Below, piece by piece: positions 1-64,000 of a stretch of 64,000 nt of DNA. Position 1 is the stretch's first letter. Each line of letters starts with the position of its first letter. The notes beneath the pieces were generated by a model, which worked only from the letters and a program-made list of their open reading frames with translations, was not told the origin of the DNA and searched no databases. Both the position numbers and the translations under genes were made by a program. Source of the stretch: Rhynchonema sp. JSB1_4 (taxonomy: Eukaryota; Nematoda; Chromadorea; Monhysterida; Xyalidae); assembly GCA_030248065.1 (NCBI GenBank), contig JASAMV010008303.1, forward strand, positions 1 to 64,000. Reading direction: 5' to 3'.

Positions 1-34
1 AAAAAGATGTAAAAATGCCTTATTTAGTTCTCAG

Positions 35-2548
35 GTCGTTGTCGTCGCGGCAGCAATTGTCGTTTCTCGCATTCTCTGCCCACCAAATTCGTGTCGCAGC
101 CGGATCCAGTGCCGTTCGAGTCCGAGTCCGGCTCCGTACAAGGACCTGGGCGTGATTTTCAGGCAACTTCTGCTGCAGATCATCAGGCACCAGCCAAATA
201 TAGTTCGCGTGAGGTTCGTAACTTATAGAATTTCTGTTTATTCGGTTCTGCCTTATCGTTATACGTAGTGCTGTGGCTGGGGGGTCCCCCAATGGTACCC
301 TACCCGCCCCGGCCTGGTACACTACCCCTTACCCGCCCTGCTCCGGTACCCTGCCCCCCAACGCCCCCCCCGCTGGTACCCTACCCGCCCCGATTTTGCC
401 CTCAAAATGCCATTTTTTCGGTCAAAAATGCCCAAATTTCGACCGAAAACCCTTAAAAGTACAAAAAATCGCGTGCTGCGCGCGATATATGCACTTAATA
501 GCATATTAAAATAGGCACTTGTATTGTACCCTACCCGCCCCAAAAAATCTCCCCCTCCCCCCAAACCGGATTCCCCCCCCCAAGATTCCAGGTACGTGAC
601 CCCCTACCCGCCCCCGATTTTTCCACCTCTCTACACTACGCCCTGCCAAAGTCGCCACAGCACTGGTTATACGGCTTTGGTCTGTCGCAGTGTAGTACCT
701 GGTCCGGCGCGGCGGTTAGTGTACCTACCTGGGGGGAAGACCCAAATTCAGAAAAAAGTCACTTTTTGGGGTAGAAAATTTGACCGAGTTTTGACCCTTT
801 TTGGAAAAATTCTCCATAAAAAGGGTATTTTGGCGACTTTTGAGAACATCGACCTAGAAATCACCCATTTTAGGCCTAAAAATGCCTATTTTGGGCAAAA
901 ATTGAGGCGGTTAGTGCAGGGTTGGGCAAAAAACGTTTTTTTCAAAAAATCGTTTTTAAAAACGTTTTTTTAAAAAAAACGTTTTTTTAAAACGCCCAGA
1001 TGACCAAAATTTGCCCCCAAAAAATTGGAAAACGCTCATGTTGGGATGAAAACGTGGTTAGATGAAGTAATTCTTATGTCTTCTGAGGCAAAATAAACGG
1101 GTTTCAACCCTTTTCTATCGAGTTGCTAAGATCCCATATCAGACCCGCATCATGGGACCAACTTTGGCCGGGGTCGTCACTGAAAGTCAAACTCCGTATA
1201 TCGACGTATCTCGACAAAGTAAAAATTGGTCGAAAATTTTTTGAAAAAAATGGGACAAAAAAATTGATTTTCCTTGATAATCAGGATACTTTCCCTGAAA
1301 AAATCAGGGAAAATCAAGGAAACTCAGGATTTAAAAAAAAACGAAAAAAGATCCAGGCGTTTTTTAAAAAAAAACGTTTTTTTAAGAAAAAACGCCGTCG
1401 TTTTTTTTGCCCAACCCTGGGTTAGTGTACCTTAGGGGGGACCCCCCTCCCCCAGGAACTACACTGGTCTGTCGTCATTCCAATGAAGTTCAAGTAGAAC
1501 ATTGGCGGCATAATGGCTGCCAAACTGTCACTAGCTGTATAGAGGGCCGATTCACTATTGTTCGGCAAATTATCAAATTTGTCAATTGTCAAACTTTGAG
1601 ATCTGAGATGATAGATGCGAACTGTCTTGCCTGACCAAATGCCTTGATTCAGTGAACCACTGTTAGACTTTTGAAACCAAGGTCGAGATCAAATTCGTTC
1701 TATCGTAAAACTTTAGGTAAGATGTGCAGAGCTTGATTTTATTTTGAAAGCCAACCGGAAAATGTTTCATTGCTTCCATATCATGCAATGCACATCGGTT
1801 GCTTTTGCTATGTATTCACAATGACTATATGAGAATCCATCCCCCTAATTTTCCTGCATTGAAAAGGCGGATATTTGGCATTTTTTTCAAATTGGACCAG
1901 GTTTTGACAAGAACTTTGCATGCTTATCAGTGAGAAGAATGAGAAACACACGTGTGCAGAAGTTTCACCCTGAATTCTACGCAACCGAAATGGTTCGGGC
2001 TCGGGTTACTGTGGCCACGTGTTACATGCTTTATGTGTCAAATCGATTACAGCACACACACGTTGATCACTCCCGTCCCGATAATCAAAGCGGGAAAAGA
2101 AAGAGAAAATAACTCCTTGTCAAAACCTGATTCAATTTGAAAAAAATCGCCAGAAACCCTCCTTGCCGATCTAGGAAAAATATGGGGATGGATTCTCATA
2201 TAGTCATTGTGCGACCAATACCAGCGATTCTTAGGGAATGTTTACGCAACAAAATTTTAAAAAAAATCAAACGCATTTTGGGGGGGTCGAAAATGCCGGG
2301 ATTTTTTCGGGATTTTTGCTTTTCGGGATTTTTTTTCGGGATTTTTCGTTTCGGGATTTTTTTTTCGGGATTTTCGACGGCCACCCGCATTTTCTACTTT
2401 CCCTCCGCAGGTGCGCTATCAGACAGGCGACTGGGATTATTCCGAAGAGCCAGCAGGGCCGAAAAAGTCCAAGAAACGCGTCGGAGTCACGAATTCGCTG
2501 GTGCCGCCAAAACGTGCGCTCGAAGCGTTCGCGAAACAACAGCAATAA
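35..2548 (+). CDS. CCCH-type zinc-finger protein, 3' part (two exons visible)
   Basis: Two exons are seen: 35-213 (acceptor TTCTCAG, donor GTTCGT) and terminal exon 2411-2548 (acceptor CCTCCGCAG), joined in phase 0. The first visible residues read CRRGSNCRFSH, the second half of a CCCH zinc finger (C-x5-C-x3-H); the first cysteine would lie in an exon before the window. A Pro/Ser-rich linker follows, then a Lys-rich tail ending AKQQQ. CCCH fingers usually bind RNA; which family member this is I cannot say. The stop TAA (2546-2548) overlaps an AATAAA. The 2.2 kb intron carries three hAT-type elements and a TA-flanked element. The next gene starts 39 bp downstream, suggesting shared transcription. 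The exon pair is well supported by matching phase; the function is only the motif. Confidence 0.62.
266..665. mobile_element. hAT-type non-autonomous element filled with minisatellite
   Basis: Terminal inverted repeats TAGTGCTGTGGC / GCCACAGCACTG are flanked by an exact 8-bp duplication GTTATACG (258-265 and 666-673). CAGTG-like ends plus an 8-bp duplication are the hAT signature. The 400-bp interior is mostly short units of the type GGTACCCTACCCGCCCCG and has no coding capacity. It sits in the intron of the CCCH gene and shares sequence with the copies near 29175 and 56900. Confidence 0.85.
688..1466. mobile_element. hAT-type element, CAGTGTAGT-end family, with a nested element
   Basis: Ends CAGTGTAGTACCTGG and CCAGGAACTACACTG are inverted repeats, flanked by an exact 8-bp duplication GTCTGTCG (680-687 and 1467-1474). 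The interior has GGTTAGTGTACC-like units and an AT-rich stretch (730-910) that recurs near 28340, 28960, 31300, 56130 and 57100. A second element (917-1419) is inserted inside it. No coding region. Confidence 0.87.
917..1419. mobile_element. hAT-type element, CAGGGTTGGGC-end family, nested
   Basis: Ends CAGGGTTGGGCAAAAAACG and TTGCCCAACCCTG form inverted repeats; the exact 8-bp duplication GGTTAGTG flanks it (909-916 and 1420-1427). The subterminal DNA is rich in AAAACG/CGTTTT. Related copies are at 38038-38455, 48146-48610 and, without a clear right end, from 61012. It lies within the 688-1466 element and is therefore the younger insertion. Confidence 0.87.
1815..2218. mobile_element. TA-flanked (Tc1/mariner-like) MITE, divergent copy
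   Basis: The right end is GTCATTGTGCGACCAA followed by TA; the left end is a shortened version (TTCACAATGAC after TA). Inner inverted repeats ACTATATGAGAATCC match. The same ends bound the elements at 3428, 37373 and 42388. No ORF of note. It lies in the CCCH-gene intron. Confidence 0.6.
2284..2385. repeat. Simple repeat of TTTTTCGGGA units
   Basis: About ten imperfect units of the type TTTTTCGGGA, bounded by GGTCGAAA on the left and TTTTCGACGG on the right, just before the terminal exon of the CCCH gene. It resembles the C4GA4-type arrays near 18850 and 19520, and the same boundary words suggest one repeat family. Confidence 0.6.
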
Positions 2549-2587
2549 AATAAAATTAAGCGAAAGTGCACATACCCTTGATAAATC

Positions 2588-5500
2588 ATGCAATCCGCTG
2601 ACAATTTATTGATATCGTGTGCCGACTATCTGACGTCAACTGCGCTAACTGTCTTCAAGCGGCATAAGTATTCAGCTAAACAAACTGAAAAATTGCAACT
2701 TCGCACGTTAAAACGTCTGGCAGACGAAAGTATGAAATTATTGGACTTCAAAGATTTCGTTCCCTTCGAACGGTATATTCTGCGAAAGTTGGATTACAAA
2801 TTGAGAACTCCTTTTCGTGCGCAGCGCTATTTTCGCGCTGCCAGACAAATTAATCGACTGATGAAAAAAATGCAGACTGTTTCAAGGTAATCGTGCAGTT
2901 TCTTTTCATTTGCTAAAAATTTTTTTAACAATTTCGAAAAAATATATCTTTTGCAGTGACTTGTTCTCAAATTCGCTCGCTGATCAAATTTCGATCGAAT
3001 CCGATCACGGTTATTGCCCCGATTGGATCGCTGTCGATCGATTCATCTGTCGATTGATTGGCGTGATTGGGATATTGAATCGGATATGCAGGTTTGTTTG
3101 CCCATTCGTAAATGTTAAAGGTACGAATAGTAAAAACTGAAGATTAAAAATTAAAAAAAATCTTCATCCACACTGTATTTCCACTTTCTCTTGGTTTGTA
3201 TTTTACAAGATAACCAGACGCGTGTCGGAATTTTACGCGGTTCATAGTGCGTACAACATGTGAATTTCGCTGGATTTTGCGTATCCATCAATAATCGATA
3301 CTCAATAACAGTTTAGTTAACTTTAGGAATGTGTTACTAAATCCGCCACAAAAAAAACAACAGCTGACTTAACTGCAAGGCCTCCAATTTTTCTATTGCT
3401 GTGCATCTCATTTGGTACGGACGGGTATTGGTCGCACAATGACCATATAAGAATTCATCAAATCTATCCTGATTTTCACGTTCAGTCACTCTTAACCACT
3501 GTACTATTTGTGATTCTCACAAAATATTTTCACCTGAAAATAAACCAGCAGATCAACCACGTTAACGCAGGTCTGAAACATTCTCTTTACCACGTTCTTT
3601 GTGTGCGATCACGCAACGCAACGTCACCACCCCATTTCAGGAAAAAAATTTGACCAATTCTTATAAGTCATTGTGCAACCAATATATGGCGGCCATCTCA
3701 CATGACTGAAATATGCCAACTTCGTTCCGTGCACGTTCAATAGTGTGTTGGACAGATTATATACCGGTGTTGCCGAAATTTCGGGAACGTAAAGTGGCGG
3801 CCGCTGGCACCGCAGACGGTTACTTTTGACTACGGTAGCTCCAACACAGTCGACGTGGCTATCGTAGCCCACGATGTAATCCATTCCGATAGCGATCTCC
3901 GTACGCGGCTCCTGCTTGCACATGTTTCCCATATTGATCCCAAACATCCACTCAACGTGCGATCCAGTTGCTCCTAGCTAAGGTCGAAATTGTGCGACTC
4001 ACCTTGAAAATGCAAAGAAAGAGAATTTGACGTCATGCGCCACGTAAGAAGCCGGCGCACGAAACAATGTTTCAGGCTTCTGGTGACGTTGGCGACGTGC
4101 ATGTCACGTGTGATTTCTCTTTTTTTTGCATTTTCAAGGGCATTCGTGGACTTTCGACCTCAGCTAGGAGTTGGCTTACAACGTTGATACGGCTTTCTTT
4201 GACTCGCATACGAAGGAAATAGTATAGTTGATGTTCGATGAGCGAATGCCATTGAATATTTCGGCATAAAATGTTTCAATGATATATTTTATCACCATTT
4301 GTTTCCCGGCGCCCAATGATATAGTTGAGCTATTATGAATTGAACTATAGTAAATTTCTAATTTCGTTGCCTCATGCATTTTTACAGACGCAGGGAAACT
4401 CCCGTTCGAAGTCGAAGCAGGCAACAAGCTCAACACACAGTGAACAAGCCACGCAGCTGACACACACAGCTTATGTGTGACTGAAACATTCGAAACGCAC
4501 ACGATCCAGCTGCGTGGCTTGTTGACTGTGTGTTGAGCTTGTTGCCTGCTTCGACTTCGAACGGGAGTTTCCCTGCGTCTGTAAAAATGCATGAGGCAAC
4601 GAAATTAGAAATTTACTATACTGTAGAAGATAAAAATTGCGCAAATTTTCAAATCACTAAAAAAAAGAAATATATGAGCGAAGTATTTTCAATTCTTCAG
4701 ATACAGCGAACTGACAGCCAAGTACAGCGGGCAGCAGCTGAAACTCGAACATTTCGTCGCCGCGAATTTGGTTCTAATCGGCGCTGTTGCAGTGATTCAC
4801 CGATCAACAATTGAATTGATTGACAAATTGATCAAATCGATCGATCTATTGATTGATTGGCGATCGAGAGCCATTCAAAATGTGCGAGAATCGAAGAAAA
4901 TGTTGAAATTTCTTGACGAAAACGAACTGTCCCCGACACTATTTGAATGTGGAAAGTCGATCACTGTGTTCGTTTTTGCTTATTTTTTGGGGTTCTTGAT
5001 TATCCGTTTACGATTGAAATTGATTTTTTATTCAGTTTTCTTCCTGAGACTGTTGGGATGTTGGAAAACTATCGCACAGCTCGCGAGAAATGCCAGACAA
5101 TCGAACATAAGAAAACGTACATGGACTTTTTGGGAGAGCTGTTTCGCATGGAGCACATTGACTTCAACTATGAGGTGAGCAACTTATATTGTCTGGTTGA
5201 GATTTGACTATAGTGGTGTTCATTGATAACAATTTTTTGTTACGCTGACATCTCTGTTAGCGTCGCAGTCGAAGACGTGTTTCGTTTAGCCCGTTACCAG
5301 GAACGTTTTCTTCTATTCGATTCAAAGCGCCGATTAGCCGTTGTAGTGATCATTGTGAGAAAAACTCTATCTTTTTTCATGCAACTATTTTTTCCTGATT
5401 TATCAGGTGAAACGCGTGAACGCCGAACGCGAGACCAAACGACAAGTGGCCATGAAATATCAGGCAATTGATATGGGCGTGGAGGTGGACAGGACTGAGA

Positions 5501-6006
5501 TTCAGGTAACGGTTTCAGATTATTTGAATCATATTTTCATGGTTGAAGCTGAATGCAAACATAAAATACTCTTGAAGTTCTGTTCCGAGAAATGCCACCA
5601 ATGCCATGCCACGTGTTGTTTCCGGGGATGCCTGGAGATGATGACTTTTAGTTGACCACACATCAATTAACCAGACATACTGCCTGTCTTCCTTGCTCTG
5701 TCAGGTTCAACACAAATGTTGTTATTTCAGCTCAGCCCGTCCCAAACCAACGTTCTGCTAACTGATCTCAACCGAATATCCACGCTGTCCGATCTGAAAC
5801 GTTTCCAGTCAAAGCTGAAGTCGCGTGCTGCTGAGCTGTCGGATTCGAAAACCTCAAAATTCGAACTTCGCAAAATCACCAAAAGTGCGAAAATTGTCAA
5901 GAATAGATGGAGCACCCTGGTTGTGCTCAGGAAAGCGGGTAATATCGACCGATTAACCGGTGATTTGGAACATTTGAAAACGGAATTGAAAATGGCGTTG
6001 ACTTGA
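2588..6006 (+). CDS. NEPRO-like nucleolar protein (tentative), seven exons
   Basis: Start ATG at 2588. Exons: 2588-2886, 2957-3091, 4701-about 4974, 5036-5174, 5261-about 5359, 5407-5505 and 5731-6006 (stop TGA). Most junctions agree in phase; exons 4 and 5 do not join cleanly with the strong donor at 5175, so that join is uncertain or broken. The product is basic and helical. Its N-terminal part (basic, with YRKLDYKLR-like residues and paired RxxR patterns) and a hydrophobic stretch near LEHFVAANLVLIGAVAVIH resemble the N-terminal domain of nucleolus and neural progenitor protein (NEPRO, RNase MRP-associated in animals). This is a resemblance from memory, not a search. Intron 2 (3092-4700) holds three small transposons. 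The start follows the previous gene by 39 bp. A transposon begins 16 bp after the stop, so the native 3' end may be displaced. Confidence 0.6.
3428..3682. mobile_element. TA-flanked (Tc1/mariner-like) MITE
   Basis: Ends TTGGTCGCACAATGACC and GTCATTGTGCAACCAA are inverted repeats flanked by TA on both sides (3426-3427, 3683-3684). It is 255 bp and non-coding, inside NEPRO-like intron 2. Same family as 37373-37647 and 42388-42662. Confidence 0.82.
3971..4170. mobile_element. 200-bp foldback MITE with possible TTG duplication
   Basis: Ends CTCCTAGCTAAGGTCGAAA and TTTCGACCTCAGCTAGGAG pair, as do inner stems CTTGAAAATGCAAAG / TTTGCATTTTCAAGG. TTG flanks both sides (3968-3970, 4171-4173). Non-coding. 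Superfamily not assigned. Confidence 0.65.
4348..4618. mobile_element. Long-stem foldback MITE, TA-flanked
   Basis: A near-complete hairpin: each arm is about 115 bp, beginning TAGTAAATTTCTAATTTCG, with a short loop near 4475-4500 and TA on both flanks. A second diverged copy lies at about 18088-18340 in the nucleoporin gene. The short ORFs in it on both strands are only the hairpin read twice. Confidence 0.75.
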
Positions 6007-6021
6007 CAAACATTTATAGAT

Positions 6022-8251
6022 CGTCGCTGTCGCGCCACAAGTGGCTATGTGCCCAAATTTGAGAAATAGAGATGTATAGAGCTGATCGTGAGATGCACAA
6101 GGTGAAAGTGTCTATGTCACCGAAATCTTGCTGCTAAGCGACTTATTCGCTTGTGTTACAAGTGACTATGTCAGACCAAAAATGTCTATGTCACATAGAC
6201 ACCAGTCAATAAGTGTCTATGTCACACAATTCATCACATCGGTGACATAGACACTTTTCACCCAATCAAAATTGGGTTGACATAGGTACTTGTCGCTCGA
6301 TGTTTCATCATAAATTCTGCATTCTCATTCTGATTGTTGCGAAATTTATTGCATTTTGTTTCGCACTAATTGCGGCTGTCAGTTACGGAATATGTTGTGC
6401 ATAAAAGTTTCCCATAAGACGTGGTTTTTTTTAGATTCATTGTTATTTCAAGTGACTGTTGCTTAACAGCCAAACTACTTGTTCTGTTGTTGTTATTGTT
6501 GTCAAACTATTAAAAAAATTGGTTCAGATCAGGTTCCGGGAAACAGCAAAATGTCTAAAATACCTGTTTTTTGGTTCAAAAATGAAAATGAGGGCCAGTA
6601 GCGCGACGACCGCCCAGGTAAGGGCCGATGTCGAGCAGCAGAGACAAGCTGCTAAACGGCAGCGTGCCAGTAGTTCGGACCAGTCGGATTTTCAACCAAG
6701 ATCAAGCGAAAGCAGCTCGTCTGACGAGACGTCAGAGGGACCGGAACCAGAAATCGACAGAGGTCCAAAAAACGTTTCAAACTTTGCACTTTGTGTTTAT
6801 TGCGTTGTCCCCGTCCATTTGCCTTCTAAGTTTCACGTCAACTTCATTATAGGAATTCAATTATTACGAGTAACCAGTGTTGCCCTTAAATTTTTTTGGG
6901 AATACCAGGGTACCCCTGAAATTTTTTTCACTCAACTACAGGCACCAGGAAACGCCAGAAGAGGCCTCGGAAACGAGACGAGCGTCGGCAGAAGTTCCAA
7001 ACAGGACAGGCACATGAAACCGCAAGTGGTCAACAAAGGGCAGCGCGCACTCCGACTTCTGCGCCGTGCCAAACTACTCAACACTCAGGAAACCACTCAC
7101 ATGAAATGTCACGAAATCACCGAAGAGCGTCAGAGACAAATTTGTGACGAGTTTTGGCAACTCGGTGCGTTTGTAGCAGTGACAATTTTTAGTTTGTTTT
7201 CGTTCGGTCTGCAATAGACTTTATTACATTAGATGCAATAGAATTACAATGGCTACTACAATGTTGTAAAATCTACTACAGGATCCACCGCGCTGCGCCG
7301 CGCATTCGTGCGCGAAAACACGCTACAACGCGATTCCCTCACTCAAAAGTGTAGCCCGCGACTACAAGCTGCGACCGAGCGCCGATTCTCAGAATACTGT
7401 CGATGTGTGTTTGCGAATGTTGGCCAGAACCCTAGCCATGTCAGAGAGAGGGATCAAGAAAATGTTGAAACAAGCCCCGAAACTACCAGCCAAGAAGAAA
7501 ACGCACAACAAATTGTCAGAAGAAATGTTACACGCAATCGACGAACACATCAAATCCTTCCCAGTGGTGGAGTCTCACTTCTGCCGTTCGCAAACAAAAC
7601 GCCGCTACCTCGAACCGACCCTGAGCATCAACAAGCTGCACGAGGACTTTGTACGCAGGCGCAAGGAGCTAAATTTGCCGGGGGTGGGGCGTACTGCGTG
7701 CGGAAAGCGATTCTGCTCACATCACAATCTCGGCTTTCACAATCCGAAAAAAGATACATGTAGTCGATGTGACGCATATGAAAAGGCCACAGAAGATGAC
7801 ATGCCCATTCAGGATCATGAACCAGTCACGGACCCGATGACCGTGGGTGAAAGTGACAAAGAAAGTGAAAGTGCTGACCAAAGTAGCGATGACAATCTGC
7901 TGACAAACTATTTGTAATTCTATAACTCATCATTTCGTTGTCATTGTGACCTGATTTGGAAATAAAACTGTTGCGCACGGAAGTCAAACGTTGACATAGA
8001 CACATTGTAAAAAGTAGCTATGTCAATCTTACCCTACCATGGCATAATATGACAAGCCTGATCAGAGCTCGGTAAGACGCAGCCCTCCAAGAGATGACGC
8101 ATTTGACAGCCAAACGTAGCACCAACAATGCACACAAAAATCAGTTTGCAGGACGCACTCTAGTATTTTTGTTTTGGGGTCCAAACTTTGTTTTGCCATT
8201 TTCTCAAAGTAACAAAAAAAAGACATAGACACTTTTGGCGCGACAGCAACG
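6022..8251 (+). mobile_element. 2.2 kb DNA transposon with TIRs and transposase-like gene
   Basis: Inverted ends read CGTCGCTGTCGCGCCA (left) and, reverse-complemented, CGTTGCTGTCGCGCCA (right). AGAT flanks both sides (6018-6021, 8252-8255), a candidate 4-bp duplication. Both subterminal regions (6030-6300 and 7990-8240) carry many copies of GTCTATGT / ACATAGAC in both orientations, typical of transposase binding arrays. The internal gene (6583-7917) is described separately. AATAAA occurs at about 7961. Superfamily not certain. Confidence 0.72.
6583..7917 (+). pseudogene. Transposase-like gene of the 6022-8251 element, probably decayed
   Basis: The last ORF (ending 7917) has residues in the order LARTL...GIKKML, then HIKSFPVVESHFCR, a RYLEPTLSI stretch, and NLGFHNPKKDTCSRC. 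This series (SFP-x4-SH-x-CR, YLEP-L, F-x-PKKD-x-C-x2-C) is what I know from a widespread family of uncharacterised animal proteins associated with transposons (DUF7869-type). An upstream segment near 7090-7171 reads KCHEITEERQRQICDEFWQL, matching the part that precedes it in that family. The expected frame then changes between about 7310 and 7400 (LRRAFVREN in one frame, CLRMLARTL in another), with several residues missing between, so a frameshift or deletion is likely. The C-terminal catalytic region usual in the family is absent: the protein ends in an acidic tail after the C-x2-C. I infer a non-autonomous or dead copy. Confidence 0.5.
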
Positions 8252-8255
8252 AGAT

Positions 8256-9369
8256 CAGGTGTGAAAATTTTTTATTAACTTCGAAACATTGCTGTTACAG
8301 TTTACTGGACAATCAACAACTAAAAATTCAAGAAATTAAACGACGAGATGAAGAATTGCGGTGAGAAAAAAAGTGGATGAAACAAAAAATGGCTAGGGCT
8401 TTGGATCAAAATACAACAATCACGATAAAATGCATTCACGAGACGTCGTTATCAAAAAAAAAAACACTAGCTATAATATATAGCTCGAATAAGGGGTTGT
8501 GAAATAGCCAACACGATTTTTCAACATTATTCTGAACAATGCAAAATAGCAACACGTCCTTTATTAACCTAACAGTTGTCTCTTCAAAAACTTGAAAAAA
8601 GGGAACAAGATCAAATCTGAAAGCCATTGCAACACGAAACAATACAAAATGACCGTAATTTTAGGTTTTCCCAGAAAACTGAACCGGTACAACATTATAG
8701 GTAGATGACCTACTGAGCCGTATTATCAAGGGAACAAACAATAACATGACAATTGAATAAGTTTGAATAACGTTCAACACAATATCATAAAAAGATAGCG
8801 AATTTAGCTCCGTGGCTAAAATCGTTGGGGTATCGTTCCCTTCATTTTCGGTGTCAAGATCGGGGAATGGCTGCAAAGATTATGGTCTGAGTTATTCACA
8901 AGTGGTAAGTACAGTACCAATACGCCAACGCGAACCCGATTTCGGAGGTGGCAGATTAGTGAAACAGTCAGACGTGACTGTTGATTTGGGAAATGCGACA
9001 CATTGAAAAACAAAGGTGCATGATGATTTTCTCTTTCTGTTCGTTTTTAATGCAGTCCACCTCCGAAATCGAGCTCTCTTAATCCCTTTCTAAAAACCTT
9101 AACAGAACATTTCACGCTGGTCAAGACAGGATTGGATGCAGGCAAAATGACAAATTTCAGGCGCTTTTGGCAGTAAGAGTGCAGAAGATAAAAGCCAAAA
9201 GCGGCTCCAAAATCTGTGTGAAAGCTATGAGTTAAGACAGCTGGTTTCTGTCACGCCCAAATTACCACACGTCAAAAAAGTGTGAACATTGAGCTGTTCG
9301 TTTCGACCTGCTTTCATTGACCGTTGGTGCACCAGGTCCTCATCAGTGCCAGACAGCGGTCATTAAACA
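8256..9369. other. Intergenic gap with no gene seen
   Basis: Between the transposon and the 3' end of the nucleoporin gene. AT-rich, with no convincing exon on either strand. Around 8915-8960 and 9058-9075 a pair of inverted words (CGATTTCGGAGGTGG / CCACCTCCGAAATCG) marks a small foldback; the same word recurs at about 13137 in the nucleoporin gene. Confidence 0.5.
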
Positions 9370-12300
9370 TCAATTCAAAACCACCCCCGAACCGTATTTC
9401 ATCGCACTCTGCAGCATTTTTCGATACTCGTCGGTCTCTTCATACGATCTGCCATCGTTCGGGTCAAATTCGCTCAAATTGCTGTTGTCGGCGATCTCAA
9501 CACCCTGAAACAACAAGGCAGATATATTGCTATTCAAAACACGGTGACTTTACGTGCGCGCTGGGTGCCTGACGTTTGAATACCGGCGTGCCGGCTCAGA
9601 CAGTCAGCTGAATTTTTTACTTACCCCTCGTTCTGTGCAACAACGCATGGCAGCGGGATAATAATATATTTACGGCAATGTGTCAAAACGTTCCGTCTGC
9701 GGACCAAAAAATGTTTCGCAGAATGCACTAAACTGCATGCAGATCGATAGGCGAACAATGACGTGAGCCAAGCCAAGTGATTGACCAAAAAAAACCACAA
9801 AATTCAGACCTAAAATCAATCCAAACCTTATTGAAATGGCTCGCAAATTCGTCTTTCGCCTTCGAATTTCCAAATTCGACCCTGAATTTGTAGCGAGCGG
9901 GCGGTTCATGAGCGAAATCATAGGATCGCCAACAGACAAACCACGGAGAACTGCGTTTCTGTGACACATCCAGGGCACACTGCTGAAAAAGTCCGGCGTT
10001 GATGGAATGAAAAGATTCGTTATTCACTGCCTGGGACCATAGCTGGTGCGTGGCCTTGGATACAGAACCATCTCAATCGCAGGGAAAACTAGTGTCATTC
10101 GAGACAAACACAACGCCTTCAAACTCGAAAACAATAAGTTACCAATGCCAAACCAAACGATTACATTTGCTCCAAATCTCAACCAGAAAATGTTAAAAAA
10201 AATCAAATAAAGCCAAAAAAACCGGTACAAACTGATCATCCCGTGAAACAACGAATAAGCATAATGCAAACAAATAAATAAATAACAAACAAACAAGAAA
10301 TTCCGAACACCGAGCCCAACCTTTGTTATCGGATGACTGATTACTTTCTCTGTGTTCGTGTCGCATTGCACGCGATAACACTCGAGATCCTCGTCGACGG
10401 TAATTTTCAAATGCCCGCCCACGAAACGAAGACCCTGCAATTGTTTTTTCTTAAAAAAGTTGGACAATTAAAACAATATAATCGCTTTATGGTTGTACAG
10501 ATTAGTGAGACGCGGATGAACTGACCAAAATTGGAAACCTCGCTTTAACGACTTGGAGATGGGTTGGGACAACAGATGAGGTTATGACTGAATTTGAACA
10601 ACAAGTGATTCCTCGAGAGCGAGGCTGGATTCAATGAGGTTCCCGGGGTTCTTTTGAATTACGAAGTATGGGCAAACTACACCAAGCGTTTGCAGCGACG
10701 TTTCTCCACAAATATTGGCCCAATTATTTGTCTGGCAACTCATACTTCGACTTCGACACAAGCAGATGAAAGCTGCCAGCGCAATTCTAAAGCAAAATAA
10801 GTTCTTTTTGAAGAAAAAAACAACAGCCAACCGCTGATTCCACGACAGTTGCAAGATCGGGGTCCTCGTCCGAGACTACAGCTGATTTGTAAATAGTCGC
10901 CTGACCCTGCCAGATAGGCTGCACATCGCTCTCGCCGCCACTACTGTCGCTGGCAGTGGTCAACGCTGTGCGTGGAGGAATTTGTTGTTGAATGCAAGAA
11001 TGCTGGTTTGGACTGTTGGATCATGTGTACATTGTGCTATTTTATTTTTTCTCAATTTGTGGTAAGGCGGTCACCAAGGGTGCATTTTTAGTCGAATGCA
11101 AGACTCTCTTAGCTTGAAGTTACAAAAAAGGTGCGAAAACCGACGAAAATGTTTCAGCCGATACCATACTAATAACACTAATTTTATAAACGGCGGTCAA
11201 CCGCACGCCGATTGCGTATAGTCCAGCCACGAACTCATGAGACGACTTTTTTTTGAAATTGGCTTGTGCTGATCCAACAATGTTCCGGTTCCACGTATTT
11301 CGGAAATGAAAGAAAGAGAAACGCACGTATTTTTCAAAAACACGCTCTCCACTCGGTGCGTAAATTCCCTTTTGACTCCCAAAACATTTGTGTGCTGAAC
11401 AACGCTGCTGTTCGCGTAAGCACGCAACAAATTGAGGTCAGCCAGCTGGAACTTGTCATCATCTCCCTCAGCCAATCTCTTTCTTTTGTTTGCGAAAACA
11501 CGTGTATCTGGAGAATTTTTGAATGCGGCCAAGCAAGCTTTAAAAAAGTCGTCTCATGAGCTGGTGGCTGGACTATACGCAACAAATAATTGAAAGTCAA
11601 CCACAAAAGCAAAAACTCAGTTTTCAAACACCGAAATCCAACTTACCGCCGCCGCCTTCTGCCGCTATCGGCTCCCCTTTATCGTTCACCACACAGTTGA
11701 TTTCGCTGAGTTTATCGAGCGCACGAAGTTGACGCTCTTCTTCTTAAAAAAAAGACTTGGAAAGATTTTGGACATTTTGAGAAAAAAAATTGGTAACAAA
11801 CAAGAAATCAACGAACCTTCTTCTTCCGGGGTCCACTGATCATCAGGTGGATCTGATTTAGTGGCACCAGCGGAATCGGGCATGGTGAACGGTTGTATCT
11901 GCAAGACAAAAATAATATTGCCTTGGCGATTCAGGGTAAACATTGTGCGGATTGTCTATTTACGTTGCCGAGGGCCGCTTAAGTCGCACAATGGCAGCTG
12001 AAGCTACTGATGATAAAATAAGCGCAAGCTCGCGGTCATTTTCGGTTGCTGCAGCACAGGACTGGCACAGAATGTGACCTGGGTTAGTACAGGAATCCAA
12101 AAATGTCGTTTAAAGAAGACTGGAATCTCCAAAACCCGGTATGTGAGGGGTCGCTTTGAACAGTGACACATGGGAAAAATCAAATTGAACTTCATCAGAA
12201 ATCTTTCCAACCGGCGAGCTAGACGCCCCAAACAATTGTTTCTGCGGTTGCTGCGACGCTTTCGTTTCAACATTGCCGAATCCAAATGTGAATCCAGATT

Positions 12301-15300
12301 GGGTTACGGTAGCATTGGGTACGGTAGGTTGTAGGGAGGAAGCACGGCTACCGTCACGCGAAGTGGCGCAACTCACACAGCTGAAAACAGGTGATGCCAC
12401 ATGATGAAATGACAATACTGTTACATTTATACCGCTCCCAAAAAAACATCCACCGAACTTTCTTTTAAAAAAAACGTATTGAGGTTTTTTTAGAATTCCG
12501 ATCAATGATCAACGACTTTGAAGCCTATGCAGCAGTGCGACAATGAAATCATCCCAATCATATGAACCACGTAGAAGATGTTCGGGTCGATGTTATTCTG
12601 ATGTGCACATATAATCACTCAAATCTAATCGTACAGTTGATAATGTTTCGCCGAACACATAAGGAAAAGTTGAACGATAGCACTCAGTAATTTCCCAAAC
12701 GCGACCAAACGAGAAGATTCCAAGATAAAAAAAATAACCCGACCAACATCTGTTTATCAGCCGTATTTCGCACGTAACAACTCGTGCATTCCCATGAACC
12801 GGGCTGGGGCTTAAACGCGTCGCCAAAACCCTGTTTGTCATCCTTTTGCACCGGCGGCTTTTGTGGCGTGTTGCCTGCAATGGAAGGAAACCGACAAATC
12901 AGTTATAAAAACATTTGCGTTTATAGCTGATCCGGACCGATCCGATTTCCAAGGTTGATACTGGTTGACTCCATACTTAGTTTTTTCCGCACCAGAAGCA
13001 ACAGCGACCAGACCCTTGTTCTATGGGCGTTCGAGTGCGTTATCCATAACGTTCTACACTTCGCGACTGGCTTTCTAAATTCCAACAAATCAAACGAGCA
13101 CAACATCGTGAAGTCAAACTACGCCAATACGAGCCCGATTTCGGAGGTGGTGCACTTGCAAAACGCAAAGGAGAAAATCCTCACGCACAACGTGCACGTT
13201 TCCCATATCAACAGCCACGTCTGGTTGTTCGACCAATCTGTCATTTCCGAAATCAGGCACGTGATGGCCTCGTGTTGCTATCTATACTACTAAAACAGGA
13301 AGGCGTATGTATGTATGTATGTGGCCCCCTCCCTCGGAAGGGCGGACGGGTCAATTTTCACGGGTAGCTTTGGGTATGCTAACGGGTCTTCGGGGGAGGG
13401 GGGCACGGCACGGGCGCGGAGCTGTAGCCGGGCCGTAGGCACGGGTGGTCCCGTCTAGTGTGAATAAATGCGATACGGTCAGCAAAACAAGCACGTAAAT
13501 GAAGTACAAACAACATAAAGTCCACACCTTTGCGTTCACCCATTTCCTTCACGGCCTGCTCAAAGACGCGTTTGAAGTCAGCAGCCTGTTCGTTGCTCTT
13601 GAATCGCACGGCCAACATTTCCAACTGAACGAAAGAGAAAATCACGATGATTAAAACAGAAACAGTCATCTGAAAGAAATAAAGACACACAACCACTACA
13701 GCAAACGCCTGACTTTCGATTCTTCGTCAGCGAAATCCTGCGCCGTCCACACGAACGCGCGGTTGGACGCCTGCATCGGCTTCACCGTCATGTCGCCCGT
13801 GATGTAGTGATTGGCGCAGATCTTGTGCACCTGGAAAACGAGCGGTGTCATTCTTTATGTTTTTCGTATTTATTTATGCGAACTGTTTTGTGTCGCGACG
13901 CAAAACACAACTGAATAACTTTCATTGCATTTATTCAAAAATAAAATATGCTCTGACTTGTTCGCGTCGCATCAACGCTCGAATTTTGCCCGATTCACGA
14001 TGTTTCAGTATCTTGAAATCGCCCACGCCTCGTTCCTTGTATTCGCCGGATTCTTTCACGAAACGGAACAGCTTGGCACGCTCGGAGAACAGAACCTGTA
14101 AAACAGCAGCTGAATAACAAAGATAGATCAGTTGACATCACAAACGACGTTTCATCTATTGAACAATATTATTGATTTCTTCTTCGTTTTTCCGCTTGCT
14201 TGATGACTGCAATTGCAGCCAAATACAGGTAATCTCATAAGCGCACTCGGCAAAACATTCTTGGCTCAGAGTTTCAAAAACTTGATCGGTTGCACTCGTT
14301 CATCGGAACTGAAGGAACAAATGCAAGAATTACTGTCGACACCGTTGTGTTTGCCTGACAAATCATCATCATTGCATATTATCAGCACATATCAGTGTGT
14401 CCGTCTACGAATTGTTTCGAATTGAACATGTGCGGCTGAAGCACAACGGCTGTTCCTCCACTTCATTTTACTGTTATCGGTGGAGGAATTCGCGTTTTCG
14501 TGCAACCATTTGCAGTGAACAGTGTTGGTTGCATGAGCACTTGTGTGAAGGCCGTGCACGCTGCTACAGACCCCATTTGTTCCTCCCTCCACCCGTTCCC
14601 CCAGTTCCGCGGCACAAGTATAAACGCACCATAATCATCATATGACGATGTCATCCTCTGACAAAAAAATCAGGCTTCAACTCTATCTGCTTCATTTCTT
14701 GCTTGGTGACATACATTCAGCCGACTTTCTGTTGCAGCACAAAAGGTGCATCGCAAAGCAAACGGAACACAAACTTCCCACAATCACTACCAGGCCAGAC
14801 AAAACGCCTAGATATGAATTAACAATGACCATCCCACTGATCGAACGATGACCTTTCCATTCAATAACGTTTCAGTTAATTAGTTATGAGGAAAATTTTG
14901 AAAAAATCAAAGACCAGTAAACTATACGGAAAAACATCATTCAATAAACACACGCAGCAAAACAAGCCTGCGGCCCCCAATTTTGCTTCACGGCCAGCAA
15001 CACTCAAATTCACAATCAGACTTCACTCTCAAATAAAGTTACCAAAAAAACACCCTCAAACACGCAATATAATAATAAACAGCCCACTAACCTCCTCCTC
15101 CTCCTCGCCAGTGACGACTTCGACCAAATTGGGCAACGGCACCACCGGAGTGAACTCAATGTTCGGCTCGAAATGATCCTCGGACCCGCCGGACTCGGTG
15201 CGCGTGCGTTCCGCCTTGCCAGGAGAGGGAGTCGACTGTTGTTGTAGGTTGGCGAACGGCTGCGAACAGATATCGTTGGTGAAGTAATTCGGGTTGGTTG

Positions 15301-18300
15301 GTATCAGGAGTCAGGACGATCAGAAACTTGCATGAAAACGCGAGTTTCACTACGAATTTTCATACACTTATTGACCATGATGCTCCTCGTTGGAGTTTTT
15401 GAAAAGAATTCGTGTATTGAATATCAATGTCTGCGCGTTCTTTCAGCGCGGGAGCGAGCGAGACTTCTTGTTCCATGATAACACACGTCGGAAACGTGGT
15501 CAACCATAGCGAAAGGCAGCCGCCAGAAAATGTTCCGTTGTATTTGTAATGTGTCATGACGGAAATGCGAAATGGCAAGACGCCATGCATTTACCATCGC
15601 TGTAAATCGGAAAACAACTCGCAACGAAACTGTTCGAAAGTCACGGGGCATCAACATCAGAACTGAGACACAATGCTGACACACGAAAAACTTTCGACAA
15701 ATCTAATATCCGTTGAGGAAAAAACTGACAATAATATCTAATGAGATATTGTCAGCGAATAAAGCAACGGGTTCCAAACTTATAAAAACGAATTTAAAAA
15801 GAGCTTATTCCGCTCAAAGACCAATCAACCTTGGCTCCAATGCCAGCAAATCCTTTCCCAGTCTTCTTGAACGCGTCGGGCGCAGGCGAGCCTGACGCAG
15901 CAAGGGAACCAAAGGACAGTCCACCACCCGGCTTCGTCGCTGTGGATGCGAATCCGAATACTGGGGCTGCAGCTGGAAACAGAACAAAAAAACAAAATCT
16001 TGAAATTTACAGCAAAAAAGTGAAAATTCAAGTGATGGCGCACGCACGCAGGTTCTGAGCCAAGATTTTCAATAAATAATCCCACACCACACTTCCCACA
16101 CAATACGTGTCATGGCACAAAACAAGCACCATGTAAAAAAACTATTATACCGGTTGTGGTGGCCGGTTTCTGTGCGTCCGTGGTCTTGGCCGACTCAGAT
16201 GGTGGCGCATCTTGACTTGTTGTTGTGGAAGAGCCAAGTTTGAAACTGAACGTCTGCGGACTCGCGCCGGCACTGGCCCGGGAAGAACTGGTGGAACCTG
16301 GAATAAAGGTTGTTGCCACATTAATTAAAAAAACAATAAAAAAACAATGATTCGGGAAAAACACAAAATTCGCAAACAACAACACCAAACCTCCGTAAAA
16401 TGCGGACGGAGGAAGAAGACCACAAAATTTTTTTAATCTTGACACTAGCAATCAGACCTGACGCCGTCGCAGCCAGCGGTGATTGGTTGTGCTTGGCGGC
16501 TGGTGATTGGATAACGGACGGTTTGAAACTGAATGTGGCTGGACTCACACCACCAGCGGGGGTTGAACCGGTGGACGTGTCAACTGTCGGTTTGGCACCT
16601 GGCCAAATGAAAATTGATCATTTTGAATCGAAGCACACCAAATGTCGACTAATTGTTTTGGTCATCACGGCAAAGCATTCCTGGGTCTAACATATATGAC
16701 AATTGTCTGTTGTTGACCATGAATATAAGCCCAACGTATGGCATACTGCGTATTGCAAGATTTGTAGTCAATGTAGTTGTTGACAAAACAGTGAGCGTAG
16801 CTAAAGCGAATTGAAGTACAACACCTGTGACACGAGCAGGCACATTTCGATTTGAGGTGTTCACGTTTTCTTATCTGAGAACAGAAATGTTTCGCCACAT
16901 GCGTTTATGCGCAAAGGCAACAGGACACAATCAGCGAACAAAGTGTCAGTATTATCTCGAAAAAAAGAGAAAACATAACAATAGATCACCTTCACTCGAT
17001 TTCGGCGTGGACGTATTTCCGGAGGCAGAGAAGCCAAACTGAAACGGTGAACCAGAGGCCGCTTGACCAAATGAAGTCGGTTTGAATGCAGGTGCAGCGG
17101 GAGCGGCGGGCACTTGTGACCCAGCGCCAGAGCCCCCTCCCGATCGTGGTGCGTCACAACACGCGCAACTGGAGAATTATCAATATTTGAAAATTAAACG
17201 GAAGAGAAAATTCACATAATGAAAGAGAAAACGTTTGGCGCACTTCGGTTTATCCTCATTGTTCCTGGTGTAACACATTGTGCACTCCCAGTTGCCCGGT
17301 TTCAGTTTGAAATCGTCGCCAAATCCCTTCGAGTCCTGTTTCTTGCTTTCAGCTAGCTGTCGCTGCGGTTTTTGCGGCGTGTTACCTAATTAAAAGAAAC
17401 AACAAACAGTCCTTTTTGGTTCAACAAAATACAAAAAAAGAGAAAGAACACACCAGTCGATTTCCTGTCAGCCATCAATTTCACGCTATTCTCAAATACT
17501 CGCTTGAATTCCGTGGCCTGCTCGTCATTCTTGAAGCGCACCGCCAACGTTTCAATCTGAAAATCGACGCCAAAATAAAAGAAAACTAAATAAGTCAAAA
17601 TCAACTCGCACAAAAAAACAACACCTTCACTTCTTCGTCAGCGTAATCGTGCGCGGTCCATACGAACGCACGTGTGCTGCTGGCCATTGGTTTCAATGTC
17701 ATATCACCCGATAGGTAGTGATTCGCGCACAGTTTGTGTACCTGCAACGCAGATTGGGTTTGATTATTAAATTGTATTTTTTAACTACTTCGGACACATG
17801 GTGAAATTGCCACTGAAATTAAAGCGTATTATTTCTGATCTCAACGGAACATTTATTGTCATTTTTGTTTGGGCGAGCCTGCTGGAGACCACGAGAGCAA
17901 AGGAAGTTCAGACAAACTTCTTATTTCAGTTTAGCAGAGCATTTCTTTTCTCGGGGGTCGTCACGAAACATTGGATGTATCAAGCTATCGGAATAAGCTG
18001 CGTTTTCGGAAATTATGCTTGCATTATTTTGACAGTATCTGTGCAGTCCTGGTCTTTATCACGTTCAATGCAGCATCTGCACTAAGCTTAAAATTTCGTT
18101 GCCTCATGCATTTTTACATCGCCTTCGAAGTCGAGGCAGGCAACAAACTCAACACACAGTCAACAAGCCACGCAGCTGACACACACACAGCTTGTGTGAC
18201 TGAAACGTTCGAAATGCACCACGAGCCAGCTGCGTGGCTTGTTGACTGTGTGTTGAGCTTGTTGCCTGCCTCGACTTCGAACAGGAGTTTCCCCCCGTCT

Positions 18301-21300
18301 GTAAAAATGCATGAGCCAGCGAAATTAGAAGTTTACCGTAAAATCACAATCAACACTTTACATAGATCGCACCTGTTCGCGTCTCATCAGAATCCTGATC
18401 TTGCCCGAGTCGCGATGTTGCAAAATTTTCAGCTCACCCACACCCCGCTCCTTATATTCGCTGGTTTCCTTGACGAATCGGAACAATTTCGCACGTTCCG
18501 AGAACAGGACCTGGATTTTAAAAAGAGTAATGGGATACATTTTCTCTTGGTTTTATAACCAAGACAGATGAAAATCAAGAGAGAATCAGCGCACTAACCT
18601 CTTCTTCTTCTTCGCCAGTGACAACTTCGACCAAGTCAGGCAGCGGCACCACCGGTGTGAATTCAACACTTGGCTCGAAATGTTCCTCCACCTGATAACC
18701 AAGAGAGAAACTTATTTTCCGAGTCTCCGACCCTTTATTTTTAATTTTACAAGACTTCAAATGATGTATACTTGTCAAAATGTGGGCCAAACATGGCGAA
18801 TTATAACCGCCAATAACGGTAGGATTCGCAACCTCACATGGTGGCCGTCGAAAACCCCGAAAAAAAACCCCGAAAAAAACCCCGAAACGGAAAACCCCGA
18901 AAAAAACCCCCGAAAATGAAAAACGCCAAAAATAAAACCCCGAAAACGAAAAACCCCGAAAAAAGCCCGAAAAATAAAAAATGTCAGGGATGAAAAAAAA
19001 TCTTGTTAGAGGTGGGTATTCATGTCGCTCGTGACCCACGAGTGAAACATCACCCCTACACTTGATAAATTGGCTTCGGATCAGACTTGAACCTAGACTT
19101 GGGCTTAGGCTTGTTCATAGGCTTAGGCTTAGGCTACCAGCCAGGAAGACATGTCCATATGAAGGAAACATCCACAAATGTACAGCTGCACAGGCTTTCT
19201 TTCAGGGTTAGGCTTAGGCTTAGGCTGCCAGCCAGGAAGACCTGTCCATTTGAAGAGAACTTCCACAAAAACCTAACTGCTCTGACTTTCCTTCAGGGCT
19301 AGGCTTAGGCTTAGGCTGCCAGCCAGGAAGACCTGGTCACATGAAGGCAACATCCACAAAAGTTTAACGGAATAGGCCTTCATTCAGGGTTAGGCTTAGG
19401 CTGCCAGCCAGGAAGACATGAACAGCCTAACTTGTGCCCGAACTGTACCAGTGCCCACTTTTTGGTGCACGAACTACATGAATACCCTTCTCTAACCAAA
19501 AGAATTGTTTTCCACACATTTTATATTTTTCGGGGTTTTTCGTTTTCGGGTTTTTTTTCGGGGTTTTTCGTTTTCGGGGTTTTATTTTCGGGGTTTTTTT
19601 CGGCGTTTTTTTCGGGGTTTTTTTTCGGGGTTTTCGACCCCACCCCCTCACATACAGACATCAACTGTTTTTGTGCGACCACCACAGTCAAAAAATGTTT
19701 CGCATGATCTACTAATATTTCACTTTGCGAAGCAATTCGCTAGCTCGCTCAACAACGAATTAAAGGGTCTCCGCCATATATATTCGACCAAAACCAATCT
19801 CAATGAAACTTGGCACGGTGACTGGGTTTGGTCCAAAACACTCACGGCCGAGAAAATTTTTTCCCATATCAGCTCCCTGTCTGAGCCCGAAAGGCTCAAA
19901 CGTAAAAAATTTTGACCCTACCACCGCACCATCAAAATAAAATACCGATCTGTTTCGCATGTTCTTAATGTGCCGTTTGATCACAAATGTTTCATAAACG
20001 CCTTGGCTCTAATTTAAAATTATACTCACTTTTTTGGCTCTACCACAGCTCGCGCTACTTTGCCAAAACCACGCTAATTTTAGAAGAAATAATTTCCATT
20101 GTATTTTTGGGCCACATAGACAGCACACAGAGCTTTGCTATAAAGTAGGTAACAAAGCCCATTTAGCACGCTATTCAAGCGATCAAAGACCAATTTCCCA
20201 TCGCTGATAAGTTTCGACAAAAGTTCGCTCAACTGTTGTGAGCCTCAACTTTTTGGCCCTTTTCTGGGGACCCCAAGCACACTTCTATGTCATAATTTCC
20301 TATTTTAATAACGATGTACCAAGGTGATATATGGCACGCCAGATAGTAAAAATACAGTTGTTGTTAATTATGTGCAAAACTATGTTGGTTCATCTGCATA
20401 CTTGGAGGTACGAGCAAGAAATGAATTTTACACAAAATCCACCATATTAACAAATTTTCGCTTCCGTCACATTTTTAGTCTACCTACTGTTGTGATGGAA
20501 TTGTGGCATTTACTGTCCGATGAAGCCCCACCGTTATTGTTGTTTATCGATCAAAATTCAAGATCATAGCTCTAACGCATCTTGGGCAGAAGTCGTTCAA
20601 ATGAAGGCACCGTAGACGCTGGTCCGGTTACAAGCCCGGTTGTAGTTCCAAGTCCAACGCACGGACCTCAATGATCACGATTTTTCTAAAGATACGCTAG
20701 AGCTAGAATTTTGGATTTTAATCGATGAACAACAATAACGTTGGGGCTTCATCGAACAGTAAATACCACACTTCCATCACAACTGCGGGCAGGCTATAAA
20801 TACGACGGAAGCGAAAATTTGCTAAAATTATGAATTTTGTGTGAAATTCATTTGTTGCTCGGACCTCCAAGTATGCAGATGAAACCTATACTTGCGTATT
20901 TTTCCGCAAAATATATTTTTGGAAAAAAAACCGTTTTTTTTCCGGGAAAAAAACGGTTTTTTTTCCAAATATTTTTCCAGTACTTAAGGATACCCATGGT
21001 CCAAAAACGCCTATTTCGGAGAAAATTTTGTCGGGAAATGGCCTGAAACAGGCTAAAAATGCACTTGGAGATTAAAAAGTGCTCATTTTGAACTGTTTAG
21101 CACCGATTTACATTGGTTTTGACAACATCCTTTCGTCCCCTTTGAAAATATTTCGGAAATTTTTGGAAAAAAAACCGTTTTTTTCCAAAAGTTGCTACTT
21201 GGAAAAATTTCCGGAAAAATAAAAACGTATTTTTCCGGGCCTCGGAAAAAAAACGGTTTTTTTTCGGTTTTTTTCCGGAAAAAAAACGGTTTTTTTTCCG

Positions 21301-24300
21301 GCCCGCAAGTATAATGAAACCAACATAGTTTTGCACATAATTAACAACAATTATATTTTTACTATCTGGCGTGCCATATATCACTTTGGTACATCGTTAT
21401 TAAAATAGGAAATTATGACATAGAAGTGTGCTTGGGGTCCCCAGAAAAGGGCCAAAAAGTTGAGGCTCACAACAGTTGAGCGAACTTTTGTCGAAACTTA
21501 TCAGCGATGGGAAATTGGTCTTTGATCGCTTGAATAGCGTGATAAATGGGCTTTGTTACCAATTTAATAGTAAAGCTCTGTGTGCTGTCTATGTGGCCCA
21601 AAAATACAACGGAAAATTTTTTTTCTAAAATTAGCGTGGTTTTGGCAAAGTAGCGCGAGCTGTGGTAGTGCCAAAAAAGTGAGTATAATTTTAAATTAGA
21701 GCCAAGGCGTTTATGAAACATTTGTGATCAAACGGCACATTAAAGGGGCCACGACATTATTATTTTTCGCTATAAACCGCCTGATTTTATGTCAAAAATT
21801 CAAGGACGACATCCGAAGGAACATGTCTTACAAAGACAACAACATTGACTCGCGCTGTTTTCAGCATGAAAATCACTCCCGAACATCGAATGTCAGGAAC
21901 AAAAGTAAGTTTGCTGTAGTCGCTCGGCTGCTTGACAATCAGGCATATCGAGCTCAAAAAATTATGATATGGACTGGGCGCTTATGTAATATTTGCGAAA
22001 CATTTTTCCGGCAACCAGCTCCATGCACCTGTGCGACGTTGCAATTTCTGTGGCAACGGAAATGTTTCGCAAATATTACATAAGCGCCCAGTCCATATCA
22101 CATTTTTTGAGCTCGGATGCCTTGCAATTTTCAAGCAGCCGAGCGACTACAGCAAACTTACTTTTGTTCCTGACATTCGATGTTCGGGGGTGATTTTCAT
22201 GCTGAAAACAACGCGGGTCAATCGTCGTTTTTGAAACATAAAATCAGGTGGTGTATCGTGAAAAATAATAATGTCGCGCCCCCTTTAAGAACATGCGAAA
22301 CAGATCGGTATTTTATTTTGATCGTGCGGTGGTAGGGTCAAAATTTTTTACGTTTCAGCCCTTCGGGCTCAGACAGGGAGCTGATATGGGAAAAATTTTC
22401 TTGGCCGTGAGTGTTTTGGACCAAACCCAGTCACCGTGCCAAGTTTCATTGAGATTGGTTTTGGTCGAATATATATGGCGGAGACCCTTTAAGATATAAA
22501 AAACTCTAACAAGCCAAAAAAATAAAACAGACCGATCCGGCACTTTCACTGCGATTGCGTTGCGGTGTTCCGGTCTGAGCCGGTGACTGTGGTTGTTTCT
22601 GACCGGCAGGGGCGGCCGGTGGTTGCGTTGGCGTGAACGAAAACGTCGAGCCTGCGGAGGTGCGAATGAAAGTCGATGTTTCCTTGATGTGCCTGCTGAT
22701 CAGGTCACTGAACTTTTTGCAACTTCATAACAACCAGGGTATAAGATTCTAACAATAACAACATCCACCAAGGAAATAAGATTTTCAGTGTATTCGGGAA
22801 AGCTTTGCGGTTGATCGAAATTACTGACATCAGTAAATCTCGACAGATTTTGAATTAAAAAAATCCACGAGACTAAAACTGAATCTGTAAGATCCGACGG
22901 TCTGATCACCAAAGTTCACGTCGACTCCAAAAAAAACAATCTTGTGAGAAGACCCAAGATCTAACCAGCGCCCATTCCGCCGGCCGCTATAGCCGTCACT
23001 GGCGTCGCACTTTTCTCCGGCGACGCCGTTTTTGGGAACGACAATAGAGGCGTTCGTGTGGCGCCCGTTGAGATCATCTCTGTATGTCCGGCCACTAAAA
23101 TCGAAGACATTGTTCAATGTCAATTCGAAAAAAAAACAAAGAAAAAATAATAAAAATACAAACTCGATGTTTTCGGCATGAAGGATGATCCAAATCCCGT
23201 GAAGCCAGCGAACGGTGCAGGTGCTGCGCTTATCGTGGTGTCTGGTGTGACCGCAGTGGCTGGCGTCGTGCTGGCTTTAGCTGGACTGATGGTACTCACG
23301 ATTGTGGGCTGCGTTGAGAACTGCAAGATGCCCAATAGAAATTAAAGAGAAAAGTTGTGTGAAAAGAGAGAGAAAATACCTGAAACCCTCCGAACAGCGC
23401 CGAAGTCGTGCTTTTGGTGGGTTCAGTTTCTTTAGCCGGCTGCGACAGGCCAACGCTCGGGAAAGTCGGCTGTAAAATTTTAAGGTCGATTTATACATCT
23501 GACTTCCGGGAAGTAGAAGTCAAAATCAGGTGATGTCACTACCACGCAGAAGTGCACGGCAAGGCAGTGATTGTTTGTAGTGACTGCCTGTTCCACTCTG
23601 TCCATTGACCGCTGCCTGCCTTCTACTGTTCTTGTTCTGTTAATGAGCTGACCGAACGGGCAGTCACAAATTTCTGACTGCTACTGCCGGGCAGTCAGAG
23701 TATAAACCGACCTTTATTGTCAAAAATTTGCGTTACAATTTAAACCCGAAAGACAACAACCCCGCCGCACCGCGCGGAGCGGAGGGAGGAAGCGAGCCCG
23801 CCGCGGGGCGCAGCAGGACCGACCCACCCCACCCCACCCCCCCGGCCCGCCGCCCCGCCAACACATACATACCATAGCAGATTGGACAGTCGATAAATTT
23901 ACGTTCATAGCTGCATTTGGTTTGCACTCGACCACGTTTGGGGAAGGCACACGCGCCGCACCGCTGGACAGACTGCTCAAGTTGAGATTCTGCGACTGCA
24001 ACAAAAAATCGCAATATCAAATTTGGAGATCGGTTATCGTGAAGAATGCGCAACTTCCGAGAATTTTCGACTTCAAAAAAATTCAGAGAAAGATCGGATC
24101 GGAAAAATATATGTTTGATGTTTTACAGCACTGCTCTTACGCCCGCTCGACATGCATGAGTGCATAGTATGTAAAGGTCAGGACAATTCAAATGTCGACA
24201 GAAATGTTCCACGACCTGAGTAAACTTCAAACTAAGGGCGCCCTTAGTCATAGTGGAAAATGGAAATGGAAATGCAAAAAATAATCTATGTCCAAGTTTT

Positions 24301-27300
24301 CCATTTCCAGTTTCCAGTATGACTAAGGGCATATTGGAAAATGGAAATGAAACTGCAGCAGTCATGTTTTGACATGTGACAAAAAAATTTTATGTTACAC
24401 CCAAAACAATTGTGCTCGCGCAGCTGATTGGTCAGATTTCACACAGAAAATGTTTTGTTTCATTTCCATTTTCCATTTTCCAGTATGCCCTTAGTCATAA
24501 TGGAAATGGAAAACTTGGACATAGAATATTTTTTGCATTTCCATTTCCATTTTCCACTATGACTAAGGGCGCCCTAAACGATTGCCAGAAACAGTACATA
24601 TTCTATATTCACAAAAATCACCGAAAATCCCAAAATACAAAAAAGAAAAAATAGAGAAAAAAGCGCGAAACGAGCCCGACATCCGAATCAGTGCATTCAT
24701 TCAATCCAACCACACATACCGTATTCGCAGCAGCAGCAGCGCCCCCTTGGACCAAATCCTGCATCCCGATTGATTGTCGATTTTCATTCGCAAATTGCTG
24801 CATCATTGCGCGCAGCGGGTCAACCGGTGCCGACATTGCGTGTGGAGCGGACACGGGTGCTGGGCCAGGGTGAGCCATGCCCACTCCGTGGTAGGAACTG
24901 CACATGGATGCACCAACTCCACCGCCACTCGAGGCGTAGTCCGGTACTGGAATCGCAATACGAAATGTAGGAACCAGAATCTACAACTCAAGTTTACAAC
25001 AGTAATTAGGAACATCAACCAGTTAGGTGCCGCAGCCTGTGGCCTTCAGGTCGGTTGGGTGGTGTTGAAACCCCCGAAGAAAAACCCGAAAATCGAAAAC
25101 ACCGAAAACAACAACCCCGAAAAGTAGAAAATGTGTGAAAAACTGGTCCTTTTGTTGGAAAAGGTTACTCATGTAGATCGCGCGACGAAAAACGGGCACT
25201 GGTACAGTTCGGGATTAAGATCATGTGGTTCTCGTTTGGTCATGTCTTCCTGGCCGGTAGCCTAGGTAAGCCGGTGGCTTTTTCGGTTTTCAACGGGCGG
25301 GTTATGTGAACTTTGTACTGTGTGATATGTATCACTGAAATGTTTATTTGGTGGATGATACCACAGCAGAACTGACGACGTCTCAGTCTCTTCGATACAT
25401 CACATACTTTTTCCCAAGAACTAAATCGAAATGGTTGCTGCGAGTGCACGCGCAGTCAGAGAACACATCAAACACAAAATCTGACGCAGGAACAAATATT
25501 AAAACGATTGACTACAACTACCCAGTTTCCAGGTCTTATGTGGTTCGCTATGTGAAAGACAGATTAATTGCAGCTCAATGTGGTATCGGACTAAGTCTAT
25601 GCCTAGTTTCGGCATAAGGATTTGGCTTAGGCTCCCACTTAATATTGGGTCTAGGGCCTAGACCCAATATTAAGTGGGTACCTAAGCCAAATCCTTATGC
25701 CGAAAACAAAGCCCGAAAGTGCCATAGTGCCTCAGGATTCGGAAAGGCAATTTCCATCCAGTGAATGGCCGACGAATACCATCGCAGATGTTTCACACGA
25801 CCATATAAATAAGTGACAAAGTTGCAGAAGGACGTTAGCATCCAAATGAACAAAAACAGAACAAAGACCAATCAACCAAACTTTGACAGCAACAAGGCAT
25901 CAAACATCCGGGTCACACACAACAACTCACATCCCAGCGAACTGCCGTCCCCTCCGTGCCCGTAGAACGAATGCGGCAACATCGGTGGTGGCATCGTACC
26001 CAATTGTCCCTGATGTAGCAAGGCCGATTGTGCCACAGCTGCCTGTTGCGCGTGCGCCATCGCGAGCAGAAACGGCAGACTCGCCGCCGTCGGATCCTTC
26101 GGTGCTGTTTGTTCTGCGAGAAGTCTTTTTTTTAATTTTTTGGTTACTTATTTGAGGAATTTTGATTTGTTTTTTCTAGCGACCTGACCGTTGTTCGACA
26201 ATAGCTTTGTAGGCGATCAAAAACATTTTGCACCTTGTTTTATGTTGATGCATTAAACAAAAATTAAACAGTGGCACTTCTGGCTTATAATAATGTGATG
26301 AAATCATCTCGTCAAACAAAGTCGTTGAACACATATGTACAGTATATTAGTTTTGGCGCTCATTTGGGGCTGATGTGTTCGACGACTTTCTTTGACGAGA
26401 TGATTTAACGACAAAAGTATCAGCCACACTCACACATTCTCCAAGCATTTCATAAGTGACGACAATAAAATCAAAGCAATTTCGGTTCAATATAAAAATG
26501 AATCAAACCAATTTTTTTGTGAGAGCCCGGCGTTTTCCAGGCGAACTATCTCCAAAAATATTTAAATATTTCTTTTCAAATTCAGCTATATGTAGCTGTG
26601 AGAACGAAGCAATCCGTGAAGAACCCATTCTCGCATCACAAGAAACTCTCAAATTCACTCAGAAATAACGCACCATGTTGCTGCTCGTGTTTCTCTTTCT
26701 GCTCTTCCAGCAGTTTCTGGTATTTCTCATTCAATTCGCGATACCGCCGGTCCAGGTCCTCGCATTTCCGTTCGGTCTGATCAAGTTTTCGACTGCTGGT
26801 CGCAACATCGCCGCGCAATTTCTCGTTCTCCGATCGCAACGCCTCGTAACCTGTTTGAAGGATGACAATAAAATTATTATTTTTCTTTGCGATGAATATA
26901 ACGCTGAGAAAGTTAAACGAAAACGCACTTTGCGAGTGCTGTTTCGACAATTTATCATACGTTTCCTGAATGGCATGTATGGCCACTTTCTGTGGCTCGG
27001 TGGCCGCCAACGTCACCGAGCGCAACATCGCCTCCAAAGATGCCATATCGACTGCCGGTGCTGCTGGGGGTGGTGGTATGGCCTGAAATTTACGGTTTAT
27101 GCAACAAAAAAAACAGAAAAAGTATGGGCGTGTGCTTTGTGGGCAGGTCAGGTGTGCGAACCAAACGCATGGCGCGTGGAGGGCGTTAGCGGTTTCGACT
27201 ATAGTTGCGGATGGAAAAGAACCTGGTCCGTTTTTTTGGACCGAAAATAAACTTCTGTGAAAAAACGGGCAAAATTTTCTAATATTTTTGCCAAAAAAAT

Positions 27301-30300
27301 CATGTTTTTGGCCCTTATTTTTTAACGTTCTGGAGGTTCGTCAATGCCTAAGTGCCATCTAGAGGATCAGAACGAGGTAACTTGGAGAGTTGGAGCAGTT
27401 TACATGTCTTCAATAGCACATAGTATCTTTGCACCATGCTTCATATCAGTCTTTAGGGTCAAATTACCCTGTACCTGTTATTTGATACCCTGCACTGGAA
27501 TATCCTCTCGAAATTTTTCGTTTTTTTTCGGTTTTTTTGTACAAAATATAAAGAACCGGTTTTTTGTGTCTTGTGGACGTTGTCCGATGGCGAGGCACGA
27601 CGCGGACCGATTTACCACTGAATTCATGGCAAAAGTTGACGTTTCGGGAGCAACAAGGACCCTTATCAAGACAAGCCGACAAACATGCACACAAACACAA
27701 CAACCAACAAGACAATTGCAAAAAAAAGACAGTAAAATCCCCCCGACTGACCCACCTGGTGTTGAACATGGCTTGGTGTGGTCTCGGCAGCGAAGAACGC
27801 ACTGGCACTGGTCGCGTTCGACACATTCTGATCATCCAGCTGACGTCCGTTGTCCATTCCTCCTCCGAATTGGGTCTGCAAAAAAAGTCAGTTCTTTCGG
27901 CACAAGCAGAGATCACAGGATCGATCAGATCAGACCCAGGTGGATCCAGGAACGTGGACGGGCCGGCGGAGAATAGTGTAAACCAGCCTTACTTTGCAGT
28001 CAAAGACCATGCCGTAGCACCCTGAATTCTTGCACACCTAAAATGTTTGGGTTACTGTAGCCGCGTCTCGCGTTGTTTGCTTGTGAAAGCGCCAAGATCA
28101 TGAAACATTTAGCGCGCGTTTGTGCGTGTGTTGTTTATCGGCTTTACGCACAAAGCGCGCGAGACGTGGCTACAGTTACCCGAAAAATTTGGGTGTGTAA
28201 GAATTCATCGTGATATGGTATGGTCTAAGTCTGCAAAGCACGGCTGGTTTGCATTTAGTTTCTGGTCCGGAGGGGGAACAGGCGGTACCCCATTTTTTCG
28301 GAAGGGAACCGCCATACCTAGCTGGGGGAAAAGGGGAAGACCCAAATTTGAGAAAAGTCATTTTTTGAGGTCGAAAACTTGACGCATTTTTGCCACTTTT
28401 TGGAAAAACTCAATAAAAAGGGTATTTTGGCGATTTTTGACAACATTGACCTGAACATCACTCAATTATAAGCAATGTTATAACTTTTCATGGCAAAAAA
28501 TCGATGTTTTTCGACCTCATTTTCCCAAAAATCGCCCCAGCCATAATACGTATTTTTACGAGTTTTTCGGCGAAAATTTGGAAAAAGCACAATTTTTGCC
28601 TCATTTTTTGGCCAAATTGTATCACAAAAACGGTGTTCTTTACCTTTTGAGTGACCAAAATCATACCTCTCACGTTTCCGGTCCCAACCCCGCATCATAT
28701 CTCTCACACATGGACCTGCCACTGCGCTGCCCGAGGGGGACAACTCTCCCCCCACCCCAGGAACTATACTGGCGGAAACCGATCACTTGGTGGCAGAGGC
28801 AGGCGGCATCAGAGTTCGGTTGGAGACAAAAAGGAAAAAATCTTTTAGGGAAGATACTGTGCCACTACCACTGCCCAGTGTAGGTCCTGGTCCGGTAGAG
28901 GAAATTAGTGTACCTCCCTACTTTTTTGGAGGGGAAATTACCCTGGGGGAAGGGGGGGAAGACCCAAAATCAGGAAAAAGTCACTTTTTGAGGAAGAAAA
29001 TTTGACCTATTTTTACCCCTTTTTGGAAAAAATTCTTCATAAAAAGGGTATTTTAGCGACACAGGCTACCCCCCCCCCACCTCCAACACTGATACCTACT
29101 GCACCATGCCAAACATGAATGGGTTACCTACTGTACCCGCACCAGGCGAGGGGAATACCTACTGTACTGGGCGCCAGTGCTGTGGCTGGGGGGGGGGGTC
29201 CCCCCCAATGGTACCCTACTCGCCCCGGCCTGGTACGCTACCCCCTACCCGCCCCGCTCTGGTACCCTACCCCCCTACCCGCCCCGCCTTGGTACCCTAC
29301 CCGCCCCGATTTTTACCCCCAAAATGCCCATTTTTCGGTCAAAAATGCCCAAATTTCGACCGAAAACCCTAAAAAGTGCAAAAAAATCTCGCGCTGCGCG
29401 CGATATATGTACTTTTTAGTACATAAAAACAGGCACCCGAAAAAACTTGTGTTGTACCCTACCCGCCCCGAAAAATATCCCCCTCCCCCCCAAACCGTAT
29501 TTCCCCCCAAAATCCGAGGTACACTACCGTTTTGTCGGAAATAGTACCAGGGGGGTCTATTTTTTCACTGGGGTCATTTTGGGGTGGTTCAATTTATGGG
29601 GGGGGGGTGGGTTTCAATTATTGGGGGGGTTATATTTTTCAATTGTCCCCCCGACGAAAAAAATCGGTGTTAATGATTCCAATAAAAATGGCTTGTTTTC
29701 GGTATTTTCTAACTTTAACAGCGGCAATTATGCTTAAAAAGCTGTATTCTGTTGTGTACGCAAGTTTAAACTACGTTTGACGCAACAACACAGCCTTACC
29801 GTACCACTAATCTGTGGTACGGTGAAGGTTGGGGTGGGGTTCTATTAATGGGGGGGTCAATTAATGGGGGGTTCTATTTTTGATTTCGAGCCATTTAGGG
29901 GGGTTTAATTAATGGGGGGGGGGGTCAATTAATGGGGGGTTCTATTTCCGACAATACGGTACCCCCTACCAGCCCCGATTTTTTCCACTTATGTACCCTA
30001 CCTACCCGCCCCCAGTGTTCGAGGTACTCTGGAGGGGGCATACCTACTGTACCGCGCTCGGAGAGGGGGATACCTACTGTACCAGAGCCGATGGCCTGGG
30101 GGGGGTTATGTACCCAGGGGCAGTGGTGTCGTTGAGAAATCGAAATTTTCCCATACCCAGCCCAATTTTCGGGAAATTTCCCATACATACCCCCAAAAAT
30201 CAAAAATTTCCCATACCAGGGGGGGGTTTCTCCAAAAACTCAAAAATTTCCCATACCCGAGGGTGGGGGTTTTGAAAAAATGACCCCAAAGGAGTACTAA

Positions 30301-32136
30301 AAATGCCAAAAATTGGTCTAAAAAGTGCTTAAAACAGAGTTTTCTTGCGGCAGCAAGCGATTTTTGACATTTTTGGAAAAAAAGGCCAATTTTGGTACTT
30401 CTCGGGGTCAAAAAGTCATTTCTTAGGGGTGCTTGTTCCAAAAGTGAAAAATTTCCCATACCCCATACCCCCGGCCGATTTCCCATACCCCATACCAGGG
30501 GGGTAACCCCCCCCAACCCCCCCCTAACGACACCACTGGTTGGGGGGGTTAGGTTTTTGGGTGAAAATTTTTAATGTGTTTATTATGTGTGGAATCGTGT
30601 GAAAACGTAGTATTTGCGCGCGTTGCGCGCGAATTTTGGGTAATTTGAGGTAAAAAAACACTGATTTTACACTAATTTTGGCCATTTTGGTTAAAAATTG
30701 GCACTTTTGGGGCAAAATCGGGGGGATACCTACTGTACCGGGGTGAAAATCGGGGGGATACCTACTGTACCATGCCAAACATCGGGGGGATACCTACTGT
30801 ACCAGGCGAGGGGGATACCTACTGTCAGTGTGGTGGCAGGCCAATCGACCCAAGATACCCTAGGGGGGGGGAAGGTTTCGGACTTACTCGAGATACCCCC
30901 CAGAGGCTACCCAAGATACCCCTATGGTCCGTCAAAAGGCGAAAAAAGGCCGTTTTTTGCATGCAATTTTACTGCAAAACTGGCCTAAAAATGGGTGTTT
31001 TTTGACATTTTTGCCGAAAATTGGCCTAAAATGACCATTTTTAGGTGTTTGCGCGCGGAGCGCGCGATTTTTAGGGGTTCCGAGGTCGAAAAACACCGAT
31101 TTTTGCCTTTGAAAAGCATAAATCTACTTACTCGAGATACCCTTTGGGGTCGGCTCGAGATCAGTGTAGTTCCTGGGGGGGGAGGGGGGGGGTCCCCCCC
31201 CTAAGGTACACTAACCGCCGCGACCAAGGTACACTAGTACACTAACCGCCGCGCCAGGTACACTAACCGCCTCAATTTTTGCCTAAAATAGGCATTTTTA
31301 GGCCTAAAATGGGCATTTTTAGGCCAAAAATGGGTGATTTTTAGGTCAATGATGTCAAAAGTGGCCAAAATACCCGTTTTATTGAGAATTTTTTCGAAAA
31401 AGGGGCAAAAATCGGTCAAATTTTCTACCTCAAAAAGTGACTTTTTCCTGAATTTGGGTCTTCCCCCCCCCCCCTTCCCCCCAGGGAGGTACACTAACCG
31501 CCGCACGGAAAAAAGGGGTAGGTACGCTAACCGCCGCGCCGGACCAGGAACTACACTGCTCGAGATAGATACCCTTCCCCCCCCCATCCCCCCCCTAAGG
31601 GTTGACTCGAGATAGATACCCCTTAGGGGGGGAATCCCCCCCCCATCCCCCCCCAGCCACTACAGTGCCTACTGTACTGGGGGGGACCCCCCCCACCTCC
31701 AACACTGCCCGCCCCGCCAAAGTAGCCACAGCACTGCTGGGCGCTACACCCAAACCCCCACCTCCAACACTGCCGGGCGAGGGGGCGATACTGTACCTTT
31801 GTGGCACCTCATCCCCACCAGCCACAGCACTGCTTCAAACGCCAGCCGAATCAGAAGACATGAAACGAAGATGAAGGAACCGACCGTGTCTCGCATTTCC
31901 CCAAAGCGCCGCTGTCCGCCTGACTGGTTCAGCACGCCTGCCAACCTCGACGTGATGTATCTCGATCCCTGATTTCCGCCGCCGCTCCTGAATTTAGCTA
32001 TACTTTGTTAATTTTTTATAAAAAATGGAGACATTGATTGACAAACCAACCACGATCTGTCTGCCGCTCCGCTCTGGCTACCAAACGATGAATTGTGCAG
32101 AGATTTAGCTGTCGGATTGCCTTGACGCTTTTCCAT
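9370..32136 (-). CDS. npp-9: Nup358/RanBP2-type nucleoporin (NPP-9-like), about 34 exons
   Basis: ATG at 32136-32134, 4 nt after a TTTCAG; stop at 9372-9370. Exons (high-low): 32136-32051, 31987-31885, 27875-27756, 27082-26929, 26850-26674, 26113-25931, 24946-24720, 23995-23873, 23469-23380, 23320-23164, 23094-22966, 22651-22533, 18691-18599, 18510-18373, 17741-17625, 17556-17454, 17385-17244, 17168-16990, 16598-16458, 16297-16151, 15972-15830, 15259-15092, 14095-13958, 13830-13714, 13624-13528, 12874-12748, 12380-12170, 11898-11817, 11742-11647, 11507-11377, 11002-10832, one unresolved near 10600-10790, 10443-10321, 10030-9827, 9504-9370. Phases agree throughout except at the unresolved exon. 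About 1,550 codons. Order: Gly/Asn-rich N-terminus, coiled coil (exons 4-5), Ala/Gln- and FG-type regions, Ran-binding domain 1 (18691-17454), RanBP2 zinc finger 1, FG region, Ran-binding domain 2 (15259-13528), zinc finger 2, an acidic linker, a divergent third PH-like/Ran-binding region (10443-9827), acidic tail. Known role of the family: cytoplasmic filaments of the nuclear pore, binding Ran-GTP. No TPR or cyclophilin domain is seen, as I recall for nematode NPP-9. Confidence 0.82.
11213..11581. repeat. Inverted repeat pair flanking a single nucleoporin exon
   Basis: Arms at about 11213-11258 and 11537-11581 share GCGTATAGTCCAGCCAC and, after four differing bases, TCATGAGACGACTTTTTT in reverse complement. 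Between them lies exon 11507-11377 of the nucleoporin gene, which joins its neighbours in phase on both sides. The arms are therefore in the two introns flanking this exon. They may be two copies of a MITE or one element that captured an exon. Confidence 0.7.
13305..13322. repeat. (TATG)n microsatellite
   Basis: About four tandem TATG units in a nucleoporin intron, followed by a C/G-rich stretch with no exon. Confidence 0.8.
17244..17385 (-). other. RanBP2 zinc finger 1 (domain note)
   Basis: The exon ends within [15 protein letters not shown] and the next exon (from 17168) supplies CACC, giving W-x-C-x2-C-x10-C-x2-C, the RanBP2-type zinc finger. The second finger spans exons 12874-12748 and 12380-12170 with the same spacing (WECTSC...CVSC) and an intron at the same place in the finger. 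Each finger follows a Ran-binding domain through a linker starting NTPQKP, so finger plus domain look like a duplicated module. Confidence 0.85.
18088..18340. mobile_element. Second copy of the long-stem foldback MITE
   Basis: The arms begin TTTCGTTGCCTCATGC and end GCATGAGCCAGCGAAA, with the inner stem ACACACAGTCAACAAGCCACGC. It is homologous to 4348-4618 but shorter on the left arm (about 20 bp missing). It lies in a nucleoporin intron between the second and third exons of Ran-binding domain 1. Confidence 0.7.
18843..19640. repeat. Foldback repeat with C4GA4-type arms and TTAGGC-bearing tandem core
   Basis: The left arm (18843-18980) is an array of CCCCGAAAAA units and the right arm (19520-19640) is its reverse complement. 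Inside these, sequence around GGTGGGTATTCATG (19011) pairs with CATGAATACCC (19480). Between them, at 19104-19420, are about four tandem units of roughly 90 bp, each with two or three TTAGGC followed by CAGCCAGGAAGAC. A partial relative lies at 25058-25290. All is inside the 3.8 kb nucleoporin intron 22532-18692. Confidence 0.7.
20392..20890. repeat. Nested foldback within the 19764-22488 element
   Basis: TTCATCTGCATACTTGGAGG at about 20388 pairs with CCTCCAAGTATGCAGATGAA at about 20866, and the pairing continues inward (TTTTCGCTTCCGTC / GACGGAAGCGAAAA). The opposite arm of the host element (about 21300-21320) runs straight through the site, so this piece is an insertion. Target duplication not resolved. 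Confidence 0.6.
21744..22284. mobile_element. piggyBac-like MITE with a resolved empty site
   Basis: 541 bp, ends AGGGGCCACGACATTATTAT / ATAATAATGTCGCGCCCCCT, with TTAA at 21740-21743 and 22285-22288. The opposite arm of the surrounding foldback carries the uninterrupted site with a single TTAA at 19965-19968. Its interior is itself a long hairpin (arms about 21900-22000 and 22065-22170, e.g. GCGAAACATTT / AAATGTTTCGC). Confidence 0.88.
23484..23712. mobile_element. 229-bp foldback MITE
   Basis: Ends GGTCGATTTATAC and GTATAAACCGACC pair, with inner stems rich in GGCAGTCA / TGACTGCC-like words. It lies in a nucleoporin intron between exons 23995-23873 and 23469-23380. No clear target duplication. 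Confidence 0.6.
24236..24574. mobile_element. PIF/Harbinger-like MITE
   Basis: 339 bp, perfect-looking ends GGGCGCCCTTAGTCATAG / CTATGACTAAGGGCGCCC with TAA on both sides (24233-24235, 24575-24577). A 3-bp TAA/TTA duplication with GGG ends fits PIF/Harbinger. A second inverted pair (GGGCATATTGG / CCAGTATGCCC) sits inside at 24327-24490 and looks like a further copy of the same end. Non-coding, in a nucleoporin intron. Confidence 0.72.
25607..25705. repeat. Near-perfect 99-bp palindrome with almost no loop
   Basis: TTTCGGCATAAGGATTTGGC on the left is matched by GCCAAATCCTTATGCCGAAA on the right; the arms meet around CTAGGGCCTAG. Only a couple of mismatches near the middle of each arm. It lies in the nucleoporin intron 25930-24947, next to TTAGGC-like words. 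Confidence 0.85.
26300..26406. mobile_element. Foldback MITE at the outer edge of the giant palindrome
   Basis: AAATCATCTCGTCAAACAAAG and CTTTCTTTGACGAGATGATTT pair across a loop of about 45 bp. The left arm of the giant palindrome ends inside this element: the right arm keeps only half of it (about 59667-59733). Confidence 0.7.
28024..28208. mobile_element. Foldback MITE shared by both palindrome arms
   Basis: TGAATTCTTGCACACC and GGTGTGTAAGAATTCA bound it, with inner stems GTAGCCGCGTCTCGCG / CGCGAGACGTGGCTAC. The reverse-complement copy is at about 57895-58080. No gene inside; it lies in nucleoporin intron 2. Confidence 0.65.
28250..29174. repeat. Left part of the hAT-derived repeat nest in nucleoporin intron 2
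   Basis: Contains several CAGTG-type ends (CCAGGAACTATACTG at 28757, CAGTGTAGGTCCTGG at 28876, CCACCTCCAACACTG near 29078) and GAAGACCCAAA...AAAAAGTCA blocks also found at 730-910. Individual elements cannot be paired with target duplications here. Short ORFs are present but made of repeat DNA. The homologous right-arm stretch is 56909-57850. Confidence 0.6.
30121..30538. mobile_element. hAT-like element, CAGTGGTGTCGTT ends, left arm only
   Basis: CAGTGGTGTCGTT and AACGACACCACTG-type ends are inverted. The body has repeats of AAATTTCCCATACC. The right arm runs across the corresponding place (about 55590-55610) without it. Target duplication is hidden by G-runs. Confidence 0.65.
30826..31667. 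mobile_element. hAT-like element, second level of the nest, left arm only
   Basis: CAGTGTGGTGGC at the left end and GCCACTACAGTG at the right, flanked by an exact 8-bp duplication CCTACTGT (30818-30825, 31668-31675). The interior has repeats of CTCGAGATACCC and contains the element 31162-31558. Ends are imperfect, so the duplication is the main support. Confidence 0.75.
31162..31558. mobile_element. hAT-type element, CAGTGTAGT-end family, innermost
   Basis: CAGTGTAGTTCCTGG and CCAGGAACTACACTG with exact duplication CTCGAGAT (31154-31161, 31559-31566). Interior: AGGTACACTAACCGCC units and the TTTTTAGGCC-rich block. Same family as 688-1466 and 55968-56355. Confidence 0.87.
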
Positions 32137-32145
32137 TGATCTGAA
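32051..32145 (-). promoter_or_regulatory. First nucleoporin exon with candidate trans-splice acceptor; head-to-head gene boundary
   Basis: Reading the minus strand, TTTCAG lies at 32146-32141 and the ATG begins at 32136. No upstream exon in frame is needed because the ORF opens here, so the TTTCAG may be a spliced-leader acceptor. The L12 gene starts at 32482 on the other strand, leaving about 345 bp for both 5' regions. The same arrangement is conserved in the right arm (54818-54828). Confidence 0.5.
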
Positions 32146-32481
32146 ATCTGCACGGATGTGTTGTGGACTTCAATTTCTGACCTCAAAACAGAGAACAAAA
32201 ACCCAAAAAATGAAATGACCGTCCGTCCGAGAATTGTCACTGAAGAGATTAAAAAAGAAAAGAAAAAGAAAAAATTTGGAAAGTTTCACAATTTTGGGCC
32301 TGGGGGCTTTGTTTTCTTGAAGTTTGTCAGTTTATTTTCCTCGCCCAATCTTAATATTCATGTTTTGTTGTTTCAAAGCGTCGTGAGTTTCCAGGTGAAG
32401 CAAATTCGGCAAATTCTGCGGCGCACAAACCCAATTTTTCACGAGCAAAACACTTCTTCTTCGAAACTGTTGAACAGAACA

Positions 32482-34620
32482 ATGAACAACACGTTGGTTT
32501 ATCGTCGAGTTGCTCTCAACATTCGTCAGTCATTTCGGATCCGTTCGCGTTGTGTTGCGAGCTGTTCAACGCTTGGACAATCACAGATCTCACTGAAAGT
32601 GACAAATTTGCAAAAACTGCGCCGATTCTCCTCTGACGTCGCCGCAGCCGAAGTCCCCGCGCCAACGCCAGATTCCGAAGCCAAGCAATTCAGTCCGAAA
32701 ATCACGTCAATTGTTGATCAAATCGCTTCACTGACGCTCGTTGAAGTCGCCGATCTGAACGATGCATTGAAAGTTTGTTCGTGTTTTTTTTTTTCGCTGA
32801 AACACAAATTGCAGCACAATTTGGCTGAAATTAGAAGAAAATCGCTGCCGTTACAGCAACGTCTGAAGCTTCCCGACACTCCAATGGTGGGCGCTGGCAT
32901 GATGATGGCGACACAGGCTGCTGCGCCCGGTGGCTCTCAGGTTTGTGACGTTTCTTTCATTTTTTATGCGAGTCCTGAGTCCATGAGCCGAGTGCTCATG
33001 TCCAGAGGTCAGAGAGCTTTTGCCTTTTCCTTCCACGATTTTTTCAATGAACGTTACATTTATCAAGCAACCATTTTTATCTTTCGATTTTTACAGTCAG
33101 CGGACCAAGCGGTAAGATATCCAAACAAATGTTGCTTCATTCATTGATCGTTGCGAGCGTCTGTTTTGTGGTTTTGGTGGTGGTTTTATCTTGTCGCGCC
33201 ATGATGTGACTGTCGCGTATTTTGTTTTGTCTGTCAGCGACCGCTTGATGAAAATTAAAGGAACGAAAGAATTTCCAAGTTTAATTTCAGGCCGCCGCAT
33301 CAGCAGCCGAGGATATCGTTCCAGAAAAAGTGAATTTCTCCATCATTCTGCAAGCGCTCGCTGATGAGTCGAAAAAGATTGCGTTGATCAAGGAAATCAA
33401 GAAAGTGGTGCCGGGATTGAATCTCGTTCAGGTCTGTTGTGTTTCTTTCTTGTTTATGAAATTGCGAAGATTTCTCTGATGGCGACGGCGAGCAGTTAAA
33501 TTGTCGGGTTTGAGAATATCTGTCTGGCGAAACATTTTTGAGCGCTTTTATTATTTGAGCAGGCGTCGGCATGCTTTTCATCAAGCCTATAGTTGCGGAT
33601 GGAATCGTTTTTTTCGTGAAAAAAAACGGTTTTTTTCGACGGTTTCTGGAGATGAAAAAAAACAGAAAAAACCGCAGCTGCCTAGAAACTTTTTCAGAAG
33701 CATGTTTTTTGTAGATTTTTCGCTAACTTCAGAAAATATTTTGAAAAATACCTCTATACAAAAGGCGCGAGGTGTAAAAATGTGTCAATAACACTCCGGC
33801 GCTGGGCAAACTAACGTTAACATAGGCCGAAAACACGTTATTTTGGGCTCCCTTATCCTCATGCACCACGATTCTTTGTCGAGTTTTTTTCGGAAATTTT
33901 TCCAAATATTTAAAAACAGTGTAATAAAGCCATATGTCGTGTTTGTCTTTTTTGTCGAAAATGGCGTTCTTCGCTTCAAGAATAGAAGTGATATGATTCC
34001 AGCGGCTGGCTCCTGTCGAGCTATTTTCTGACATTCTGGGGATCGTTTTTGCAAATATTTTCTCAGTCAATTTGAGCAATCCTCGCTGCGCTGACGAAAT
34101 ACAGATTCCAACACTGTACAACCTGGTCATAGACCAGGCTTTTTTGCCATTTGAGGTTTTTAATTTGCCTTTTCGATTTCGAGCCAGGTGGCGATTATCA
34201 CCGGTTGCATATTGCAAGGAGGTTCTGCAATAGGATCCTTAGTTTAATCTATGAAAAATTTTCTCCAAAAAAACTGAAATTTGCGCTGGGCGCGAAAATT
34301 CACGACTTTTTTTCCTTCAAAATGCAAAAATCGCTTCTGACATCACCACTTCAATTTCGAAATCGACACTTGTGCTTTGGGGTCAACTGGCGATTTTCGC
34401 CGTTGGCCTTTTTAAAAAACTCACAGACACAAGCCATCAGATTGTATGTTTGTGATTTCATTTGCGCGTGGGCAATCAAACCGATCTTCCCTTGTTGTTT
34501 CAGGCAAAGAAATTCGTCGAAGCTCTCCCTGCCACGGTGAAGGACGACATCACACAAGCCGAAGCTGATGAACTCAAAAAACAACTGGAAGATGCTGGTG
34601 GAAAAGTGGAAGTGAAATAA
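32482..34620 (+). CDS. mrpl-12: Mitochondrial ribosomal protein L12 (bL12m), left-arm copy
   Basis: Five exons: 32482-32772, 32857-32940, 33097-33111 (only 15 bp), 33291-33431 and 34504-34620 (stop TAA); all junctions in phase 0. 215 residues. The N-terminal about 50 residues are Arg/Ser-rich without acids and end RRFSS, a typical mitochondrial presequence cleavage motif. Then comes the L7/L12 dimerisation region (IVDQIASLTLVEVADLN), an Ala-rich hinge, and the C-terminal domain with IALIKEIK, PGLNLVQAKKFVE and ending GGKVEVK, which binds translation factors on the mitochondrial ribosome stalk. Length suits the family. The second copy in the right arm is also intact and differs at R21C and E57D. 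Confidence 0.93.
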
Positions 34621-35209
34621 ATTTGGCAAAATTTGAACGTAAAATATGTGAATCTGGCCGCATTTCGGTGCCCGAATGATAATTTTGTTCGTCTGTTTTG
34701 TTCAAATCATCGATTAATGACACTTTCATGTACATTTTGCCATGTTACTGCTTTTGTTTGAAGTTTCCGATAAAAAGTCGGATAGAAAACTGTGTTTTGG
34801 CGGCGCACTCAAGGCTTTTGGCACACTCTTCCGTGTACGTTACAAGTTGCTGTATTTTTTGGAGTGGTCACAACAACACACATGCAACACCCATAAAAAA
34901 CTGGTTTGGTCATTCATGCACAACCTCATGCGCAACTTTGGCTTGACCTTTGATCACGTGCATGTGTGGTGTACATACGGTGCAAGTAAGTGCACACGCT
35001 TTGGCACTGAAGGTGCACCATGATGCGTGCATACTGCGAAAGAGGGTGGTATGCCTGTACACAGACACGGCGATAATATCATTCTTCAGTGCACATATCA
35101 TTTATAGTCCGTGGTCCATGCGCGCATTCGGATTTCTTTCGGCTGCAACTGAAGTCTTCCAACTTCCAGTATTTACCCAAAAAACACATCTGCAAGCAAA
35201 ATTCCGGCA

Positions 35210-38200
35210 ATGTTACGCCACCGCAAACTCAAAGCGCCAGAAACTCAGAAGCAAGATGAGAAACCAGCTTCAGACGAGGACCTTCATGACACCGAAGTCA
35301 CTGTCTGGGACTGGGCTCATGACAATGTCCCGGCGGCACTGTTCGTTTGCGTCAGCCTGCTACTGCTGACCGTCAACATAGTATTGACTGCATGCATGTT
35401 GCTGACCGTACAGCTTCCGCCGGTTAGAAATTGTTTTGAGATTTGAGGCATTTTTATTGTTTTTTTATGGTCGAGTTTAACACACGTAAAATTAATTATT
35501 GTTTAATGCCAGCTTTTTACCAGTGTTGGCCAAAACATTTCTATGGGTTTCAGCTTGTCTGAGAGATTGGCAGAGTGCCTGCCAACAAAATGATGAAATG
35601 TTTCATGTGCTGAATAAGAGCGCAAGTGGTTTGTCAAAAAGTTAACGGTCCCATTCCATTGCCATAATAAAGAAAGACCGAACAAATAGAAAAGTAAAAA
35701 TTTTAGCTGGAAATGTTGCCTCAAGAAGCTCAACAGATTTCTGATCAGGCGTGGCGTCCGGAACCTGAAACGGTGCTTCATTTGGCAAATGTTACTACTG
35801 ACGTTGAATCCGTCGTTGTTGATGGACCGAAATCGCCAACGTTTCACTGCGATCTACAAAATCAGCCGTTGACTTTGTTAGTGTGTCCTTTCCTTCACTT
35901 GGGTCTGTAAGAGATAATTTTCATGCGCTGATAAAAGTCCGTGCGAGCTTGGGAAGTTACATAACGATAGATTGGGGGGGGGGGGTCGAAACTTTCTGGA
36001 TACGCTTTCCAAAACGATCACTGGTCATCACAGCTTTCACGGAAGTAGCGCTCCAGAAAGGCAATGTGCAGCGTGTTTTCTGTCCTTGTCCGTTTTGACA
36101 TCCGTATTCACATACCAGTCACCATCGTGCTCTAGCACCAGACCAGGCGGTCACGTGATATCCCGAAAGAAACAAAGACGCGCACACGAGCTGCGGTTTT
36201 ATGTTCGCATGTAAAACACCAGCGCAAATACACATGTGTCACCATAGTAACGGTACTCAAAACCGTACCTCTTATAATTCTCACAGATCAGCGTTGTCGC
36301 GTGCAAAATCAGTCAGCTGCAAACAACAAATTGTGGACATTGCGTGCCGAATTGGCAATGGCACGATGAGAGCGCCGAGTTTCCATCGATCTTGCGGGAC
36401 TGGAGGTGATTTGAATTGGTTTTGCCGCCTTTTGACAATTGGGTGGTGCACCAGCACATCTTCAGTCTAACCAATCATGTCCATGCATACATAGCTGGTT
36501 GATGTTTCAATGGCACCTGAAACTGTGATGAAGCCAATATTGGCCACCATAGTCTAGCTGCTTGGATGTATCAAGCGTTCATAAATAATTCAATCAAATG
36601 GTTTCAGACTTGATGAATCAATACAAATATCTCGGCTGTTATTCGATCACATTGCGGCCGAATTCGAAAACGAACGTGATTCCATACCGACTCAATGTTG
36701 GCGAAGGGTTTGAAACATCAGAAAAGTGTGCCGATAGATGCTTGCAGTTTGGCTGTCAATTGGCCGGTGAGAAAAAAGATTTCGGTATCTTAAAAAAGAT
36801 TTGACCTTTCACTTTCATAAAAATTGCCGGTGCTAACCTTTACTGATGGAACCTTCCGATCTGCCCCAGTGAGGTTTTTTGGTTGAGATTTCCTGATTCG
36901 ATTTATTTAGACCTGCGTGAAATAGTCGGTCGAAAAGACTCAATTTTCACATAATGACCACAAACCACCTCCACAAGAGCATCGGGGTATACAAACACTG
37001 CCTGCATGAAATAGTTTCCATTTAGCTGTCTGGAAACATCTCGTACATAGTTTGGTGCATATTCATAATCAGCAAAATCTCTCATTTAAAAAAGTAAGTC
37101 ACTTGACCAAGTCAGTTCAGGCCGATGTGCTCACCAGGCTTGATAAAGTTGTTTTCAGTGGTTCACCTCAACAAATTCTGTCTGTGCGCTATCCCGGAAG
37201 AAACTGAATTCTCAAATGCCTCAATTGCCGATTATCGCTTGCCGGATCAGGATTGTGACTGCGGCGCCAATTCGAAAACGTGCAATCGGCGATCACAAGC
37301 TGTCTATGTGACTGGATTGGGATGTGGGTGGTTGCAAATGTTGTCTGAAACTAACGCAAATAGGTATTGATATTGGTCGCACAATGACTTTATAAGAATT
37401 GGTCAAATTTTTTTCCTGAATCGTGAAGAGGGAAAGTGATGGGGTGGTGACGTTGCGTTGCGTGATCGCACACAAAGCATGTAGTAAAGAGAATGTTTCA
37501 GACCTGCGCCAACGTGGTTGATCTGCTGGATTATTTTCAGGTGAAAATGTTTTGCGAGAATCACAAATAGCACAGTGGTTAAGAGTAACTGAACGTGAAA
37601 ATCAGGATTGATTTTGATGAATTCTTATATGGTCATTGTGCGACCAATATATTATATCAACTGCCCCACCGCTGCTGACGAAGAATATGATGACCGTCAC
37701 TGAAGAAAGCTGCCCTGTGATAATAATAATAATAATAATATTACCTATAATAGGTTGTAATTATGTTGTTGAACTGAAACATCATCCAGCTTAATTCAGA
37801 CCGTCCCAAACGCCTGCCGCAGTTCGTGTCTCCGTCCAATTACCCTCCCTACCAACAACAAGCCAGTGAAACATCAACCCGACCCCTGACAAGGATCGTG
37901 TTTCTGCTTCAACTCAATGGCCGCAATGTGAGACAAATTCGACGTCTCATAAAATTGATCTATCGGCCCCATCATTATTATTATGTGCATGTGGATGCAC
38001 GGCAACAGTATTTGCATCAAGGTCAGTGAACCTGTACCACGGTTGCGCAAAAAAAGCGACGGCGTTTTTTCTTAAAAAACGATGGGTTTTTTTAAAAACG
38101 CCTGGGTCGTTTTTCGTTTTTTTAAATCCTGAAATTCATTGATTTTCTCTGATTTTTCAAGGAAAGTACCCTGATTATGAAGGAAAATCAATTTTTTGCC

Positions 38201-40628
38201 CCGTTTTTTTCAAAAAAATTTCGACCAATTTTTACTTTGTCGAGATACGTCGATATACGGAGTTTGACTTTCAATGATGACCCCGGCCAAAGTTGGTCCC
38301 ATGATGCGGGTCTGATATGGGATCTTAACAACTCGCTAGAAAACGGTTGAAACCCGTTTATTTTGCCTCAGAACACATAGAATAACGTCTTTTTGTAAAA
38401 AAACGTTTTTTTTAAATACGATTTTTAAAAAAAAAACGTTTTTTGCCCAACCCTGACCTGTACATGTGCGTATATGAGCGTCTGGCGCAATCGGTCAAAC
38501 GTCGTGTGTTCAAAAGGACCAACAGCCGGTTTTAGATACCTCAGTTATAAAGCATTGCCGGTTTGCACTTATTTTCCGGCATGCGGGTCTTTTTGTCGGG
38601 TGCAAATTGGATTCTCTCAAGAAATGTCACAGATACAAAGAAATCGTAACATACATTTGACCCAATCCATTTTGCACACACTACTCGCATGCCCGGAAAG
38701 TGCATACCGGCCCTTGGTTTTCGGTCCCTTCAAGCCCACCGCCTCACCAGCGGATCACGTTGTAAACAAGATTATCCTGTGATTAGAAACACGAGGCGTG
38801 TAGGTATATGTAAATGGTGTTTTGGGGCATCTGTATAAAGATATCAGATTTCCGTGGCAAAATGATGCCCAAAATTACAACGCTCCTAAAAAAACGAAGA
38901 ATCTTAGTAACGACGAATCTGAAATCAAAGCTACGGAATTCAGAAAATTTCAGAAATGCTCTCAATCGAAAATCTTCTGGTCAAAAACGGCAACCTAACC
39001 AACCTTCACGTGACCAATCAGCGTTTCGCCACGATCTGGGGTGGCACTGCCGTACTGGACATGTACCTGGCTGCTGTCAGAGACATTCTCACGCAACAAT
39101 CAGTGCCCTGGTCAAACGACTGGGACTATTTGGTGAACATGAGTGAAAACTGCAACATGATCGGGACAATGACGGAGTTGGAAGTCCTGTTGCACAAGTT
39201 TGTTATCAAACGAGCGCGTTTGTTCTAGTCTCTTGTGGCAGCACACGTCAAACTGGTTCTTGTTGGGCCCGACACTGTTTCGGTCACGTAACCACCTGTG
39301 TATTGGAGACTTTTCTGTTCACAATGTACTGAAAGGTACTTTTTGGTGTCCGTTTTGACGTAAACTCTCACAGTGAGGCGGTGCACCAGGTCATCGACAC
39401 TGTGAGTGCACCATATTGGCCAAGTGCCACAAAAAAAACCGACCAACCGCTGACATTTTCGTCTCGCGTAAACCGTCTCATCGCTCTTATAAGTTTGTGC
39501 AAACTACAGTAATGCTGTCCCAACAACTTTTGTTTTGAATTCCAGATATCGAGGCGAGAACTTCATCAATTCTGACCGATTTGGCGACCGAATCGACTAC
39601 TACATGAAACCATCAGCCGCGCGAGCGTTTGTGCAGTGCGACAATCACATGTGGCAACTGGGACCGATGTGAGTTACCGTAATTTTGCGGGTGCGTGGTA
39701 TCATTAAAAGTGGATGTTATTAAAAGTAAAAACATTTCGGGAGCTAAGCGGATTAGAGCAGATTTGTTTGTTTTATCATTTGTGGCCGCATGCTGTAGCT
39801 ATCTAATCCAATAGCGTTGACGATGACCTGGTGCACCGTCTGGTTCCTTGGATGCAGGTCGAAAAACAAAGGCACTGGGCGGTTGGGCTCAAACATTTCT
39901 TGATCGAAATGAGTTCATATATCTCGTGGTGACAGCAAAATCTTTCGAAGATCATATCGTAGCACTGATGATTACCTGGTGCACCACGTTCAATTCTGAA
40001 AGCACAAACACCACGCACAAAAAAATAATAACACTTTTATATTCCAGAGAACTTCCCCAGGGCGTGGCACAGGATTCGGGCATGGATTGGATGATTCTGC
40101 ATCGGTCATTTCTGGCACACGTGACGTTTTCGAAGGATCCCATGGTCACGCAACTCAGGGAACATTTCAAACACATTCTATTGCCGCTCGAGCAGTACAT
40201 GCACATTGTGAGCGAAAATTCCAAATTTTTATCCCGATTGTTTTTTTTTCAAAAATATTGATCGCGAAAAATTTTTTTAAAGATCGCGCGAAATTCCGTG
40301 TTCTGTCAAAACGTTATTGACAGCAACTTGAAGACCGCTTACATGGACCGAGCTCGTGCTTGTAACTGCCAGCACAAGAGCATCGCTGATTGGTTGGTTT
40401 GATTGATGGCCTTTCTGTGAAACATCAAGCTAGCTAGGGAATTACACAATTAGAATTATTTTCAGGTGCGGCTGTTCGCCTCTCGCATACAAAACTGAAG
40501 ATTTTGATCCAATCGTCAAACCGGACAGTCCCCTAATCTCGCCAAACAGAGAGCAGCACGCAATTTTGTTTGGACGAAAATTCGACAGCAGCATTGATCA
40601 ACGCGCATGGGCGATGGCGGAGGAACAA
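35210..40628 (+). CDS. sqv-6: Peptide O-xylosyltransferase, left-arm copy, 3' end missing
   Basis: Eleven exons with matching phases: 35210-35422, 35707-35876, 36287-36405, 36608-36766, 37159-37323, 37800-38021, 38954-39197, 39546-39668, 40048-40207, 40283-40392, 40466-40628. About 616 codons. Type II membrane protein: a transmembrane segment at residues about 42-66. Then SALSRAKSVSCKQQI (stem region seen in animal xylosyltransferases), a WSC domain (YKYLGCY...CLCAIP), and the GT14 Branch domain (YVHVDARQQYLHQ, RFATIWGG, DWMILHRSF, CNCQHKSIADW-CGCSP, GRKFD). Known role: adds xylose to serine of proteoglycan core proteins in the Golgi. After EEQ an intron opens, but no exon for the C-terminal domain follows before the palindrome centre. 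The usual LS-x2-DYP motif is replaced by MSENCNM. The intron 38022-38953 holds a hAT element. Confidence 0.85.
37373..37647. mobile_element. TA-flanked (Tc1/mariner-like) MITE, left arm only
   Basis: 275 bp, ends TTGGTCGCACAATGAC / GTCATTGTGCGACCAA with TA at 37371-37372 and 37648-37649. In the right arm the site is empty with a single TA (around 48996-49002) and otherwise identical flanks, which confirms the element boundaries. Confidence 0.92.
37718..37743. repeat. (TAA)n microsatellite
   Basis: AATAATAATAAT-type run in the xylosyltransferase intron. The right arm has a similar but shorter run at about 48905-48926. Confidence 0.8.
38038..38455. mobile_element. hAT-type element, CAGGGTTGGGC family, left-arm copy
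   Basis: The right end TTGCCCAACCCTG is intact; the left end is mutated (CACGGTTGCGC). Exact duplication ACCTGTAC (38030-38037, 38456-38463). The right arm has the same insertion (48146-48610), so it predates separation of the arms. Confidence 0.88.
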
Positions 40629-42274
40629 GTCAGTTTAAAAATACTTTTATTCATTTATTTGGCAACACCATCTTTTTCAAAATAAAAAGAAGGACCAATC
40701 AACATAATCATCTGAGCACGCTATTTGTACATAGCCATGTAGAACAGTGCATTGCAGTCAGTGACATTTCAATCTTAGTGTGAATGGTTTTTGCTGAGTC
40801 TTCTGGACTGTGGCACGGAATCTGCGTAAGTAATACAGCAAATGAAGAATTGTTGAAAAAGAGAACCGTAATTTTCGCCCATAACATGACAACTCAAAAT
40901 TACTATATTTTAATGGATAATGCACAGAATGAACGATTTTGGCAAGCTCACCACTGGTTAAAAATGTTGAGCGCAGCCAGCCTTTCGAGGCTTGAATATT
41001 TTCATAGTTTGATAGAAGCGCTGAATGCGGAACCCTGCCTTTTGGCTGTGCCTTCGTTGACAACTATGAGTTGAACCTGCTGACTCGGCTGTGGACGTCG
41101 ATTTCCGTAAAGGTACAGCCTTCGACAAGGAAACAACGAATTTCGGATGGCTTTTAAAAGTTTTGTTCTTCGAATTTGGTCTTTCATCCCAACCATGGGA
41201 ATCTGCTTGAAAGTTTTATCCGCTTCCTTCATTCTGAGATGCGGATCATCGCAAAAGTCGCGCATGACGCCACAGTTGTTGCAGCCACCGCAACAACAAA
41301 TGCCACGAAGCTTCCATCACAGCAGTGACTGTACATTTGCTGCAAGAACTGTTGTGTGATAAACTTTTTGCAAAAAGCTGCTCTGTCACGTCACAGCACG
41401 TGGCATAAACCAGCGACCGAAGCTTAGCGATTGAGTTGCGCGCTAATAAATTTGTATGCGATGCGTGACACCACCGATATATGACCAACGGCGGATTTGG
41501 TTTTTCGTACATTGTTCATTTTGGTGGCGGACAAATCGCGTGCAGACCGTGTGAAACTCTGAAACAAGAAATCATTACATCTGCAGGTTTCAAGCAAAAC
41601 CAACCAACCTTGAAATGCTGAGGGAGCAGGTTCAGTGTTCAGTTATGCAACTCCATTTCATGTTTTCTTTGACAAGCAGGAGTCTTAGATGCCTGTGCAT
41701 TAGTTTCACAATCTGCAGATCTTTGAATACGTCCAGGCTGCGAGAAGCGAGCCTTTTCAAACTTTTCATCGATATTGTATAATCTGGAGATCCGCTTGGA
41801 TCGACAGTACAGGAGAGTATTTAAATGATTGTGGCGATCTAAGCCTTGTTTTTCAACCGATTTGTTGAAGTATTTGTCAACCATGTGAACAAGTTATGCA
41901 TGGTTTGTACCACCGTACTGCAGTCAAATCATAATAATCAAACAGGTTGATCTTGATTGACCTCAGACTTCTTTCTCCATGACAGATAATTCTTGGAGCG
42001 TGTCGAGTGAATTTCGTCACGCCGCATGTTTCCTAACTCTCAGACCTGCTGGACGAGGCAATTGATATTTTCTCTTTATATATAACCTTGGTGTGTGATT
42101 CACCGCCTTTCATTTTTGTAAGATTCAATGTGATTGGATATCATTCGGACGTTCAGTGTTCAATTTCAGTTCAGAGTATTTTGTGAATGTAAACTGCGTC
42201 TTTCTTTCGTCGCGACACGGGCTTGGCTGCCAATCTGCTCATCAGAAAAATTTGTCTCATTTTAAATTAACATT
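40629..42274. other. Palindrome-centre flank, left: no confident gene
   Basis: Downstream of the last xylosyltransferase exon. Short reading frames on both strands are shared with the right arm (43348-45975) and keep some frame between copies, for example the segment ending MDNAQNERFWQAHHWLKM. I do not recognise them and cannot tell coding from chance; a decayed transposon is possible. No xylosyltransferase C-terminal sequence was found. Confidence 0.4.
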
Positions 42275-43347
42275 GTGTCACATTGGTACTCTTGATCACC
42301 CGGTCCAAACCTCGCCACGCCAGCATGATCTGAGCTGATTTGAGCACCCACGATTATCGCAAGTATCAGCGGCTCTTCAAACGTATATTGGTCGCACAAT
42401 GACCATATAAGAATTCATCAAAATCAATCCTGATTTTCACGTTCAGTCACTCTTAACTACTGTGCTATTTGTGATTCTCACAAAACATTTTCAGCTGAAA
42501 ATAATCTAGCAGATCAACCACGTTGCCGCAGGCCTGAAACATTCTCTTTACTACGTGTTTTGTGTGTGATCGCGCAACGCAACGTCATTGCCCCGTCACT
42601 AGCCAACTTTGCGATTCAGGAAAAAAATTTGACCAATTCTCATAAAGTCATTGTGCGACCAATACCATAAAGCAATTCGTGCGTCTCTCCCATTGTCCCA
42701 TATCATTTCCGAAATATGGAACCTACAAACGTGAATCAGCAATGTTTGACGCGTTAATACATCACTCTCTTCTTCAAAACGGTCCTCGTATTGTGTCATC
42801 CCACCGGGTTGCGTTGCGTACCGCATGGCGGGAGGAAATACGAACAGTGTTCCATGATGGTATTATAATACTTAATCTGCCAAGTTAAGTTAGTGCACCT
42901 TATTGCTTTCTTTTTTCAAATTTCCAATGGATCTTGGTCATACTGTGCTGCAGCTTTTCACAACTAAATAAACTTAAAAAGTGTGTTTGGAAACATGTAT
43001 TTAGCTTTGAAACCGCCATCGCATGCATGTTTACCGCCTGTCACAAATGCTAGATAGGTACGATGTGATGCATAAAGGGTGGTCAAAAAGCACCGGAGAA
43101 GTTCAATTGGGTGCCTGGCACAAATTTTTCATGTATATTAACCAGCTGCTTCGTCGCTTTCTTCTGTATTTTGGGAACTTTTTAGACAAGCGTTATGACA
43201 TCCTTCGATCGTGGGCCCCTCACTTTTTAAGATAGTACTGTGCTGAGTTCAGTACTCTGCCGTCCTAAATTTTGCAATTACAAATGAAATCGAAATTATG
43301 CCGATGATTGAATCCGTGTAGGTCATGCTTCACTGGTCTCGGGTACA
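42275..43347. other. Spacer of the giant palindrome
   Basis: About 1.07 kb of sequence found in neither arm. It contains one TA-flanked MITE (42388-42662). The rest (42663-43347) has no gene that I can recognise. Confidence 0.75.
42388..42662. mobile_element. TA-flanked (Tc1/mariner-like) MITE in the palindrome spacer
   Basis: 275 bp, TTGGTCGCACAATGACC / GTCATTGTGCGACCAA ends with TA at 42386-42387 and 42663-42664. Same family and same length as 37373-37647. Confidence 0.85.
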
Positions 43348-44651
43348 CAATGTTAATTTAAAATGAGACAGATTTTTCTGATGAGCAGGTTGGCAGCCAA
43401 GCCCGTGTCGCGACGAAAGACAGACGCAGTTTACATTCACAAAATACTCTGAACTGAAATTGAACACTGAACGTCCGAATGATATCCAATCACATTGAAT
43501 CTTACAAAAATGAAAGGCGGTGAATCACACACCAAGGTTATATATAAAGAGAAAATATCAAGTGCCTCGTCCAGCAGGTCTGAGAGTTAGGAAACATGCG
43601 GCGTGACGAAATTCACTCGACACGCTCTAAGAATTATCTGTCATGGAGAAAGAAGTCTGAGGTCAATCAAGATCAACCTGTTTGATTATTATGATGATTT
43701 GACTGCAGTACGGTGGTACAAACCATGCATAACTTGTTCACATGGTTGACAAATACCTCAACAAATCGGTTGAAAAACAAGGCTGGTTCGCCACAATCAT
43801 TTAAATACTCTCCTGTACTGTCGATCCAAGCGGATCTTCAGATTATACAATATCGATGAAAAGTTTGAAAAGGCTCGCTTCTCGCAGCCTGAACGTATTC
43901 AGAGATCTGCAGATTGTGAAACTAATGCACAGGCATCTGACTCCTGCTTGTCAAAGAAAACATGAAATTGCGTTGCATAGCTGAACACTGAACCTGCTCC
44001 CGAAGCATTTCAAGGTTGGTTCGTTTTGCTTGAAACCTGCAGATGTAATGATTTCTTGTTTCAGAGTTTCACACGGTCTGCACGCGATTTGTCCGCCACC
44101 AAAATTGAACAAACTGAGCAATGTACGAAAAACCAAATCCGCCGTTGGTCATATATCGGTGGTGACACGCATCGCGTACAAATTTATTAGCGCGCAACTC
44201 AATCGCTAAGCTTCGGTCGCTGGTTTATGCCATGTGGTGTGACGTGACCAAGCAACTTTTTGCAAAAAAGTTTATCACACAACAGTTCTTGCAGCAAATG
44301 TACAGTCACTGCTGTGATGGAAGTGCTTCGTGGCATTTGTTGTTGTGGTGGCTGCAACAACTGTGGCGTCATGCGACTTTTGCGATGATCATCTCAGAAT
44401 GAAGGAAGCGGATAAAACTTTCAAGCAGATTCCCATGGTTGGGATGAAAGACCAAATTCTGAAGAAGAAAACTTTTTAAAAGCCATCCGAAATTCGTTGT
44501 TTCCTTGTCGAAGGCTGTACCTTTACGGAAATCGACGTCCACAGCCGAGTCAGCAGGTTCAACTCATAGTTGCCAACGAAGGCACAGCCAAAAGGCAGGG
44601 TTCCGCATTCAGCGCTTCTATCAAACTATGAAAATATTCAAGCCTCGAAAG

Positions 44652-45626
44652 AGGAGGTTCTAGAAAGCGTAATGCCAGGGAAGATTTTTCCATCGCAGGA
44701 TACAACGCTCAGGCAAGTGTGTTGTCAAAGTGCCGCACAGGAATTCTTGAATATCACTCAGAGAAACTTGGTGGAACAACTGCCAAAGAGGGCCCACCGT
44801 ATCATTCAAAAAAAGAAAACAAGAGGACCAGCAGAATATGTACTTGTTTGTCTGCGGTCGTGCTGAAAATTTTTGTGAACCAAGCAAAAATAACCACAGA
44901 TATCTGAGAGCTCAAGCGCCGTCAGTGCAGCGGGCGAAAATTGGAGAGACAAGTCGTGAAGCCGTGAACGCACGGTGTAATGTCGAAACTGGCCCAATGC
45001 AACGATGCAAAAAATGCAGCCCAAGAAAAATGAAGCGCAGTACGGACTCAATCATCGGCATATAATTCCAAGTTCAAACTGTAATTGCGAAAGTTCGGTC
45101 AGAGACCAGAGAATAGAGAACAGAGAACAGTCTTATTCGAAGCTCCTTCGTTCATTCTTTCAATGTTTCAATGGTGCACAAAGGTGCCACACGACCTTCG
45201 TTGAAACAAACAAACTTTGAAAACAATCAAAACGAAAGGGGACAACGTCTTGGCGATTGATTATGGCAGCACATCCAGGAGACATACATACACCCTAAGT
45301 GAGCGTGGCTGGGTTAAATACAGAGGTACATATGCATCATTCAAGATAAAGATAGTCATGCTCGGTGCGCCTTGATAAAATCATTCTCAAAACCAGTGCA
45401 AATCCCCAAGATCCAGCAGCAACTAAATTACAATATCCCATTTTAAGCACAGAAATCCACAACGTACATATATCCCAACGCCTTGGTCCGAACAAGATAA
45501 AGTTACATCGTATGTGTGTATGTTTCGATCGCGAAGCTGCCAAGCCGCCGTGCAGCCCAATACAATGTAGCACCCGTGGGCTCTATGTGGATGTATTTTC
45601 TCCCTCGACCGGTGGCGGAAAATATC
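44652..45626. other. Right-arm-only segment of 975 bp
   Basis: Present between TCAAGCCTCGAAAG and CAACATTTTTAACCAGTGG, where the left arm has only about 14 bp (40970-40984). No clean target duplication or inverted ends, so the left arm may have a deletion instead. Contains Lys/Arg-rich short reading frames on the plus strand (44570-45065) of unknown nature. Confidence 0.55.
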
Positions 45627-45975
45627 AACATTTTTAACCAGTGGTGAGCTTGCCAAAATCGTTCATTCTGTGCATTATCCATTAAAATATACTTGTACTT
45701 GTACTTTTGAGTTGTCATGTTATGGGCGAAAATTATGGTTCTCTTTTTCAACAATTCTTCATTTGCTGTATTACTTACGCAGATTCCGTGCCACAGTCCA
45801 GAAGGCTCAACAAAAACCATTCACACTAAGATTGAAATGTCACTGACTGCAATGCACTGTTCTACATGGCTATGTACAAATAGCGTGCTCAGATGATTAT
45901 GTTGATTGGTCCTTCTTTTTATTTTGAAAAAGATGGTGTTGCCAAATAAATGAATAAAAGTATTTTTAAACTGAC

Positions 45976-48900
45976 TTGTTCCTCCGCCATCGCCCATGCG
46001 CGTTGATCAATGCTGCTGTCGAATTTTCGTCCAAACAAAATTGCGTGCTGCTCTCTGTTTGGCGAGATTAGGGGACTGTCCGGTTTGACGATTGGATCAA
46101 AATCTTCAGTTTTGTATGCGAGAGGCGAACAGCCGCACCTGAAAATAATTCTAATTGTGTAATTCCCTAGCTAGCTTGATGTTTCACAGAAAGGCCATCA
46201 ATCAAACCAACCAATCAGCGATGCTCTTGTGCTGGCAGTTACAAGCACGAGCTCGGTCCATGTAAGCGGTCTTCAAGTTGCTGTCAATAACGTTTTGACA
46301 GAACACGGAATTTCGCGCGATCTTTAAAAAATTTTCGCGATCAATATTTTTGAAAAAAAAAACAATCGGGATAAAAATTTGGAATTTTCGCTCACAATGT
46401 GCATGTACTGCTCGAGCGGCAATAGAATGTGTTTGAAATGTTCCCTGAGTTGTGTGACCATGGGATCCTTCGAAAACGTCACGTGTGCCAGAAATGACCG
46501 ATGCAGAATCATCCAATCCATGCCCGAATCCTGTGCCACGCCCTGGGGAAGTTCTCTGGAATAAAAGTGTTATTATTTTTTTGTGCGTGGTGTTTATGCT
46601 TTCAGAATTGAACGTGGTGCACCAGGTAATCGTCAGGGCTACGATATGATCCTCGAAAGATTTTGCTGTCACCACGAGATATGAACTCATTTCGATCAAG
46701 AAATATGTTTGAGCCCAATCGCCCAGTGCTTTTGTTTTTCGACCTGCATCCAAGGAACCAGACGGTGCACCAGGTCATCGTCAACGCTATTGCATTAAAT
46801 AGCTACAGCATGCGGCCACAAATGATAAAACAAACAAATCTGCTCTAATCCGCTTAGCTCCCGAAATGTTTTTACTTTTAATAACATCCACTTTAATGAT
46901 ACCACGCACCCGCAAAATTACGGTAACTCACATCGGTCCCAGTTGCCACATGTGATTGTCACACTGCACAAACGCTCGCGCCGCTGATGGCTTCATGTAG
47001 TAGTTGGGTCGGTCGCCAAATCGGTCAGAATTGATGAAGTTCTCACCTCGATATCTGGAATTCAAAACAAAAGTTGTTGGGACAGCATTACTGCAGTTTG
47101 CACAAACTTATAAGAGCGATGAGACGGTTTACGCGAGACTAAAATGTCCCGCGGTTGGTCTGTTTTTGTGTGGCACTTGGCCAATTTGGTGCACTCACAG
47201 TGACGATGGCTTGGTGCACCGCCTCAGTGTGAGAGTTTACGTCAAAACGGACACCAAAAAGTACCTTTCAGTATAGTGTGAACAGAATAGTTTCCAATAC
47301 ACAGGTGGTTACGTGACCGAAACAGTGTCGGGCCCAACAAGAACCAGTTTGACATGTGCTGCCACAAGAGACTAGAACAAACGCGCTCGTTTGATAACAA
47401 ACTTGTGCAACAGGACTTCCAACTCCGTCATTGTCCCAATCATATTGCAGTTTTCACTCATGTTCACCAGATAGTCCCAGTCGTTTGACCAGGGCACTGA
47501 TTGGTGCGTGAGAATGTCTCTGACAGCAGCCAGGTACATGTCCAGTACGGCAGTGCCACCCCAGATCGTGGCGAAACGCTGATTGGTCACGTGAAGGTTG
47601 GTTAGGTTGCCGTTTTTGACCCGAAGATTTTCGATTGAGAGCATTTCTGAAATTTTCTGAATTCCGTAGCTTTGATTTCAGATTCGTCGTTACTAAGATT
47701 CTTAGTTTTTTTGGGGAGAGTTGAACTTTTGGGCATCATTTTGCCACAGAAATCTGATATCTTCTTTATACAGATGCCCCAAAACACTATTTACATATAC
47801 CTACACGCCTCGTGTTTCTAATCACAGCATAATTTTGTTTACAACGTGATCCGCTGGTGAGGCGGTGGGCTTGAAGGGACCGAAAACCAAGGGCCGGTAT
47901 GCACTTTCCGGGCATGCGAGTGGTGTGTGCAAAATTCTGGGTTGGGTCAAATGTATGTTACGATTTCTTTGTATCTGTGACATTTCTTGAGAGAACCCAA
48001 TTTGCACCCGACACCCGCATGCCGGAAAATAAGTGCAAACCGGCAATGCTTTATAACTGAGGTATCTAAAACCGGCTGTTGGTCCTTTTGAACACACGAC
48101 GTTTGACCGATTGCGCCAGACGCTCATATACGCACATGTACAGGTCAGGGTTGGGCAAAAAACGTTTTTTTTTCAAAAAATCGTTTTTTTAAAACGCCCA
48201 GATGACCAAAATGTGCCCCCCAAAAAATGGAAAACGCTCATGTTGGGAAGAAAACGTGGTTAAATGAAGTAATTCTATGTGTTATGAGGCAAAATAAACG
48301 GGTTTCAACCGTTTTCTAGCGAGTTGTTAAGATCCCATATCAGACCCGCATCATGGGACCAACTTTGGTCGGGGTCATCATTGAAAGTCAAACTCCGTAT
48401 ATCTCGACAAAGTAAAAATTGGTCGAAATTTTTAAAAAAAAAATGGGGCAAAAAATTGATTTTCCTTGATAATCAGAGTACTTTCCCTGAAAAATCAGGG
48501 AAAATCAAGGAAATTCAGGATTTAAAAAAACGAAAAACGACCCAGGCGTTTTTTTTAAAAAAACGTCATTTTTTAAGAAAAAACGCCGTCGTCTTTTTTG
48601 CCCAACCCTGGTACAGGTACACTCACCTTGATGCAAATACTGTTGCCGTGCATCCACATGCACATAATAATAATGATGGGGCCGATAGATCAATTTTATG
48701 AGACGTCGAATTTGTCTCACATTGCGGCCATTGAGTTGAAGCAGAAACACGATCCTTGTCAGGGGTCGGGTTGATGTTTCACTGGCTTGTTGTTGGTAGG
48801 GAGGGTAATTGGACGGAGACACGAACTGCGCCAGGCGTTTGGGACGATCTGAATTAAGCTGGATGATGTTTCAGTTCAAGAACATAATTACAACCTATTA

Positions 48901-51867
48901 TAGGTAATATTATTATTATTATTATCATCACAGGGCAGCTTTCTTCAGTGACGGTCATCATATTCTTCGTCAGCAGCGGTGGGGCAGTTGATATAATATA
49001 TCAATACCTATTTGCGTTAGGTTCAGACAACATTTGCAACCACCCACATCCCAATCCAGTCACATAGACAGCTTGTGATCGCCGATTGCACGTTTTCGAA
49101 TTGGCGCCGCAGTCACAATCCTGATCCGGCAAGCGATAATCGGCAATTGAGGCATTTGAGAATTCAGTTTCTTCCGGGATAGCGCACAGACAGAATTTGT
49201 TGAGGTGAAGCACTGAAAACAACTTTATCGAGCCTGGTGAGCATATCGGCCTGAACTGACTTGGTCAAGTGACTTACTTTTTTAAATGAGAGATTTTGCT
49301 GATTATGAATATGCACAAAACTACGAGATGTTTCCAGACAGCTAAATGGAAACTATTTCATGCAGGCACATACGCCGATGCTCTTGTGGAGGTGGTTTGT
49401 GGTCATTATGTGAAAATTGAGTCTTTTCGACCGACTATTTCACGCAGGTCTAAATAAATCGAATCAGGAAATCTCAACCAAAAAACCTCACTGGGGCAGA
49501 TCGGAAGGTTCCATCAGTAAAGGTTAGCACCGGCAATTTTTATGAAAGTGAAAGGTCAAATCTTTTTTAAGATACCGAAATCTTTTTTCTCACCGGCCAA
49601 TTGACAGCCAAACTGCAAGCATCTATCGGCACACTTTTCTGATGTTTCAAACCCTTCGCCAACATTGAGTCGGTATGGAATCACGTTCGTTTTCGAATTC
49701 GGCCGCAATGTGATCGAATAACAGCCGAGATATTTGTATTGATTCATCAAGTCTGAAACCATTTGATTGAATTATTTATGAACGCTTGATACATCCAAGC
49801 AGCTAGACTATGGTGGCCAATATTGGCTTCATCACAGTTTCAGGTGCCATTGAAACCAGTGGTTTTTAAAAAAAAAAATTTTTTTTATTAAAAAAAAATT
49901 TTTAAAAAAAAAAAGAATTCGTTCCAAAAGTTAAAAAAAAATTTTTTTTTATTATTTCAAAATTCGAAAATTTCTCTATTTTTTGCTCTAAAAGTGCTAT
50001 TTTTTGCATAAAAATTGCTACTGTTAACATCACCCGACCCTACCATGGGTGTATTGGGTGCCATAATCGTTGTTTTGTGGCATCTAGACATAGTGCACAC
50101 ACTCACATGGCCTCTCATATGATTACACATGTACATGTGACTGGGTGGGCATGCATTTATCCATGCAACAGACCCGAAAGCAGTGATTCGGTGTGATATT
50201 CACTCTATATTTACACTGTTTGTCACATATTTGCATTGGTCGTGTACCAAGAGGCAATAGTTTCAACCAAATTTACCGTCTTGAGTGTCACAAAGCCACA
50301 CCAAGGCACCCACACCACGTGGGGGAAGTGTACGGGTGTGTACCTGACTACTGTTGGTACTCATTGACCATTGTTTAGTATTGTTTTCGTGTCGTGAGTG
50401 CTTTATATGCACTTACCACACGTTATGGAAGAAAAATGCCACTATTTTTTGCTTTAGCGCTCATTTTTTTTCGTTTCTGGCAGTTTTTGGCTGGAATAAA
50501 AAAATTTTTTTTTAAATTAAAAAAAAAATTTTTTTAAAAAAAATGGGGTTTGAATAAAAATTTTTTTTTATTAACCACTGATTGAAACATCAACCAGCTA
50601 TGTATGCATGGACATGATTGGTTAGACTGAAGATGTGCTGGTGCACCACCCAATTGTCAAAAGGCGGCAAAACCAATTTAAATCACCTCCAGTCCCGCAA
50701 GATCGATGGAAACTCGGCGCTCTCATCGTGCCATTGCCAATTCGGCACGCAATGTCCACAATTTGTTGTTTGCAGCTGACTGATTTTGCACGCGACAACG
50801 CTGATCTGTGAGAATTATAAGAGGTACGCTTTTGAGTACCGTTACTGTAGTGACACATGTGTATTTGCGCTGGTGTTTTACATGCGAACATAAAGCCGCA
50901 GCTCGTGTGCGCGTCTCTGTTTCTTTCGGGATATCACGTGACCGCCTCGTCTGGTGGTGACTGGTATGTGAAAACGGATGTCAAAACGGTCAAGCACAGA
51001 AAACACGCTGCACATTCGCTTTCTGGAGCGCTACTTCCGTGAAAGCTGTGATGACCAGTGATCGTTTTGGAAAGCTATCCAGAAAGTTTCGACCCCCCCC
51101 CCCCCCAATCTATCGTTAACTTCCCAAGCTCGCGCGGACTTTTATCAGCGCATGAAATTTATCTCTTACAGACCCAAGTGAAGAAAAGAACGCACTAACA
51201 AAGTCAACGGCTGATTTTGTAGATCGCAGTGAAATGTTGGCGATTTCGGCTCATCAACAACGACGGATTCAACGTCAGCAGTAACATTTGCCAAATGAAG
51301 CACCGTTTCAGGTTCCGGACGCCACGCCTGATCAGAACTCTGTTGAGCTTCTTGAGGCAACATTTCCAGCTAAAATTTTTATTTTTCTATTTGTTCGGTC
51401 TTTCTTTATTATGGCAATGGAATGGGACCATTAACTTTTTGACAAACCACTTGCGCTCTTATTCAGCACATGAAACATTTTATCATTTTGTTGGCAGGCA
51501 CTCAGCCAATCTCTCAGACAAGCTGAAACCCATAGAAATGTTTTGGCCAACACTGGTAAAAAGGTGGCATTTAAACAATAATTAATTTTACGTGTGTTAA
51601 ACTCGACCATAAAAAAACAATAAAAATGCCTCAAATCTCAAAACAATTTCTAACCGGCGGAAGCTGTACGGTCAGCAACATGCATGCAGTCAATACTATG
51701 TTGACGGTCAGCAGTAGCAGGCCGACGCAAACGAACAGTGCCGCCGGGACATTGTCATGAGCCCAGTCGGAGACAGTGACTTCGGTGTCATGAAGGTCCT
51801 CGTCTGAAGCTGGTTTCTCATCTTGCTTCTGAGTTTCTGGCGCTTTGAGTTTGCGGTGGCGTAACAT
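45976..51867 (-). CDS. sqv-6: Peptide O-xylosyltransferase, right-arm copy, 3' end missing
   Basis: ATG at 51867-51865; the last visible exon ends at 45976. Same eleven-exon structure as the left-arm copy in reverse, with no stop codons in the exons I compared. Amino-acid differences include LPQF to LAQF in the sixth exon, LLVKNG to LRVKNG and ILTQQ to ILTHQ in the Branch domain. It is truncated at exactly the same exon. The intron between exons 4 and 3 side carries a hAT insertion (49857-50580) absent from the left copy, while the TA-flanked MITE of the left copy is missing here. Confidence 0.83.
48146..48610. mobile_element. hAT-type element, CAGGGTTGGGC family, right-arm copy
   Basis: CAGGGTTGGGCAAAAAACG and TTGCCCAACCCTG, exact duplication GTACAGGT (48138-48145, 48611-48618). 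Same insertion as 38038-38455 but with better-preserved left end and a slightly longer body. Confidence 0.9.
49857..50580. mobile_element. AT-rich hAT-type element, right arm only
   Basis: 724 bp, ends CAGTGGTTTTTAAAA / [17 protein letters not shown] (right end reads ATTAACCACTG), exact 8-bp duplication ATTGAAAC (49849-49856, 50581-50588). The left arm has the empty site with one copy (GTTTCAAT, 36504-36511). Subterminal runs of A and T; the middle (50030-50440) is unique DNA with no clear gene. Confidence 0.92.
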
Positions 51868-52464
51868 TGCCGGAATTTTGCTTGCAGATGTGTTTTTTGG
51901 GTACATACTGGAAGTTGGAAGACTTCAGTTGCAGCCGAAAGAAATCCGAATGCGCGCATAGACCACGGACTATGAATAATACGTGCACTGAAGAGTGACA
52001 GTATCGCCGTGTCGGTGTGCAGGCATGACCCTCTTTCGCTGTGTACGCACAGTATGCACGCATCATGGTGCACTTTCAGTGCCAAAGCGTGTGCACTTGT
52101 ACCGTATGTGTACACCACACATACAAATGGCCAAAGGTCAAGCCAAAGTTGCGCATGCGGTTGTGCAGCAATGACCAAACCTGTTTTTTATGGGTGTTGC
52201 GTGTGAGTGTTGTTGTGACCACTCCAAGAATACAGCAACTTGCAACGTACACGGAACAGTGTGCCAAAAGCCTTGGGTGCGCCGCCAAAACACAGGTTTC
52301 TATCCGACTTTTTATCGGAAACTTCAAACAAAAGCAGTAACATGGCAAAATGTACAAGAAAGTGTCATTAATCGATCATTTGAGCAAAACAGACGCACAC
52401 AATTATCATTCGGGCACCGAAATGCGACCAGATTCACATATTCTACATTGAAATTTTGCCAAAT

Positions 52465-54476
52465 TTATTTCACTTCCACTTTACCACCAGCGTCTTCCAA
52501 TTGTTTTTTGAGTTCATCAGCTTCGGCTTGTGTGATGTCGTCCTTCACCGTGGCAGGCAGAGCTTCGACGAATTTCTTTGCCTGAAACAACAAGGGGAGA
52601 TCGGTTTGATTGCCCACGCGCAAATGAAATCACAAACATACAATCTGATGGCTTGTGTCTGTGAAGTTTTTTTTAAAAAAGGCCAGCGGCGAAAATCGCC
52701 AGTTGACCCCAAAGCCCAAGTGTCGATTTCGAAATTGAAGTGGCGATGTCAGAAGCGATTTTTGCATTTTGAAGGAAAAAAAGTCGTGAATTTTCGCGCC
52801 AAGCGGAAATTTCAATTTTTTTTGGAGAAAATTGTTCATACAAACTAAGGATCCTATTGCATAACCTTCTTACAACATGCAACCGATTATAATAGCCACC
52901 TGGCTCGAAATCGAAAAGGCAAATTAAAAACCTCAAATGGCAAAAAAGCCTGGTCTATGACCAGGTTGTTCAGTGCTGAAATCTGTATTTCGGCAGCATA
53001 GCAAGGATTGCCAAAGACAAACACGACACATGGCTTTATTACTTTTTTAAATTTTTGGAAAAAATTCCGAAGAAAACGTGGTGCATAAGGATAGGGGAGC
53101 CCAAAATAATGAGTATTGGAGTGTTATTGACAATCATAACGAACGAAATGATCAAAACAAGGCACTTTTACACCTCGCGCCTTTTGTATAGAGGTATTTT
53201 TCAAAATATTTTCTGAAGTTAGCGAAAAATCTACAAAAAACATGCTTCTGAAAAAGTTTTCAGGCAGCTGCGGTTTTTACTGTTTTTTTTTTGTTTTTTT
53301 CCACCTCCAGAAACCGTCGAAAAAACCGTTTCGTTTTTTTTTCACGAAAAAAACGGGTTTTTATCAGCCACAGGCTTTATGAAAAGCATGCCGACGCCTG
53401 CTCAAATAATAAAAGCGCTCAAAAATGTTTCGCCAAACACAAACAGATATTCTCAAACCTGACAATTTAACTGCTCGCCATCAGAGAAATCTTCGCAATT
53501 TCATAAACAAGAAAGAAACACAACAGACCTGAACGAGATTCAATCCCGGCACCACTTTCTTGATTTCCTTGATCAACGCAATCTTTTTCGACTCATCAGC
53601 GAGCGCTTGCAGAATGACGGAGAAATTCACTTTTTCTGGAACGATATCCTCGGCTGCTGATGCGGCGGCCTGAAATTAAACTTGGAATTTCTTTCATTCC
53701 TTTGATTTTCATCAAGCGGTCGCTGGCAGACAAAACAAAATACGCGACAGTCAAGTCATGGCGCGACAAGATAAAACCACCACCAAAACCACAAAACAGA
53801 CGCTCGCAACGATCAATGAATGAAGCAACATTTGTTTGGATATCTTACCGCTTGGTCCGCTGACTGTAAAAATCGAAAGATAAAAATGGTTGCTTGATAA
53901 ATGTAACGTTCATTGAAAAAATCGTGGAAGGAAAAGGCAAAAGCTCTCTGACCTCTGGACATGAGCACTCGGCTCATGGACTCAGGACTCGCATAAAAAA
54001 TGAAAGAAACGTCACAAACCTGAGAGCCACCGGGCGCAGCAGCCTGTGTCGCCATCATCATGCCAGCGCCCACCATTGGAGTGTCGGGAAGCTTCAGACG
54101 TTGCTGTAACGGCAGCGATTTTCTTTTAATTTCAGCCAAATTGTGCTGCAATTTGTGTTTCAGCGAAAAAAAAACACGAACAAACTTTCAATGCATCGTT
54201 CAGATCGGCGACTTCAACGAGCGTCAGTGAAGCGATTTGATCAACAATTGACGTGATTTTCGGACTGAATTGCTTGGCTTCGGAATCTGGCGTTGGCGCG
54301 GGGACATCGGCTGCGGCGACGTCAGAGGAGAATCGGCGCAGTTTTTGCAAATTTGTCACTTTCAGTGAGATCTGTGATTGTCCAAGCGTTGAACAGCTCG
54401 CAACACAACGCGAACAGATCCGAAATGACTGACGAATGTTGAGAGCAACTCGACGATAAACCAACGTGTTGTTCAT
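52465..54476 (-). CDS. mrpl-12: Mitochondrial ribosomal protein L12 (bL12m), right-arm copy
   Basis: ATG at 54476-54474, stop at 52467-52465. Same five-exon structure as the left copy, including the 15-bp exon. Reading frame intact; R21C and E57D differ from the left copy, both conservative positions in or near the presequence. Both copies look functional. Confidence 0.92.
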
Positions 54477-55228
54477 TGTTCTGTTCAACAGTTTCGAAGA
54501 AGAAGTGTTTTGCTCGTGAAAAATTGGGTTTGTGCGCCGCAGAATTTGCCGAATTTGCTTCACCTGGAAACTCACGACGCTTTGAAACAACAAAACATGA
54601 ATATTAAGATTGGGCGAGGAAAATAAACTGACAAACTTCAAGAAAACAAAGCCCCCAGGCCCAAAATTGTGAAACTTTCCAAATTTTTTCTTTTTCTTTT
54701 CTTTTTTAATCTCTTCAGTGACAATTCTCGGACTCGGACGGACGGTCATTTCATTTTTTGGGTTTTTGTTCTCTGTTTTGAGGTCAGAAATTGAAGTCCA
54801 AAACACATCCGTGCAGATTTCAGATCAATGGAAAAGCGTCAAGGCAATCCGACAGCTAAATCTCTGCACAATTCATCGTTTGGTAGCCAGAGCGGAGCGG
54901 CAGACAGATCGTGGTTGGTTTGTCAATCAATGTCTCCATTTTTTTATAAAAAATTAACAAAGTATAGCTAAATTCAGGAGCGGCGGCGGAAATCAGGGAT
55001 CGAGATACATCACGTCGAGGTTGGCAGGCGTGCTGAACCAGTCAGGCGGTCAGCGGCGCTTTGGGGAAATGCGAGACACGGTCGGTTCCTTCATCTTCGT
55101 TTCATGTCTTCTGATTCGGCTGGCGTTTGAAGCAGTGCTGTGGCTGGTGGGGATGAGGTGCCACAAAGGTACAGTATCGCCCCCTCGCCCGGCAGTGTTG
55201 GAGGTGGGGGGGTGGGTGTAGCGCCCAG

Positions 55229-56900
55229 CAGTGCTGGGGCTCCTGTGGCGGGGCGGGCAGTGTGGGCGGTGGGGGGGTTGGGGGCGGAGCCCCCCCCCAG
55301 TACAGTAGGTATCCCCCCTCGCCTGGTACAGTAGGTATCCCCCCCGATGTTTGGCATGGTACAGTAGGTATCCCCCCGATTTTCACCCCGGTACAGTAGG
55401 TATCCCCCCGATTTTGCCCCAAAAGTGCCAATTTTTAACCAAAATGGCCAAAATTAGTGTAAAATCAGTGTTTTTTTTACCTCAAATTACCCAAAATTCG
55501 CGCGCAACGCGCGCAAATACTACGTTTTCACACGATTCCACACATAATAAACACATTAAAAATTTTCACCCAAAAACCTAACCCCCCCAACCCCCCCAAA
55601 CCCCCCTAGGTACATAACCAACCCCCCAGGCCATCGGCTCTGGTACAGTAGGTATCCCCCCGCTCCGAGCGCGGTACAGTAGGTATCCCCCCTCCAGAGT
55701 ACCTCCAACACTGGGGGCGGGTAGGGGGTACCGTATTGTCGGAAATAGAACCCCCCATTAATTGACCCCCCATTAATTGAACCCCCTTAAATGGCTCGAA
55801 ATCAAAAATAGAACCCCCATTAATTGACCCCCCCATTAATAGAACCCCACCCCAACCTTCACCGTACCACAGATTAGTGGTACGGTAAGGCTGTGTTGTT
55901 GCGTCAAACGTAGTTTAAACTTGCGTACACAACAGAATACAGCTTTTTAAGCATAATTGCCGCTGTTCAGTGTAGTTCCTGGGGGGGAGGGGGGTCCCCC
56001 CCTAAGGTACACTAACCGCCGCGACCAAGGTACACTAGTACACTAACCGCCGCGCCAGGTACACTAACCGCCTAAATTTTTGCCTAAAATCGGTATTTTT
56101 AGGCCTAAAATGGGCATTTTTAGGCCTAAAATGGGTGATTTTTAGGTCAATGATGTCAAAAGTCGCCAAAATACCCTTTCTATGGAGAATTTTTTCCAAA
56201 AAGGGGCAAAAATCGGTCAAATTTTCCACCTCAAAAAGTGACTTTTTCCCGGATTTGGGTCTTCCCCCCTTCCCCGCCCAGGGAGGTACACTAACCGCCG
56301 CACGGAAAAAAGGGGTAGGTACACTAACCGCCGCGCCGGACCAGGAACTACACTGCCGCTGTTAAAGTTAGAAAATACCGAAAACAAGCCTTTTTTATTG
56401 GCATCAGTAACAACGATTTTTTTCGTCGGGGGGCCAAATGAAATATATAACCCACACAATAATTTACCCCCCCCCATAAATTTAACCCCCCCAATATCAC
56501 CCCAGTGAAAAAATAGACACCCCGGGTTCTATTTCCTACAATACGGTAGTGTACCTGGGATTTTGGGGGGGGGAATCCGGTTTGGGGGAGGGGGGGGGAG
56601 ATTTTTCGGGGCGGGTAGGGTACAACACAAGTTTTTTTCGGGTGCCTGTTTTTATGTACTAAAAAGTACATATATCGCGCGCAGCGCGAGATTTTTTTGC
56701 ACTTTTTAGGGTTTTCGGTCGAAATTTGGGCATTTTTGACCGAAAAATGGGCATTTTGAGGGTAAAAATCGGGGCGGGTAGGGTACCAGGGCGGGGCGGG
56801 TAGGGGGGTAGGGTACCAGAGCGGGGCGGGTAGGGGGTAGCGTACCAGGCCGGGGCGGGTAGGGTACCATTGGGGGGGACCCCCCCCAGCCACAGCACTG
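55229..56900. mobile_element. Composite hAT-type element, right-arm copy
   Basis: Duplication GCGCCCAG at 55221-55228 and 56901-56908, ends CAGTGCTGGGGCTCC (diverged) and CAGCCACAGCACTG. It is 0.9 kb shorter than its left-arm counterpart because it lacks the two insertions there, but it carries its own insertion at 55968-56355. Confidence 0.83.
55968..56355. mobile_element. hAT-type element, CAGTGTAGT-end family, right arm only
   Basis: CAGTGTAGTTCCTGG / CCAGGAACTACACTG with exact duplication CCGCTGTT (55960-55967, 56356-56363). The left arm has the empty site (AACAGCGG near 29717). Nearly the same sequence as the left-arm element 31162-31558, at a different place. Confidence 0.9.
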
Positions 56901-59900
56901 GCGCCCAGTACAGTAGGTATTCCCCTCGCCTGGTGCGGGTACAGTAGGTAACCCCTTCATGTTTGGCATGGTGCAGTAGGTATCAGTGTTGGAGGTGGGG
57001 GGGTGGGGTTTGGGGGGGGGGTAGCCTGTGTCGCTAAAATACCCTTTTTATGAAGAATTTTTTCCAAAAAGGGGTAAAAATAGGTCAAATTTTCTTCCTC
57101 AAAAAGTGACTTTTTCCTGATTTTGGGTCTTCCCCCCCCCCTTCCCCCCAGGGAGGTACACTAATTTCCCCTCCAAAAAAGTAGGGAGGTACACTAATTT
57201 CCCCTACCGGACCAGGACCTACACTGGGTAGTGGTAGTGGCACAGTATCTTCCCTAAAAGATTTTTTCCTTTTTGTCTCCAACCGAACCCTGATGCCGCC
57301 TGCCTCTGCCACCAAGTGATCGGTTTCCGCCAGTATAGTTCCTGGGGTGGGGGGAGAGTTGTCCCCCTCGGGCAGCGCAGTGGCAGGTCCATGTGTGAGA
57401 GATATGATGCGGGTTTGGGACCGGAAACGTGAGAGGTATGATTTTGGTCACTCAAAAGGTAAAAAACACCGTTTTTGTGATACAATTTGGCCAAAAAATG
57501 AGGCAAAAATTGTGCTTTTTCCAAATTTTCGCCGAAAAACTCGTAAAAATACGTATTATGGGTGGGGCGATTTTTGGGAAAATGAGGTCGAAAAACATCG
57601 ATTCTTTGCCATGAAAAGTTATAACATTGCTTATAATTGAGTGATGTTCAGGTAAATGTTGTCAAAAATCGCCAAAATACCCTTTTTATTGAGTTTTTCC
57701 AAAAAGTGGCAAAAATGCGTCAAGTTTTCGACCTCAAAAAATGACTTTTCTCAAATTTGGGTCTTCCCCTTTTCCCCCAGCTAGGTACGGCGGTTCCCTT
57801 CCGAAAAAATGGGGTACCGCCTGTTCCCCCTCCGGACCAGAAACTAAATGCAAACCAGCCGTGCTTTGCAGACTTAGACCATACCATATCACGATGAATT
57901 CTTACACACCCAAATTTTTCGGGTAACTGTAGCCACGTCTCGCGCGCTTTGTGCGTAAAGCCGATAAACAACACACGCACAAACGCGCGCTAAATGTTTC
58001 ATGATCTTGGCGCTTTCACAAGCAAACAACGCGAGACGCGGCTACAGTAACCCAAACATTTTAGGTGTGCAAGAATTCAGGGTGCTACGGCATGGTCTTT
58101 GACTGCAAAGTAAGGCTGGTTTACACTATTCTCCACCGACCCGTCCACGTTCCTGGATCCCCCTGGGTCTGATCTGATCGATCCTGTGATCTCTGCTTGT
58201 GCCGAAAGAACTGACTTTTTTTTGCAGACCCAATTCGGAGGAGGAATGGACAACGGGCGTCAGCTGGATGATCAGAATGTGTCGAACGCGACCAGTGCCA
58301 GTGCGTTCTTCGCTGCCGAGACCACACCAAGCCATGTTCAACACCAGGTGGGTCAGTCGGGGGAATTTTACTGTCTTTTTTGCAATTTTCTTGTTGCTTG
58401 TTGTGTTTGTGTGCATGTTTGTCGGCTTGTCTTGATAAGGGTCCTTGTTGCTCCCGAAACGTCAACTTTTGTCATGAATTCAGTGGTAAATCGGTCCGCG
58501 TCGTGCCTCGCCATCGAACCACGTCCACAAGACACTGTGCTAGTTGCGAAAAAACCGGTTCTTTATATTTTGTAAAAAAAAACCGAAAAAAAACGAAAAA
58601 TTTCGAGAGGATATTCCAGTGCAGGGTATCAAATAACAGGTACAGGGTAATTTGACCATAAAGACTGATATGAAGCATGGTGCAAGGATACTATGTGCTA
58701 CTGAAGACATGTAAACTGCTCCAAATCTCCAAGTTACCTCGTTCTGAACCTCTAGATGGCACTTAGGCATTGACGAACCTCCAGAACGTTAAAAAATAAG
58801 GGCCAAAACATGATTTTTTTTGGCAAAAATATTAGAAAATTTTGCCCGTTTTTTCACAGAAGTTTATTTTCGGTCCAAAAAAACGGACCAGGTTCTTTTC
58901 CATCCGCCACTATAGTCGAAACCGCTAACGCCCTCCACGCGCCATGCGTTTGGTTCGCACACCTGACCTGCCCACAAAGCACACGCGCATACTTTTTCTG
59001 TTTTTTGCATAAACCGTAAATTTCAGGCCATACCACCACCCCCAGCAGCACCGGCAGTCGATATGGCATCTTTGGAGGCGATGTTGCGCTCGGTGACGTT
59101 GGCGGCCACGGAGCCACAGAAAGTGGCCATACATGCCATTCAGGAAACGTATGATAAATTGTCGAAACAGCACTCGCAAAGTGCGTTTTCGTTTAACTTT
59201 CTCAGCGTTATATTCATCGCAAAGAAAAATAATAATTTTATTGTCATCCTTCGAACAGGTTACGAGGCGTTGCGATCGGAGAACGAGAAATTGCGCGGCG
59301 ATGTTGCGAGCAGCAGCCGAAAACTGGATCAGACCGAACGGAAATGCGAGGACTTGGACCGGCGGTATCGCGAATTGAATGAGAAATACCAGAAATTGCT
59401 GGAAGAGCAGAAAGAGAAACACGAGCAGCAACATGGTGCGTTATTTCTGAGTGAATTTGAGGGTTTCTTGTGATGCGAGAATGGGTTCTTCACGGATTGC
59501 TTCGTTCTCACAGCTACATATAGCTGAATTTGAAAAGAAATATTTAAATATTTTTGGAGATAGTTCGCCTGGAAAACGCCGGGCTCTCACACCGAAATTG
59601 CTTTGATTTTATTCTCGTCACTTATGAAACGCTTGGAGAAGTGTGGCTAATGCTGTTGTCGTCAAATCATCTCGTCAAAGAAAGTCGTCGAACACATCAG
59701 CCCCAAATGAGCGCCAAAACTAATATACATAAAACACCACCCCCAACCCAATGCCACACCCTTTAATCTCCTTGGAAATGAGAGGACAATACGGACCACA
59801 CGGGGCCCACCAATTTGTAGGCTGTTCACCACTTTGATACAAAATAATGATCTACGTTGCGCCGTGCCGAGGAGGAGGTACCATCTTAGCTTATCCGTGA

Positions 59901-60344
59901 ATTTGACCGAAACAAATCCTTAGGAGGGGTATGGGCATTGTTTTTGTGCATCAAATGTCCACTTCAAATGAGGGGTTGTTTCAAAAAAACAAAAGTTGCC
60001 GATTAAAAAATTGTTTTTGAATATTTTTGCATTTTTTTAATTAAAAAAAGTTGCCCAAAAAGGGCTAAATATCCAAAAATGGCCTTTTTCGAGGTAGAAA
60101 ACCTTAAAGGTGGAGACCGGTATTTTTTTCCAATTCCGGCGCCGGCGGCGCCTTGAATTGTCCCCAAACATGTACGGGAAATGCGCGGGGCAGAGAAGCT
60201 CCGCGCGACGGTGGCACCTTCTAAAAAACCACGGGCAAATCATCACATGTACATGTATATGTAAGGTCCGGCGCAATATTGGAGTATACAAGTCGATCTG
60301 ACACACAACACTCGGGGCTGTAACTCAATATCTCAGATCTAATC

Positions 60345-60780
60345 AAGATGGTGATCGTGTTTTGACATTTGGTAAGTACATGTGCATCATGTTTGTCAGG
60401 TACCTACGTGGGTACATCAAGATCATCCCGCGTCCAACATCTTGGCCCAAAGCGGCCAACATCTGTAGTGTCAACAAGCTCATTTGCCAACAACTTCGGC
60501 ATTTCAGATTTCAGCATTTTGAACATGCGTAAGACAGTCGTTTGTCAACAATTCAAAAAATGCGATAAAATTCGAAAATTTGAAACGTCTACTTGTCATT
60601 GGGAAATGGGCTTGTTGACAGTACAGATTGTGGTTGCTATTGACCTGTGTGACCTGGGTACGGTGACTCAATATTTGTTCTCACAGAAACATGCACGAGT
60701 TTGATGTACACAGCTTAGGGTCCTGACAACTTAATGCATAAATTGTTGTTATAAGTTGTCAAAACAAGATCATCATTTGA
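60345..60780. repeat. Foldback repeat, copy 1
   Basis: Ends GATCGTGTTTTGACA and TTGTCAAAACAAGATC, with inner inverted words for TGTCAACAAGC / GCTTGTTGACA. A second diverged copy is at about 62360-62827 in the same orientation. Confidence 0.6.
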
Positions 60781-61011
60781 ACAAAGCTTGAAAGGAGTAC
60801 TAAGAGAGCAAAATCAGCACAAGGTGTCTTCCTTTCTGGAAAAAATTTTTACAGGAAGGAACTATGCCAAAATGGCAAAAAACAAGGATATGCAGCCTGA
60901 GGGAACTGTATAAAAGTTGAAAAGTTTGGATTTCGAATTTCACAGTGTAGTCAGTCAATAAGCTGTCTTTATTCTTCATATTGGAGGCGCATTACTCAAT
61001 TGCACCGCGGC

Positions 61012-61450
61012 CAGGGTTGGGCAAAAAAAACGACGGCGCTTTTTCAAAAAAAACGCCTGGGTCGTTTTTCGTTTTTTTTAAATCCTGAATTTCCTTGATT
61101 TTCCCTGATTTTTCAGGGAAAGTACCCTGATTATCAAGGAAAATCAATTTTTTGTCCCATTTTTAAAAAAAAATTTTTTTTTAATTTCCAATTTTTACTT
61201 TGTCGAGATACGTCGATATCCGGAGTTTGACTTTCAATGATGACCCCGGCCAAAGTTGGTCCCATGATGCGGGTCTGATATGGGATCTTAACAACTCGCT
61301 AGAAAAGGGTTTTAACCCGTTTATTTTGCCTCAGAACGCATAGAATTACTTCATTTAACCACGTTTTCTTCCCAACATGAGCGTTTTCCAATTTTTGGGG
61401 GCATATTTTGGTCATCTGGGCGTTTGAAAAAAAACGTTTACGTTTAAAAA
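61012..61450. mobile_element. CAGGGTTGGGC-family hAT element lacking a clear right end
   Basis: Begins CAGGGTTGGGCAAAAAAAA and follows the family sequence, including TTTACTTTGTCGAGATACG and GACCCGGCC-like parts, but the closing CCCAACCCTG is not found. Probably truncated. Confidence 0.6.
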
Positions 61451-62359
61451 AAAAACTTTTTATTTATTTTTTTTGACGAAAATATTTTTTGTAGAAAAAG
61501 TGTTGCGAACGACGTTTCAGGATAAATGAAATCGATGCAGCATATTTTTCAAAAATTGAAAAATTTTTGCCTGAGACCGAACTTGTGTGGTGACACCCGC
61601 TAATATTGTGCAGATTCTACGGTCTCCGACCAGTCTGAGGTTGATGTTGACTAACGATGTTACTCTAATGCATTGTAGCATGCCGTACAACGTATTTTAA
61701 TGCACCTAATGCTGTATGAGTGATATCCGACCCTCCAAATTTGATATTGATATTGATTACAGCCCAAATCTTGTGTGTCAGATCGACTTGTATACTCCAA
61801 TATTGCACCAGACCTGCATATACATGTACATGTGTAGTAGCATGCAGTGGTACATTAAAGGTGCCACATCACTATAAAAGACCTGCCCCGCGCATTCCCG
61901 TGCATGTTTGGGACAATTCAAGGCGCCGCAGGCGCGATTTTGGAAAAAAATGTGCCGTCCACAGAAAAAAGTGCAAATTTTTTACCTCGAAAAAGGCCAT
62001 TTTTGGATATTTCAGCCCTTTTTGGGCAACTTTTTTAATTAAAAAATGCAAAATCTTTTTCAAAAACAATTTTTTTAATCAGCAGCTTCTGTTTTTGAAA
62101 CAACCCTGGTTGAAGACATGAAACGTTGTTGATGCACAAAAAACAACGCCCACATACCTTCACAATTAAGGGGTTTTCTTTTCGGTATCATCACAAGGGA
62201 CGGGATACGAGCTAAGGGGTGACACGTTATTCGGCACGCACAACGAGGAAACTAATCAGTTATTTATCTGCTAGAGTGGTGAACAGCATACAATCTGATC
62301 ATTGGGCATAGTCCACCATGCGGTCCGATTTGTCCTCTCATTTCCAAGGCGATTAAGAT

Positions 62360-62827
62360 GACGATTTTGTTTTGACAAAGCGTGACATTGGAAGTCATTC
62401 AATAGTGTCAGGTGTACCTCTGTGGGTACATCAAATTTATACCTACTGTAGGTCTTGCAGTTAAGACCAACTCCGTCATCGTACCCAAACCAAAACCACA
62501 GGTCGACCAACATCTGCGCTGTCAACAAGCCCATTTGCTAATGACTTCGGTGTTTAAGATTTTAACATTAGAAGAGGCGTAAGGTAATCATTTGTCAACA
62601 AGGTAATTCAGAAACAGTACTTCAAAATCTGAAATTCTCAATCCCGGCAGTCGCTGGCAAATGAGCTTGTTGACAACGCAGATGTTGGTCAACATTGGCT
62701 TTTGTGGCCGACGACTGCTTGGGTACGATAACTGAATTGGTCCTTGCAGCACGTTTCACTAATTTGATGTAACATTTAGGTCCTGACAAACTGTGCCAAA
62801 CCTTGCCACAAGTTGTCAAAACAAGAT
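62360..62827. repeat. Foldback repeat, copy 2
   Basis: GACGATTTTGTTTTGACA on the left and TTGTCAAAACAAGATCG on the right. Shares CAACATCTG-GTGTCAACAAGC-type blocks with 60345-60780. Confidence 0.6.
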
Positions 62828-63201
62828 CGTTCTCTTAATTGGCTTAAAGAATACAAATATGAGCGAGATGCCTTCTTGTATCTAGTATAAGGTTAATCTT
62901 CATTTGGGTTGAATTCTGAGAGAATCAGCTTAGTTTGAACGTGAATGAATTTTATTCCTGAGTGGCCTGTGCGCAGTGCTCGAACAGAAATATTTAACGG
63001 GATCGGGATCCCGATTGCTTATCGGGAAGGGGATGAAAGACTGAAAATAACTGTAGATAACAAATATTTGTCCCAATATCTCCCAGACTTGCTTCAGTTT
63101 TCGCTGGTTGGGTCAATCTGGTTGGGTCAACTTTCGCGGAATCTGCGACTTCGACTGAAAAAATTTACAGGAAAAAGTCAACAAACGTCTAAAAACTTTT
63201 T
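62828..63201. other. Stretch without a recognised gene
   Basis: A 115-codon ORF (62945-63292) runs through it, but it has no motif I know, it reads into the repeat that follows, and it lacks family support. Treated as chance. Confidence 0.4.
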
Positions 63202-63435
63202 CCAACCTTGGGTTCGAGCTCTGCCAATGGGTTTTGAAATGATTAACGAAATCATCGCCAGTGCGTGCACAATATGGTGTGTCCAGAGTTGATTAAAAAA
63301 AGTAAAAACTTTTCTAAAAAAATTTATTAAAAAAAGTTCGCCACTTTTTCGGTTTTCAAAAAATTAGAAAAGTAAGTTCACTTTTTTATTATTTCACAGC
63401 TTTTTCACACAAAACTTTTTTCTAAGTTGGGTCAA
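63202..63435 (+). repeat. 234-bp direct repeat, copy 1
   Basis: Matches 63696-63929 base for base as far as I can read, at a constant offset of 494. Starts CCAACCTTGGGTTCGAGCTC and ends AAGTTGGGTCAA. The second half is A/T-rich with AAAAAAAGT / ACTTTTT words. Confidence 0.88.
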
Positions 63436-63695
63436 TGATCAAATGAAATACTTTTCTTTTGCATGTCAAATAATAATGTTATGGATATATGTAGTTTAGT
63501 AAAAACAATTTAGTTAGTACCTAGCGGAGCAAATTAATTTATAATGGTCTTAACATTATCTAACCTATATTTCGCTGTCGCAAACCTATATTAGGCGCAC
63601 CTAATCACATTTATACACATTCACACGGCCTAGGTCAAACTGTTTCGGTCTCTGTTCCTAGACAGATTTGACCTGCACTTTCCAGCCGAGACCAC

Positions 63696-63929
63696 CCAAC
63701 CTTGGGTTCGAGCTCTGCCAATGGGTTTTGAAATGATTAACGAAATCATCGCCAGTGCGTGCACAATATGGTGTGTCCAGAGTTGATTAAAAAAAGTAAA
63801 AACTTTTCTAAAAAAATTTATTAAAAAAAGTTCGCCACTTTTTCGGTTTTCAAAAAATTAGAAAAGTAAGTTCACTTTTTTATTATTTCACAGCTTTTTC
63901 ACACAAAACTTTTTTCTAAGTTGGGTCAA
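63696..63929 (+). repeat. 234-bp direct repeat, copy 2
   Basis: Second copy, 260 bp after the first. The intervening 63436-63695 holds no gene. The pair could be a tandem duplication of a 494-bp unit cut off on the right, or short terminal repeats of a small element. Confidence 0.88.
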
Positions 63930-64000
63930 GTTTCCCAAAATCGCGCCTGCGGCGCTTAGTTTGACCGCCAAAATGACTCATAAAGAAGTTGATGTACCGC

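Follow-up and report, generated by a model that had tools for sequence, protein, structure and literature searches.

Diverged 16-kb arms in head-to-head orientation in a Rhynchonema draft assembly: joined alleles as the favoured reading

Palindromes in draft genomes have been taken to signal that meiosis was lost or that gene conversion occurs without sex. Those of Adineta vaga were reportedly artefacts, a finding ascribed to Simion et al. in 2021, and palindromes of the Y-chromosome type have large gene-bearing arms, a short spacer and arm-to-arm gene conversion. The latter type, with its gene conversion, is cited in the pertinent part of PMC7953838. The portion of Nowell et al. that deals with the matter (PMC5916493) records 23 palindromes recovered from the 2013 assembly of A. 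vaga and none in A. ricciae, an excerpt of PMC7749112 gives only one for a more recent A. vaga assembly, whose low N50 is noted as a caveat, and a passage of PMC12448946 cites Simion et al. 2021 for artefacts from uncollapsed haplotypes. In the parthenogenetic Folsomia candida, 11 palindromes with a wide range of Ks are reported in the corresponding section of PMC5490193.

The stretch analysed here (the window) comprises the first 64,000 nucleotides of contig JASAMV010008303.1 of Rhynchonema sp. JSB1_4 (assembly GCA_030248065.1). Self-comparison of the window gave an inverted repeat whose arms are diverged reverse complements, matching in collinear blocks from the outermost (26342-26486 with 59591-59728) to the innermost (40982-42278 with 43345-44651); block identity is 91-99%, the longest block has 3,273 aligned columns, and a chance origin of the match is excluded. 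Two long reverse-complementary arms thus lie on one sequence, as they would in a chromosomal palindrome. An earlier note made from the letters alone had described two 16-kb reverse-complement arms around a 1.07 kb spacer at 26335..59733, and that description stands, its coordinates being correct within about 10 bp. The parts of the structure and its surroundings are as follows.

1..26341, plus strand: left flank, holding the remainder of a nucleoporin-like gene
26281..26426, unstranded: imperfect hairpin across the arm 1 outer edge, 70% identical to its own reverse complement
26342..42278, plus strand: arm 1, 15,937 bp, from which the nucleoporin-like gene runs on into the left flank
37370..37646, plus strand: MITE present in arm 1 only, 277 bp
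42279..43344, plus strand: spacer, 1,066 bp, of which 42346-43344 is also the end of contig C1754
42386..42664, plus strand: high-copy MITE in the spacer, ~280 bp, common to C1754
43344..43345, unstranded: inner junction, where the spacer meets arm 2 with no shared or inserted base (by eye) and C1754 diverges at the same base
43345..59728, minus strand: arm 2, 16,384 bp, the reverse complement of arm 1 with 3.1% substitutions plus indels
49857..50588, minus strand: insertion present in arm 2 only, 732 bp, a hAT-like MITE with an 8-bp target-site duplication (by eye)
59728..59763, unstranded: outer junction of arm 2, with a transposon-like element starting ~33 bp beyond
59763-62356: transposon-like element with long inverted ends, to the right of the arm 2 outer edge
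59764..64000, plus strand: right flank, repeat-rich, running on to the contig end at 80082

The arms differ at 435 of 14,086 aligned bases (3.1%) and by 78 indels, besides the mobile-element insertions private to one arm. Their divergence is patchy, with a dispersion index of 7-11: tracts of full identity, up to 521 bp long, lie beside one 500-column alignment window at 12% divergence, and when neighbouring 500-column windows are summed two by two (27 pairs) the lowest total is 3 changes. The substitutions, private MITE insertions and patchiness indicate two separate lineages; the earlier note had rightly stated that this was not a simple fold-back read. The first difference between the arms lies only 27 bp from the inner junction, and at the junction itself neither microhomology nor a shared base was seen by eye. 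When pieces amounting to ~6 of the 16 kb of an arm were searched against the 204-Mb assembly, they were found twice, both times on C5089, the contig of the window, and there was no further full arm copy. Repeats aside, no second copy of 12000-17800, 25750-26341, 59733-64000 or C1754:146355-151557 was present among the best 40 candidates of the assembly search. The outer flanks are not parallel; left and right have only repeat-type blocks in common, rather than the homology that a join of alleles would predict there. None of ten scanned open frames of the right flank has a Pfam match; outside those ten, that flank also has open frames 85 codons long or longer. No known RNA genes or tRNAs were found in the window at the thresholds used, and the canonical nematode spliced leader has no exact match.

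Three genes are represented in both arms.

26675..27082, minus strand: 5' coiled-coil exons of the nucleoporin-like gene, arm 1, limits approximate
58967..59470, plus strand: frame with the same 5' exons, arm 2, the gene being cut off at the outer junction
32482..34620, plus strand: mitochondrial-type ribosomal protein L12 gene, arm 1 copy, Pfam Ribosomal_L12_N
52465..54476, minus strand: L12 gene, arm 2 copy, Pfam Ribosomal_L12_N, ends taken from the arm alignment
35210..40228, plus strand: xylosyltransferase exons, arm 1 copy, limits those of the aligned pieces
46375..51867, minus strand: xylosyltransferase exons, arm 2 copy, limits from the arm alignment

All three had been named in the earlier note. 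L12 is confirmed by Pfam matches above cut-off in both arms. Xylosyltransferase is likewise present in both; in arm 1 three exon frames match xylosyltransferase 1 structures (6ej7) and one of them has the Pfam Branch domain, and the arm 2 copy is recognised through its alignment to arm 1, two of its frames having no Pfam match and a protein search with one arm 2 frame giving no relative at E 0.001. For the third gene the coiled-coil 5' exons do occur in both arms, but the name nucleoporin is a weak assignment: FG-like repeats were seen by eye, the FG-like frame has no Pfam match, and one of eight frames scanned has a RanBP1-domain match below the Pfam cut-off (E 0.0054). The next exon of this gene, read by eye on the minus strand near 26.1 kb, is confined to the left flank.

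In both arms the aligned exon pieces of L12 (four) and xylosyltransferase (eight) have open frames and no indels. Between arms L12 has pS 0.026 and pN 0.006, and xylosyltransferase has a rather high pN/pS (0.0135/0.0315). The nucleoporin-like 5' exons differ by five synonymous changes and one non-synonymous change, which gives a likelihood ratio of 13 to 21 for constraint on both copies against one unconstrained copy, with P 0.014-0.025 if one arm were unconstrained, all resting on these six changes. Both exon copies thus look as if they had been constrained while diverging, though the arm 2 copy is now a fragment. From their substitution patterns, the L12 and nucleoporin-like exons would fit constrained alleles, whereas the xylosyltransferase value would suit a relaxed paralogue instead.

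Contig C1754 (153,355 bp), of which the last 60 kb were compared, terminates inside the spacer, leaving 67 bp between its end and the arm. Against 42346-43344 it has two substitutions in ~1,000 bases, one 4-bp indel and one net 796-bp hAT-like insertion of its own. It parts from the window exactly at 43344, where arm 2 begins, and continues into non-arm sequence, so an unduplicated path exists; this is the alternative assembly path at the junction that a join of alleles should leave. An unduplicated allele that predated a duplication should differ from the spacer at least as much as the arms differ from each other. The observed difference, 2/~1,000 against 435/14,086, is far less and counts for an allele join, with the limit that the spacer comparison covers 1 kb only; some arm stretches are almost equally alike.

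Other contigs of the assembly also fold back. Contig C4620 does so from its first base (1-3097 against 3303-6773), its larger block having 9 mismatches and 43 gap letters; it was not randomly picked, having been met through a search with C5089 75.2-78.4 kb, a region copied on C4620 as four blocks in order at 94-95% identity. Copies this diverged can therefore be held apart in the assembly. Fifteen contigs were also surveyed, taken by round number, over the first 10 kb for 13 of them and over the full length for C1000 and C4000. One (C1000) has a multi-kilobase fold-back, with arms of ~4.5 kb, extending to the contig end, one (C2500) has a fold-back element with 1.5-kb arms, and the other 13 have no inverted match longer than ~0.9 kb. 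Because C1000 sits in repeats, overlapping with a complex repetitive tract close to the C3183 end, its fold-back is no proof of artefact. C2500 was rejected as an artefact palindrome, since its arms recur as inverted pairs on several contigs, and was taken for a natural fold-back element. We note that C4000 has minisatellite arrays in both orientations.

With moderate confidence, we favour the reading that the arms are two alleles joined at 43344/43345, most likely by the assembler. They would be diverged copies of one locus (alleles, or haplotypes of a pooled sample) whose normal order would be nucleoporin-like gene, L12, xylosyltransferase, spacer and C1754. The spacer of one copy would have been fused head-to-head to the other copy, most likely via an inverted chimeric read, in library preparation or in assembly, and the right flank would be either a repeat-rich insertion specific to one haplotype or another misjoin. 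We infer all three of these points, namely the allelic arms, the laboratory or computer origin of the join and the nature of the right flank; joining by the assembler is probably likelier than joining by a real rearrangement. Most support comes from C1754 at the junction base, the constrained exons of the truncated gene and the other fold-backs in the assembly. On these same grounds the haplotype join is the best supported of the three readings offered in the earlier note, and the real palindrome is weakened. The patchy divergence would fit haplotypes, and allelic recombination may explain the patches equally as well as arm-to-arm conversion. Since the flanks are not parallel, a simple join of haplotypes would not be enough, either another large difference or one more misjoin on the right being required, and the lack of a second copy of the neighbouring stretches, expected if only the arms were duplicated, argues against an allele join.

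Real inverted duplications, taken together, retain a substantial minority share of the probability. One form of these, which we consider unlikely, is an old duplication in which arm 1 gave rise to arm 2, the copy broke off on its outer side within the nucleoporin-like gene, and divergence with arm-to-arm conversion followed, C1754 being the unduplicated allele. It suits the finding of arm pieces twice on C5089 and nowhere else as a full copy, the single state of the four tested neighbouring stretches, the gene connected to its next exon in arm 1 beside a truncated fragment next to a transposon-like element in arm 2, the identical tracts of up to 521 bp as products of conversion, the arm differences that reach right to the junction, and the rather high xylosyltransferase pN/pS. 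It is at odds with the unrelaxed arm 2 nucleoporin fragment (unless the outer end was lost only recently), with an inner junction lacking microhomology by eye, and with the spacer differences, by which the unduplicated allele would have to postdate the duplication, unless the spacer had been renewed through recombination. Somewhat less probable again is a recent real rearrangement, by fold-back or end-joining between homologues, that fused homologous copies head-to-head so that the arms were diverged from birth. The result would be a real polymorphic 33-kb palindrome on one homologue, the other keeping the plain C1754 arrangement, a state to which we give a similarly low probability. This accounts for the constrained exons in both arms, the near-identity of spacer and C1754 and the blunt joint, and the ODIRA model, as set out in the relevant part of PMC4689423, permits inverted amplicons with sequence of both homologues; ODIRA starts, however, from short interrupted inverted repeats, whereas inspection by eye revealed no microhomology where spacer and arm 2 meet. 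We judge such events rarer than assembly joins in a draft that has other contigs folding back.

Two further explanations are very improbable. A fold-back artefact of a single molecule or read (a missed adapter or an inverted chimera from amplification) is what C4620 resembles, and an excerpt of PMC13265396 describes inverted chimeras as common among mitochondrial reads once tardigrade DNA has been amplified. As the sole cause it was rejected, because the arms are far from identical bar sequencing error: they carry 435 substitutions, indels and private MITEs, one with an 8-bp target duplication, against 9 mismatches and 43 gap letters in the larger block of C4620. Because the arms already differ 27 bp from the junction, a single read folded back on its own molecule does not suffice, and a chimera between molecules or mixed polishing is needed. 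For a product of programmed DNA rearrangement, to which we give equally little credence, nothing was found in favour except the palindromic shape, and 3% arm divergence implies long separate histories, not somatic formation from one copy.

The locus illustrates a partial test of palindromes that uses the assembly alone, through a competing contig at the junction, the divergence of spacer versus arms, and the constraint acting on the fragment of a truncated gene. Should the palindrome be real, it would be a case of both alleles held in cis, with both parental L12 and xylosyltransferase alleles on one chromosome and able to convert each other. Like the allelic palindromes of the 2013 A. vaga assembly, it carries on a single scaffold homologous blocks of genes whose order is reversed; unlike them, it has a competing contig at the junction base and outer flanks that are not parallel. 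Inverted duplicated gene blocks are also the feature it shares with the palindromes of Folsomia candida. Large gene-bearing arms, a short spacer and patchy identical tracts recall the Y-chromosome type, but here the overall arm divergence is 3.1% and allelic recombination explains the patches equally. Finally, it may resemble the inverted chimeric reads of whole-genome amplification in that laboratory-made inverted repeats can mislead an assembler; in those chimeras, as the part of PMC13265396 concerned describes them, strands fold onto nearby displaced strands, whereas the arms here are two haplotype-like sequences.

Bases 1–64000 of the 80,082-base contig C5089 make up the window; the assembly totals 203,913,205 bases in 5,747 contigs. 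Self-comparison of the window gives two collinear, reverse-complementary arms, 26342–42278 (plus strand) and 43345–59728 (minus strand), with 1,066 bases between them; this agrees with the spacer of about 1.07 kb described in the earlier note. The full alignment of the arms has 13,651 identical and 435 different columns (3.1%) and 78 indels, 11 of them at least 20 bases long, and the two mobile-element insertions that were checked among the large indels are each private to one arm. The earlier description of arms distinguished by substitutions and insertions is thus borne out, and the two arm sequences have had separate histories. The changes are patchy (variance/mean 7 to 11 in windows of 200–500 bases), with identical runs of up to 521 bases and one 500-column window, part of which aligns poorly near 33.8 kb, that is 12% different; either allelic recombination or arm-to-arm conversion can suffice to produce such patchiness. 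The mobile elements in and near the palindrome are as follows.

37370–37646: 277-base MITE of a ~280-base family, in arm 1 only (arm alignment)
49857–50588: A/T-rich hAT-like MITE, 732 bases inserted in arm 2 only and flanked (by eye) by an 8-base target duplication
C1754, about 151884–152669 (piece L009): A/T-rich hAT-like MITE in this second contig's copy of the spacer, its target duplication also 8 bases (by eye)
42386–42664 (spacer) and 3426–3685, and C5089 71742–72023, 72262–72537 and 76389–76671: further copies of the ~280-base MITE family

The spacer copy of the ~280-base MITE has near-identical relatives (96–99%) at at least about 40 places; those elsewhere in C5089 are about 82–94% alike.

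The paired L12 and xylosyltransferase copies noted previously are both present, the former by Pfam matches in each arm and the latter by three arm 1 frames that match xylosyltransferase 1 structures, to which arm 2 aligns. In each arm all the aligned exon pieces (four of L12, eight of xylosyltransferase) keep an open frame, and no indel separates the copies. The xylosyltransferase pN of 0.0135 and pS of 0.0315 give a rather high ratio, which would speak against constraint in both copies. The coiled-coil, nucleoporin-like gene has its first exons on the minus strand of arm 1, its next exon in the left flank at ~26.1 kb (by eye), and a RanBP1-like match, below cut-off, further along. Arm 2 carries the same exons, followed by its outer junction at 59728 and, ~33 bases on, a transposon-like element (59763–62356). 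This element has inverted ends of ~570–600 bases that are 74% alike, and its right part has relatives 84–87% alike at at least 39 places. Between the arms the nucleoporin-like exons differ by 5 synonymous changes (69 sites) and a single non-synonymous one (249 sites); were the arm 2 fragment dead since the split, the probability of at most one non-synonymous change would be 0.014 to 0.025, and constraint on both copies is the better model by a factor of 13 to 21. This comparison is the best separator of the models, and rests on 6 changes in all; a larger duplication that later lost its outer end would also be compatible with it.

Contig C1754 terminates within the spacer, and its final 1.8 kb correspond to 42346–43344 apart from two substitutions, one 4-base indel and a net 796-base insertion in C1754 that carries, by eye, the 8-base target duplication listed above; because this insertion is in C1754 only, the two contigs represent different molecules. 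C1754 diverges precisely at 43344, the base after which C5089 enters arm 2, so that in the assembly the spacer leads on either to arm 2 or into C1754; the joint with arm 2 is blunt by eye, with neither shared nor inserted bases. The two spacer copies differ by ~0.2%, against 3.1% between the arms, over a short comparison; the lowest sum among 27 pairs of adjacent 500-column arm windows is 3 changes, and the spacer therefore lies at the low edge of the arm range, not far outside it.

Four arm queries (38414–40970, 25750–28300, 57800–60900 and 43345–44650; ~6 of the 16 kb) have full-length matches only in C5089 among the best 40 candidates, with short repeats elsewhere. By the same measure no second copy beyond repeats was found for the left flank (12000–17800 and 25750–26341), the right flank (59733–64000) or C1754:146355–151557, assuming that any allelic copy several kilobases long ranks within those 40. 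The right flank is repeat-rich, with a Pfam domain in none of ten frames scanned, and its far part (C5089 75.2–78.4 kb) has a copy on contig C4620 in four ordered blocks of 94–95%, with lower repeat-type blocks between. Direct, identical 234-base copies lie at 63202–63435 and 63696–63929, and the contig end (about 78839–80082, L016) has sequence in common with arrays of ~245-base units on C2166 and C4847. The canonical nematode spliced leader has no exact match on either strand of the whole assembly.

C4620 (10,769 bases) is itself folded from its first base, 1–3097 against 3303–6773; its larger block holds 9 mismatches and 43 gap letters, its smaller one 12 mismatches and 39 gap letters. A survey of 15 contigs picked at round numbers, limited to the first 10 kb in 13 of them, gave one multi-kilobase fold-back, on C1000, and one recurring fold-back element, on C2500; 13 of the 15 had no inverted match longer than ~0.9 kb. 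The C1000 arms (~4.5 kb, blocks of 99.5% and 95.5%) run to the contig end over nested tandem repeats, 99% shared with a repeat-rich stretch near the end of C3183. The C2500 element (L028:3092–6185) has 1.5-kb arms 98.8% alike, with inverted pairs also on C3183, C4462, C1555, C1703 and others. From these three cases fold-backs are not rare in the assembly; in them the arms mostly resemble each other more closely than in C5089, or the fold-back lies within repeats.

We lean towards two alleles joined by the assembler, which would account for C1754, for a spacer almost identical in the two contigs, for the copy number of the arms and for the constraint seen on the truncated gene. The differing outer flanks would then need a large haplotype-specific insertion or a second misjoin, and, because the arms differ 27 bases away from the inner junction, the join needs an inter-molecule chimera or mixed polishing. 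A real inverted duplication accounts simply for flanks that are single-copy and for the truncation of the nucleoporin-like gene, but leaves both the constraint on that truncated gene and the young spacer unexplained, and we consider an old event of this kind unlikely. A recent real join of homologues seems slightly less probable again, and the remaining probability is spread over other explanations.

The 2013 assembly of A. vaga has palindromes of homologous blocks that were not found in A. ricciae (PMC5916493), and a later assembly of A. vaga yielded only a single one (PMC7749112). A survey of parthenogenetic animals cautions that its palindromes include misassembly false positives (PMC7953838). 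Palindromes in Botryllus are argued to be real, with read depth among the evidence (PMC12448946).
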